The notes below the pieces were generated by a model. It did not search any database and was not told where the DNA came from. It saw nothing but the letters and a program-made list of their open reading frames with translations. A stretch of 64,000 nucleotides of DNA from Cyathus striatus (taxonomy: Eukaryota > Basidiomycota > Agaricomycetes > Agaricales > Nidulariaceae), in assembly GCA_025738555.1 (NCBI GenBank), contig JAOVFP010000001.1, positions 1,984,001-2,048,000 on the forward strand, in the 5' to 3' direction. The position numbers and the translations under genes were made by a program. Shown here in pieces: positions 1 to 64,000 of this stretch. The first letter of the stretch is position 1; every line of letters starts with the position of its first letter.

Positions 1-1640
1 ACTTACGTTTCAGCTGAAAGTATGGGTCGAACGGCGAGAGGTTGCACACAGAGAGTACGACTAGGAACACAAGATTCCGGAAGCACAATGTCAGCCGTGT
101 AGTCGTTGAGTGAGAAAACTTGACAAGGACTACCGAGGGGAACTTCGTAAGTTTAAGTTTCGTTTGTTCCTTCGTTTCTTTTCTTTGCTTATTCAAGTCA
201 CAATAAACACCTATCCTCGTGAACTCTTTGAGTTGTTATCATCTTTCGTATCGGTAAGTTTTATCCATTCGTCTTCATCATTTATTCTCATAACCGTTAT
301 TCCTTTCAGTCCCAACCAACGACGGTTCTTTTGTGAGTATTTAGTCGCTCTTTCTCGTTATTTATAAATCATTGTCTATCAGGGTGCCATTCCATGACAG
401 TGGTTCGGACACGGAACCACACTACACAGTCCATGGGTTCAAATGGAATGGAAAAGCTGCTGCTACTATGCATATCTACTTGCGTACCCGGGAGGTTTAC
501 TTCCGTAACGGTGGGGCGAATTGGGGCAGATCGGGAATTCTTCGAATGGATTTCAACAAGGATTGCGAACATCTTTGAAGATAATTTGAATTATAGTAAA
601 CTAGTTTGAAAACCATCGTTTATTGTACATACTTATATATTGTTGTATACCTTCATAATATGGATATGGAAGAGAATGGAATTGTATATTAATAGTAATT
701 ATTATCAAAAAATGAGAAGGACAAGGGCATGGTTCATACAAATAAGAAAACGTTTAGTTATTTCGAGAACGTTACGAAGATTTAGAAATGCGTACGGCCT
801 ACACATGAAAGCTCATAGCAAAACCGAATTGCGAGCATGCACTTACCTCTTTATTCACTTAAGTAACGCTTGGCCCTCAATGTAAGTGAATCGATCACGA
901 AGCGAAGGGTCGTGTTCACTGTGTTGCCTCGGCTGGACTAAATAATTATGGAGTTCATGGAGTCAATGGGCTCTATGTAAGTATATGGAAAACACACGTT
1001 CTTTTCTACATCACCTATGGAATTACCCCCTGCTTGGTAGTCGTACAAGGGATAAAGAAATAAAACTGTCTTATAGAATAGCTAAGTGTGCTAGCCATTC
1101 GTTGTAGTTGAATTACTGAAGATCTGCACGTAGTCTCGGGATTTATAATGATTGAACTCGGTACACGCTGAATGTTAACCGAGCTATAATTATTCTGTGG
1201 TACTAATAGTTTGGATGTATTTATAGCTCTTGTGAATGCAAGGCGTACGTTATGAAAGTTCCTAATTTGTATTTTTCTCCTAAAAAGTGTATTCACTGTT
1301 GAGAAGATAAGTATCTGAGATGCAGCGCACTCACCTGGTGGATCGGGGAGAAAACAATGATGAGGTACGAGGGTCGTTACCTGAAGAAAGAATACTGGGT
1401 AACTTGAGTGCAGTTGGTTCCTTAGGATAACAAATCTAGCCGGGAGCCCTTGTTCGAAAGGCAAAATCGGAATAGGCAAGCACGGTCGCCCACATGATTT
1501 AGTTATGTTAAACTTTCGGAGGCAGTACCGGTATGCAGTAGTCAGCAGCAAAGTATGTTACAGGATCCAAGGGAGTTTTAGTATATACTATAGTCAATAT
1601 GTTCCTTGAATCAGCTGTATCGCATCTAAATGTGTTCTAT
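1..1640. other. Left edge, no supported gene
   Basis: I see no gene I can support here. A 68-codon plus-strand frame at 372-578 has a protein-like composition rich in Gly, Asn and aromatic residues, and might be one exon of something cut off or decayed, but no family is recognised and no splice partner is clear. The 178-codon minus-strand frame at 1015-1551 lacks any motif and looks like a chance opening. Confidence 0.4.
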
Positions 1641-1654
1641 TATAAAACCATGCG

Positions 1655-1816
1655 TTTAGTGAATCAAGTGCATGTCTCGTGTGTGTCCCTACATAACAGT
1701 AACTTTCTTGGAGAGTCCACTTGGTCTCGTTGTGCATTAGTATACAACTGGAATACAGACTCATCTTTCATATATCTATACTAGATGTGATTTCTCCACC
1801 GTAGTACAGGAATTCT
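1655..1816 (+). repeat. Dispersed repeat, copy A
   Basis: This block matches the reverse complement of 42288-42455 at clearly lower identity than the palindrome arms (several substitutions and an indel of about 14 bases). Shared words include GTGTGTCCCTACATAACAG and CCACTTGGTCTCGTT. Both copies end at the same point, just after CAGGAAT. A more diverged copy lies at 4280-4375. It is probably a terminal piece of an unidentified transposon; no coding potential is seen. Confidence 0.7.
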
Positions 1817-2576
1817 CCCACTCACCAGTTTGTAACTACAGTCACGAAGGCATTCAAGTCTTAGTATATCAGTGGATCAGCAGAGAGCGGGTTGTTGAGG
1901 GCCCGTCCCCTGTGTTATCAAACATCGTACATAGCTTGAGTGTCGTTATCGCTGCCTTTATAATCTTCGTCGGTCGTGGAGGTGGTTGGCGTCGTATATG
2001 AAGACTGGGGAGAAGTAGGCCTGATAATATATTACACTTACATCTGTATTGAAGCAAGTTAAGACTATCATAGCTACTACGGTTCGAGTGCATCTCGAAA
2101 CGCCAGCGACAATTCTGGTAAGTGAAACGATTAGAATATTGTTGGCTAGCAAAATTGTATGGTACACACTTCCAAGAATTTCATTCGAAGTATATACACA
2201 GACCCTTCGTATATCACGGTGCATCTTTACATAATTAGATGTCAGAGGGCTTGCACCAGTAACCGTTTGCGCTGCCAACCGTACCACAACGGTATAATGC
2301 CGTAGACGGTTCAAGGCTTTCATATATACTTAATTTATGCTATTTTCGAACCCGAATGAATAAAATGAGAGTAATACTTCAACAGATCGAAGAAAAAGGA
2401 AGGTCAAAACAAACATAAATGTTAAACAAGACCGCTAACCAGTGAGACAATGTTTCAGTTCCGATATATCGGATTCATCTTCTTTCGTGTCTTAACTGGC
2501 CTTTGTTTTCTTCAGAATCATATTGAATATATCAGATAACTATAAATCGTTCAAAAAACAGAAAGAAAAACATACC
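1817..2576. other. Intergenic, nothing recognised
   Basis: No coherent gene is seen between the dispersed repeat and the broken minus-strand gene. Open frames here overlap on both strands without motifs or convincing splice signals. Confidence 0.35.
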
Positions 2577-3162
2577 AGCAGATGGGATCGCACACTGTCA
2601 CTGGAATTATCGTGACGACTCTTCATCGCTGCCAATTTCTTAGAAGCTCCTTTAGTATGCTTCCGCTTAGAGGGTAGCTTACTGGGCAGGAGAAACGGCT
2701 ATCTAAGAAGCAATTGGTGAAATGTAACTGATACACATGAAGTAGAATCATACCTCTTCATTAGTGATAATAACATTGTCACCATCCTCCTCCTCCTCTG
2801 CTCCTTCGGAGTCTGATTTCTCTAATGATGGAAGAAACTCGATATCTGTCAAATCGTCGTTGGCATTGTTGGCAGTCTCAAACTCTACATGACTTGGCTT
2901 TGGCTTTGGCTTTGGCTGACGTAGTTTAATCAGATTCCGGGACCTGAAGCGACTCTCAAGCTTTCCAGATTCCTAGAGCTTCATAGCATTGAGCAACTCT
3001 TGATATCGAGTTCCATCTCTGGTACGGGTTTGATGAATGGATGAATCTGTGTTGGTAAATTAGCATAAGAATTAGAGGTAAAATAAAACTAAAAACTGAT
3101 ATACGCACCAGACTTCTCAGTAGGTGACGCTGTAGCACTTACGCCATCTGCAGTAGGCTCCA
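2577..3162 (-). pseudogene. Broken gene, acidic then basic low-complexity protein (partial)
   Basis: Three minus-strand blocks read as consecutive exons. The first starts at ATG 3162 (MEPTADGVSATAS) and ends at a GTGCGT donor near 3108. The second runs from about 3048 to 2755 after a CACAG acceptor and contains a KPKPKPK run followed by an acidic stretch with EEEEDGD. The third (about 2700-2577) is basic (KLPSKRKHTKGASKK). An in-frame TAG interrupts exon 2 at NAMKL-stop-ESGK, so the copy is probably dead unless that stop is a sequencing error. No continuation after 2577 is clear. The composition suggests a disordered, perhaps nuclear protein. I do not recognise the family. Confidence 0.5.
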
Positions 3163-3329
3163 TGTAAGCAGTGTTGGCGATATTAACAAGGGTACAACCC
3201 AATGGCGAGCTTGTATACATAGCCTTTATACAACTTGACAAGCACGCTATACACATGAAATTATTGTGCTTTAGAACGTCATATCGTCGTGATTATTGCA
3301 TAAGAAACTTATCTTGCAATTAAATCTAC

Positions 3330-4105
3330 TCAACAGCTAAGTCTCTCCCTTTTAACCCGACGCTGCTACTCCATTTGCCACGCAAACTCACCAGCCTCAT
3401 CACACAGTTGATCACGGGGCACATTGCGCTGAACAACCACCTCCGCCGCATGGGAAAGGCCGAGTCACCCCTTTGCGGTAAGTGTGCTACACACCCCCCA
3501 GAGACGGCAGAGCACTTTCTGCTGCAATGCCCAGCTTTCCTTCAATGTCGGGCTCCGCTAGCGGCACAATGCGCCCCACGGCGTCAACCGCTGTCCATCC
3601 GCAGAATACTGTCGGATCCCAAGAATTTAGCCACACTGGCGACATACGTCAATGCCACTGGCCGCCTTCGCCAAACGCTGGGCGTTATCCCACAGTGGAA
3701 ACCCCCCTCCGATGAAGACTGAGAACGGCGAAGATTTAGGATTGGATAGATTGGATTCGGATAGAAATAGGGCTTGAACTACCTCGACAGACTCAATACC
3801 CACCCCACGAATAGCACGCTTCGGCTTGGGCCTTAAGACTCCTACTTAACAATCACACAGTGCGCTCCCACCACAGGATGCCACCGTTCCTCCCCTCCTG
3901 GCGCCTTACCACTTGTACAGCGGCCCGAGGTTCACACTATACAGCCGACGGACACCATACAACACATCTCACTTCTCACTATGTACACTCATACAGAACA
4001 CCGCTTACTATACTTTACATACAAGTAGACGCTACACTGTCGCGACATATGGTACCGCATCACCGACATTAAATATATGATTGGAAAATATATATATATA
4101 TACTC
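3330..4105 (+). mobile_element. 5'-truncated non-LTR (LINE) retrotransposon end
   Basis: The last coding piece of a LINE-type ORF2 is followed by about 370 bases of untranslated DNA and a tail of AT dinucleotides (about 4088-4101). A 3' end kept while the 5' part is missing is the usual result of incomplete target-primed reverse transcription. Target-site duplications could not be identified by eye. It lies in the 2.66 kb of left flank between dispersed-repeat copy A and the arm; the right flank has no counterpart of that stretch. Confidence 0.7.
3336..3722 (+). CDS. LINE reverse-transcriptase C-terminal zinc-binding region (fragment)
   Basis: This frame is open from about 3336 and stops at 3722; the true start is missing because the element is truncated. 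It has the order typical of the end of fungal LINE ORF2 proteins: LLLHLPRKLTSLITQL, then GHIALNNHLRRMGKA, then a zinc knuckle with CGKC, HPPETAEHFLLQC and a following PAF. Such knuckles follow the reverse transcriptase/RNase H part and are thought to bind the template RNA or target DNA. The frame is uninterrupted, so the insertion may be fairly young, but the fragment alone cannot be active. Family assignment is from motif memory and is quite secure; the clade is not. Confidence 0.8.
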   Translation, partial: AKSLPFNPTLLLHLPRKLTSLITQLITGHIALNNHLRRMGKAESPLCGKCATHPPETAEHFLLQCPAFLQCRAPLAAQCAPRRQPLSIRRILSDPKNLATLATYVNATGRLRQTLGVIPQWKPPSDED

Positions 4106-4480
4106 AATTCCTTGAGGTTCTGGATGTTATAAAAGATAGGAAGTCGGTTAATTGTGCATTGCAAATTTTGATTTTGATTGGTCCAATAGGAGTGAAATTT
4201 GTCTAGTATTTGCCACCATTAACACCGGGTACATATACCATCAATAACTATAAATAACTGTTACCACACGCTGCTTCAAACGCGCTCACCGAAATGAGTG
4301 CGTGTCCCTGCATATAATAGTAATTTTTGGGAGTCTTGGTCTACCAGTTTACTATTAATGCGTGTGATTGCATGTCTTTATGTGTTGGTAGGAAGCCGTT
4401 TCTGAGGAATCAGCATAGGTTACAAAATTATAATTCCCATGCAGATGGGAGTTGGAGATTTTAAATGATTATTCAAGAAA
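4106..4480. repeat. Left flank of the palindrome with diverged dispersed-repeat copy B
   Basis: The part at 4280-4375 is a degraded relative of the 1655-1816 repeat (for example GAGTGCGTGTCCCTGCATA and the following TAATAGTAATTTTTGGGAGT). The rest holds no gene. It is notable that copies of this same repeat family sit beside both outer ends of the palindrome. Confidence 0.5.
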
Positions 4481-4779
4481 GGTAGCTACGCAGCATGCAG
4501 ACATTGCACCAAGATCAAGAAGATATCTAATTGTGATGACTCAAGAATATAGTTGCGAAATTAGCAAACAGTATACATGTAGATCATGTAAATACTATAT
4601 GTCAATATCCGAAGCCCGTCGAGAATGCAGTCTGGATTTTGTCCATTGATCAGTATATACAAATATCTGTATGCGAATCTCCTCTCGTATTATTTGTATA
4701 GTATGGTATGGTATAGTATGTTATATTAATTCCAATAGTGCTGCTCATGGTCAAATATATAGGTGTATCTCCAAATGCT

Positions 4780-7775
4780 ACGCGTTACTTCCCCAAAAAT
4801 ACTCCAAGATCACGAGTTGGTACATTTTTCCTCTTATTAATTTCATATCTAAGCTTTCCTCTCCAAGGATGGACTGTGGCCTCATCCTCGTTCATTGTGT
4901 ACACCTGGAATTCTTGTCCAAATAAAGCGACATTTCCTGGATTCACTACTATGACACGTTGGATCATTCTATCCGGAGATACTATCCGTACAAATCTTGC
5001 GGGTATATCAATGCACCCTTCAGGGCCGGTAGGATCGGCATCTAAGTCAAGTCGGAAACACTTTGTGGTGTTCACCAACTCGACAAAGTTGCCAATTCGG
5101 TTTTCATAACGTCCATTTTCAAATCCTGTGTCGTCGGGTGTCGGAAAGGAGCGAGCAATAAAAGTACGTAGTTTTTTTCTTTTTAAATCCGATTTATATT
5201 CGACTAGCTGTGTGATCCAATGTTCTGTATTAAAATTGTTAGCGTTGACATATTGTCTATTGCTGTACAATTACACACCATTGAAACAATCTAATGAGTA
5301 GGATCCAGCATTGGCAGAAATGGTTGCAGTGCCTGCTGCAAACATACCCATTGACTCCGGAAGCAAAGCAGACGGTTGCAATGGAAGATGTGAAGGGTTG
5401 TTCTCGGGAACTATGAATGTAGCTGGTAAGTCTCGTGAGTTTGTCTAATGATCTGAAGAACTAACTGCGATGACGAAAAGATAACAATTCAAGATCTTCG
5501 ATATTGGAACTAGAACCTGGCTTCGTGTGGTGTGAGATGGTAATCAAATAATAATGTGATAAAGTTACCTGTGGAGTTTTTGAACTGGGATTCCATGCAG
5601 GCGTCTGTGATCCAATCCCATAATCGTGTTCCCAATGTGGTGTTGAACAAGGAGGTAACGGTTGTTCAGGAAGACTTCTGGAATCTGGGACATTTGTCGT
5701 CAAATTATTAAATCTGTAACGTATTATTAGATACTGGCAGAAGCATAATGTACTGTGTAAATACCCGGGGATGAATATATCCTTCAATGGCACACTCTCG
5801 CAGCGATTTGAAGTCATCAGATGCGTCTGTATCTCCACTACTGCGACGCCATTGAAATTTACATCTTGTAGTATTCCAAGCTCTCCTTTCAGAGGACCAG
5901 CTTTGATTATAACGTAACGCCTATATAAAGATTTGTAGCGATCGTTTCGCATGAGCCTGTCATCTAATGAAACGGGCTCAGTACAACTGCTGGATGAGCT
6001 TGCAGAAAATCTGCCGAAGTCGCTATCCTGCCACCTAAATGTCGTATTTCGATGAACTTCATCGCAGAAGTCTAAATTTGAAGATAGAACCTGTATGTGG
6101 TTACTCTACGTAATATTAGAATGTATATATAATGTTATTCCCCAAGTGAATATTACCTTCTTCAGTGGAAAAGTGACCATCATGACATTATCCTCTCCAA
6201 TCCTCCCATATGGCTCACTGTTAATGACCATTCCAACCGATCCTTTATGCTCGCCAGTGATCACTCGAACACCATCTCCGAGCTTAAAGCATTTCTGCAA
6301 CAGACTTAACGAGTATACGAATGCACCTGTATGTGAATTGGCAAGTTTTAACGTTGCACTATCTTCTTGGATGTCCTGAATGGAAGCGAGAGAGTATGTT
6401 CCATGATTTAGTGATACCTTTACCTGATCACCTATTCGTATACTTGACGCCAGTATTGCACGTCTCGTATGGTCCAGAATTTGAGCGGGCACATGCCTGC
6501 AGTTCTGGAAAGCTCTTAGCTCTGACATTGTAGGAATCGCTTCAACCTGGTAGAATTTTTCGATGTCGATTTTTCGTCATAGAATAAATCCTTCTGTCAT
6601 ATATAATGAACCGCGAAAACCATATCCAGCGATAACATTTTTATCGGAACCTTCGTATTGAACCTCAAATTTATCCGGACTTGTCTTTCTTGCGAGATCG
6701 GGGTTAAACGGATCACAGTGCGGGCGAGACTTTGAAGATCCTGGGGACCGCTTTCGTTTCAAGGATCTCTTGTAGATCACTCGTGGAAGATGAATAACGT
6801 CAATCCGCAGAGTGCGCTGGCATACATTCGTGATGAAGGCGAGGTCGTAACGGTATTTTCCTTTCAACCTTACCCAAGTGTGCTGAGAAGGTATGTACGT
6901 TGACCCGTTAACTTTGGTGACAGAAACCCACGCCTCGGTCGGCGCTGGGCGAATGTATTTGGAATACACGTCTTGATAAATAGAAGTGGCGGCCTGAATA
7001 TCGCTGATGTTACGAGCCTCGACATATACGTGACCTGGAATAACCGCTGATGCAAATGCACTGCGTATATGCTTCGAGCCAGCTTGATATGAGAGCGCGT
7101 GTACAATAAGTTCCTCTGTTCCTTCCTGTGAAATCATGTTACAGTTGTTTTCAACATAACAAGCTCGAATTCCACTCACCTTCACTGGAACATCAAATAA
7201 CGGCCAGTCTCCGTCGCGTATTCCCCGTGGCTAATAGAGTGCTTGCTCTTGGTAAGCTGTGAATTGGTTTCCTTTGGCGATTCGCTACTTCCTCCATTGT
7301 TCCCGTACTTATCGAGCAAGTATCCAATGAAACCATGGTTTGGCGCTGATTCAACAGCACATGTTAATGCCAGCTGGCTGATAGGGATATTATCTTCGTC
7401 GTCTGTGCCATCGATATCCTCGTCGTCGAAATGGTCGTCGATGAAGTTGTCTACACAATTAGCATAATATTGCCTCTTGAAGATCATAATACATACCGGC
7501 ATGGTCTGTGTCCGCTTCATCGTCGGTGGGCGACTCTGTCGATACCTCAGCTTCCAAATCTAAGAACGACTTCTCTTCATTAGCATCAGGTTCAATATCT
7601 TATACTCCCCAGCTCTTACCTCTACAAGCCGTCTCTTGGTTGTTTTCTTTTTCTTACCGCTCACACTAGGCGGTTGAGAGATAGGTATCTCATCATCAGG
7701 GTCGTTGTACCATGTAATGTCGTGTGCCTCCTTCAATGTGCCATTTTGATTTAAAGCGCAGTTTTCTTCACTCAT
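4780..7775 (-). pseudogene. Spt5-like NGN/KOW protein, left-arm copy (stop plus frameshift)
   Basis: This mirrors the right-arm gene at 38986-41982; the domains are described there. Relative to that copy it lacks one G in a G-run near 7230, which breaks the frame just before the NGN domain. It has one extra G near 4798, which changes the last residues from GSNA to GK. It shares the in-frame TGA between the NGN/KOW part and the second KOW. If the one-base differences are sequencing errors in homopolymers, only the shared stop remains. Start ATG is at 7775. Transcription runs toward the outer end of the palindrome, as in the other arm. Confidence 0.8.
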
Positions 7776-7887
7776 TGTATATACTATCCTAACTACACTG
7801 AATACTACTTTTCTAGAGTCGATGCGAATAGAGCGGAGGAAAAAATTAAAAAAGACGAGGTTCAATGAGTTAATCCAAAATCATCTT

Positions 7888-7899
7888 CTTGAGGGCAGG
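7888..7899 (+). repeat. CTTGAGGGCAGG motif upstream of the Spt5-like gene
   Basis: The 18 bases CATCTTCTTGAGGGCAGG (from 7882) also form one end of the 71 bp foldback at 13190-13260 (in reverse complement). Here the motif stands alone about 110 bp upstream of the Spt5-like start codon, followed by CATCACGTGACG. It may be a lone end of the same small element, or a shared regulatory word. The mirror copy lies at about 38863-38874. Confidence 0.5.
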
Positions 7900-8411
7900 T
7901 TGAAACATCACGTGACGACGTCTGAATTTCGACCGGCGTAAGCATTCTGTGATTTGGTTGTGATACTTACTCCATCTAATGAATTAGCTCGACGTTGTTC
8001 ATTTAGCCATGTGCAATAAGTGTGGTCATACTATATTCACTTCTGTCTAATAGATACATATGGTAATACTGTAGATAGATATATTTATGAAATTGACGTC
8101 GACTACAGTCTACGACGGCTTTTTGAGGCCTCGGCAATTGCCGTTATAATCCCCACGACCTCCAAGCATTCACCTAACGTCGCCCCTTGTAAACATTGCC
8201 GGTATTTATATCATGAACTCAGTAATTATATTGAAAACTATTAACTTTATCTAAGCTAATGGCGTTCGCTTTTAAATTGATATATTGGCGGAATACAATT
8301 CATTGTAATAGTATACCAGAATAAGCCGGCAAGCGGGCGGCAGTGCGGCATAGCCCAGGGACACGTGCATATGTGCGCTTACGGTGATACGAACGTTAAG
8401 TCCATTTCATA

Positions 8412-8910
8412 TCAACACTCCTCCTCACATGGAGTCTTGGGAGACAGAAATTCAAGGCCTAGGAATGCGCATAGTCGATTGAACTGTGGTCCGGGTAATG
8501 GTTTCGTAAAGATATCGGCGATGTTGTCTTTTGTAGAAATATAAGACAACTCGATGTTTCTATCTTGTAAGTTGTGATTGTTCGCGAAGAAAATGATATT
8601 ATGCTTCATGCGCACATGGAGTAATAGATCGTCGGATAATGTGGTAGCGGCTCGGTTATCGCATAGGATAGGGGTGGGTTTGGTGGTAGGCATATTTATG
8701 CTGTCAAATAAATGTCTGAGTCATATTCCTTCTTTGCACGCTTCGAATGCGGCCATATATTCAGCTTCACACGGAGACCCTGCGACTGCTTTTTGATTTT
8801 GGACCTCCAAGAGACCATACCAGAACCTAGTGTGAATCCATAACCACCAACGCTACGACGAGTATCGAGGAAGTTAGCCTTGGTTTTATGTCCAAGTTCT
8901 ATCCTCCACG
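8412..8910 (-). mobile_element. Ty1/copia RNase H fragment and LTR start, left arm
   Basis: Mirror of 37850-38351; see that entry for motifs. In this copy one A is missing in an A-run near 8800, so the frame breaks between the two halves of the RNase H domain. The same TGA interrupts the frame. The LTR side (TGTTGATATG) faces the outer end of the arm. Confidence 0.85.
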
Positions 8911-8914
8911 TCGG

Positions 8915-9480
8915 TAAAGAGATAAAGAGGAAAAGAAAAGTAGGGACGAGAGAGAAAAGGGGGAGAAAGCTGTGAGTTGAGGTGGGTGGTTGGGGGATGT
9001 GCGTTCTACACGAAGTAGACAGGTAGAGACGGGCGAAGAGAAGGGAGGGAGGGAAAGAGAGGGTGCATACCCTCATAACTTGAGGGAAAGGGCGAGGGGG
9101 GGAGAGGACACTTGACCTCGTTACCTGCAAGACGAGGGGAGGGGAGGGAAGGAAGGGATGACGAAGTGGTGCTCATCGTCGTGACATTATGGTCCCTGAA
9201 TCTACGCTCGTCACTTGCAAGGCGAGAGGTAGGGCGTTGGGTGGGGACCATGGGATGGCGTTAGTCTTTGTAGTGTTGCTGGCCAAATGCCGCTCGTCAC
9301 TTGAAAATTGGGGGGAAAGAGTTGAGGGGGAGGAGGGGAGGGAGGGCGATGGCGATGGTATGATGCTTGTTCCTTGCGAGAAGAGGGAGGGGAGGGGTTG
9401 GTCGAGGAACTATAGACGGGAGCGTGTGTACGAGTGGGGGATCGGGGAGGGGTCGGATTTGCGAGTGATGTCAGCAGCGT
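8915..9480 (+). repeat. Strand-skewed purine-rich block with about 90 bp units
   Basis: The plus strand is overwhelmingly A and G for more than 500 bases. Embedded in it are three related units beginning near 9113, 9205 and 9292, each starting with a form of CTCGT(C/T)AC(T/C)TGCAAG and followed by a G/A run. It sits directly against the truncated 5' side of the copia RNase H fragment. Open frames across it are low complexity and not believable genes. The mirror pyrimidine-rich block is at about 37280-37850. Confidence 0.7.
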
Positions 9481-10319
9481 AGAGCATTGGGAAAAGGGGA
9501 CAGGGAAGGGTGTACCATGCGTGCGTCGTCAGCACGGACCGAGGTTAAGGAGGGATCTGAATGGGCTCGAGTAATGAGTAAAACGAAGGCAGGGAGGACG
9601 TACGATGAATAGGTAAGGTCCTTTGCCCCAAAATTCAGCGATCGTCGTCGTATGAACGTCTTCGTTGCCCCGCTATCCCCCTACTAGCCTTACAAACGCG
9701 GCGCCTCCCTCGGACTATACCCCACATCATATCCCAACCCACACTTCCAGGCCTTGAAAACGCACACTTCTGCGGTGGTGGGTGGAAAACCAACTCGGTA
9801 TGAGCGCCGAATTTGAATGCTGATACTTGAGGAGATGTTGCTGGTCAAGGAGCGCCACTGCTTCCTGCTGAGGTAGAAGGACCGAATGCGGGGGTTGGGT
9901 GAAATGGTGGGCATGTTGTATGAAGAAACATGGACTCGTTGTCGGTGGGCCATGGCTGGAGGCAGGATGGTGGGGTTGTGGACGTACGGGTGGGATATGA
10001 AACCAGGGCGCCTTCTCCAAACAGCAGCAGCAACGCGGTCCCTCCCTTCTTCACGAATCCAGCTATCGTTGTCGTTGTTGAGCGGAATGATGAGCGGAAG
10101 GTGGTATGTGTAGTTAGAGGCGGGAATGATTGGGTAGAGGCACGAATGCGTGTGCTGGAGTTCGAAATAAGCTTTCGATGGATTCAAAAGCTACTATTCA
10201 TCTTCCTGTATTCTGTAACGAGCCGATACCTATTGCTACCAAGTTTTTGCAATCGTTGCTGAGGTGAGTACATATGATAGAGCTATACTGGCGAGTTACC
10301 TCAATATTATGATAGGAGC
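9481..10319. other. Arm sequence without a supported gene
   Basis: Several overlapping frames are open on both strands because of biased composition, but none has a motif and a clear start. Possible upstream exons of the small gene at 10320 could lie here; I could not define them. Confidence 0.35.
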
Positions 10320-10757
10320 ATGCCGAGAGTTGTTGAACCTACCTTCATCGCCTATGATCTCCAGGCTACATTTTATGAGGTACGTTCGTCTATATTCGTT
10401 ACGTTTCTCCCTCCAACGGTAGACAAACGTTTGTAGGTAGGCAATCGGGTGATGGTCCGCTGGGGAGGATGTTGGAGGGCCGCAGAATTGATACGCGTCG
10501 AACATATGGTGCACTGGAGAGGATGTTGGAGGGATGCAGAGTCAGTACGTGTCGAACAGCGCAGGAAGACAAAGCGAAAGAACGCAAAGAAGGGTAACGG
10601 TCGCAAAACCGAAATGAAAGAGGTAAGTCGTCGGTATTTCGCAAGCCGTTGAACACTTACTTTTATTCGTAATAGAAAGTAAGTTTCTACGTCCGTACAG
10701 GCAAGACGTCCAGGAGTTGTCGCTGTAAAGTGGTACAACATCCGATACCCCATGTAA
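10320..10757 (+). CDS. Small three-exon protein, family shared with 53.4 kb gene (left-arm copy)
   Basis: Exon 1 is 10320-10379 and encodes MPRVVEPTFIAYDLQATFYE, ending at a GTACGT donor. Exon 2 is 10437-10622, starting VGNRVMVRWGG after a TTTGTAG acceptor and ending in a strongly basic stretch (RRKTKRKNAKKG). Exon 3 is 10701-10757 after a TACAG acceptor, encoding ARRPGVVAVKWYNIRYPM and a stop. All junctions keep frame, giving about 100 residues. The minus-strand gene at 53419-53783 has the same layout: an MPK/R start, an ATYE-like end of exon 1, GNRVM at the start of exon 2 and a final IRYP. Function is unknown. The basic segment could bind nucleic acid, but that is inference. An upstream first exon cannot be excluded. 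Confidence 0.55.
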
Positions 10758-11010
10758 GCTTTTCTTGAGTTGCGTTACCTTATACGTGCTTATATCCCCA
10801 GTGCAAGAAAAAAGAGAAATTAAGAGGTGTAATTAGTTGACCAGTACATTGTAGAAGTCTTGATTGAGGCTAGTAGGTATATTATGTAGGGCGAATGCTG
10901 TGTAGGAATGTGTGAGTTTTTTGCTCTCTTCGGCTTAATTTGATAAACTTACAAACTAATCAAATTGACGCTACCACCCCCGCTATTCTATGTGAACATC
11001 CCTATCGAGC

Positions 11011-11345
11011 AATGAGAACGCGACGGATGGTATGGGTCGGTGAACGAGAAGTTGATTTGGGAAAATGCACCAATGATCCTGACATCGTGTACGTCCTCGA
11101 ATAAAAATGGCGCTATCGCCAAAGCACCCAATAGTATAATTAATAAAGAGTAAGTCCCCTCTGTCCTAAACGGGCATGAATAAATGATTTGACCTGTATG
11201 TTACTGTAACGCGACAGATAAGTCAGTAGACGAATCTGATTCGGGAAAACGTACCAATGATTCTGACACCGTGTACGTCGTCGAATCGTCGTCAAATAAC
11301 AACAACGCTACTACCAACGCACCCAATATCACTAATAAAGAGTAA
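11011..11345 (+). repeat. Tandem duplication (about 183 bp) of an exon-like segment
   Basis: The block 11011-11158 is repeated at 11194-11345, with shared words such as ACCAATGAT(C/T)CTGACA and AATAAAGAGTAAGTC. The second copy reads as an exon after a GACAG acceptor: DESDSGKRTNDSDTVYVVES, then an Asn/Thr-rich stretch, ending at AAAGAG before a GTAAGT donor. The first copy has a stop in that frame just after VYVLE. In the right arm the second copy lacks one G and would shift frame. It may be a decayed gene of Ser/Thr/Asn-rich type; I do not recognise it. Confidence 0.5.
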
Positions 11346-11896
11346 GTCATTCGAATACGGCAGTTCTCGAAATAGAAATAGACATACCTTATGTCTCTGC
11401 ACACGCTCTCTTTTATACGAGCACCATTAAACACGACATCAGCGCTCAGCAGTGAGTCTCTTACTCGTATTCATAATAGACTGTCAATTCTACGAATGGG
11501 AAAGACATCCGTTAACTGATGCGTTATATCTATCTTACAGGCTACGTACACATCTTATGCTTCTCTGTCATCGTCGTACCAGGATTTCCCACTGTTCTTC
11601 TCTTTGGTAATGATAGAGGTACAGGTATATAAACCATGTAAAACATTTCTTGAATATAGTTCAATACGACAAATAGGCATTGTGTTACCGAAGGGTTCTG
11701 TGACTTGTAAGCAGAAAAGATTATGGATAGATATCTTGCATTTCAGTGAGATACTCATGCACAGCAGATTCCTTCGGCTTATTTCCGTTTCGTCCGTCTA
11801 TTGCAAGTTGTCTAAAGCTTTCGGACGAGAATCTGGAGTCGGGGATGGTCGTATTAGGATTTGGCACTAGCTTTCCATCATTCGTCGTTTGAACAA

Positions 11897-11940
11897 TACG
11901 TCGGCGTCAGACTGCACCCGATCCTCACGGGAAGTCATCT
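11897..11940 (+). repeat. Single transposon end related to the 42.6 kb element
   Basis: GGCGTCAGACTGCACCCGAT followed by CCTCACGGGAAGTCATC closely matches one terminus of the 425 bp TIR element at 42602-43026. No partner end was found within the arm, so this looks like a relic. The mirror copy is at about 34823-34866. Confidence 0.6.
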
Positions 11941-13189
11941 AGTACCTAAATTTTAATTGAACACGATCGGTTTATTAATAACTTTTGACCTATTGTTAGT
12001 CCAAGCTATTATTATATTTCGCACTTATGAGGAATGACTCTGAGTAACTCCGAGTGCGAAACCCACTTGGATAGACTTGAACGCAATCCAAGACATCTTT
12101 CGGAAGCAGGTGTTTACTTGCATCTACGCGCTGATTTGGAATCACATGCGCGAATTGATGGTGCGATTGAGCATGATAGTTGGATTACATAGGACACAAG
12201 TGATTTCATCATGGCCAACTTAAATACGAGTGAAAACATATCGAGACGGCCCACAGATGTAACACGTACGGAAATTACGATACTGCTAAGCAGGTGTAAA
12301 GGTGGTGGTTAGGTTGGCGCCTAAACAAAGAAATATAAATAGAGCGAGTTGCAAGCGAGTTAAAGGAGTTGGGATCGTAGATTTTGGAAGGGAAATGGGA
12401 AAGTGTGAAACATAGATCATAGAATGAATTGAAAGAAATTTTGAAGAGTAAAACTGAGAATGGGAGACATGGAGCGGTGACACGACCTTTGGTAAAGCAA
12501 ATTGCGCATTCAGTGGGTCTTGGTAGTGCGCGATACCGACGATCTTGAGTTGCTGTTGAGTAATTGCGACGTTTTGAACGGTGTATGTGTGTCGGCATTG
12601 GATGGAACCTGCGGGAAGGGTCAAGTGAGAGGGGGAGAGCAAACGCGAATAGCGCGCTCTACTATAAGCAATGAAGACGCTAAATTAATCAAAAATCAGT
12701 TACAAAACGCATTCGTCGAGTAGAAAAAACAGTACTCACTATTATGTACCCTTCCGCCCTGCCCCGCATTTGTCGTTGCTAATTAAGTGCAAGCTGGTGT
12801 ACAAGCAGGGGGTTATTAATGTTACACGGGCAGCGTTGGTAGAGATAATGCAAGACTAACGGCTTGTTCGATCGTCAGAAGATCGAATGGGGCGGCAAGG
12901 TCAACATAGAGCCTGGTTGTCCGATATTTAATGCCACCTTAATCTTATAGTATATCTTGCTGCAGACTTTTACACAAGAAAAATAATATATTGAAAACTT
13001 ATCGAGGGACATTTATTAATTCCATTGCTACCTTACTATACCATTCAAGCCCAAGTACATCAACAGAATGTTTGCAAGCCGCATATTTGCACGACTGAAC
13101 CTACATGGCGCATGAAGTGCGAGAGGCTGGTGGGAGAAAGGAAAGGACATACGCGGCGAGTCCTGGACGCGATTAGGCAATTTGATTTT

Positions 13190-13260
13190 CTTGAGGGCAG
13201 GTGGCTGGTAACGGCACCGGCCGGTAACGTAACGCGTTACACGTTACGCCTGCCCTCAAG
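13190..13260 (+). repeat. 71 bp foldback
   Basis: It starts CTTGAGGGCAGG and ends with its reverse complement CCTGCCCTCAAG. The centre carries further dyads built from GTAACG/CGTTAC words around CCGGCCGG, so the single strand could fold into a compound hairpin. The mirror copy is 33503-33573. It is too small to code. It could be a minimal MITE or a regulatory/recombination palindrome. Confidence 0.75.
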
Positions 13261-13814
13261 AAGATGGGACCCACTTTTCAACGCATGTGTAGGCGTGCGT
13301 CCACTCTCTTTCTAGTTGCACACTGTTGTGCATGTGCAAGCCAGAAATGGCACGAACATTCACCCATCAACGAGAACGCCGATATGACTGAGAACGCGAA
13401 TACTTTGGAATGTAAATTGAAGAATCATGTAGAACAGTGTAGATATATTTACTATGATAAAAGAACAACGAAATTTCCTGTATGTACAATAAGTAGTGAA
13501 TCGATTACCCCTTTCCCCATCCTAATTGTGTGATTCTTAAGTCATAAGTTACCTGCGCACTCGGGTAAGTACCTATTAATACCGGTACTACTACAACACA
13601 CATACGCTGTAGATTATAAGTAGTAGTAGGATGCGATACTACTTTACGGTACCGTTGGTCTGAGGATATACACCATAATTTTGAAGCTCTACAAGTACGC
13701 TAAACTTGGGTGGTAAAGCGATGAGAGTCGAAGGAGAGGTAAAAGGCACTGGCGGGAATATTGATCGACAGGAGAGAACTGTACCATTACGGCCAAGTTG
13801 AACCTAGTATTCAA

Positions 13815-14130
13815 GCCCAGTCAAAAGTCGCGAAAGTCTGGTCCGGTCAGATCTGGCATTTCCGGAGAGGTCCGAGCAGGGCTGGGAACAACTGATTTCA
13901 CACACTCAATCATATCTAGTTGCGACTTTATTGTGTTCACACCACTGACTTGCGTGCACAACTTACCCCACCCGACCTTCTGTCCTTGTCTCTAGTCTAC
14001 TTCATCAGCTATGTCGCCCCTACTCGCTCGATCGGCACGATGCCGCGACTATATTTGTCCCGACCAAACAACACGACTACTGTCAGTGCGGCACCAACTC
14101 TACCTCTCTTGTCGTGACTTTTGACTGGGC
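13815..14130 (+). mobile_element. 316 bp MITE-like element, left arm
   Basis: The ends are GCCCAGTCAAAAGTCGCGA and, inverted, GCCCAGTCAAAAGTCACGA (18 of 19 match). Nothing inside is recognisably coding. No clear target-site duplication was seen: the left flank ends in TTCAA and the right flank begins CTGAGGCC, a run of GAGGCC repeats. The mirror copy is 32633-32948. A single similar end (GAAGCCCAGTGAAAAGTCCG) occurs near 60470. Confidence 0.65.
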
Positions 14131-14648
14131 CTGAGGCCTGAGGCCGAGGCCGAGGCCTTGAGGGCTCGTTGAACAAGTTGTCGGGATAACCTGTATGTCC
14201 CTTTTTCATATACTGTAATCGTTTCTCAGTCTACTAATCTTCAGCATAGACAGCCATTTCGTAGTACATACCAAGTGTTGCCGTATCGGTTGGGATTTGA
14301 TAGGATCAAGAAAAAATGTATGTTCCATTTCTGACTGTCTTTTCGACACACTAACCCTTCCTCTGCATGTTTCTTCACTCTATTTCGAGCTCTATCCACA
14401 GAATATGTTTCTGCTATGCCGTTTAACGCCTCTGCTCCTTACACGCTGTGGAGCTTCTCTATATGAACACTCCACCTCAATCCCTTTATACCCATCCTGC
14501 CACGTCGTCACTGTGCCTCATATATCACTCCAAGACGTGATCTACTTCACCTTCAATTCCATTCGTGCTCGTTATTGATCGCTTTCAGTCACCTAAGCTT
14601 AATCAATTACGTTGTGCTTGCACCACGAGTAGATGTTTTGTAGTCTCT

Positions 14649-16070
14649 CCTTCCTTTACCACTGTCATTACCTCAGGAACAGGTACTGGTAACTGGTTGG
14701 CTTGACTAGTATTATTTTATGCTATATTCTCCTTAGATATCTCTAGATATGTGTCGAGTACTTTTAGATAATATTATATCATGCAATATACTGTAATAAA
14801 TCATAATATATCACTTTATCTGCTCAGAAATCCTTTGATAGGTACGTATGTTGTCAGAAAGCCTCAGACAGCCCACGCTCTGTTATACTGTTACGTTACA
14901 TTTCCGCAACCCTTGATTCTATTACGATGGGCTCAGATGATGCTTATGCCTCCCTAGATTAAAATCTGACTTGATCTGAAATAGACATAACATTAGTTTA
15001 CGATGTACCTCACTAAGCCTCGCTGTAGTCCGATTTAAATCGTTGTATTCTGTATAACCGATTTAAGTCTCACTCACAATCTTGACAATATCACTTTAAG
15101 TTTTAATTTACTCGTTTTACGCTCTCGCCGACTTTCGTAACGCTGGAACTTCGTCTCGAAGTCCAATCCCACTCCTTACGTTCTACACTCTCAATTCCCT
15201 ATTCTAATTTCGGACCTGCTGAAATGATAAGTGGACTATTATTATCTTGTCTAATCAATTGAGATCACACCAAAGACTGTATGAGCGCTCGCCAAAGCGC
15301 TGGCACCACCGAGGAGAATCCTATTGCACTAGTCATCGACGCCACGAGCGATAGAAAAGGTACAGCAGGAAAATAGCATGCAAATGAAGAGTAAAAATGT
15401 AGCTACTCGCAAAAGGCCATACACGAAACAGTGAACAAAAAACTGCAAAAAAGAAATAGGAAACAACGGATGAAGAAAAAATAGGTATGGGCAATAGGTA
15501 TGAGCGGGTACATGAAACGAAACGAAATGATTATGCGAGGAGTGGGAGGTGGGTAACGCGATAAACTGAGCGTCCTCAATCTACCTGGCTGGAGCATGAG
15601 GATGAGGGATGTTAATTAAGAGTCAAACCGAAAGGAGACTTGAAACGCACCTGGTGCAGGAGAATGACAGATGCGGATTATCAAATCCCTGCAGAACCTG
15701 GTCCCACGGATTTAGGAGGCTAGACTACGAGACGACTGAATTGAATGATGCAGGTCTAGGTCAGCACTACCTCACAGAATTGAGGCAGAACGATGCTGAC
15801 GAAGACGGTCTGGGTTCAGTCTGCAACAAGAGTTCATGAAGTTCGCGTGACTTCATGACGAATAACGCTGCTCCTCTACGATTGGCCCAGTTCAAGTCTA
15901 CGACTTGAACTGCAATGTATTAATAGACTCCGCTATTATTAGAATACTGAATATGACGGCTTTCAAGCTTAAAGTTATAGCTGGATCATTCATTATTTCT
16001 GGCACCGTTAATCCCGATACATCAAAGTGATTGTTACATGCACGTAAGATTAAGTACAACCGTTTCAGTC
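14649..16070. other. Start of the unique spacer, no gene seen
   Basis: This is AT-rich intergenic DNA. A perfect 10 bp stem with a three-base loop (AGTTCAAGTC, TAC, GACTTGAACT) lies at 15889-15911, about 160 bp beyond the stop of the convergent minus-strand gene. It could act in 3' processing or be incidental. Confidence 0.45.
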
Positions 16071-19000
16071 TTAAGTATTACCGTCGAACTGATAAGTAAC
16101 GCTTAATTTGGCATCCAACAATCGTCTCTCAGATGGACGAAGACTCTGATACCACGATTCATCGTAACAGTTAATCGGAAGCCCTTGTGGTGCAATTGTA
16201 TCAGGATTCTTTCTGGTTGTATGAACCCTGTGGCGCTTTTCATTCCCTGGCCTTCGCCGAGTTCTTCCGATTATTGCTGTATTCTTTTCATAGGTATCTA
16301 GACGATGATACAATACCTCCAGCGGTTTTGCACGCCATAATGGGCCAATTGTTTTGAATTGCTTCGGTTTTGCGCCCGTATCTGTTTCATCAGAGCTAAC
16401 TCCAGCAGTACCTATAGCTTTTATCAAATCAAAATGCCTTCGAACACCATCTTCTATCTCTACGACGCGCAGGCGGTTGTTGTATAACTAAGTTATTTGT
16501 GAGTTTATGACAGCTTAACATTAGACATAACGAGTGCATATGGTGTTTTTTCGACTTGCACGTGAGGTCTTTTTCAGTCTTTCAAGTGCAGCCAGCGCAG
16601 GATCGTCCGAACGAAATTCTTTATATATACCATAGATATACTGCAAATGATTTTGAACTGCTTGAAGAATGACATCCCATTCCAGGAAGTCGTCAGGAAA
16701 TTGCTCTCCGTAATACATATACACGCCGCGTTTGGCAGCCTCAAGGAAGTCTTCCACTACAACATCAGCGGCTTCAATGTTAAACGGGATGGTTATTGTC
16801 TTCGAGAAATCGATGCGGAAGTCATTGGCCGTTATTGGTGGGAACCCTATATCGCGATCGTTATATTTCTGAAGCTCTTCATCTGTTAATGGAGCGAATC
16901 TGTCAAATAGCTCTGCATCGTATTTCTGGTCTTTCCTCATTCTAAGTAGATGCTTGATATGCGTACGAATTGCTTCCTACAATTGCTTTAATGACAGTGA
17001 AAACTTAAAATAAGAGTACTGACGCACCAGAAAGAAGCTTCTTCTGGGATCATTTTTCAAAGGCACTTGTTCCTTAGTACGAATGATCTTCCTGCGCGAG
17101 CTCATTCCTGAAGACGCTGAGTTGGGAATGCGATCACTACGAGGCACCCTACTCGACGACGGAGACTCTCCGGGGATACTTCCACCTATAGGAAGTAATC
17201 AATAACCACCCAGAATTGGTAGATCTTTGATAAGACAGACCTGTTGACAAAAGTCCTTCGACCGTCGATCTCATTGACGATTCATACTGCTCCGCTTGAT
17301 ATTTCAAAGTCTCATCCAATAACACTCTATCATGCTGCCTCTCCGCTTCTCTATTTTTCAGCAAGGCTCTGAACTCATCTTCTTGCCGACGTCGCTCACG
17401 TTCTATCGTGTCTGATACGATATGGGCCGTCTTCTTTTGCTCTTGAAGGAGTAGTGCCTTGAACGATTCATATTCTTTTTCTTTCTGTTTCTTCAACTCC
17501 GAAGCGCTGTTATCGTTATATCGTTTCTGATCTTCGCGAAACGTGTTGAACTGATGACTTATAGCGGTGATAAAATTACCAATGTTTAACGGGGGTGTCG
17601 TTCCAGGATCATTCTGGACATTTGGCTTTTCGACGGCTGTGGCAATCTGAACAGGAGCAGGATTTGGCTGTTTAGCGGCTGCGGTCGACTTAGAGGGAGC
17701 AGGATTCGGTGGTTGGTTGACTGTGGTGTCGTTTATAGGAGCTAGATTTGGCTGTTGGCTGGTTATGGCATCGTCTGCAGGAGCGGGAACTTTACTAGGC
17801 CTATTAAATATATTCGGCCAGTAGAATTTGGGGGCTGGATTTGGGGGCTGGAATACTGATTCGTTAGTCACTTGTGGACGTATCCGAAATCCATTCCAAT
17901 CAACAATCGGCGGCACCTCGGCACCCGGCGACCGAGGGCCTAGTTTCTGTTGGCCGCTACCACTAGGCTATTAATTATGATTAAAGTGTCGAATGCCTTT
18001 ATGAAAGTAAATATACCAAAGCATCCAAATCCATCGGAACTATGGTGTTGGTACCATCCAGCTATCAATTATGTTAGAACGATGCATTTGGCACAATATC
18101 AGTGAAAGCACCTTGTCTGTCTGCACCGACTGCATTTCTTTCGTGCCATCACCGACCTCCTCATTAATATATTCCAAAGGGTCCAAATCCATCGGATTTA
18201 TGCTCTTGTTACCGTCCAGCTATCAAATATGATTAGAATGATGGTCATCGGCAAAAATCAGTGAACATTGGTACCTTGTCACGCTGCACTGACTCTGAGA
18301 TAACTTCTTCTGCCCCGCTATTCTCACGCTGACTAGGATTGCGAGATGAATCCGTTCTGGGATACTCACTGCCAGATTCCGTTTCTGTTTCGCTTTCACG
18401 TGCCTCTTTGTATTGCGAACTCGGAGGTTTGGGAAGGGGGTTTGAATTGAAGATCGACTTTAGAACTTCTTCAGTGGTTCCCTAAATATGTTTTAGTAGG
18501 ATCTGAATAAACAGTTAATGAAAATCCCTACGGGAGATACCTGGCTATCTACAGGTTTCTGCTTTTCTTTCTCTTTCCCTTTCCCTTTCTCTTTCCCTTT
18601 CGTTTTTGTCCTCTTTGTGGGTTTCTTCGACCTTTCTTCTTCCTCGCCACGTTTACCTTTTAGGATCGTTGCTTTGACCCGCTTAGAGCGTCGAAGAGAT
18701 CCAGCCCCAGTCTGCTGCTTTTCAGTTGAGTTAATGATGGCAACTTAAACAAGAATAGAAGCGAATAAAGACCTCAGGCTGTTTTATTGTTTTGTCACTT
18801 CCCCCCGTATCCGTTTCAGTCGAGCTTTCTGTAGTACTACCACTGACATCGGTCAACTTAAATGTCTCCGATGCAATGCTCGTAGGATTATCTTTCTCGG
18901 CTGGAACCGTGGACGTATTGTCTACCTTTGAAGTAAAGGTGAAGTCCTCCAGTTCGGGTAACTTCGCAGTTTCACCCCCTTCGTGTTGAGCCCCCTTTGA

Positions 19001-19558
19001 CGCTTCTTCGCTATCTGCGTGATTGTCCTCTCTGGTCACCACGCTATTACTTCTCCCTAATCCGGATCCAAATAATTTTGCAAGCGTTCCCTAAATACGG
19101 CATTACTAATAAATTAAAAGAATTACGATATGCATCTGTTAACTACGTACTTTGATTGCTTGAAATGGTGTTACAGCACGCCCTGCAAAATCGTCCGTTT
19201 CGTGTGAGCGAAGCCCCTTTATTGTGTGGTCGGTATCGTCGGTATCATCTGGATGGGATATGCTGTCGATGTGGCGTTTTTCACCTGGCTCGTACTTCAA
19301 AGAAAAAAAAATCGTGAACCTAAGAACACACTATGTATGGCTCTACGCACCGTATCATTTGAAATTCCCGGGTCTTCATCAACGTCGACCGACTGGATAT
19401 GAGATATGACCAATGCGATGGTAGTCACTCAACTAAATTTATGCATAAAATAATATAGGACATGTTCTACGCACCTCTTGTACCATGCTTTTACTACCCG
19501 GAGTTACTATAGCTGCAGTGTTATTCTGTCCGGTATCCATGTCAATATCTTCATCCAT
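16071..19558 (-). CDS. Long disordered coiled-coil protein with a conserved agaricomycete C-terminal region
   Basis: A multi-exon gene. Exon 1 begins at ATG 19558 (MDEDIDMDTGQNN); GTGCGT or GTACGT donors and in-frame joins follow (for example VQE|SVDVDEDPG). The N-terminal half is acidic and Ser/Thr-rich, then there is a Lys/Glu/Gly run (KGKEKGKGKEKEKQ, about 18540-18640) and a Pro/Ala/Asn repeat region. At 17290-17560 a charged helix (ERERRRQEDEFRALL) predicts a coiled coil. The C-terminus has GTAGVSSDETD, then WRAKPLEVLYHRLD and GLPINCYDESWYQSL, stopping at 16071. From memory this SSDE/WR/GLP-N-YD pattern recurs in many agaricomycete hypothetical proteins; its role is unknown. The two small exons at about 17990-18230 are a tandem duplication. 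The reading frame appears intact. Confidence 0.75.
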
Positions 19559-20317
19559 GTTAGTACTGCTAGTGCACTTTACTATATATCGTCGTAATTT
19601 ACTTCAAAGGATTTTGTGAGATATACTTACGATCGCTGATAGTGGCAGAAATTCGAGGTTACGGGGGGGTTCGTTTCCCTAGCGTCTTCGTCTCTAATTC
19701 CTTTGTTATGTCAAGTCAGCCATTTTCAATCTAAGATCTCTAATTATTGGCACCGGAAATTATTAGCATGATGAGTGATTATGATCGGAAAAACATACAC
19801 GTTGGTCAAGGACAATCCTCAGATACCTAACTCAGTAATGGTTGCCTGGCCCTGCTATAGACAGGCTACGGGACACAAGCCGACCACTTGGAAGATCCTG
19901 TCCGAAATGGAAAGGAAGAAAATTGAAAAAGAACAAACCCATCTATCTATCTTGCACAAGTTAACACATGCCGCTAAGGAAGGCGCATGAGGATTTCTTC
20001 ATGCGGTACGGTGATACCCAGACAAGGTGAAAGATAAGGACACGAGGGGATCATGCTTCACTGGGGCACATGTCTCCTGTTTGCGAGGAGTTGATATCTT
20101 GCTTTGACATTCTGATTGTAAAGTTCAAGACCGCTAATGAAGAACTCTGATTGCTCACATTTAATGTCACATCTGTCTTGTTAATCATGTAAGCTCTAAC
20201 GCGGCAACTCCTTGCAATCGAGGAGACCCTCCGGATTCATCCATGTTGTTGACTCATCAGGATATATATGTTAAATCGACTATTTGGGTGCGATACCCAA
20301 TGCCAACACACTCGCTG
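19559..20317 (+). other. Divergent promoter region with an unplaced 71-codon frame
   Basis: The minus-strand gene and the first WD40 gene diverge from this interval, so it should hold both promoters. The frame 19775-19990 encodes a basic peptide (MERKKIEKEQTHLSILHKL) with a proper ATG and stop, but no family is recognised. I leave it as a weak candidate small gene. Confidence 0.35.
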
Positions 20318-22137
20318 ATGGATCCCACCTACTTGAGTACCTGGTCCTGCAGAAAAGATAATGAAGATTCGGTCAATGTTCTGAAATTCTCTCCAACCGG
20401 GGAATACTTGGCTAGCGGTAGTGAGGATGGGCTGGTAATTATCTACGGCGTTAACGCTGGAGATGTTCTTCATCGCATTCAGATGCATTCACCTGTTATA
20501 TCACTTGCTTGGGATCTGGCCCATCGCCGCAAAATTTACTGCAGGTGTCTGCGTGGCACTTTCTATATCAATGATTTCAATGTACGTATATATCATTCTG
20601 GTTTATTGAATTTGACGCACAGTAGAACCAAATCATAGAGTCCCGGCTCTGAAATACTGACTGGACTTCTGGATGCTCCTGGGTACTCTATCGAAGTCAG
20701 TAGATCTGGCCAGCTGGTAGCCCTTGCAGTTGGACCTGAAATACATATCGCCACCAAGCTAACTAATAGTGTGTAATCGACCACTTTTACTTTTGTTGTA
20801 CCTGACCTATTTCAGAACACTTCGCAACGACTAATATTCTCCCTAAACTGGATGCAAAGTCTCTGGAGAATGATGACGATGAAGATGCTCGCATCCGTGG
20901 CCGCTGTCTTCATCTCATCAACAATGATACAAAACTTATTGTCACGTATCTTAATCACGGTATTGTGTACACTGATCTAAATTTTATATAAATAAATCTT
21001 ATTCTAATATCTATTTATTAGCTGCTGGAACCTGACCGAAAATGTGAAACTATGGAGGATAACTCCGGCTTTCTGATTTTTGTGAGCCTCACCGTCGTTT
21101 CTACCACTGCCTTCGATATCCCTAATACAATATACTTCTGAATATAGAGGCTACTCGTCTTTATCCCAGGATTGTCAGTATATACTGATATCCCACCTTG
21201 AAGGCGGGATGGCTGTTTATTCAATCGACAAACTACAATTTGTGAAGAAGTTCCATATCATGACGAATAAATCACGCAACGAGCCCGTCGCAGCCATATT
21301 TCTAAACAATGGTCGTCATGTGGCATGTGGCTCACACGATGGGCGTATTAACATTTGGAATGTGCGCTCTGGAGCGGTACTACAAACACTGGAGAATGGC
21401 GAGTATTTACTTTATGTACCACATCCTTTTCACGACTCAAAACGCTAACGCTATCAATATCCAGGGGCCTTCGTCAAAGCCTTAGCGGTAAGAGGTCTTT
21501 TACTGCCTGTGTTTTATTATTGGTGTCACTCTTCAACAGTGCGTTCAAATCGAAGACCGAGAGATCATTGCCGCAGCAACGGCTGATAAGATACTACAAG
21601 TTAACGTATGGGAGGGTGCAGTTGGCAAGTTAACGTTATATCATACATAATTAAGTGATTTTAAACGACTTCCTCATACAGAAAGAAGCGCACGAGAACG
21701 CATAGAAGAAGTTGTGAATCTTACACGCGTACGTTTTACCAGGATTTAGATTTACCATGATTTGATTTCAAACACCCATCGAAGATTCTGACTAATGATG
21801 AAGTAACTCAACGAGGCTTTGTGATCATCATAGGAGCTGTCATTTTAATCATTGTTTATCGTTCCTATACCACTAGCGTAAGTACGTGCGTTGGATTCCT
21901 GCTCCATTTAACTAATGTTCTCGAGGGTAGTTGACAAACTTGCAATTGTATCCGCTATTTTCAACATGGCGTTATGCTAAAGATTTCGGCCACTGGGCTT
22001 CAATTCATATCTACTATGGATATTTGTCGCTCGCGAATTACATGCAACAGATTCTTCATCATTTGTCCACAAAACTGAGAGACCGTACGTTGGAGTGGCT
22101 TGAAGCTGAAAATAGAGAGATGGATATCTTGTACTAG
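20318..22137 (+). CDS. WD40-repeat protein with C-terminal membrane segment, paralog 1
   Basis: Start ATG 20318 is chosen because MDPTYLSTW matches MDPTYVNAW in the paralog at 29141. Exon 1 (to 20581, donor GTACGT) holds a clear WD40 unit: VLKFSPTGEYLASGSEDGLV followed by IIYGVNAGDVLHRI. A second good unit lies near 21290-21390 (NNGRHVACGSHDGRINIWNV). After a Lys/Glu-rich linker, an exon near 21790-21880 encodes GFVIIIGAVILIIVYRSYTT, a typical single transmembrane segment. A last exon (about 21930-22137) adds a 65-residue tail. WD40 propellers are interaction platforms; a C-terminal anchor would place this one on a membrane facing the cytosol. Exon boundaries in the middle are approximate. 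Partner and function are unknown. Confidence 0.75.
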
Positions 22138-22634
22138 ACGTAGCTATATCCCTCATAAACGAGCTGTCCACATAGCACACGTATTCTTGTTTAAACAAGT
22201 TCAAGCCAACATGACGTGGTTACAATGAGGCGTGCAAAAAACATCAACTTGATTGGCTATCATAAATGCATGACACGCCATGCTAGCCATGCTAGCCTCT
22301 CATTGCTCACATGCCCACACTAATGGGATTGAACATCTTATTAATAATTATTATTTATACCTTTCCTTTGTTAAATTCTAGTGCATTCCGAGAATTCGTT
22401 ATAAGCAGGAATCAATCCGTAGAATTTCACTTTTTGTTCACCGTCCTCCCATCTTCTCTGCGTGTCATGGTTAATACTACTGTGTTATTCGAGTTGCAGA
22501 GCAGTGCACATATTCCTCACAGAGGCAAACGTGCTATTGAGCAAGACGTACATTGATTTATATCATTGCCGACTTCGCTATCAGAATATTGAAAGAATTA
22601 GGAGATACCCATTCACCGTCAATCTTTCTCGCTG
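22138..22634. other. Intergenic gap in the spacer
   Basis: No gene is seen. The frame at 22311-22556 is hydrophobic and lacks motifs or splice partners. Confidence 0.35.
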
Positions 22635-23366
22635 ATGGACAGAACCGCACGAAACAAGCATGCTAAGCGGCTTCAGGTAAATATGTTTCATACAATCACT
22701 AAATATCACATTTGAATGGCTCATATAATGCTCAGATTAATGTCCCAATCGTTCAAGACCCAGCTTCGGATAATAGTTCTTCACCTTTGACGCCAGTACC
22801 TGAGGATAATCTCGAGGGAGCTTTGCAGAGGGCTGCTTTCGCAGGGCCGGAGCGTAACTCCGTTTCCCGTGTTAATGGTCTACGGTCACAGACTCCTTAC
22901 CGAGTAATAAGACCCCCAGGACACAGGTCTGACGTTGGTGAGTCTGCGAGCCTCCATATGTACCCCCGATCGCCTTACCGAAAGTTGATAAGAATATATC
23001 ACGTCCTCATCCCGGAAAGAGCGCAAGATCTGCGGAATCCATGAAACATTGGGCTGGTTTGAATCCACTGGTAATTCTCGAATTGAAGCACCTCTACCAG
23101 ATTCGAATACCACAGCAATCCCAGGGGACATATATCTCCACTCGTTTGGTAAAGGCGAGTTACAGGCATGGATGATGGAGGAAACCCGTAATTGGCAGGT
23201 CGTGAGATCCGGGCACCCGCATCCCAAATTGGCCAAATATCGCCTAAGTCTTGTGAATGGAGTTCCTGGGTGGGTTACTGTGCAAACGATCAAAACATAT
23301 AGCTATCGAGGACAACCTGTTCGACAAGGTTCGTGGCCAAATTCCGTTCGCCTAAATCATAACTAA
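22635..23366 (+). CDS. Small unrecognised two- or three-exon protein
   Basis: ATG 22635 gives MDRTARNKHAKRLQ, then a GTAAAT donor; exon 2 begins INVPIVQDPAS after CTCAG. A second short intron (GTGAGT..CCGAAAG, about 48 bases near 22938-22985) joins to the downstream frame, which is open through WFESTGNSRIEAPLPDSNTT and ends GSWPNSVRLNHN at 23366. The later part has evenly spaced aromatic and charged residues (GDIYLHSFGKGELQAWMMEE, VNGVPGWVTV), suggesting a folded beta-rich domain. I do not recognise it. It sits between two WD40-membrane paralogs in the same direction. Confidence 0.55.
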
Positions 23367-23747
23367 TTTATGAGCTTACTTGAAGCTACAGATCAAGATT
23401 AACTTTACCGTATCGAGTTCAAATTCAATGTCCTTTATTGTACATACTTAGTACTGAATGATAACTTGATGCATAACAGTTTCGAAGTCATAGATCATTG
23501 ATCATTTTTGCCTCGGCTGGTGTATATTTCTGCAGGCACGTTTTTTACATGAGCACGAAAAGATGCGCATCCGGGGCATCTTGCCTTGGTCAAGGCCCTA
23601 GATAATAAATGCGTGTTTTCGCATGTTTCCAAGATGACTGGCAAAGATGAGTCGAAGGTTATTTGTAAACTGGTTAAAGGATGCAGGTGAGAGTGCCCGG
23701 GTACTCACCCGACTACGTCCTTCAAATTTTGATTCCTTGCAGCTCTT
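23367..23747. other. Intergenic upstream of WD40 paralog 2
   Basis: No gene is seen. This interval should hold the promoter of the gene starting at 23748. No clear core promoter word could be chosen. Confidence 0.35.
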
Positions 23748-25508
23748 ATGTCGGAAGTTACACCTGCGAATGAGGCTCCTCAGTATTATCGTGCATTGAC
23801 TTGTTACGGGCATTTCCGGGCGGTTAATTTCTTGCGATTCTCTCCTGAGGGAGATATCCTTGCCAGCGGAGGTAACGTACAACGATTTCATGTTAGGATT
23901 ACCGTTATAATTCCATTAATTGACATCCAGCGGATGATGGTTATATTATGCTCTGGAATGTCGACTCCGGGAAGAAGATTCAAAGAATTAGTGCAAGGCA
24001 GGGGCAGGTTGTGTGCGTGTTGTGGATCAAACATCCTCACCGTTCTCGGACAATATTTCTTGTGTCGGGCGGGTCGGATGGCACGTTGAAACTATGGCGA
24101 AGCACAAAACAGGTACTCACTTATACCTATGTAACTTCTTTTGACCTTTCTGACTTATTCACTAGTCAGCATTTGAACTGTGCTGTGCTATCACGGTGCT
24201 CGATACCCCAATAGAAGATATGGACTCAGTAGATACGCGATTGGCTGTAGTGGGAAGAGGTAAATGCTGTCTGCTGTCGGTTGTCACCGACGAAAACAAT
24301 GGTAAGTTGACCGTTTCCCCTGAGCGTAATTATAAATGATCTATCATCTTATTTTATAAAATATAGCAAAATTTCGTTTGCTCGCATATGATGGGCGCGA
24401 AGCTTTCAGTGATCCCTCGTCTCATGTGCTTCAATCTCGATCAAGTGGAGCCTGTGATATACCTCATAATCGAAGAGGTTTACCTCGATCTGTTATCTTT
24501 TACAATAACGGTCAGTCTGTGATGGTTGGATATTTGGATACGAAGGAGATGTAAGTCTTCAAGTCTATCTTCCACTAGTATTAGTAGCTAACATGGGCCA
24601 TAGTGTCTCTTGGGACGTGGTGAAACCACAGCGATTATCATGGCGTTACAAAGTGGAGAGGAGAATGTGAGTGTACCATACAGTAATCCCCAATATAAAT
24701 GACTGAGAGTGACCATTCATTGATTTTAGAGGAAACATGACTTGGTCTGAGAGCTCAAGAGTGTTACTAATTTGGAATCTGGTGGATGGAATTGATATCT
24801 ATGACCTCGCCGATCGGCCTACTTGGACAGGAAAACTGAAAATGCAAATCAATCGTAACTTTGTCGTACAGATAGCTTTCACTTTATCCGATCGTTACAT
24901 CATAAGTGGAAGCGATACAGGAGAAGTCTATCTTTGGGACCTACAAACCAAGAAGAGAGTGTCCGCCTTAGCCCATGACAGATTTTGTATGTGTCCTTAG
25001 TAGGCGTGGAAATTATAAAGACTAACAGTTTATAATAAAGTACCAATGGCGGTTCAAGCAGTTGCGGTTTGTCGCAAATATATACTTATTTTATAATATA
25101 TGCTGACGTCAGGTACCAGTACTGTTCTCCTAAGCATGGTTCCCAGTATATAGCGAGTGCATCCTCGGAACCAGGGGATGTACGGCCCACTATTATTATA
25201 TGGAAAAGCCCCAAGGTAACGAACAACCATTTGCTTTGAATTTATTGACGATATCTCGCCGTCAGCATGGGTACCTCCGCGCATGCGTAAGCTATTGTGT
25301 CGCTCTCCTAAAGACGATTATTCGTTTTGTGTGGGGGATGGTTCCGGCATTTTTGTTGATGTTAATTCTTTGGTTCTACTATGGTCTGCATGAGCTGCGT
25401 CGTGAAGAGGAAGCGCATAAGTTGGCTGGGCATTTGAGAGAAGTATCCATTGAATTCGCTATGATAGTAGGAAGGCAGCGGAAGGCAACAGAAGGCAGAT
25501 CGAATTAG
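23748..25508 (+). CDS. WD40-repeat protein with C-terminal membrane segment, paralog 2
   Basis: ATG 23748 starts MSEVTPANEAPQYYRALTCY. The first WD40 unit (NFLRFSPEGDILASGG, then DDGYIMLWNVDSGKKIQRI) is split by an intron starting GTAACG after ASGG, the place where the repeat turns. A second unit follows (FLVSGGSDGTLKLWR), and a later one near 24880-24980 (DRYIISGSDTGEVYLWDLQT). The C-terminal exon has FVWGMVPAFLLMLILWFYYG, a strong transmembrane segment, followed by a basic/acidic tail ending at 25508. Layout is the same as the other two paralogs but sequence is more diverged. At least six introns are needed; the middle ones are approximate. Function is unknown beyond scaffold-like binding at a membrane. 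Confidence 0.75.
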
Positions 25509-25717
25509 GTAGAAAAATACACATATTACGGTTTCTGATAAATGATCAGGTGCATCAAAGCATGGTAGTACCATGTGCAACACTCGGAAGTGATGGACAC
25601 ATCTCGTATCTTCGATACATCTTTTGGGATGCTGAATCATGACACTCCAACTTCCCCAGCCACGACTTAGCTCACTACATCGTACTCAGAGACAGAAGCC
25701 ATCCACTCTACTTTTCA

Positions 25718-26484
25718 ATGTCAATGGAAAAGCTTTACTTTCCTCCTTTGACAAATCGCGTAGAATTCTCTCCAGAGCAAACACCAAGCCCAGGTCTGGA
25801 GTGCACAATTACCAATAGGCAATTATTCGATTTCTATGAAACTAAACCTGGAGATGAGATAGGCGACTCTGATAAAGGATTCCAAGGGTACGTCGGTTCT
25901 TAACTTTGCTATCAATCATTAACAGTTCGCAACGTACAAGGAGTATGACAAGTTTACCCCTAAGGACTGAATGTCCGGTCAGTGAACCGCTTGATAACCT
26001 GGAGCAGCGGCCAAGCCCTGATGAAGTCAACAAACTTGGACAACAAGATCGCACCAAACTGTACCAACCTAGCGGTGTTCTTGGACACCCGAGTGGCAGG
26101 GGGTGGTCACTCAAGAAAACGCTGGGATGGAGACAAGACTTTTACAAGGAAGTCCAGGTCTGTATGCATGACTTTACGTCTAGGTTTTGTCTCTGAATAA
26201 ATTCTTGTATTAGGATTTCATTCATGCAATTGTCCTGAAGTACCTGGATAGAAGGGTTTCTTTTATTAACCAGGATGAAGCTAGTATCGCTCTATTTCGA
26301 CAAAGCGTAAGCATTGAGCGACATTATCTCCTTATTGTTTTGATAGATCTGTACCTAGGTTCAAGCAATCTACCCCGTTCTCTCAGAGTATCCTCAATCA
26401 TGGCCCATTGACGCGTTTGCAGAAATGTACCTAAAAAATACGTCTGCAGATCATAGAAAAACTCTGAGGAAACCTACGAAATAA
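25718..26484 (+). CDS. Unrecognised multi-exon protein downstream of WD40 paralog 2
   Basis: ATG 25718 (MSMEKLYFPPLTNRVEFSP) opens an exon ending near 25886 at a GTACGT donor. After an ACAG acceptor near 25925 the frame reads SQRTRSMTSLPLRTECPVSE and then DEVNKLGQQDRTKLYQPSG to a donor at 26157. Two more exons follow: DFIHAIVLKYLDRRVSFINQ, and VQAIYPVLSEYPQSWPIDAF with a stop at 26482-26484. The pieces join in frame and codon use looks real. The C-terminal WPIDAFAEMYLKNTSA phrase reminds me of agaricomycete hypothetical proteins, but no function can be given. Confidence 0.55.
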
Positions 26485-27691
26485 ATATTTCGGAGGCTGC
26501 TGTTACACTATCGCTCGTTCCGGTCAGAATCTCACTTAGACGGCCCCAATGTTTTAATACAAGCCTACTGGTTAGTCGCCGATAGAACCTAAGCTCATCC
26601 ATCCATCAATAAATTTCCTATTAGTTTAGAAGATATCTATTGCTAAGTACTATGAATAAGAATCAAAGCGTGCTTCTACATATGTAAGGTGCATATGGTA
26701 GCATATGGTTCGTGATTGACTAACCGAGAATCAAACCACATTCTCGAGACTCGGGCAGGTTACATAACCATACTGATCAGGTTCGTGATTGACTTACTGG
26801 TGGGATATAGGTCGGTTAATTCTGCACATTTCGGTCCTGTAGTCTGTTAAGTGTGTCGATGAATTGCACAGAACGTATAATATTAGGTAGATACCTGGAT
26901 AATATATGAAATTCACATACGCTACAATGGAATACTTTGTTCTATTCAATACGTCCGCTACTAAAAGCTAATCGGAGCGGATCACAACCAGACAGACAAT
27001 ACATATCCGTAACCTTCCATACGATAGCTACGGTACGGCGATACTTACGCCTGGGCTTTTTAATTTGAAATGCAACGTGTATCAGAAGCCCTTAGTACAT
27101 GGTATAGTATCAAAGAATCAAAGCACATTTCTAACTTCTAAGTTCTCGGAGCAAGTGACAATCACTGATCTCATCAGGTTCCTGATTGACTGACAGTAAC
27201 AGATGGGATATAATCGGTGTTCCTGTTATCCTACAGTCCTGGAGAGTCCTGGTTGACTAATTGATGAGGTATAGTGAGGTCGGCTCGGCGTGCAAATGCC
27301 GGTACTGGCAGTATGCGTATGTTCGATTAGATTTCTGTGATAAATTCGATGTATATGCTGAGCTTTATCATTAGGCCCATTATTGAGGCTAATCGGAGCG
27401 GATCACAATTAGACAATATACATGCTGTATGCCTGGATTTGAACTTGAGAATGCAACGTGTATCAGAAGGTTTTTTGTGCATATGGTGGATTTTCATGAG
27501 CTCGATCATAGCATCGGCTCCAATCAATGCTGTTTGTTGCGATTTATCGTATGTTTATCTCTATGGTATATTTCAGCGTGGCCAGAGCATCTCGGCCCGG
27601 GTCTACCGAGTAAAATTCATCTAAGTATAATCCCAACAGAATCTACGAAAGGAATCTCGCACTATAATGTGAATATTCAAATTAATTGTAG
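26485..27691. repeat. Tandemly duplicated non-coding stretch (about 440 bp period)
   Basis: Words from 26955-27090 recur at 27385-27470: GCTAATCGGAGCGGATCACA, then a short spacer and GCAACGTGTATCAGAAG. In between, GGTTC(C/G)TGATTGACT occurs at 26706, 26780 and 27178, with GGGATATA nearby. So at least two imperfect units of roughly 440 bp are present. A few exon-like frames near 27570-27620 may belong to the gene ending at 27862, but I could not join them. Confidence 0.55.
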
Positions 27692-27862
27692 CTTTAGATT
27701 CACTTCTCTCAAGAGGTAATCATATGGTCATAAAAGCTTGGTACCAAGCACTCACTGAACCCGAAATTATGACGAACGTACGCCTTTGTTCTATATCTCT
27801 CGGCTTCTCAACAGGCTCCTTGGGTTCCACCGATCGAAGTCCCCGCTGATGAAGCAATGTGA
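27692..27862 (+). CDS. 3' end of an unrecognised gene
   Basis: After an AATTGTAG acceptor, an exon reads LDSLLSRGNHMVIKAWYQAL and TEPEIMTN to a GTACGC donor near 27779. A 40-base intron ends in CAACAG; the last exon encodes APWVPPIEVPADEAM and a stop at 27860-27862. The join is in frame. Upstream exons are not defined (possibly within 27430-27620). No family is recognised. Confidence 0.45.
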
Positions 27863-28099
27863 AACGTTGGTGTTATCTGAAGACAAAGACATGCCTCATG
27901 GAGTACCCCAAAAGACTATCCACGTTCAAGTGCTCTAGAGTCGTCGCACTAGTAGGTGTGTTTAATGTGGAATGAGGCACGATATCGAAGGGCTTTTATG
28001 GCGAAGGAGACAGCTGTACTCTGCGTTTCTGTTTTCCCATCTTCATCCTAGTAAACCTTGAATATGGTTCGTATTTGCCTCCTAATGATACGATTTGTT

Positions 28100-28639
28100 G
28101 AGCCTGACTGAATAATATTTTATTTAGCTCACCATCAAAGGCATCTATTACCCTTCTTTTCACCTCGGACCGCCCAATCTGTCGATATCCCACTTCACCT
28201 TTCGCCTGACGACCCTTATACTGCTTTCCCCGTGGCTGAAGTAATCCTAAAAAATTATTTGACCGTCCCTGTACGGTCGACGATTGTGAACATACGGGAA
28301 GGGTCAAAGAGGCATACCTACAGGGTGATATACCGATACCGAAAGGGTACCTTTTCAACCAGAAATTACGCCACAAAGTTGGTGACTGGTCTCACCGTCT
28401 GGTATGGTGACTTACTAGTCCTCAAAATGGGCTCAACAAGGTCGTATGTCAGTATCCGGTCGAGACAACAGAAGTTGGTGGCGAAGAAAGCCGTTAACGT
28501 GTAAGTCTCACACCGTGCTACAGCTTACATATTTTCCTGACACCGTGTTAGTTTTTTAATGTGTTGCCGACAGGCAATCGTTCCGGCTGAGAGAGATGGG
28601 ACGCCTATCGTGTTTCCCGAAGAATTGTACGGTAGATAA
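28100..28639 (+). CDS. Unrecognised two-exon protein, beta-rich
   Basis: One long exon is open from about 28100 (start codon not defined; there may be an upstream exon) to a GTAAGT donor at about 28501. It contains DDPYTAFPVAEVILKNYLTV, then STIVNIREGSKRHTYRVIYR and WYGDLLVLKMGSTRSYVSI. The second exon after a CGACAG acceptor encodes AIVPAERDGTPIVFPEELYG and stops at 28639. From memory, proteins with YGN/DLLVxKxG and a final IPAE..G.P.VYPEE occur in many copies in agaricomycete genomes, often near transposons, with no known function. The minus-strand frame at 27996-28376 is its shadow. Confidence 0.55.
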
Positions 28640-29140
28640 TTAGTGTACTTTGTAATTCTCGACGTCGGGATTGATCTCTATTTTTGTTCATTTGAGCTGG
28701 TTAAGCGCATCACAGAGATTGAGGATCAATATAATACGTTTAAAAATAGAGATTGACTTAAAGTCATAGAATTGAGTATTAAACTATGAGAAATGATTAA
28801 TAAGGCTTGAAAAGATTTTTGACAATCTGCATCACCGAAGTTCCTCGCCCGCTCATGCCATAACGTTACCGCACCTGATTCACGCAACGGATAAACGTGT
28901 AGTAACATGTTTTACTTCCGGGGTTACTGAAAGAGAAACGACGAAGCACGAGGTGGAAATTATTCGTAAACTCATGGTCTAAAATCTCTGGTATTCGGGG
29001 TCTTTCTTGGCTGCTTCGTGATTTAAATTATTCTACTTGAGAAATATTTTAGTAATCGATTCAGGTGCAACAATCGGCGATCTTTCGCAGTTTTCTAGTA
29101 TATATGTGTGTGTGGTTTGGAAGCACGTATCTGCACAATT
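28640..29140. other. Intergenic upstream of WD40 paralog 3
   Basis: No gene is seen. It should hold the promoter for the gene starting at 29141. Confidence 0.35.
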
Positions 29141-30652
29141 ATGGATCCTACCTACGTGAATGCCTGGTCTCGCAGAGGCAACAACAGATCCATCACAGTT
29201 TTGAAATTCTCCCCTGATGGGCACTATCTGGCCAGCGGTGGTGGGGATGGATATGTGTGTATCTACTCCGTCTTATCTGGGGAGCTACTTTATTACGTCC
29301 CGATCCATTCTCCTGTCCTTTCTCTGGCCTGGGATCCTATATATCACAGAGAGCTTTACTGCGGTTCCGCTCGCAGGACGTATACGCTAATTGATTTTCA
29401 CGTATGTGAATGTTCTTTTGTGTCAGATATTACTAGTCTTATGTTGTTTAGAACTTGACTGCTGTCCTGACTGGGTCTGCGAATGCTCCCGGATATGCCA
29501 TCGATGTCTCTGGATCAGGCCGAAAGCTCGCTCTCGGAGTCGGATCAGAAGTTCACGTTGCTACGTGGCTTCGCCATGGTATGTTTTCTTCAACCGGCTA
29601 TTGGCTCTATTCTAACATTGTAAAGGACTCTTCGCCACTGACAACGTTCTCCCAAACCCGAATGACCTGTATCCCGAGAATGAAAGTGGCAATGGCCTTC
29701 GTGCTTCGTCCTTAAATTTCTATGGAAGGGGCGACAAGCGGCTTATCGTAACTTATCGTAACCACGGCGTAGTGTAGGTTCATTTAGTTTTGTGGGATTA
29801 ACCATATATGACTATATATAGATGTTGGTGCTTATCAAACAATACTCAACTATGGAGGATAATTCCTCCGTTTCGAAACGTGTAAGCTACATTATCATTA
29901 TTTTTTATCATACTATCATTACTCATCCCACCGATCTATAGTGGAATCTCTTCTCTTTCTCCTGACGAAGATCGCCTCCTTCTATCTAACCATGAGGGTT
30001 ACATGATAACGTACCTCCTGCGAGAATTGCGTCAAGGCCCTACGATAGGAGCTCCTAGGAGAATTCAAAATGAGCTAGTAAGCTCCTTATTTTTGAACTA
30101 CGGAAAGCACATCTGCGGTTCGAGACAGGGACGTCTGCAAATCTGGGACACCAATCTGCAAGCTGTGTCTCAGACACTGGGGTTTGACGGTTAGTATCTG
30201 GTTACTGGGTCCTTATTTCCGACTTACAACATGTCTACATAGAATCATCGGTCAACGCGTTAGAGGTATTTCATACCTCCGAGTATTTTGATTTGATTTT
30301 GATGTATACGACAGACCCTCTGCATTAATGGAACTGAATTTGTTGCTGCAGCATCAAATGGGCGTAACCCAAAGATTTCAATCTGGAGCACTATTCTAAG
30401 TAAGTTATTTATAACCTAGTCGGATACATACTGATATAAATTTTAGGGCCCAAAAGTATTCTTGAGAGAGTGCATGATGTTGTAAGTACTCAAGTATTTC
30501 GTAATTTGTACGCGAAATTCTAAAACCTAAACAAGGGCCTAACTCGACGAGCTATCAAAGCATTGATGATCTTAGTGTTGTATTATTCTGCTTTGTTCTA
30601 CATCTTAGCATATGTATGTGTTGGCTTTTTGTGTCCGGTACTATATCGCTGA
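29141..30652 (+). CDS. WD40-repeat protein with C-terminal membrane segment, paralog 3
   Basis: The start MDPTYVNAWSRRGNN at 29141 aligns with paralog 1, and exon 1 (29141-29401, donor GTATGT) is its closest match: VLKFSPDGHYLASGGGDGYV, then HSPVLSLAWDP. The next exon reads AVLTGSANAPGYAIDVSGSG and LALGVGSEVHVATW. A later unit (NYGKHICGSRQGRLQIWDTN) is at 30090-30160. The final exon (about 30538-30652) encodes LTRRAIKALMILVLYYSALF and further hydrophobic residues to a stop at 30650-30652, a membrane segment close to the very C-terminus. Paralogs 1 and 3 share start, first exon and domain order, which shows tandem duplication within the spacer. The WD40 count is uncertain because the middle exons are approximate. 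Confidence 0.75.
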
Positions 30653-32113
30653 ATTCTGCCTTAGATTTACAAGTGGAGGAAAGTGGTACCGCAAGCTAAG
30701 GCTGCTACAAGGTACATAGAAATGTAGAAACTTTTGTTCTGTATTGAAATTCTGCTTCCAATTGTCGAGATAATTAAAACCGATGTTTTTACTGGTTTTC
30801 ATTTGATTATCAACTAACAACTTCTGAAATTCCACTTTACTGCCCACTATATCATTTCGAAATGTTTCTGACTCAGCATAACGGCCATTCTTCCTGTTCC
30901 AATTTGATAAGGACTCATTAACTATGGTGCCAGTTTTTAGTAATTTTCTCTCTATTCATTTTGATTTTCCCTCTCTTGCACGTTTTTCTATCATACTTCG
31001 ATGTGGCTGGTAACGTGGAGTGAGGTATCGCTAGGAAGGTACCCGGTCCCATAGTAGTAGATGTCAATGTCAAGTAATAAAAAATTTTATCAACTAATTT
31101 TATTCTGCATAAGTATCACAATAGTACGAGAATATAGAAAACATGTATTCGTTGGGATAGCCGTCGGGGAAGCAACGTGAGAACAGATACGTCAAAGTCG
31201 AACCGTTGTTTTCTGTTTCTAAGTTGTACGTGCTCAGATGGCATGTATAATGCTTACTAATAAAGTAAAGCTCTTGCCAAAGATGTACAAATAGCGTCAT
31301 ATCCTCTGGTTGTCCCTCCGCGACATTCGATCATTATGTCTAAGCTAAGTAATTATGTTATGTATGTATGCGTAACTGTATCTAAGAGTCGACTCAAGAG
31401 TGCAAGAGCAATTTCGTTAAGTTGCACTATCTGGAGGGCCGAGCCTTCGGTTCCGATCTAAAACTAAGCTAAGTACTTAGCTCAAACTTAGCTTGCTTTA
31501 AAAAGAAAGACATCTTAGTCAATCGCTACATGTTAGTGACCGTTTTACTGAAGGTGACGACAGGGCATACATGACTCAGTAGCAGATGGCTCCGTAGGAC
31601 CAACTGGTACGACACGACAAGGTTTCTGTATTCAATTAGCAATGGGTATCGCCGGATCAAATTGCGTGAAGCTTTGAAGCTCGACATACTTATCAGAATA
31701 AGGATACCGATGAACACTGTAAAAATGTTCGCAATTGTTCGCTAACAGGCTGCTGGATGTGTGACAGTATAGTACTTTCTGAACACAAGTGTGCTGCATT
31801 GGAGGTGTTGTACATGGTACTCAATGGCGGCTATCTTATTTTCTGAACAATCCAATGAGCGTCATTGAACTGTTTCCAGCAACGGGTGGTGGCATGAGGA
31901 CACGGACTCGAAGAAGACGCCCAAGCTAAGGAATTGGGTTGTTTCTTCTATACTCCACGCACCTATCTTGTAGTAATGTCGAATCCGCCTATACCAGTTG
32001 CACAGTTGGTAGGAAGAGAAGTAGGCTTTAAATAAGTATTTCTCCTTCGGAAATGGGAGTATTTCATTGGTAATAACACTGTAAATTCACACTGCATTTT
32101 GGTGCACGTGTAA
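30653..32113. other. End of the unique spacer, no gene seen
   Basis: No supported coding region. Short dyads built from CTAAGCTAAGTACTTAGCT occur at 31465-31485. The open frames are short, AT-rich and motif-free. Confidence 0.4.
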
Positions 32114-32632
32114 AGAGACTACAAAACATCTACTCGTGATGCAAGCACAACGTAATTGATTAAGCTTAGGTGACTGAAAGCGATCAATAACGAGCACGAA
32201 TGGAATTGAAGGTGAAGTAGATCACGTCTTGGAGTGATATATGAGGCACAGTGACGACGTGGCAGGATGGGTATAAAGGGATTGAGGTGGAGTGTTCATA
32301 TAGAGAAGCTCCACAGCGTGTAAGGAGCAGAGGCGTTAAACGGCATAGCAGAAACATATTCTGTGGATAGAGCTCGAAATAGAGTGAAGAAACATGCAGA
32401 GGAAGGGTTAGTGTGTCGAAAAGACAGTCAGAAATGGAACATACATTTTTTTCTTGATCCTATCAAATCCCAACCGATACGGCAACACTTGGTATGTACT
32501 ACGAAATGGCTGTCTATGCTGAAGATTAGTAGACTGAGAAACGATTACAGTATATGAAAAAGGGACATACAGGTTATCCCGACAACTTGTTCAACGAGCC
32601 CTCAAGGCCTCGGCCTCGGCCTCAGGCCTCAG

Positions 32633-32948
32633 GCCCAGTCAAAAGTCACGACAAGAGAGGTAGAGTTGGTGCCGCACTGACAGTAGTCGTGTTGTTTGGT
32701 CGGGACAAATATAGTCGCGGCATCGTGCCGATCGAGCGAGTAGGGGCGACATAGCTGATGAAGTAGACTAGAGACAAGGACAGAAGGTCGGGTGGGGTAA
32801 GTTGTGCACGCAAGTCAGTGGTGTGAACACAATAAAGTCGCAACTAGATATGATTGAGTGTGTGAAATCAGTTGTTCCCAGCCCTGCTCGGACCTCTCCG
32901 GAAATGCCAGATCTGACCGGACCAGACTTTCGCGACTTTTGACTGGGC
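32633..32948 (-). mobile_element. 316 bp MITE-like element, right arm
   Basis: Mirror of 13815-14130, with the same GCCCAGTCAAAAGTC ends. Confidence 0.65.
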
Positions 32949-33502
32949 TTGAATACTAGGTTCAACTTGGCCGTAATGGTACAGTTCTCTCCTGTCGATC
33001 AATATTCCCGCCAGTGCCTTTTACCTCTCCTTCGACTCTCATCGCTTTACCACCCAAGTTTAGCGTACTTGTAGAGCTTCAAAATTATGGTGTATATCCT
33101 CAGACCAACGGTACCGTAAAGTAGTATCGCATCCTACTACTACTTATAATCTACAGCGTATGTGTGTTGTAGTAGTACCGGTATTAATAGGTACTTACCC
33201 GAGTGCGCAGGTAACTTATGACTTAAGAATCACACAATTAGGATGGGGAAAGGGGTAATCGATTCACTACTTATTGTACATACAGGAAATTTCGTTGTTC
33301 TTTTATCATAGTAAATATATCTACACTGTTCTACATGATTCTTCAATTTACATTCCAAAGTATTCGCGTTCTCAGTCATATCGGCGTTCTCGTTGATGGG
33401 TGAATGTTCGTGCCATTTCTGGCTTGCACATGCACAACAGTGTGCAACTAGAAAGAGAGTGGACGCACGCCTACACATGCGTTGAAAAGTGGGTCCCATC
33501 TT

Positions 33503-33573
33503 CTTGAGGGCAGGCGTAACGTGTAACGCGTTACGTTACCGGCCGGTGCCGTTACCAGCCACCTGCCCTCAAG
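33503..33573 (-). repeat. 71 bp foldback, right arm
   Basis: Mirror of 13190-13260, with identical CTTGAGGGCAGG ends. Confidence 0.75.
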
Positions 33574-36006
33574 AAAATCAAATTGCCTAATCGCGTCCAG
33601 GACTCGCCGCGTATGTCCTTTCCTTTCTCCCACCAGCCTCTCGCACTTCATGCGCCATGTAGGTTCAGTCGTGCAAATATGCGGCTTGCAAACATTCTGT
33701 TGATGTACTTGGGCTTGAATGGTATAGTAAGGTAGCAATGGAATTAATAAATGTCCCTCGATAAGTTTTCAATATATTATTTTTCTTGTGTAAAAGTCTG
33801 CAGCAAGATATACTATAAGATTAAGGTGGCATTAAATATCGGACAACCAGGCTCTATGTTGACCTTGCCGCCCCATTCGATCTTCTGACGATCGAACAAG
33901 CCGTTAGTCTTGCATTATCTCTACCAACGCTGCCCGTGTAACATTAATAACCCCCTGCTTGTACACCAGCTTGCACTTAATTAGCAACGACAAATGCGGG
34001 GCAGGGCGGAAGGGTACATAATAGTGAGTACTGTTTTTTCTACTCGACGAATGCGTTTTGTAACTGATTTTTGATTAATTTAGCGTCTTCATTGCTTATA
34101 GTAGAGCGCGCTATTCGCGTTTGCTCTCCCCCTCTCACTTGACCCTTCCCGCAGGTTCCATCCAATGCCGACACACATACACCGTTCAAAACGTCGCAAT
34201 TACTCAACAGCAACTCAAGATCGTCGGTATCGCGCACTACCAAGACCCACTGAATGCGCAATTTGCTTTACCAAAGGTCGTGTCACCGCTCCATGTCTCC
34301 CATTCTCAGTTTTACTCTTCAAAATTTCTTTCAATTCATTCTATGATCTATGTTTCACACTTTCCCATTTCCCTTCCAAAATCTACGATCCCAACTCCTT
34401 TAACTCGCTTGCAACTCGCTCTATTTATATTTCTTTGTTTAGGCGCCAACCTAACCACCACCTTTACACCTGCTTAGCAGTATCGTAATTTCCCGTACGT
34501 GTTACATCTGTGGGCCGTCTCGATATGTTTTCACTCGTATTTAAGTTGGCCATGATGAAATCACTTGTGTCCTATGTAATCCAACTATCATGCTCAATCG
34601 CACCATCAATTCGCGCATGTGATTCCAAATCAGCGCGTAGATGCAAGTAAACACCTGCTTCCGAAAGATGTCTTGGATTGCGTTCAAGTCTATCCAAGTG
34701 GGTTTCGCACTCGGAGTTACTCAGAGTCATTCCTCATAAGTGCGAAATATAATAATAGCTTGGACTAACAATAGGTCAAAAGTTATTAATAAACCGATCG
34801 TGTTCAATTAAAATTTAGGTACTAGATGACTTCCCGTGAGGGATCGGGTGCAGTCTGACGCCGACGTATTGTTCAAACGACGAATGATGGAAAGCTAGTG
34901 CCAAATCCTAATACGACCATCCCCGACTCCAGATTCTCGTCCGAAAGCTTTAGACAACTTGCAATAGACGGACGAAACGGAAATAAGCCGAAGGAATCTG
35001 CTGTGCATGAGTATCTCACTGAAATGCAAGATATCTATCCATAATCTTTTCTGCTTACAAGTCACAGAACCCTTCGGTAACACAATGCCTATTTGTCGTA
35101 TTGAACTATATTCAAGAAATGTTTTACATGGTTTATATACCTGTACCTCTATCATTACCAAAGAGAAGAACAGTGGGAAATCCTGGTACGACGATGACAG
35201 AGAAGCATAAGATGTGTACGTAGCCTGTAAGATAGATATAACGCATCAGTTAACGGATGTCTTTCCCATTCGTAGAATTGACAGTCTATTATGAATACGA
35301 GTAAGAGACTCACTGCTGAGCGCTGATGTCGTGTTTAATGGTGCTCGTATAAAAGAGAGCGTGTGCAGAGACATAAGGTATGTCTATTTCTATTTCGAGA
35401 ACTGCCGTATTCGAATGACTTACTCTTTATTAGTGATATTGGGTGCGTTGGTAGTAGCGTTGTTGTTATTTGACGACGATTCGACGACGTACACGGTGTC
35501 AGAATCATTGGTACGTTTTCCGAATCAGATTCGTCTACTGACTTATCTGTCGCGTTACAGTAACATACAGGTCAAATCATTTATTCATGCCCGTTTAGGA
35601 CAGAGGGGACTTACTCTTTATTAATTATACTATTGGGTGCTTTGGCGATAGCGCCATTTTTATTCGAGGACGTACACGATGTCAGGATCATTGGTGCATT
35701 TTCCCAAATCAACTTCTCGTTCACCGACCCATACCATCCGTCGCGTTCTCATTGCTCGATAGGGATGTTCACATAGAATAGCGGGGGTGGTAGCGTCAAT
35801 TTGATTAGTTTGTAAGTTTATCAAATTAAGCCGAAGAGAGCAAAAAACTCACACATTCCTACACAGCATTCGCCCTACATAATATACCTACTAGCCTCAA
35901 TCAAGACTTCTACAATGTACTGGTCAACTAATTACACCTCTTAATTTCTCTTTTTTCTTGCACTGGGGATATAAGCACGTATAAGGTAACGCAACTCAAG
36001 AAAAGC
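33574..36006. other. Right-arm interior, mostly non-genic
   Basis: Mirror of 10758-13189. It contains the single transposon end (about 34823-34866) and the tandem exon-like duplication (about 35420-35755). In this copy the second duplicate lacks one G of a three-G run near 35520, breaking the frame open in the left arm. Confidence 0.4.
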
Positions 36007-36446
36007 TTACATGGGGTATCGGATGTTGTACCACTTTACAGCGCGACAACTCCTGGACGTCTTGCCTGTACGGACGTAGAAACTTACTTTCTATTACGAA
36101 TAAAAGTAAGTGTTCAACGGCTTGCGAAATACCGACGACTTACCTCTTTCATTTCGGTTTTGCGACCGTTACCCTTCTTTGCGTTCTTTCGCTTTGTCTT
36201 CCTGCGCTGTTCGACACGTACTGACTCTGCATCCCTCCAACATCCTCTCCAGTGCACCATATGTTCGACGCGTATCAATTCTGCGGCCCTCCAACATCCT
36301 CCCCAGCGGACCATCACCCGATTGCCTACCTACAAACGTTTGTCTACCGTTGGAGGGAGAAACGTAACGAATATAGACGAACGTACCTCATAAAATGTAG
36401 CCTGGAGATCATAGGCGATGAAGGTAGGTTCAACAACTCTCGGCAT
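36007..36446 (-). pseudogene. Small three-exon protein, right-arm copy (frameshifted)
   Basis: Mirror of 10320-10757. Exons 1 and 2 are unchanged. In exon 3 there are two extra bases (GTCGCGCTG instead of GTCGCTG), so the reading frame goes VVAL-stop and loses the conserved KWYNIRYPM end. Because the difference is not a homopolymer run, it is more likely real than the other arm differences. Confidence 0.55.
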
Positions 36447-37279
36447 GCTCCTATCATAATATTGAGGTAACTCGCCAGTATAGCTCTATCATATGTACTC
36501 ACCTCAGCAACGATTGCAAAAACTTGGTAGCAATAGGTATCGGCTCGTTACAGAATACAGGAAGATGAATAGTAGCTTTTGAATCCATCGAAAGCTTATT
36601 TCGAACTCCAGCACACGCATTCGTGCCTCTACCCAATCATTCCCGCCTCTAACTACACATACCACCTTCCGCTCATCATTCCGCTCAACAACGACAACGA
36701 TAGCTGGATTCGTGAAGAAGGGAGGGACCGCGTTGCTGCTGCTGTTTGGAGAAGGCGCCCTGGTTTCATATCCCACCCGTACGTCCACAACCCCACCATC
36801 CTGCCTCCAGCCATGGCCCACCGACAACGAGTCCATGTTTCTTCATACAACATGCCCACCATTTCACCCAACCCCGCATTCGGTCCTTCTACCTCAGCAG
36901 GAAGCAGTGGCGCTCCTTGACCAGCAACATCTCCTCAAGTATCAGCATTCAAATTCGGCGCTCATACCGAGTTGGTTTTCCACCCACCACCGCAGAAGTG
37001 TGCGTTTTCAAGGCCTGGAAGTGTGGGTTGGGATATGATGTGGGGTATAGTCCGAGGGAGGCGCCGCGTTTGTAAGGCTAGTAGGGGGATAGCGGGGCAA
37101 CGAAGACGTTCATACGACGACGATCGCTGAATTTTGGGGCAAAGGACCTTACCTATTCATCGTACGTCCTCCCTGCCTTCGTTTTACTCATTACTCGAGC
37201 CCATTCAGATCCCTCCTTAACCTCGGTCCGTGCTGACGACGCATGGTACACCCTTCCCTGTCCCCTTTTCCCAATGCTC
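36447..37279. other. Right-arm sequence without a supported gene
   Basis: Mirror of 9481-10319; a one-base difference in a C-run near 36875 reshuffles the open frames, which argues against any of them being real genes. Confidence 0.4.
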
Positions 37280-37849
37280 TACGCTGCTGACATCACTCGC
37301 AAATCCGACCCCTCCCCGATCCCCCACTCGTACACACGCTCCCGTCTATAGTTCCTCGACCAACCCCTCCCCTCCCTCTTCTCGCAAGGAACAAGCATCA
37401 TACCATCGCCATCGCCCTCCCCTCCCCTCCTCCCCCTCAACTCTTTCCCCCCAATTTTCAAGTGACGAGCGGCATTTGGCCAGCAACACTACAAAGACTA
37501 ACGCCATCCCATGGTCCCCACCCAACGCCCTACCTCTCGCCTTGCAAGTGACGAGCGTAGATTCAGGGACCATAATGTCACGACGATGAGCACCACTTCG
37601 TCATCCCTTCCTTCCCTCCCCTCCCCTCGTCTTGCAGGTAACGAGGTCAAGTGTCCTCTCCCCCCCTCGCCCTTTCCCTCAAGTTATGAGGGTATGCACC
37701 CTCTCTTTCCCTCCCTCCCTTCTCTTCGCCCGTCTCTACCTGTCTACTTCGTGTAGAACGCACATCCCCCAACCACCCACCTCAACTCACAGCTTTCTCC
37801 CCCTTTTCTCTCTCGTCCCTACTTTTCTTTTCCTCTTTATCTCTTTACC
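37280..37849 (-). repeat. Strand-skewed pyrimidine-rich block, right arm
   Basis: Mirror of the purine-rich block at 8915-9480. Its runs of C and T extend up to the start of the copia RNase H fragment. Confidence 0.7.
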
Positions 37850-38351
37850 GACGTGGAGGATAGAACTTGGACATAAAACCAAGGCTAACTTCCTCGATAC
37901 TCGTCGTAGCGTTGGTGGTTATGGATTCACACTAGGTTCTGGTATGGTCTCTTGGAGGTCCAAAAATCAAAAAGCAGTCGCAGGGTCTCCGTGTGAAGCT
38001 GAATATATGGCCGCATTCGAAGCGTGCAAAGAAGGAATATGACTCAGACATTTATTTGACAGCATAAATATGCCTACCACCAAACCCACCCCTATCCTAT
38101 GCGATAACCGAGCCGCTACCACATTATCCGACGATCTATTACTCCATGTGCGCATGAAGCATAATATCATTTTCTTCGCGAACAATCACAACTTACAAGA
38201 TAGAAACATCGAGTTGTCTTATATTTCTACAAAAGACAACATCGCCGATATCTTTACGAAACCATTACCCGGACCACAGTTCAATCGACTATGCGCATTC
38301 CTAGGCCTTGAATTTCTGTCTCCCAAGACTCCATGTGAGGAGGAGTGTTGA
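37850..38351 (+). mobile_element. Ty1/copia RNase H fragment and LTR start
   Basis: The frame contains the copia RNase H domain: DTRRSVGGYGFTLGSGMVSW, then SPCEAEYMAAFEACKEG, then ILCDNRAATTLSDDLLLH and the closing KDNIADIFTKPLPGPQF. A TGA at 38040-38042 stands where the family normally has Trp (EGI-stop-LRHLFDS), after which the frame continues, so it is a single nonsense change. Downstream lies a purine-rich primer tract (GTGAGGAGGAG) and the LTR start TGTTGATATG at about 38346. The 5' part of the element is missing and replaced by the skewed block. The same tract follows the copia fragment at 54.5 kb, so both belong to one lineage. Confidence 0.85.
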
Positions 38352-38985
38352 TATGAAATGGACTTAACGTTCGTATCACCGTAAGCGCACATATGCACGT
38401 GTCCCTGGGCTATGCCGCACTGCCGCCCGCTTGCCGGCTTATTCTGGTATACTATTACAATGAATTGTATTCCGCCAATATATCAATTTAAAAGCGAACG
38501 CCATTAGCTTAGATAAAGTTAATAGTTTTCAATATAATTACTGAGTTCATGATATAAATACCGGCAATGTTTACAAGGGCGACGTTAGGTGAATGCTTGG
38601 AGGTCGTGGGGATTATAACGGCAATTGCCGAGGCCTCAAAAAGCCGTCGTAGACTGTAGTCGACGTCAATTTCATAAATATATCTATCTACAGTATTACC
38701 ATATGTATCTATTAGACAGAAGTGAATATAGTATGACCACACTTATTGCACATGGCTAAATGAACAACGTCGAGCTAATTCATTAGATGGAGTAAGTATC
38801 ACAACCAAATCACAGAATGCTTACGCCGGTCGAAATTCGACGTCGTCACGTGATGTTTCAACCTGCCCTCAAGAAGATGATTTTGGATTAACTCATTGAA
38901 CCTCGTCTTTTTTAATTTTTTCCTCCGCTCTATTCGCATCGACTCTAGAAAAGTAGTATTCAGTGTAGTTAGGATAGTATATACA
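38352..38985. promoter_or_regulatory. Partial LTR and upstream region of the Spt5-like gene
   Basis: The first 150 bases or so are probably LTR sequence, but its end is not clear. Between 38863 and 38985 lie CCTGCCCTCAAGAAGATG and a CACGTGAT word, just upstream of the start codon at 38986. These may be promoter elements, or ends of a small transposon caught near the promoter. Confidence 0.4.
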
Positions 38986-41982
38986 ATGAGTGAAGAAAAC
39001 TGCGCTTTAAATCAAAATGGCACATTGAAGGAGGCACACGACATTACATGGTACAACGACCCTGATGATGAGATACCTATCTCTCAACCGCCTAGTGTGA
39101 GCGGTAAGAAAAAGAAAACAACCAAGAGACGGCTTGTAGAGGTAAGAGCTGGGGAGTATAAGATATTGAACCTGATGCTAATGAAGAGAAGTCGTTCTTA
39201 GATTTGGAAGCTGAGGTATCGACAGAGTCGCCCACCGACGATGAAGCGGACACAGACCATGCCGGTATGTATTATGATCTTCAAGAGGCAATATTATGCT
39301 AATTGTGTAGACAACTTCATCGACGACCATTTCGACGACGAGGATATCGATGGCACAGACGACGAAGATAATATCCCTATCAGCCAGCTGGCATTAACAT
39401 GTGCTGTTGAATCAGCGCCAAACCATGGTTTCATTGGATACTTGCTCGATAAGTACGGGAACAATGGAGGAAGTAGCGAATCGCCAAAGGAAACCAATTC
39501 ACAGCTTACCAAGAGCAAGCACTCTATTAGCCACGGGGGAATACGCGACGGAGACTGGCCGTTATTTGATGTTCCAGTGAAGGTGAGTGGAATTCGAGCT
39601 TGTTATGTTGAAAACAACTGTAACATGATTTCACAGGAAGGAACAGAGGAACTTATTGTACACGCGCTCTCATATCAAGCTGGCTCGAAGCATATACGCA
39701 GTGCATTTGCATCAGCGGTTATTCCAGGTCACGTATATGTCGAGGCTCGTAACATCAGCGATATTCAGGCCGCCACTTCTATTTATCAAGACGTGTATTC
39801 CAAATACATTCGCCCAGCGCCGACCGAGGCGTGGGTTTCTGTCACCAAAGTTAACGGGTCAACGTACATACCTTCTCAGCACACTTGGGTAAGGTTGAAA
39901 GGAAAATACCGTTACGACCTCGCCTTCATCACGAATGTATGCCAGCGCACTCTGCGGATTGACGTTATTCATCTTCCACGAGTGATCTACAAGAGATCCT
40001 TGAAACGAAAGCGGTCCCCAGGATCTTCAAAGTCTCGCCCGCACTGTGATCCGTTTAACCCCGATCTCGCAAGAAAGACAAGTCCGGATAAATTTGAGGT
40101 TCAATACGAAGGTTCCGATAAAAATGTTATCGCTGGATATGGTTTTCGCGGTTCATTATATATGACAGAAGGATTTATTCTATGACGAAAAATCGACATC
40201 GAAAAATTCTACCAGGTTGAAGCGATTCCTACAATGTCAGAGCTAAGAGCTTTCCAGAACTGCAGGCATGTGCCCGCTCAAATTCTGGACCATACGAGAC
40301 GTGCAATACTGGCGTCAAGTATACGAATAGGTGATCAGGTAAAGGTATCACTAAATCATGGAACATACTCTCTCGCTTCCATTCAGGACATCCAAGAAGA
40401 TAGTGCAACGTTAAAACTTGCCAATTCACATACAGGTGCATTCGTATACTCGTTAAGTCTGTTGCAGAAATGCTTTAAGCTCGGAGATGGTGTTCGAGTG
40501 ATCACTGGCGAGCATAAAGGATCGGTTGGAATGGTCATTAACAGTGAGCCATATGGGAGGATTGGAGAGGATAATGTCATGATGGTCACTTTTCCACTGA
40601 AGAAGGTAATATTCACTTGGGGAATAACATTATATATACATTCTAATATTACGTAGAGTAACCACATACAGGTTCTATCTTCAAATTTAGACTTCTGCGA
40701 TGAAGTTCATCGAAATACGACATTTAGGTGGCAGGATAGCGACTTCGGCAGATTTTCTGCAAGCTCATCCAGCAGTTGTACTGAGCCCGTTTCATTAGAT
40801 GACAGGCTCATGCGAAACGATCGCTACAAATCTTTATATAGGCGTTACGTTATAATCAAAGCTGGTCCTCTGAAAGGAGAGCTTGGAATACTACAAGATG
40901 TAAATTTCAATGGCGTCGCAGTAGTGGAGATACAGACGCATCTGATGACTTCAAATCGCTGCGAGAGTGTGCCATTGAAGGATATATTCATCCCCGGGTA
41001 TTTACACAGTACATTATGCTTCTGCCAGTATCTAATAATACGTTACAGATTTAATAATTTGACGACAAATGTCCCAGATTCCAGAAGTCTTCCTGAACAA
41101 CCGTTACCTCCTTGTTCAACACCACATTGGGAACACGATTATGGGATTGGATCACAGACGCCTGCATGGAATCCCAGTTCAAAAACTCCACAGGTAACTT
41201 TATCACATTATTATTTGATTACCATCTCACACCACACGAAGCCAGGTTCTAGTTCCAATATCGAAGATCTTGAATTGTTATCTTTTCGTCATCGCAGTTA
41301 GTTCTTCAGATCATTAGACAAACTCACGAGACTTACCAGCTACATTCATAGTTCCGAGAACAACCCTTCACATCTTCCATTGCAACCGTCTGCTTTGCTT
41401 CCGGAGTCAATGGGTATGTTTGCAGCAGGCACTGCAACCATTTCTGCCAATGCTGGATCCTACTCATTAGATTGTTTCAATGGTGTGTAATTGTACAGCA
41501 ATAGACAATATGTCAACGCTAACAATTTTAATACAGAACATTGGATCACACAGCTAGTCGAATATAAATCGGATTTAAAAAGAAAAAAACTACGTACTTT
41601 TATTGCTCGCTCCTTTCCGACACCCGACGACACAGGATTTGAAAATGGACGTTATGAAAACCGAATTGGCAACTTTGTCGAGTTGGTGAACACCACAAAG
41701 TGTTTCCGACTTGACTTAGATGCCGATCCTACCGGCCCTGAAGGGTGCATTGATATACCCGCAAGATTTGTACGGATAGTATCTCCGGATAGAATGATCC
41801 AACGTGTCATAGTAGTGAATCCAGGAAATGTCGCTTTATTTGGACAAGAATTCCAGGTGTACACAATGAACGAGGATGAGGCCACAGTCCATCCTTGGAG
41901 AGGAAAGCTTAGATATGAAATTAATAAGAGGAAAAATGTACCAACTCGTGATCTTGGAGTATTTTTGGGAAGTAACGCGTAG
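38986..41982 (+). CDS. Spt5-like NGN/KOW protein, right-arm copy with one in-frame stop
   Basis: ATG 38986 (MSEENCALNQNG) opens an acidic N-terminus as in Spt5 elongation factors. Clear introns are 39265-39310, 39583-39636, 40606-40671 and 40998-41048. An NGN-like domain starts near 39637 (LIVHALSYQAGSKHIRSAF, PGHVYVEARNISDIQAA) and runs into KOW1 (WVRLKGKYRYDLAFITNV). KOW2 is LGDGVRVITGEHKGSVGMVI; KOW3 is RRYVIIKAGPLKGELGILQD. The last exons add a domain with HWITQLVEYKSDL, ending GSNA. Spt5 pairs with Spt4 on RNA polymerase II, but whether this paralog does is unknown. TGA at 40183-40185 interrupts GFIL-stop-RKIDIEKFYQVEAIPT with the frame open on both sides; no plausible intron removes it. 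The join near 39141 is unresolved. It may be a pseudogene. Confidence 0.8.
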
Positions 41983-42287
41983 CATTTGGAGATACACCTA
42001 TATATTTGACCATGAGCAGCACTATTGGAATTAATATAACATACTATACCATACCATACTATACAAATAATACGAGAGGAGATTCGCATACAGATATTTG
42101 TATATACTGATCAATGGACAAAATCCAGACTGCATTCTCGACGGGCTTCGGATATTGACATATAGTATTTACATGATCTACATGTATACTGTTTGCTAAT
42201 TTCGCAACTATATTCTTGAGTCATCACAATTAGATATCTTCTTGATCTTGGTGCAATGTCTGCATGCTGCGTAGCTACCATTCCTGT

Positions 42288-42455
42288 ACGGTGGAGAAAT
42301 CACATCCGGTGTAGATATATGAAAGATGAGTCTGTATTCCAGTTGTATACTAATGTATTGTATCTATAACGAGACCAAGTGGACACTTCAAGATAGTTAC
42401 TGTTATGTAGGGACACACACGAGACACGCACTTGTTTCGATAGACGCATGGTTAT
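42288..42455 (-). repeat. Dispersed repeat, copy C, abutting the right arm
   Basis: Reverse complement of 1655-1816, with an extra block of about 14 bases (ATAGATACAATACA on that strand). It begins directly at the outer end of the right arm. No coding content. Confidence 0.7.
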
Positions 42456-42601
42456 TGAATTGTGTTGATGTACCGGAGTTACCGGTGCAAGCCTTCTAAC
42501 CGAGGCAAGCCTATGAATCTGATAATCATCGAAGCACATGTGTTTCATTAAATCCGGAGTCCCAGGGTGCGAACAGCTTCCCGCATGGCTGCAGACATAA
42601 T

Positions 42602-43026
42602 GGATGACTTCCCGTAAGGATCTGGCGCAGTCTGACGCCGCCAGATGTTGACGTGCCGAGGTGCCGAGCAGAATTTCAAATTCTTGAGTACCGTCAGACT
42701 GCGCCAGACATGAACATCTGGCGAGGCCCCCCCCCCCCTCTGCCAGACTTGCGAAAGCTTTCGAAACGCCTCCAGATGTCCCCAAAAGGTATGTTTACTC
42801 GCCTATGTGACATTTCCACATGGCTCATCTCAACCGATATCTCCATTTTGTCCGCCTCCCTTCCTCTCCCTCCTGGTCTCGCCTACTCTATCACAGTCTA
42901 TTGCTCTTCTGAATCCATCTGAAGCCGATGGACAGCTACCTTACGGTCTGGCATCAGCGAGGTATAAACCGGAGTTTGAAAATCTGGCGTCGTCAGACTA
43001 CGTCAGATCCTTACGGGAAGTCATCC
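42602..43026 (+). mobile_element. 425 bp non-autonomous TIR element
   Basis: The left end GGATGACTTCCCGTAAGGAT and the right end, inverted, GGATGACTTCCCGTAAGGAT match over at least 23 bases, continuing with small differences through a CAGTCTGACGCC-like stretch. The word AAT lies immediately outside both ends (42599-42601 and 43027-43029), a possible 3 bp target duplication. Inside are extra inverted CTGGCG and GTCAGAC words and a run of 14 C at about 42726. It codes for nothing recognisable. A relic end of the same family is present in both palindrome arms. Confidence 0.8.
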
Positions 43027-43450
43027 AATGTGCTGAAGGTAAATTGTCTGGTATCCGGAAGTGCAGGAGACGTAGGTTTGTTTTCGCTATGGTACTTTAA
43101 GGTTCTAGGTTGATAATATCAGTGTAACTGTTGAAATCGTCTGGTCATATGTAGACTGTAGCCAGTTGGAGTCGTGGAGCATTCTTGATGTTCATGCAAT
43201 TCCCATGTTATCTGTTATTGTACCATATGCACCCAACCCTAATGAACTTCTGTCGATATCTATTATATGCCAATCTTTGTCATCGATATTGCACATCAAC
43301 TCTGGAGTTCTTGGCATCATTATTGAGCCCTCAATAACGGCGATTGTATTTACCCAATACCGAATTCCTCCCCCGCTGCTTCCTAGTCACTAATCACTGC
43401 AACCTGAATTCAATCCAAGCTGATAGCATATTTAATCCGTTTGTATTTCA
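43027..43450. other. Gap before the transposase gene
   Basis: No gene is seen. If the transposase gene belongs to a complete CACTA-type element, its left end and promoter should be here, but I found no CACTA-like terminus. Confidence 0.35.
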
Positions 43451-46400
43451 ATGGCTCCTTTGGACGCTAGCACACCGAGACTTTGCCAATGTAACGTCTG
43501 TACTCAACATACAGTGTTTGACGCAGAGTCCCAGAAAAGGGTGCCAGGATTGATACTAAAGCGAGGAGTTTGGGTGATTCATCAAAAGAATTTCGCTAAA
43601 TGGCAGAAAAATAACCTAGAGGCGACATTCCGAGAGGAATTTAGTGATGCTGTCGTGAACGCAACAATTGGCCAAGGAAGGCCTGCTGCAGCCGATAACC
43701 CCTTATTTTCTACCAGACGGATCAGAGACGATCAGATGGACGTAGATGTAGTTGAAGGATTTGCTGGGAACGACGAAAGGGAGGCAAATAATGATACACC
43801 TCGCGCTCCAGAAGGAGGTGAGCACTAGTCTTTCATGTATACGATTTTTATTAATATTGTATAAACAATGTGCAGACCAACCCGCACCGAACGTACCTCG
43901 GAATGATTTCCTACCTACCCTAGAACAAAGACGTAAGTTACTTTCTCTACACGTATGTAGATTATTCTAAACAGCACGTAGGCACCAACGCGCTTGTCCT
44001 GATCCGTACCTATCAAGAAGAATTCGAGTGTCGAAGCTATTCATTCACTTATTCTGATATTACGTTTGAAAACAAAGATGGTGAAAATACTGAGGATGCG
44101 ATTCCTGAAATATTTTTTAAGAGAAATCGTGTGTTTAGTCTTCATAAGCTCTGGATCGAGAACGCAATAACTTCCCTTGGTGAAGAAGCAATGTATCCAG
44201 ATGATATCGAGCTTGAATCAGCGAAGTTGAAAATCACACAAGATATGCAAAATCATCTGGAAACCCTGAATGATTCGATACGAATGGCGTGGAGGCACTG
44301 GTGCACCGTGAAAAATGGAGAGAACTCGCAGATTCCTGAAGTCATTGATTGCGGTGAGACTTAATTTATTTCAGCTTAATGTTTCAAGCTCATTTTAGCA
44401 AAGCACACTTTCATCGACATTGGTCTCGCATGGAAGCCATACCTGGACCTCTACTAGCATGTCTTGCGACACCGGTTATTCTTCATCTATTGTCAGGTTT
44501 AGCTCGCCCTGGTAGCAATTTCCTTCTCGTAGCTTTGCAAGTAATTGTGGCAAGCTCTTGTATTACTTACGTGCAGAAGCTTGGATTGTTCAAACCCACC
44601 CAAGGAAACCCTTTAAAGATCGTAGGTGGGGCCTCTAACTTTCCGATTGACATACGCACTGCGATGGATGAGTTCGAGCTCAATCCTGATGTCATAATGT
44701 ATGCATGCTGTCCTAAATGTTACGCATTATATCCTCCGTGTTCCTCGGATTTGGGTGTAGATACGTATCCTGGAACTTGTACATTTCAAGCGTTTCCTGG
44801 GGATGATCTTTGCGGGGCAGATATATCGCGGAAAAAGGATCGGGGTACAGCTTCTGTGCCAATCATGCCCTACGGGTATCAGCCCATGGAGTCTTGGATA
44901 GCCCGAATCCTGTCAAGGCCAGGATACATAGATAAGTTGAAAAATATACCAAATATTCAAGGCAATCCTCCAGCCATCAGAAAAGATGTATTCGACGGCG
45001 CCGCCTATCGCTCATTTTTAGGGCCTGATAGAAATTTTTTTTTCAATAGTACCGAGGGCGAGTTACGTCTCAGCTTTACTCTTAACATTGACTGGTTCAA
45101 TCCATTCGGTCGAAAGCAGGCGGGAAAACACAGCTCTGTTGGCGGAATATATATGGTTTGTATGAATTTGCCCATCCACCTACGTTATAGGATAGAAAAT
45201 GTCTATCTGGTTGGCATAATTCCGGGTCCGAATGAACCGGATGTCGATGCAATGAATCACATACTACGTCCTTTGGTTGAATCATTGCTAAAGTTATGGA
45301 GTCCTGGGATTCAATTTAAATGGCCAGCCTCACATCACTACGCATATCTTGTACAATGTGCTCTACTCATAGTGGTGTCCGACCTTCCTGCTCTACGGAA
45401 GGTTTCAGGATTTGTATCTCATACAGCACACCGCTTTTGTTCCTTCTGCAAGTTACTTCGAAGCAATATTAGCAATTTAAATTACAAAACCTGGGAACGC
45501 CGCACACGCGAGGAACATCTAGCAGCTGCACACAAATATTGAGATGCTCCGAATTGTGAAACACGTCTTATTGGGCTACAAGAATCCGGTATACAATGGT
45601 CTGAACTCTTACGCCTCCCATATTGGGATCCAACGCGATACGCTGTGGTAGATTCTATGCATAATCTATTGCTTGGAATTCTACAAAATCACTGCCGTGT
45701 TTCATGGGGAATGGATAACAGTGTCGCTCCCGACAAACGCATGCTTTCACATTCCCCTGAGAAACAAAAGGAAGAAATCGAGAAAGTGCTTCGAGGAATA
45801 CAGATGTTATCAAGAAATGCTATCCTCGAACATCGAAAGACCTACATAGCTGCCTTTGTTCGCGAGAATTCAGTTTACGTCAAGAAATCAAACCCACCGA
45901 GCAAAGAGCTGGTAGAAGCACTCATTAAATGGGTACATCTGACTTGTACTATTTCTTCCTAATTTTCATTAATTTTATCACTTAGCATGTAGAGAACCCC
46001 GACGTTGAAATCAAGGTACCCATGGCTCACACAGCGCCCGTCTACAACCTCCCTCTTCCAGGAGAGAGACCGATAGTTTTGGATCAGGCAGTGATCACGG
46101 AGATCACAACAGATATTAAGAACATGACTTTTCCTTCCTGGCTTACCAGGCCCCCTCAGGAATTAGGCACAAGGAAAGGTGGAAAATTGATTGCAGACCA
46201 GTGGAGGACTCTCTGTACGGTGTGTCTGGTGATTACCCTCACCCGCCTGTGGGGCCGAGAGGAAGCGTCTCCTCACCATAAAGAGTTGTTGAAAAACTTC
46301 ATTGACTTGGTCATTGCCATCAGGTGGAGTACCATGCGGTCGATTTCGGAGAAAAATATCCAGATTGTGGAAAAACATCTACATTCCTATTTAAGTTCTT

Positions 46401-47418
46401 TTATAGTTCTATTCTCCGCTGAAGAACTGAAACCGAATCATCACCTCAGCTTACATCTGGCTGAATGCATGAGAAATTTCGGACCAGTGCATGGTTGGTG
46501 GACATTTGCATTTGAACGATACAACGGTATAATACAAAAAACGAACACCAATAGCAAATTCGGTTTGTTGTCATTTTAAATTATACTAAATACGTTCTGA
46601 AAGCTCTTGAAATATAATTAGGCGAGCTAGAGTTGACATTTTTAAGAAGTTTTTGCCACGGAGGAAATATTAAGGCCTTGATGATGTGTGAAGGCATCCC
46701 AGACGTGCTAGAGCAACTAAAGCCTGCTTTTCAGCAATATTTTGGAACAGAGTTGAAGGGAACACTGACAAGTGATCTTCTTGCACTTGGGGCAAGTGGC
46801 GAACTTATACAAGAAGCGGTGTGGTATGAGAACAAGGGTGTCAGTACTCTTTCCGATGGAGAATACGAAGAGTTTCTCGTGATGCTAAACGGGAAAACTG
46901 CTGGTTTTCAATATGCCCACCACACAACCGCTAGCATTGATGATTTATTTCCTTTAAGCCCCTACGTGCAACTATATCGTAGGCTAAGGGGCCAGGGCAT
47001 TGCGTATTGTACGGCGCAAGAGTCAGTGGGAAATTCTCAAATATTATTCAGGACTAATAACCATGCAGTTGCTGGACAAATCGAGAAGATATTTGTTCAT
47101 AAACGACAGTTACGTGAAGGTCGTAAGGCGGAATATTTTCTTACTGTTAGGAAATATTGTGAACTTTCCCTGGTTGATGAACATCTGGATCCCTACCGCC
47201 TGAATCCATTGTTACAGGTTCAGCTGACATACAGTGATTTCGATGACAATATCTTCGTCATTGCCGAAGAGGATGTGATTTGCCATGTTGTTACGTGTCC
47301 TTATGGCGATCCTGCGACTTCCAAACCAGCGAAGGTCATATTATCATTAAACAGAGTGAGCACACATGCATTATTAGTACTTTTCTTTGCCACTTATCTT
47401 CATTATTTGGAAGAATGA
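43451..47418 (+). CDS. Tnp2-type (CACTA/EnSpm) transposase, one internal stop
   Basis: ATG 43451 starts MAPLDASTPRLCQCNVCTQH, the usual Cys-rich opening of basidiomycete Tnp2 proteins. Exon 1 ends at a GTGAGC donor near 43819; small exons follow, then the large exon from about 44395. Core Tnp2 motifs are in order: DWFNPFGRKQAGKHSSVGGI, then GIIPGPNEPDVDAMNHILRP, then HRFCSFCKL. After a TGA at 45540-45542 the same frame goes on through YWDPTRYAVVDSMHNLLLGI and, past introns near 45960 and 46565, FGPVHGWWTFAFERYNG. The stop falls where the family has Trp, so TGG to TGA is likely. Everything else is intact, so loss of function is probably recent. The protein would cut and paste CACTA elements, but no matching terminal repeats were found. 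Confidence 0.88.
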
Positions 47419-47533
47419 ATCGTAGTCGTTAGCGAGATAAATGTTAGGATTGTTGTAAATGCAGACTTTTTAACTGATTTCTTACTTAGCGGTATCACAA
47501 TTTCTTGGTAGTATGACGCTCCATCCGAGTCTA

Positions 47534-49631
47534 TATGCCGCTCCGAATGGGAAATTAATCGCCGTACTCTAGTTCGGTTGCCGTAGTACAGAGTTGCCAT
47601 AGTCAACAGTATTTCTTATATTTTCTGCATTTTCACTGCACACCCTTGTTCTAGTGTATAACTACATGTCTCTAAACATTCTAATATCAATAGTATGCTC
47701 GAAAATTGACCTAGAAGCTATGTTTTTTCATCGAATATTTTGGTGAACGGTATTTCCCACGCATTTCCCACGCCTGGTTGATGTACTTTAGAGTAGTCTT
47801 ACAGCGCATTTCAGTCCACCTTAAGACTTTCTTCAGATTTACTCTTACATATTTTGTCTATAAACCCATATTTCAAGCTATCGCTCACTTTACCTTAAGT
47901 TATTTTATTAAAAATGCTGTTTCAGCTCGATATATGAAGGTAAAATTGAATAATGGATACCAAGAAAGGTGCTGAATCCTTTGCTTCAGATAATTAAATT
48001 TTAGCACCTAAGATGTTGTTCTAAATATGCAACGGGCGAGCGTTGAGTCTATTCGGTCCGAGGGTGAAAGTGTCCTGGCGCATTAGATATGGAGGAAACG
48101 ACGTGAGACACATGATTATGTGTAGTATATATTAGATTAATAAGCATCCATATAGTTGATTCTAACTGAATGCAGCTCAAATAGTTTCTGAACACCACAA
48201 AACATAACGAGTCACATTTAAAATTATATTTGGGATCTATATCGAGCTACAGTGTGTATATAGCGGTAATAATTAATTTACACCATATACATAACATATG
48301 CATACTTAAAACATAAACACTTCAGGTACTTAGATATGTATTTGCGAAGCAAAAGCTAATTCATTTTGTTTTATAGAAACTAGTTAAAATGCCTTTGATT
48401 GGAATTAACTATATCGATGCATGTTAATCAAACACTTACTATGCATAATCATGTATATGATGTCTCACATCGTTTCCTCTATATGTAATGCGCCTCGACG
48501 CTTTGCTCTTGGGCCGGATGGACTCAATGCTCGCCTATCGTATACTTAGGATGACACCTCAGGTACTTAAATATTCTTATCTGAAGCAAAGTATTCAGCA
48601 CCTTTTTGACATTCATTCTTCAATTTTATCTTCATATCTCATCGAGCTGAAACAGCATTTTTAATAAAATAACTTGAGGTACCAGTGAAAACTAGCTTGA
48701 AATATAGGTTTAAATTTTAATATGAAAGAGTAAAGCTGAATTAAGTCTTAAGGTGGACTGAAATGCGCTGTAAGACTACTCTAAAGCACATCAACCAGGG
48801 GCGGGAAACACGTGGGAAATGCCACTCATCAAAATATTTGATGAAAAACACAACTTCTAGGTCAATTTTCGAACATATTATTGATATTAAAATGTTTAGA
48901 GACATGTATTTATACATTAGAACTTGGGTGTGCGATGAAAATGCAGAAAATAGAAAAAATACCATTGACTACGGCGACTCTGTACTACGGCAACCGAACT
49001 AGAGTACAGTGCAACCGGGCACCTCTCCAACACGTCACGTTTTAAGTAAAGAAATTTTTTGCGGATTTTTTTGATATTTTTTTCAGAAGGAAACCAACCA
49101 AAGAATGCGATTTACGTTGTCTTCTCAAATTTTCCCACTCTGTTTCACTTTCAGCGGGTGGATCAGAAAATTTTGGGGCTATTTTGACAAAGTTTGTAGT
49201 TGATTTAACCAAGACACATATCATACATGTTGAAAATAACGCTTTCCCCACTCAGACAGTATTTCTAAGGATCAATTACCATTTATGGAAGGCAGATGTA
49301 GGAGAAAACTTCAGCCAGAGAATCTTAGGGTTAGAAAATTCTCACAAATTACATAATATTATTACTATATATAGTATAAATATGATTATGTAATAAGTGT
49401 TGTTTCATTTTTTCCGGGACCAAAAAAAAAAATTCAGCCAATCATCTTGTAATTCACAGCAATGATAGAACTAACCAATCTATCATCTCTAAATGTGGCT
49501 TGGAGTTGATTAGAAGTGTTGGTTAAAAGTAGTGTATGTTTTAAAAAATTTGATGGTTCCCTGCCAAATCAAGTGATGCGAGGTGACCGGTTTCACTGTA
49601 CGGCGATTAATTTCCCATTCGGAGCGGCATA
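47534..49631. mobile_element. Long-TIR foldback element 1, interrupted
   Basis: The ends TATGCCGCTCCGAATGGGAA and its reverse complement (49601-49631) enclose an almost wholly palindromic element. The arms can be followed from 47534 to about 48140 and back from about 48440 to 49631, with many substitutions between them. The right end is split by a separate 592 bp insertion at 49007-49598. Without it the element is about 1.5 kb. The ends carry repeated GCCGTA words (for example TTCGGTTGCCGTAGTACAG). No coding capacity; it probably moves, if at all, with foreign transposase. Confidence 0.8.
49007..49598. mobile_element. 592 bp TA-flanked TIR element nested in foldback 1
   Basis: The ends are CAGTGCAACCGGGCACCTC and, inverted, CAGTGAAACCGGTCACCTC (17 of 19 match). 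TA lies on both sides (49005-49006 and 49599-49600). Removing the insert plus one TA restores CCGAACTAGAGTACGGCGAT, the exact reverse complement of the intact left end of foldback 1 near 47555-47574. This is direct proof of insertion with a TA duplication, the habit of Tc1/mariner-type elements. It is non-autonomous: no transposase frame is seen. Confidence 0.9.
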
Positions 49632-50651
49632 GAAAATAATCGCCGTGCCGTAGTTCGCTTGCCGTAGATAAGGGGGCGCCGTAGTCTACGTTTTTGTTCC
49701 ATTTTTCGCATTTTCGTTGTACATTTCTGTTCTTGTGTATAGATAAATGTCTCTAAATGTTATATCAACAATAAAATTGCCTTAAATCGACCATGAAACT
49801 ATTTTTTTTCACGAAATGTTTTGTTCAACGATGTTTCCCACGCTTAATTGAAATGCCTTACATGCTAATCAAGCTTTAAGTTCAATGTATTTACAGTACC
49901 TTGCACTCCTCTCTTCATCTTTTATTCATGAGTTATTATTATTATGTGTAATTATGCATATGTTATGTATGTAGATTAATTATTATAGCTATAGTGTAAC
50001 GTGCCTCGACGTGTTCGCTCTCAGACCGGGTGCGCTCAACTTCACTCACCTGTGCATACTTAATCATAAACACTTCAGGTACATTCATTTTTTTTTAGTA
50101 TTCAAAAGCTAATTTGAATGCCTTTGGTTTGTATCGACGGTAAGTATGGATGCGTACTGTCACATGACGAGCCTATTTAATCTAATGCAAACACATAATT
50201 ATGTGTATGGTGTTTCACATTATTTCCTACATATGTAACATACCTCAATGCTCTCCTGTAGTATACTTATAGCAACGCTTCAAGCATTACACTATAGCTG
50301 TAATAATTAATCTACATACATAACATATGCATAGTTACACATAATAATAACTCATGAATAAAAGATGAAGAGAGGAGTGCGAGGTACTGTAAATACATTG
50401 AACTTAAAGCTTGATTAGCATGTAAGGCATTTCAATTAAGCGTGGGAAACATCGTTGAACAAAACATTTCGTGAAAAAAAATAGTTTCATGGTCGATTTA
50501 AGGCAATTTTATTGTTGATATAACATTTAGAGACATTTATCTATACACAAGAACAGAAATGTACAATGAAAATGCGAAAAATGGAACAAAAACGTAGACT
50601 GCGGCGCCCCCTTATCTACGGCAAGCGAACTACGGCACGGCGATTATTTTC
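49632..50651. mobile_element. Long-TIR foldback element 2
   Basis: Ends GAAAATAATCGCCGTGCCGT and the matching reverse complement at 50632-50651. The inverted arms (about 49632-50000 and 50288-50651) are nearly identical, far less diverged than those of foldback 1. The ends share the GCCGTAGTTCG(C/G)TTGCCGTAG motif with foldback 1. The centre includes GTGCCTCGACG..GCTC words also found in foldback 1. It abuts foldback 1 directly. No coding capacity. Confidence 0.85.
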
Positions 50652-50670
50652 CCATTTATGAAGTTCCGAG

Positions 50671-52871
50671 TATGAAGTTCCGAGTGTGGAATAATTCACC
50701 GTAACCATAATTCGGTTGTGCCGTAAACTCGGAGTGTCGTAATTCAGAAAAATTCCGTATTTTTCATTTCTTTCTGCATAGATACGTGCTATTGCTTACA
50801 AGATTTTATATGTATGTTTTTTAAGTGACATTTTCCCTGTTATTTTTATTTTATAGCTCATTTTGTGTCACTTCATCCTCTCGTCTTCCTATTCGGAGAA
50901 TTTTCCCACACTTAGTGAAAGAATTGATGTGATGAGATTCAGTGAGGCACGTCAACTGAAGATTGAAGAGAGTGCTTTGGAATGCAAAGCTTTATACTTT
51001 AAAATTGTTTTGAAACACATAGTTCAAATGTTCTGTAGACATTTTCGTAACAAATGTGTGATCTCGCGTGAAAATTGAATAGTATACGCTCATGGTAAGC
51101 ATACCAACATATAAATTATATGTATACTAGCAATAAATTAGCAAAGAGGTAAGAATATAGAGATTATTATGGAAGTACATCATCTTCCTGTGCTTACGCT
51201 CGCTTTTATGCAGCGTGGGAACTTGTTCCAATGAAGAGACAAGAGAAAAACAGACGATAAATTACGGAATAAAATGACAATTGTATACTCTTCAATAATG
51301 TCTATAGAATGCTTGAACTACGCGCTTAAAATCAATTTTAAAGTATAAAGCTTTGTGAACTTAGTCCCTCGATATTTAATATTTACGTTGTGGTCATGCT
51401 GGAGCGTCAATCAGGGATATACATGTATTGAAAGCAACCCTATAGCAATGGTCAATATATATTCACTGATTTTTAATCACTAATTAGAGTCTGTGCTAGT
51501 GAACATTAATAGAAGTGATATATCATACATATGCTATCTCTCTGCTTACACTTTCATTTTTAATATACAGCAGATTACTAGTGCTGCTGGAATATCTTAA
51601 TCTATATCTACAAACCCGAAGGCGAGTGGCGCAGTGTGCTCATAGTTTGCATGGGTGAGATATTTATGCTATAAATTTTGCTTTGTGCAGGAATTTCGTT
51701 GCTAGTAGCCTAGTTCTTATTTCTTGCAAAAAAACGTACATAACAAAGCAATGATGCTTGCCCCAGGAAGCGTGGGAATTATATAGCAAGAGATAAGAAA
51801 TGTGTTCAACATACCAATTGCAGGACATATGTTCATTGTATCCACCTTTACAAAAATGATAACGTGTAATAGAATATTTCCTGCTTTCTTTAATATATGT
51901 AGATTATATTACATGCTATCATTCATTTAAATGCAAACACAGCGAACATATGTCATACAATTTCTATGTTAAACACACCTTTTCAGTCATTTCTGCGCAA
52001 TTCCCACACTTGTTGGGATGAGCATTATTGCTTCGTTATGTACGCTCATGCAAGAAATAAGTACTAGCAACGAAAAATCTGCATGAAGCAAATATAATAA
52101 GATAAATATGGCACGCATTCAAATTGTGAGAACACCGTTCCACTCGTGATTGTGGATATAAATTAAGATATTTCAGTGCTCCAATATTTTTAAGTCATAT
52201 ATTTGTGAAGAGAGTGGGTATATAATTGTTTCTTTCAACATTTTATTACTTGTGTGTAATTCCAAAGCACTCCCTTGTTCAGTTGAAGTGCCTCACTGAA
52301 GCTCATCACGTCAACTCTTTCACTTGACTTACACACAGAAATGGGTATAATATTTATTGATCTGAGAGCTGCGTGGGTATATTTTTCATTCACACATATA
52401 TACTGGGGGACACAGCTCACATTACTTTATACTTTGAAACTACTTCGAAACTTGTAGTTCATATGCTCACAAACTTACCGGCGTGCTCCCTTTTCACTTT
52501 AATGTTCAACATTAAACAAGTGTCACGATAGAATTTCGATATATATCTTCACAATTATGAAACAATTGACTAAAATTCAGATAGAAAAACAGGAGCCCTG
52601 ACATACATACTTGTTCGCTCGCCTGCAGTAAGCGTGGGAAAATTCTCCGAATAGGAAGACGAGAGGAAGAAGTGACACAAAATGAGCTATAAAATAAAAA
52701 TAACAGGGAACATGTTACTTAAAAACATATATATATAATCTTGTAAGCAATAGCACGTATCTATGCAGAAAAAAATGAAAAATACGGAATTTTTCTGAAT
52801 TACGACGCTCCGAGTTTACGGCACAACCGAATTACGGTTACGGTGAATATTTCCACACTCGGAACTTCATA
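50671..52871. mobile_element. Long-TIR foldback element 3
   Basis: The ends TATGAAGTTCCGAGTGTGGA and its near reverse complement at 52852-52871 start inverted arms of about 240 bp (to ACTT..CCCACAC near 50912 and from about 52630). Further inner inverted similarity links 50925-51040 with 52250-52450, so the element is built of nested inverted repeats. The subterminal AATTCGGTTGTGCCGTAAAC is related to the ends of the other two foldbacks. Just outside the left end, ATGAAGTTCCGAG is repeated in tandem. No coding capacity is recognised. Confidence 0.8.
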
Positions 52872-53418
52872 ATGGCACACCGAATCACGGCGCAGGCTTT
52901 AACTACGGCGAACTTACCAATCCGCAAGTGACACCATGCGTTAAAGATTTTATGTCCTCTAAACCCCTAAAAATTGCCGGGAGCTCAGCTATTATTCTAG
53001 TCAGTAGTTTGTTTGGTTTGGGCATGAACGTGAACATGGATATATTCATGCTCACATTCATTATAATTGAGTTTTGATTGTGAGCGTGATAGGTATTACT
53101 ATTCACGCCAAATTCAAGCTTACGTATGTATTATAGACTGAGAATCTTATAAAATCAATACTCATGCTGTGAAAGTGAATTAAAGACCAACGCTACCAAG
53201 ACGACAACATAATATTAGAAACTTCGTGAGGGTATGATAAGGAATATTTCTGATGCGTACAAGAACTAAATACAGTACTAATGATACAGTCAAGAAGCAC
53301 CGAAAATATATAATACAATAATAGAGCATGCAACAAAAAGAAGTATAAAGTCAAAAGAAAATGATTTCAAGTCCTATAGGAAGTTGAGGACTGGGAGAAT
53401 ATAAAACGAAAGTACTTA
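52872..53418. other. AT-rich gap, no gene
   Basis: Nothing beyond a short dyad around TGAACGTGAACATGGATATA at about 53025-53100. No frame has motifs. Confidence 0.35.
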
Positions 53419-53783
53419 CTACACAGGATAACGAATATGATCCCAGCCGACTGAGCGATATGTACGCTTTCCAGTCTGGACAACAAACTCGAGGTACTGA
53501 TAGGATTCGATGTGTAAGTAAGTATCGAGTACTAGTAGTAATAGAAATGAATCACTTTATATTTTTTCTTTTTATGTTCGATAATTTTGTCCACCGTTCC
53601 TGACCTCCATATTGGTCCAAGTCTACGACCTTTGTGGTATCTTTGATCGATTAGTATCATGACACGGTTTCCACACTACGTACACGTTAGCTCAAAAAAG
53701 GAGAAAAATTAAATACATACTTCGTAGGTTGCTAACTTTTCTTCGTACTTGGGATGTCGAATAGGTGGGATCCTCTTGGGCAT
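53419..53783 (-). CDS. Small multi-exon protein, second member of the arm family
   Basis: ATG 53783 gives MPKRIPPIRHPKYEEKLATY and E, then a GTATGT donor. After a TACGTAG acceptor the frame reads CGNRVMILIDQRYHKGRRLG and PIWRSGTVDKII. The last segment reads YLEFVVQTGKRTYRSVGWDH and IRYPV, stopping at 53419-53421. The join between second and third segments (near 53535) is not resolved, so a frameshift is possible. The order matches the gene at 10320-10757: MPK/R start, ATYE-type exon end, GNRVM opening of exon 2, IRYP end. The middle resembles a short KOW- or SH3-like beta unit, which is only a guess. An upstream exon ending near 53842 is also possible. Confidence 0.5.
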
Positions 53784-54099
53784 CTACAAGAATATAAGAT
53801 TTTAGTTAGCATATAACGAAAATGGTCAAATAAAAAATACCGTCGCCAATGGTAGAAATGGTGGCAGGGAAGTAAATGTTAAGAACTGGAGCGTACTTCA
53901 CGCACCGACGTGATTTTGGCACTGACGAAGTTGTTTACCAACGACATTGCATTCCAAACAAAGATGAATAACGATAATAATTGGATAGAGCAGATTGACT
54001 ACTCTACGGGATGGGTGGTAGGGCGTTATAACGCCGCGGTAGGATGTGTGTGAGAAACAATGGGCGCGGGGGCGGGATACCGCGATCAGCGGAGCGGGT
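53784..54099. other. Gap between small gene and copia remnant
   Basis: No independent gene. It contains a plausible intron with a GCTAAC branch site just upstream of 53784, which hints at an earlier exon of the minus-strand small gene (LNIYFPATISTIGD-like reading). Confidence 0.3.
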
Positions 54100-54500
54100 G
54101 CGTGGGAATGATATGCAGTGGGGTTATCTCTGATCTTGGCGACGTTAAGCACATCGTCGGTATAGGGGTGACATGGGATGGTATGAACCGTAAGGTATTT
54201 CTCTCTCAGACCAATCTAATAGATAAGATAGTATCACAATTTGGACAAATCGATGCGAGTTCGGTCAGCACGTTCATGGAACCTGGTCTCAAGCTCGGCC
54301 GCCCAGATAAATTATCATTCGATTCCAAGAACGCAGCTATATGCGTCGTTCAATACTTCAAGGGAACACAAAATATACAACTTACCCTAGGCAGCGACAA
54401 CACTATTACTCCTATCGGATTCACGGACTCGGATTGGGCAAACTGCCTCGACACCCGTCGGCTTCGCGGTTTCCTTAGCCTCAGTCTCCCTTCAAGTTAG
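54100..54500 (+). mobile_element. Internally deleted Ty1/copia polyprotein remnant
   Basis: The frame has the end of the copia reverse transcriptase and the connection: SDLGDVKHIVGIGVTW, then VFLSQTNLIDKIVSQFGQID and FMEPGLKLGRPDKLSF. The usual YRSLVGSLMYL block is missing and the frame jumps to AAICVVQYFKGTQNIQLTLG and IGFTDSDWANCLDTRR, the start of RNase H. It is cut right there; the rest of RNase H is deleted up to the primer tract near 54515. The frame itself is still open, so the deletions were frame-preserving or selected by chance. Confidence 0.85.
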
Positions 54501-54550
54501 TCCGACTACACGACTCCATGTGAGGAGGCGCATACTACGGTGAGTAGGAG

Positions 54551-54820
54551 TGTTGAGCTAAGTGAGAAAAGGCGTTCACCGTAGCGCTCATAAGTTCTTC
54601 ATTTGTTTTATATACCTTTCCTTCCCTTTCACCCTTTATTCACTCTATGCCCCAGTGGCACCTATGGAAAGTATATATAGGCTCTTAGATACAATCTGTA
54701 TGCCAGCCTAACGCCTTCATTTTGGGACTACTCGGATCTTCTGATAGTCGTTAACCGGCGTATCACAGCAGCTAAATAAATAATCAGTCGCATTCTCTTC
54801 AATGCCAGACAATTATTACA
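54551..54820 (+). repeat. Copia 3' LTR (end approximate)
   Basis: The tract GACTCCATGTGAGGAGG, identical over 17 bases to the tract at about 38328, precedes TGTTGAGCTAAGTGAG, the expected TG start of a copia LTR. A TATATATAG box near 54672 and AT-rich AAATAAATAATC near 54774 fit U3 and the polyadenylation region. The end is either near 54767 (TATCACA) or near 54820. No second LTR is in the window. Confidence 0.65.
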
Positions 54821-57021
54821 GTCTTGCAGCCTGACTTACGAAAATATAGAGACACCGCACAGATGGGAGGTATCGAAGGAGCTGGGACATTCATACATAC
54901 TGCATTCGTTACCTACTTAAACTGGCATACGTACACAGTGAATTCAGGTTACTTTCCCTTCAATTCAATTCGTATCGTACTTCACTAGAACTGGAAGATG
55001 GACGGATGTCCATCCACTAGCATTTGAGTGGAAGCCGAATGGACGAGGAGGGTGCTCTGAGTTTGAGATCCAGCTGAACAAACCAAGACCTTTCTGATCG
55101 TCAGAACTATTAAATTAAGCAAGACACATTCCAACTCATTAAGATATGTATAAAGCAATGAAACAAAAATTGTATAGGGAAATGTATGTAGGATGAGGCG
55201 ACAACATTTTTTAATCACTTAGGAAAGAAATTAGAACATAGAAAGATTTGAGTAGCAGTCCGACTGATTTCAAGTGATTATAACGCTATTATTGAATATA
55301 TGGAGCGCCTATCGAGTTTCTCAGGACCGAACGAACCCATTAACGAATACAGCCGCACACTGCTCTTGTATATTTACAGTTACTTCCAAGTTACTTGCAC
55401 ATTATCTACATTTTTCCGAGTAATTTAGCATTTTGTACTTGCATTGCTAACTTTAATCACAATCTCGTCGCTCTTCTGATAAATATCACTAGTCACGGCT
55501 TACGAATTCTACATTCCCACGCAAATGTGTCGCTACGCGATGATGCGCTGTTGGTTGCGATGGTAGTTGGATCACTCCTGGCACCATCCCGGATGATCTG
55601 ATCGTTCCTATCAGCATCTTAGATAAGCAAACATTATTAGAATATTTTGTAAACACTTCTCCGAAGAACATGTAAAACATTCTGCGGTGAAACATTTCCA
55701 AAATACTACTTGAAAATGAAAATAAATTAATGAAAATTTTGGAAACATTTAAAGTTGGACTTTTCAAGATATTATGCCGTTGAGTAACTGTTTTATATTT
55801 TCTAAATATTCTAAATAATTAAGCACTTTCTTAAATGCTCTCACCCGCAGAATGTTTATAATATATATGTGATATTAGTCAGACAATTATACTATAGGAT
55901 ATGTTAAATATTAAAGCAATAATGTAGAGATTAATACATGTCATATCATATGTATATTTTACAAATATTTGGCAGAAGAATAAGTCAGGTCTGCCCGTTG
56001 TGTTATAGTTGTTTTGTTGTGATGCACAGAGAGAGTGAATGAAATGTGCATTCCAAATGTGTTCCAAGCATGTTGCATGTTATCAGTGGCTGGAATGTGT
56101 CACATGACTAATGAGCTACCAGCTAGCAGAAATATCCAAAGAGTGTCACAGCACATAATGCCTCCCCTGCTACTTTTGTGAATTGCTTGGAAGGCAGCCC
56201 CTTGATATTGACTTCAGTATGCAAGAAGTTGAGGGTGTGTAACACATGGTTTGCAAATACTTTTAGGAATAGTTTGGGAAGTTGGCACCCTGGGGTAAAT
56301 CTCACAATATTCATTTCATTTTTTTAGAGGAAACATATTCAAATCTCTCCTCTGGCACTACAATCTTTATTTTTGCTAAATTAGTTCAATGGCTAGATAA
56401 ATATGCTCATTTCAGAGTAAGTTTGTTTGTTTCCTTACTTTTAACTACCACATTTATGATCTATTTCCATTTCAGACTTATGAACTTCAAATCCATGGCA
56501 TTAATACAATTTTCTTTATATTGAATTGTATTTCTAATGGTAAATGTCAGTTAAATAAGGAGGTAGTGGGCCCTGCCGCTTGCCAGCCCTATTTCTTTAT
56601 TAACTAAGTGATTGACTGGTATAGTGCTGAAATGGTCTAATATTTACAACAGCACACAATGGAGGTGTGAGTTTTTTTTGTTTCATTTCAAGCCCATACT
56701 TCAAACTGCAGACTTCAAGTATTTGCACATGGAGTAGATATATATAGTAAAAGGATCAAAGCTTACTATAATAATCTAGCATTGGTTCATCTCCTATTGT
56801 GCTCAGAATATTCAAGTTAAATCTACCAATAATTACCACAAGAATTTAAAGCTGTGACTTCAATCTGACTTTTTGACAGCAGATATGAAACTAGAAATCT
56901 ATAAAACATCAGATTGTTGCCCTGCTATAAGATCAAGGATACTTATAGTTCAAAAACAATATGGTAATGAGTTCAGCCATGTAGTCCATGCTCCCTAGCC
57001 TCTATACAGAAAATTTAGGCA
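54821..57021. other. AT-rich, gene-poor DNA
   Basis: No gene seen. The base composition and word use change from here on: long T and A runs, few splice-like signals and no long frames. Confidence 0.45.
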
Positions 57022-58044
57022 CTTATGCAAGGGGGTCCACGGAATTTGCTGAGTGATATCAGGTTAGGTAGGTAGGGTACCTCAGAGGCCTCTTAATTTT
57101 TAGGCAGACCTGATCTAGAAATAAGTTGAGATTTTTTTGTACATACTTATTGTGTGAACTAATGAGCTTTCATACTGGTGTAAGATATAATACTGAGTTA
57201 TTTGTGCTACATAATTGAATACAACTGGCATTGTGGCATCCAGAGCATATCATTGGCTATTGGTTGGCTTATTCACTATAATGAGAAACAAGTAGCATAG
57301 GTCAAAGAACTCAAACTGGATTTCATTACACATATCTGAGGCCCATAGTACAGGAGTTGTACTGTGGTAGGTTATTGAAAATAAAATATGTATTCAACAC
57401 ACTGCTACTTGTACAAGTAATAATGACAATGAACAACCCCAACTTAATGATATAGCAGTTGGAACCTCTGATGACAACAGCTAGCACATGCCAGGTTTCA
57501 ATTAAAAGGGTGATGATGGGGGCAATTCTGAAGACAAGGGGTTGGTGGAAGCTCATGCAGTGGATGCATTGGAAGAGGTCAGTGAACAACTGAAGAAGCT
57601 GAGCTTCTAGGGTGTGACAATAAGAAATGAAAACTTACATAGTTGAAATCTGCACTTCAGGTTTGCAACTGTGGCCATACCATTGCTGAAGAACTTAGAA
57701 AGAATGGCTGGAGGTGTTATCAAGTGCACTTGCAAGGGCTGGGAAACACAATGGGTAAGTAAGTACTTACACACTTTTCAGCTGCTGAACAACTTGTATA
57801 CTCCTTTTTTATGTGTATACCACCTCTGTTGTGTAAGCCTTGAGTATGTGATAAATAAGTGGGTTCTTGAAGTGTGCCAGACATCGATGCCTGCTAAATT
57901 GTCAATGAAGCGAGGCCGAGCTTGGATTAACATCTATATATGGCAACTAGTTCTCACACTAGGTAGGTAGGGTACCAGAAATCTGCTTAATTTTTAGAAC
58001 GACCTGATGTAACTTATCGTAATCCTTGGACCCCCTTGCATTTA
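57022..58044. mobile_element. About 1.0 kb TIR element
   Basis: ATGCAAGGGGGTCCACGGA on the left and, inverted, ATGCAAGGGGGTCCAAGGA on the right (18 of 19 match). Inside each end there is also a second related block (GGTAGGTAGGGTACC and TTAATTTTTAG near 57070-57105 and 57960-57998). The centre contains a weak transposase-like phrase, IKCTCKGWETQW at about 57718-57753, reminiscent of Cys/Trp motifs in fungal transposases, in a frame otherwise without motifs. Target duplication unresolved. A decayed DNA transposon is the best reading. Confidence 0.6.
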
Positions 58045-60870
58045 TGGTTTCAAGCAAATTGTTAACTCCTTCATACAGGGTATAAGAAGGAAAAGTGTAT
58101 TATTTACGCTACTTTCTAAACATCTTGTAAGTCAAATGATATAATTTATAACTTGAAAGTACTAATAGGAGAGGTTATCTATCTTTCATGTCAATTGTAA
58201 AAGAAAGGCTTCCAAATCACAAGTGAGAGTATGCACACTGTGCATATGAGAGTTGAATGGCAGCTCATATACTACTAATCAATTAGCACCACATCCAATA
58301 GTCCATCATCCTGTGCTATTGGCAAAGTTATTCAATTTGATGGTAGACATGATTAAGCTCACTAGAGCATGTAAAAACAAAGATGACTCCAGGATGGGAT
58401 ATAAGTATGATTGAGGACTTTCAGACATCACTCAGACCTAGAAATCGATAATCCATGTAGTCTATCTTCCCTTGCCAGTGCTACTGTGTGTATGAATAAA
58501 TAAAGACAGAAGGTAGGAACACATTATAATTGGTGATCCTATTGTGTTTCACCAATCCATCTTTTATGTCACAAAAGTTGAGTTTGCCATACAGTGAATT
58601 ATGGTACATTTTAATGCCTTAAGGCAGCAGCTGCCACATAAGGCAAATTGTTGAACACCAATCCTTAAACACTCTTTAAAGGCATTGCGGAGAGCCTTAG
58701 AATGTAATGTAAGGGCCCACTGTGAAGTCTTACAATACATTCACTTTCTACAATTGCTTGTAATGTGATGTAAGGATGCTCAAAAAAGGTAATTCTGTTT
58801 CTTTATTTTATTCCATGAAGCCTAAATTGTGATGATTCTAATAAATAGATTGGTATTGGACTAGAAAGTAGTCTACATACATACAAAAATATATACTATA
58901 AATACTACTCATTGTTACTTAAGTATTCAGTACTTCGGTACCATTGTCACCTACCAAGCCATTTTACTTACCTTTACACTCTCTACAACTTCACTTACCT
59001 TGTGTCTAAACAAGAAAGTCAGTGCTCTTTTATACATCCCAGGCAGATGTTTTAGTCATCACACCTGGATCTTGCACTGTCTCGGCAGGGGGGTTTCCAA
59101 GTTCCGGAACCTAATCCAGACCTGCCCACATCTCCATATACTTATATTAGTCACACTGTCATAATCCTGAGCCCTGCCACAATGTATACGAGCTGAAGGA
59201 TATTCATTTTACTATATTTTTTACTAACTCTGCGATACATCACGATTTTACTGTAGCCAGTGAGTTAAGTACAAGAATAAGTACCTCCACAATATATCTA
59301 ATGGATGCTACACATCTGTGCTCAGTACTCTTTTTTGGATTACCTACAAGTAATATTATGAACTAAATATTACTATGGCCACCTTGGAATCCATGTATAA
59401 TCTTATGAAAACCTTAACTTTTGCTTCAAGAAACTCCATGGCCTAGAAACTTATTGCAATGAAGCCCATGCCTTATGATGGAACATGACAAGCTTAGAAT
59501 CATTTATATCTTATCTTTTAAGAACATTATAATGTATGGTGTTGAGATTTAAGGCTTAAGGCCTTACAATGTGATTTGAACTTTTGTGACATACTAACCG
59601 TATTTAATCCTAAAATGGTACATAGCACAATATTTAAATGGTGTCTGATGAAACACAAAAGTTAAGACAACAGTACTTTTATATATGTAGAGAATCTAAC
59701 GCAGTAATACAAGCATATTCACCAGAATGCTTATCCATGTAGTCGTTCTCCCTTAAGATGTATATAATAATAGTGCCTAAATAAAGGTGGCTCCTAGACC
59801 TTGAAGTTGTAGTTTGCATCTGATGTCTCACCAATTCAGCAAAATCATACTTTTAACAATGATTAAAGATTTGGTTCGTGATCGCGAATTGCATTGTACA
59901 CATGAGTCATACATCATTGAATTTTTCGATGTTTGACCAGAAGACGTGCATTTACAATGCATCAGTAGCTTGAGATTTGAATGTAGTGAGTAATTATTTG
60001 CATAACATTATATTGCTCTATATAAGTATGGAAATACTTGGGACATACGGCGTACACACTTCATTGTGCACTTGTAAGTTGTTGGGTGCAGCATTTGTTG
60101 ATACAGATAAGATTGACATTAGTCATACAGCACGCCATTAAATCTGTTCCAAGTTCTCATTTTCTGAACCACCACTAAGTCACACTGACTGAGCAGCCTT
60201 TCTGCTATACAGTGGTTAATATTTCATAGAAGTCACATATGTATGTCTCTCCCACATTTGCCTGTGAGACTGCGAAGGGAACTGTTTATACTAGGTGATA
60301 TTTAAGATAGGCACTTCTATGTCTATCAGCTATAAGTATAAGATTGACAAGTCGGTGCACGAGGTGTAAGATGGGCATTGATAACGCGGACATTCGCACA
60401 TTAGGAGTGAGAGTCAGGAGTAAATCGATTAGATCGACTATGTGGGATCGACTCATGTACTAATATTGAAGCCCAGTGAAAAGTCCGTTGAGGCGAATCA
60501 AGCCAAAATCTCGTGTGATGAAGTAGAATCGAGCAGAATCGAGTGAATTCAAGTAGTAAATTGAAAATACATAATTCCGAGTTTCCAATGTGGTGGACAT
60601 AAGCAGCTTGCAATTATCTTATCTGTTCGTTGTTTCAGCTCAAAAGATATAATACATATGTTTCACAGATTGAATGGACTTTGTTCTCTCACTCCAACTT
60701 TGAGTTTGTATATTTTTTCCAATGCTCTGCCTAATTTCTGCCTAACTACTTCAAGCACAAGTTCTTCAATTTCGAACTCAGATTCTGGATCAGATCGCAA
60801 TGTTGTGTTCATGGTCTGTGCACATTTTGCTTCTCTACCTCCTTCCACTTCCTTCTCCCCCGCTTCCTCT
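58045..60870. other. AT-rich, gene-poor DNA
   Basis: No supported gene. Short internal repeats of AAGGC(C)TTA and GTAATGTAAGG words occur at 58615-58770 and 59550-59570. A single end-like GAAGCCCAGTGAAAAGTCCG near 60470 resembles the ends of the MITE in the palindrome arms. Confidence 0.45.
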
Positions 60871-60877
60871 CCTCTCT

Positions 60878-61104
60878 CCCCACTTCTCCTCTCCTCCCAC
60901 TTCTCCTCTCCCCCCACTTCTCCTCTCCCCCCACTTCTCCTCTCCCCCCACTTCTCCTCTCCCCCCACTTCTCCTCTCCCCCCACTTCTCCTCTCCCCCC
61001 ACTTCTCCTCTCCCCCCACTTCTCCTCTCCCCTCACTTCTCCCTTTTCCCCACTTCTCCCTTTTCCCCACTTCTCCCTTTTCCCCACTTCTCCCTTCCCC
61101 CCTT
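60878..61104 (+). repeat. Minisatellite, 17 bp unit
   Basis: The unit CCCACTTCTCCTCTCCC is repeated about 13 times with small changes; later units become CCCACTTCTCCCTTTTC. All plus-strand bases except the A of ACTT are pyrimidines. The periodic composition keeps several frames open on both strands (Ser/Pro/Leu-rich on plus, Gly/Glu/Arg-rich on minus); these are artefacts of the repeat. Confidence 0.9.
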
Positions 61105-63374
61105 TTACTGCATCATCCGCTCTTCCTCTACTCCCTGCCTTTTCTCCCTCTGCCCTTCTCCTCTCTCAATCTCTTCTCCTTCCTCTGCATCATCACCTCA
61201 GACAGCTCTATCCTCTCTCACAGCAGCAAAGTCACGTAAATGCTCGCTTTATGATCAAGACAGTGCATATACATCTTAATTTGCAGCAGAAGCTCGGTTG
61301 GTGATAGAAGACGTATCTGGAAGGGAGTTCGAGTGTGTGTACCCTTACATGAATGTTGTGATCTGAAAATTCTGACTGTTGCATTCTCTACTCCAGGCAA
61401 GCTCCAATACTAGTACTCTGGAATTTCCAGTTTATGAGGTAGTAAGGTAAGGTTATTATATGGAATACTACCCTGCTAATAATTGTGTACAGGCTCTATG
61501 CCACTACGTAGTGTGCTTGTACGTCTTCCATTTTGTAATTGGATTTCTCATGCTGATTTTCTGTTATGGCAGGTATGCATGTCTGCTGTGCTGATATGAA
61601 TGAGGTTGCTATCCCAGCACCTGTGTGTCGCTGGCAGCACCATGATGTCTACCATCCCACAATCAGTTAGCATCAGTGGAGAATTGTGGGTCGACATATC
61701 GCTACTTCGGAGCCTCTCCTGCCCTACGAGAGACTTCAACATGTTTCCGAGGGGGACTGAACCGAGGAATTGCTGGGCTACTATCACTTTCATTTTATGC
61801 TGGCGATATTTATACTGCTACAATGCTACTCGAACATGTCAAGTTCTACCGCTCCCAAATCTTCAGCTATATCTTGGCTCTAGAAACCTTGGCTTACTGT
61901 TGTTCTACATCCAGCATCCCCGCATATACCCTCTCGTTGCTTGCCAGTATCGTTATGTTACAAGCCTACCCTGCTCTCGCAATGCCGCTACCTTACAGAG
62001 GATATCTTTTTGGTCATCACAGTCCTGCTCTATGACGGATTCCTCCATGCTAAACCTCACTCTTGTCTCATTGCTTGATGGAGAGCCAGAGATCGGTAGG
62101 GATGAGCCATTGGACATGATTAGTGGTACAACTCAGGATCTATGGTAGAGTGTGTTGCAGTACAAGGTTAGGGATAAATCACGAACCTGGTACAGAACTA
62201 CACTTAGATCCATTCTACCATTACTCAACAGTGGAAACCAGAGGTGGTGGACAATTGCAACGAAGAGCAGGAACTTCGGACCTGGAAGAAGCGGTGATGT
62301 CGTGTCACTGAGGGGGCTGAGACCTGACATTGACAACGTGTATAACTACCAGCCGAGTCCAGGGGCGGAAAGATATGTCTCAAGTACCTATTTGTTGCAT
62401 TCAGCATGATCTGTCGGAGGTCTGAGATGCGAGTGCGAGGTGTAGGGTGGAGGAGATCCATGAAGGAGGAGATTTGGAGGAGATGGTTTGAACCGATTCC
62501 GAACCGTGTGAAGACTTTGATGACAAATGTATATTCACTTATCTTATCTTATCGAACTTGCAAAATGTTGCACTTGTGGCCAGCTTGCAACCTGTGCGGA
62601 TTGAAAATACTTAGTGTACATTATAAGTAATATTGTAATCTCATATAACATGTCTAAAATGTTAACAGTTGTTCAAGAGGTCTAATATATAAGTACTTAC
62701 AATCAATGTACAGGATAACAATGTAACAACAACTAGCTCGGTGTTGGTGAGTTAAAAAAATAGTGAAGTTCAAGGGCTACGGATGTAATAAGTACATCGT
62801 TTGTGGAAAGCTAACAAGGGTACGTAGCTTACATGGAGAACACAATCGCACGTTGAGCGCCGAAGTTTAAAGGCTACAGCAGATCTCACAGCTGCACCAC
62901 AAGTTACAACACAGCACAATGCCTAACTTATTACTGTGGCACATTCTATCATTATACTTGTCTACTCACAATGAATTTCACTACCAATGTGATTTATTAG
63001 AGTCTGTTCAGCATGGTAAGTTGAATCCATTTTTAGCCTGTATTCCACGGTTATACCAACTACAGGACCCACATTGGCCCACGTTAACTACTAGTGTGAA
63101 CAACAAAAGTGATCGGTATTTAAAGTGCACATGAAACGAGAAAATGGTCATTGTTTCTACCACAAAGAAGATACTTAACTACAAATAATAATTATAGACA
63201 AGGTTTCAAGAACAAACCTCAAAGACCTTTTTGTATTCACAATTCATACACAGAATGTCTCGAAGTATATAATGTACGGTACTTCTGATACAAATCCACA
63301 GAATTCACCCACATATTTCCTCTCTCCAACAAACATCTTAAACACTTCATACTCATCACCTTTACTTTTATACA
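61105..63374. other. Unresolved region with overlapping open frames
   Basis: Between about 61570 and 62460 two plus-strand frames (61600-62148 and 61676-62035) and others are open together. The region is less AT-rich than its surroundings and may carry a decayed gene or transposon fragment, but I found no motif, no consistent splice chain and cannot choose a frame. The remainder is plain AT-rich DNA. Confidence 0.35.
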
Positions 63375-63581
63375 ATGACAACTGAAATAGTCCCCACATT
63401 GATCGATTTGATTGCAGCCACTGATATTTCGACCTACATTGACAGTGAAGATAAATTTGCTTGCGCTGTATCAGAAGCCAGGAAATTACTTGAGAAGATT
63501 GATAGGACCCTCAAAGAACTCGCGCATGTATTACAAACAGCCAAAGAAATGGCACATTACGTTTGGGGTGGTCACAGATAG
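63375..63581 (+). CDS. Possible small helical protein
   Basis: ATG 63375 (MTTEIVPTLIDLIAATDIST) leads to 68 codons ending at a TAG. The composition is strongly helical and amphipathic (ARKLLEKIDRTLKELAHVLQ), unlike the chance frames around it. About 45-60 bases upstream lie AT-rich words and a run of short CT-rich stretches as in many fungal promoters. The stop falls where the sequence changes into GATATCTGCAGATATC-type repeats, so the real gene may have been truncated by that repeat. No family is recognised. Confidence 0.4.
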   Translation: MTTEIVPTLIDLIAATDISTYIDSEDKFACAVSEARKLLEKIDRTLKELAHVLQTAKEMAHYVWGGHR

Positions 63582-63690
63582 CCAGTATCCGAATATCTGC
63601 AGATATTATCTGTTTTCGGTACCATCAGATCGGATATGGATATCTTCCCACAGATATTCAGATAATCTGCAGATATCTGCTCAATGCATC
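63582..63690. repeat. Short dyad-rich repeat of CAGATATC/GATATCTG words
   Basis: The words ATCTGCAGATATT, CAGATATTCAGATAATCTGC and GATATGGATATC occur within about 100 bases. It may be a short simple-repeat derivative. It directly follows the small open frame. Confidence 0.55.
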
Positions 63691-64000
63691 CCCAATTCCC
63701 TTGCACACTGACTATTATCTGCTTATACCCCACTTTAAAATCATATATATATATAAATAAATGTATTCTTCTATTTTACATACTTTTTCTAAGAAATAAA
63801 CGAGTCATTGTATTTCTATGTTTAAATAAGTGTCATTTTCAGAATTTCATGGAATTTGTGACATGAAAGGGACCAGTCACACATTGTGATCAGGGCTATC
63901 ACTTTAATAAATCCTGCATACATTTTTATGTAATTCAATTCAATTGCAAATAGGCGAAGTACAATTTAAGGCTTTTACTGCAACTTTAGCTCTTTTGAAT
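63691..64000. other. Right edge, no gene seen
   Basis: AT-rich with a short (AT)n run at about 63747. Nothing coding. Confidence 0.4.

Follow-up and report, generated by a model that had tools for sequence, protein, structure and literature searches.

Results

The palindrome and its spacer

The window analysed here is a stretch of 64,000 nucleotides of the Cyathus striatus genome (contig JAOVFP010000001.1, positions 1,984,001 to 2,048,000). A BLASTN comparison of the window with itself revealed one inverted pair, 4474-14648 and 42286-32114, which aligned over 10,183 columns with 99.79% identity and was the sole pair of this size. Chance cannot produce an inverted repeat of such length and identity. 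The palindrome, its spacer and its borders comprise the following features (W denotes the copy in the window, A and B two of the further copies described below):

1646-1813, plus strand: remnant of an older outer arm; pairs with 42280-42453 at 86% (92% of the bases aligned without gaps)
2984-4564, no strand: left-side insertion that copy A and the right arms of both A and B lack; the left arm of B has most of it
4481-14648, plus strand: left palindrome arm (self-BLASTN, arm alignment), holding the SPT5-like gene on the minus strand
5461-7559, minus strand: SPT5-like gene of the left arm (ORFs; identity of the arm to the right arm)
14649-32113 (17,465 bp), no strand: spacer, with WD40-type ORFs and ORFs without Pfam match
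32114-42279, minus strand: right palindrome arm, the inverted copy (self-BLASTN, arm alignment)
39202-41301, plus strand: SPT5-like gene of the right arm with NGN and KOW regions (three stop-to-stop frames; Pfam matches under the cut-off)
42280-42453, minus strand: partner remnant belonging to the older outer right arm; pairs with 1646-1813

Direct alignment of the trimmed arms (4481-14648 and 32114-42279) showed a single substitution and 14 indel events over 10,158 aligned bases, in agreement with the arm coordinates and the "about a dozen differences" given by an earlier reading made from the letters alone (hereafter the sequence-only reading). The substitution (C/T at 14623) lies 25 bp from the inner edge, and 11 of the 14 indel events adjoin an identical base and are thus homopolymer-like. 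These differences resemble consensus errors made separately on two identical arms, in which case neither arm would be a duplicate introduced by the assembler. About 84 bp of the left-side insertion are present in the right arm, and they mark the outer edge of the palindrome.

The spacer is common to copies A and B, as seen by alignment, and to two further copies, C and D, as seen with two probes. WD40 genes had been read in it before, and Pfam scans did detect WD40-type matches in five spacer ORFs (20165-29458), two of which (at 20165 and 29099) were above the Pfam WD40 cut-off. The ORFs at 20165 and 29099 are alike by eye, which suggests duplication of a WD40 gene within the cargo. A search with the spacer ORF 16524-16976 revealed no homologues at E 0.001, and the Rfam (gathering threshold) and tRNA scans gave no match.

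Element ends and transposase

Alignment of copies W, A and B stopped sharply at common points, which are the sequence CACAACGGGC and its inverse (the right end of B deviates at one base). The same three bases flank both ends in each copy, namely TTA in W, AGA in A and ATA in B. Copy W has the ends CACAACGGGC...GCCCGTTGTG within a TTA/TTA target duplication; it begins 1,181 bases left of the window start and occupies window positions 1-56002. The sequence-only reading had not recognised this enclosing element. The palindrome edges at 4481 and 42279 were also considered as transposon ends and rejected, since no matching triplets flank them and the element ends common to W, A and B are found 5.7 kb and 13.7 kb beyond them. 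The frame of the palindrome is made up as follows:

C1:1982820 to window position 56002 (57,183 bp), plus strand: giant CACTA/EnSpm-type element, copy W (ends, target duplication, tnp2)
43436-47418, plus strand: tnp2 transposase region, adjoining the right arm, with Transposase_21 at 44358-45539 and DUF4218 at 45986-46576
47489-52871, no strand: stretch without counterpart in A and B, probably nested insertions with inverted repeats of their own
56003-56005, no strand: right copy of the 3-bp target duplication, TTA (flank comparison)

Three traits of CACTA/EnSpm elements were found: 5'-CAC..GTG-3' ends (CACAACGGGC and GCCCGTTGTG in W, small variants in the other copies), a 3-bp target duplication in six of six copies with both ends, and a tnp2-type DDE transposase (Transposase_21, E 6.7e-17, 61.8 bits against a cut-off of 28.6). 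The sections of PMC12730594 used here give CAC..GTG ends with 3-bp duplications as consistent with EnSpm, and describe PlavakaA/B with either TGT..ACA ends and 2-bp duplications or CATCA..TGATG ends and 2-3-bp duplications. The present ends and 3-bp duplications do not conform to PlavakaA/B. The DUF4218 match is just under the cut-off, and the other four scanned frames of the tnp2 region were without Pfam match. In W, A and B the tnp2 frames, read without introns, carry in-frame stops at different places; judged by these stops, movement of the three copies may be confined to the past or to mobilisation in trans.

Smaller inverted repeats within 47489-52871 (49632-49999/50287-50651, 97.8%; 50671-50917/52626-52871, 94.7%) are probably nested short transposons. 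The ORF 54054-54500 showed one weak Pfam match, under the cut-off; by eye it resembles the end of a Copia-type reverse transcriptase. Outside the element, a pyrimidine-rich tandem array with a 17-bp unit occupies 60839-61102.

Copies of the element across the genome

Searches were run against the window's own assembly (107.45 Mb, 24 contigs). A 1.5-kb arm probe revealed more plus/minus pairs, 30-61 kb apart and each 90-94% identical to the window, at C1:1.1 Mb, C1:6.06 Mb, C9:1.42 Mb, C9:1.66 Mb and C7:0.63 Mb. As the searches scored the best candidates, 40 of 67 for this probe and 40 of 346 for a second arm probe, the counts are lower bounds. Probes of 400 bp from the element ends matched at least 16 left ends and at least nine right ends. 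Correctly oriented left and right ends form six pairs, which enclose 57,183, 71,499, 78,584, 64,951, 101,449 and 69,019 bp. Matching 3-bp duplications flank all six (TTA, AGA, ATA, TTA, TGG and CCA), that of D being read by eye at a left end that varies.

Copies W (with 50 kb beside the window), A (80 kb, C1:1.08-1.16 Mb) and B (90 kb, C1:6.035-6.125 Mb) were compared at length, and C, D and E were surveyed with probes and short pieces. Both arm probes found paired arms in opposite orientation inside each of the six both-ended copies. BLAST gave arms of 16.98 kb at 99.82% for copy A and of 16.78 kb at 99.76% for copy B, gaps counted. The arms are not complete in every copy: a probe from the SPT5-like gene was paired in five of the six, split on one side in A and D, and had one match in C.

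Unpaired ends are kept as fragments (right ends at C19:2.00, C6:5.89 and C1:2.44 Mb; left ends at C6:4.07 and C9:2.25 Mb), and seven left-end matches reached only 67-68%. The region C6:5891528-5949715 is a ruined relative that has a right end without a paired left end; a partial spacer probe is doubled in it around a centre of ~0.9 kb, which makes a tighter palindrome. A second inverted pair, C7:4438823-4440183 and C7:4467640-4469000, is identical at 1,361 of 1,361 bases, has a tnp2 match between its arms and is 80% identical to the arm core over about 360 bp. This pair is perhaps a second palindromic CACTA lineage.

Arms within and between copies

MAFFT alignments of the two arms of each copy showed one substitution in 10,158 bases for W, six in 16,955 for A and 12 in 16,748 for B. 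BLAST counted four and nine mismatches for A and B where MAFFT counted six and 12, and five of the 12 in B fall in the first 76 columns. In an alignment of the arms of all six copies, within-copy substitutions amounted to 0/4,491 (W), 4/4,488 (A), 6/4,488 (B), 2/4,486 (C), 0/1,363 (D) and 13/1,187 (E). Over a 1.5-kb core the arms of the same copy were 98.9-100% identical by substitution, whereas arms of different copies differed by 3.1-9.3%. A tree of the twelve arms placed the two arms of each copy as sisters in six of six cases, with support of 0.97-1.0. The arms of every copy are thus closer to each other than to those of other copies, as is characteristic of gene-converting palindromes. 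Homogenisation is not constant, since the core arms of E differ by 1.1%.

Over 4.5 kb of aligned arm, W is 12.3-14.7% divergent from A, B and C, whereas local alignments of W with A and B are mostly 90-97% identical along the arm, with differences of about 5-9%. The high divergence of W in the 4.5-kb alignment probably comes from a stretch that is not homologous.

Probable traces of arm-to-arm copying

In copy E, a stretch of 339 bp with 100% identity crosses the left end, and 285 bp of it are host flank. The same stretch lies inverted inside the copy, on C9 near 1645.5 kb, joined to the right outer arm without visible microhomology. Since host flank from its own site now lies within copy E, this copying event at least followed insertion there. 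The presence of a palindrome in every both-ended copy found would also be expected if the arms were made identical during transposition, for instance through a hairpin or replicative intermediate, and not in place; given the host flank inside E, we regard this as quite unlikely. The first spacer probe is doubled in E, and the arms would span about 26.9 kb around a centre of less than 5.0 kb if they are continuous between the probes.

Two further traces were observed. The right arm of W runs through ~84 bp of the left-side insertion and then continues as right outer arm, and about 1.15 kb present in B are missing there; the arm edge marked in the sequence-only reading is probably the end of a copying tract. 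In A and B the arms take in part of the spacer, but at opposite ends of it. The traces in E, W and A/B would all be explained if repair synthesis copied the other arm and the ends were then joined, a pathway that we infer.

Outside the homogenised tract, the left and right arms of A are 95.1-95.5% identical, compared with 98.0-98.4% for the left arms of A and B. Likewise, in the outer bin the two arms of W are 92.1% identical over 165 bases, compared with 95.5% for the left arms of W and A. This reversed order implies that both arms predate the parting of W, A and B and that arm-to-arm copying maintained the identity within copies. Near-identical arms within each copy would also arise if the palindrome had formed separately at each locus, through a recent inverted duplication that followed insertion. 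However, sequence content and order agree between the arms of W, A and B (C, D and E being compared by probes), and the outer arm remnants of these three copies show greater similarity from copy to copy than between the two sides of one copy, which renders a separate origin in each copy very improbable. Arm-to-arm gene conversion, one of the processes proposed from the sequence alone, is therefore supported by the six-copy comparison, with sister arms in all six copies and, in the copies aligned at length, the order reversed outside the tract. The palindrome had also been called young; this holds for the identity of the arms, but the palindrome itself is, by its outer parts, older than the divergence of the copies.

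The long arms and their nearly all homopolymer-like indel differences would suit an assembly artefact, in which two haplotypes or chimeric reads were joined head to head. A haplotype join had been the main alternative in the sequence-only reading; it fails on the same architecture at six loci with transposon ends and matching 3-bp duplications. Arms that differ by 3-9% between loci, a 17.5-kb spacer that is no read hairpin and, in E, the copying of 285 bp of host flank to a single internal site likewise speak against any such artefact, which we consider extremely unlikely.

Spacer orientation

The assembled orientation of the spacer relative to the element ends agrees in W and A and is opposite in B, C and D (two probes), i.e. 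in three of the five scorable copies. Copy E and the C6:5.89 Mb fragment contain the first spacer probe in both orientations, the fragment with only part of it and E without the second probe. D is the sister of W in the arm tree, yet its spacer has the opposite orientation; by our own parsimony count on this tree, at least two spacer flips are needed, taking the orientations as assembled. Opposite orientations could also result from mis-phasing by the assembler through arms of 10-17 kb. The flipping of the spacer envisaged in the sequence-only reading is suggested by the assembled orientations. One distant spacer match (C10:3302723) was assignable to no element.

A programmed inversion of the cargo by a dedicated recombinase, acting as a switch for the cargo genes, would produce opposite spacers in B, C and D as against W and A, but is hardly credible, as no recombinase domain besides tnp2 was found among the scanned selection of stop-to-stop frames and the inner arm borders differ in W, A and B, where a site-specific switch would have fixed sites.

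The SPT5-like gene and the second arm

A PDB sequence search with the protein of the SPT5-like gene of copy A matched SPT5 chains (best E 1.4e-14), and a homologue search found three proteins, all from Cyathus striatus, with 83% identity for the best. Compared with A and B, the main tnp2 frame and one SPT5-like frame (40186-40653) showed an excess of changes at third codon positions. Such an excess would be a mark of past selection on the protein; on its own the test is not clean, as eight stop-to-stop frames passed it, two of them antisense to the SPT5-like frame.

Parts of the SPT5-like sequence were found at 25 or more distant loci (25 of 26 matches used, the remaining one being an extra piece of the same locus). 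A tnp2 match lies within 30 kb at 17 of the 25, at a distance of 8-26 kb and in every case in the geometry of the left arm, while eight have none; with tnp2 evenly spread, about 3.7% of random points would be expected to have such a neighbour. The SPT5-like gene would thus seem to be a regular accessory of this CACTA group. The arm core was found at a minimum of 24 distant loci, after setting aside the C7:4.44 Mb pair, the C6:5.95 Mb fragment and 20 further matches that were secondary pieces of loci already counted. Fifteen have tnp2 within 60 kb (about 7% expected), 13 of these in left-arm geometry and two in another, and nine are without it. Five of the seven distant left ends have one arm-core match each close by and two have none; among the matches listed, no inverted partner arm was found at these ends.

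Distant kin are thus mostly single-armed, with tnp2 in left-arm geometry. The left module hence seems to be the native one, and the right arm probably arose as its inverted duplicate. The exception is the C7:4.44 Mb inverted pair.

Discussion

The palindrome very probably belongs to the interior of a giant cut-and-paste transposon of CACTA/EnSpm type (57-101 kb), in which its arms copy from each other. We infer the following course of events. An ancestor would have duplicated its left-hand module, with the SPT5-like gene, in inverted orientation across the cargo and next to the transposase gene, and transposition would then have spread the whole unit. In each resident copy the two arms may repair from each other. 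Non-crossover copying would keep them nearly identical, tracts running past the end of homology and closed by end joining would change arm length, and crossovers would invert the spacer, which is the presumed cause of the opposite orientations.

A possible, though rather doubtful, extension is that the palindrome serves a function within the element, as an inbuilt template for repair by which the SPT5-like gene and the flanking module stay intact between moves, with spacer isomers still flipping in living nuclei. If this were true, the tnp2-bearing locus at C7:4.44 Mb would be a second use of the same trick. Any benefit of the palindrome to the element is a candidate only.

Several known systems resemble the transposon-borne palindrome in part. 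In plastid inverted repeats, the single-copy part flips and the arms expand and contract; unlike these, the palindrome described here is nuclear, dispersed and mobile. Long near-perfect inverted repeats that are actively kept alike are also found in C. elegans, but the text of PMC1803023 drawn on here describes no mobile element with them. Nearest in behaviour are the palindromes of sex chromosomes, with near-identical arms kept by conversion and rare inversions (human Y P6, PMC3723533; willow, PMC7023750). In the parts of these two papers used, they are apparently not transposon-borne, whereas here the palindrome is part of a transposon, with replicate loci in one nuclear genome.

Among mobile elements, CACTA/EnSpm elements are alike in their CAC..GTG ends, 3-bp duplications and Transposase_21, together with the DUF4218 match just under the cut-off. 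They differ in size, the present element measuring 57-101 kb while PMC6431247, in the sections used, names EnSpm families of 16-20 kb in Chondrus as significantly enlarged; an internal homogenised palindrome goes unmentioned in the sections used of PMC12730594 and PMC6431247. Nearest in architecture is Teratorn, described in the relevant portions of PMC5601938 and PMC6431247 as a piggyBac-herpesvirus fusion of medaka, which is likewise giant and has a transposase and long inverted repeats, and whose subtypes differ by an 80-kb inversion. Teratorn belongs to another transposase superfamily and carries herpesvirus genes, whereas no viral hallmark genes (replication or capsid) were found among the Pfam-scanned selection of stop-to-stop frames. 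Starships are likewise giant cargo-bearing mobile elements of fungi and, according to the part of PMC13066641 used, reported from the basidiomycete Tremella too. They carry a tyrosine recombinase captain, whereas this element has a tnp2 transposase and CACTA ends, and no such captain was found among the selected ORFs scanned by Pfam. Among the best-matching open-access titles and openings of abstracts, none describes a gene-converting palindrome inside a CACTA or fungal transposon, and no fitting report links SPT5 with transposons.

Sex chromosomes provide the best-known large gene-converting palindromes. In the present case, at least six dispersed versions of one palindrome share a single nuclear genome, 3-9% diverged and each with unique host flanks. 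By comparing these copies, one can measure the direction and length of tracts, the growth of the arms, the inversion of the spacer and how old the homogenisation is. It is also evident from them that a CACTA element may attain about 100 kb and contain a palindrome.
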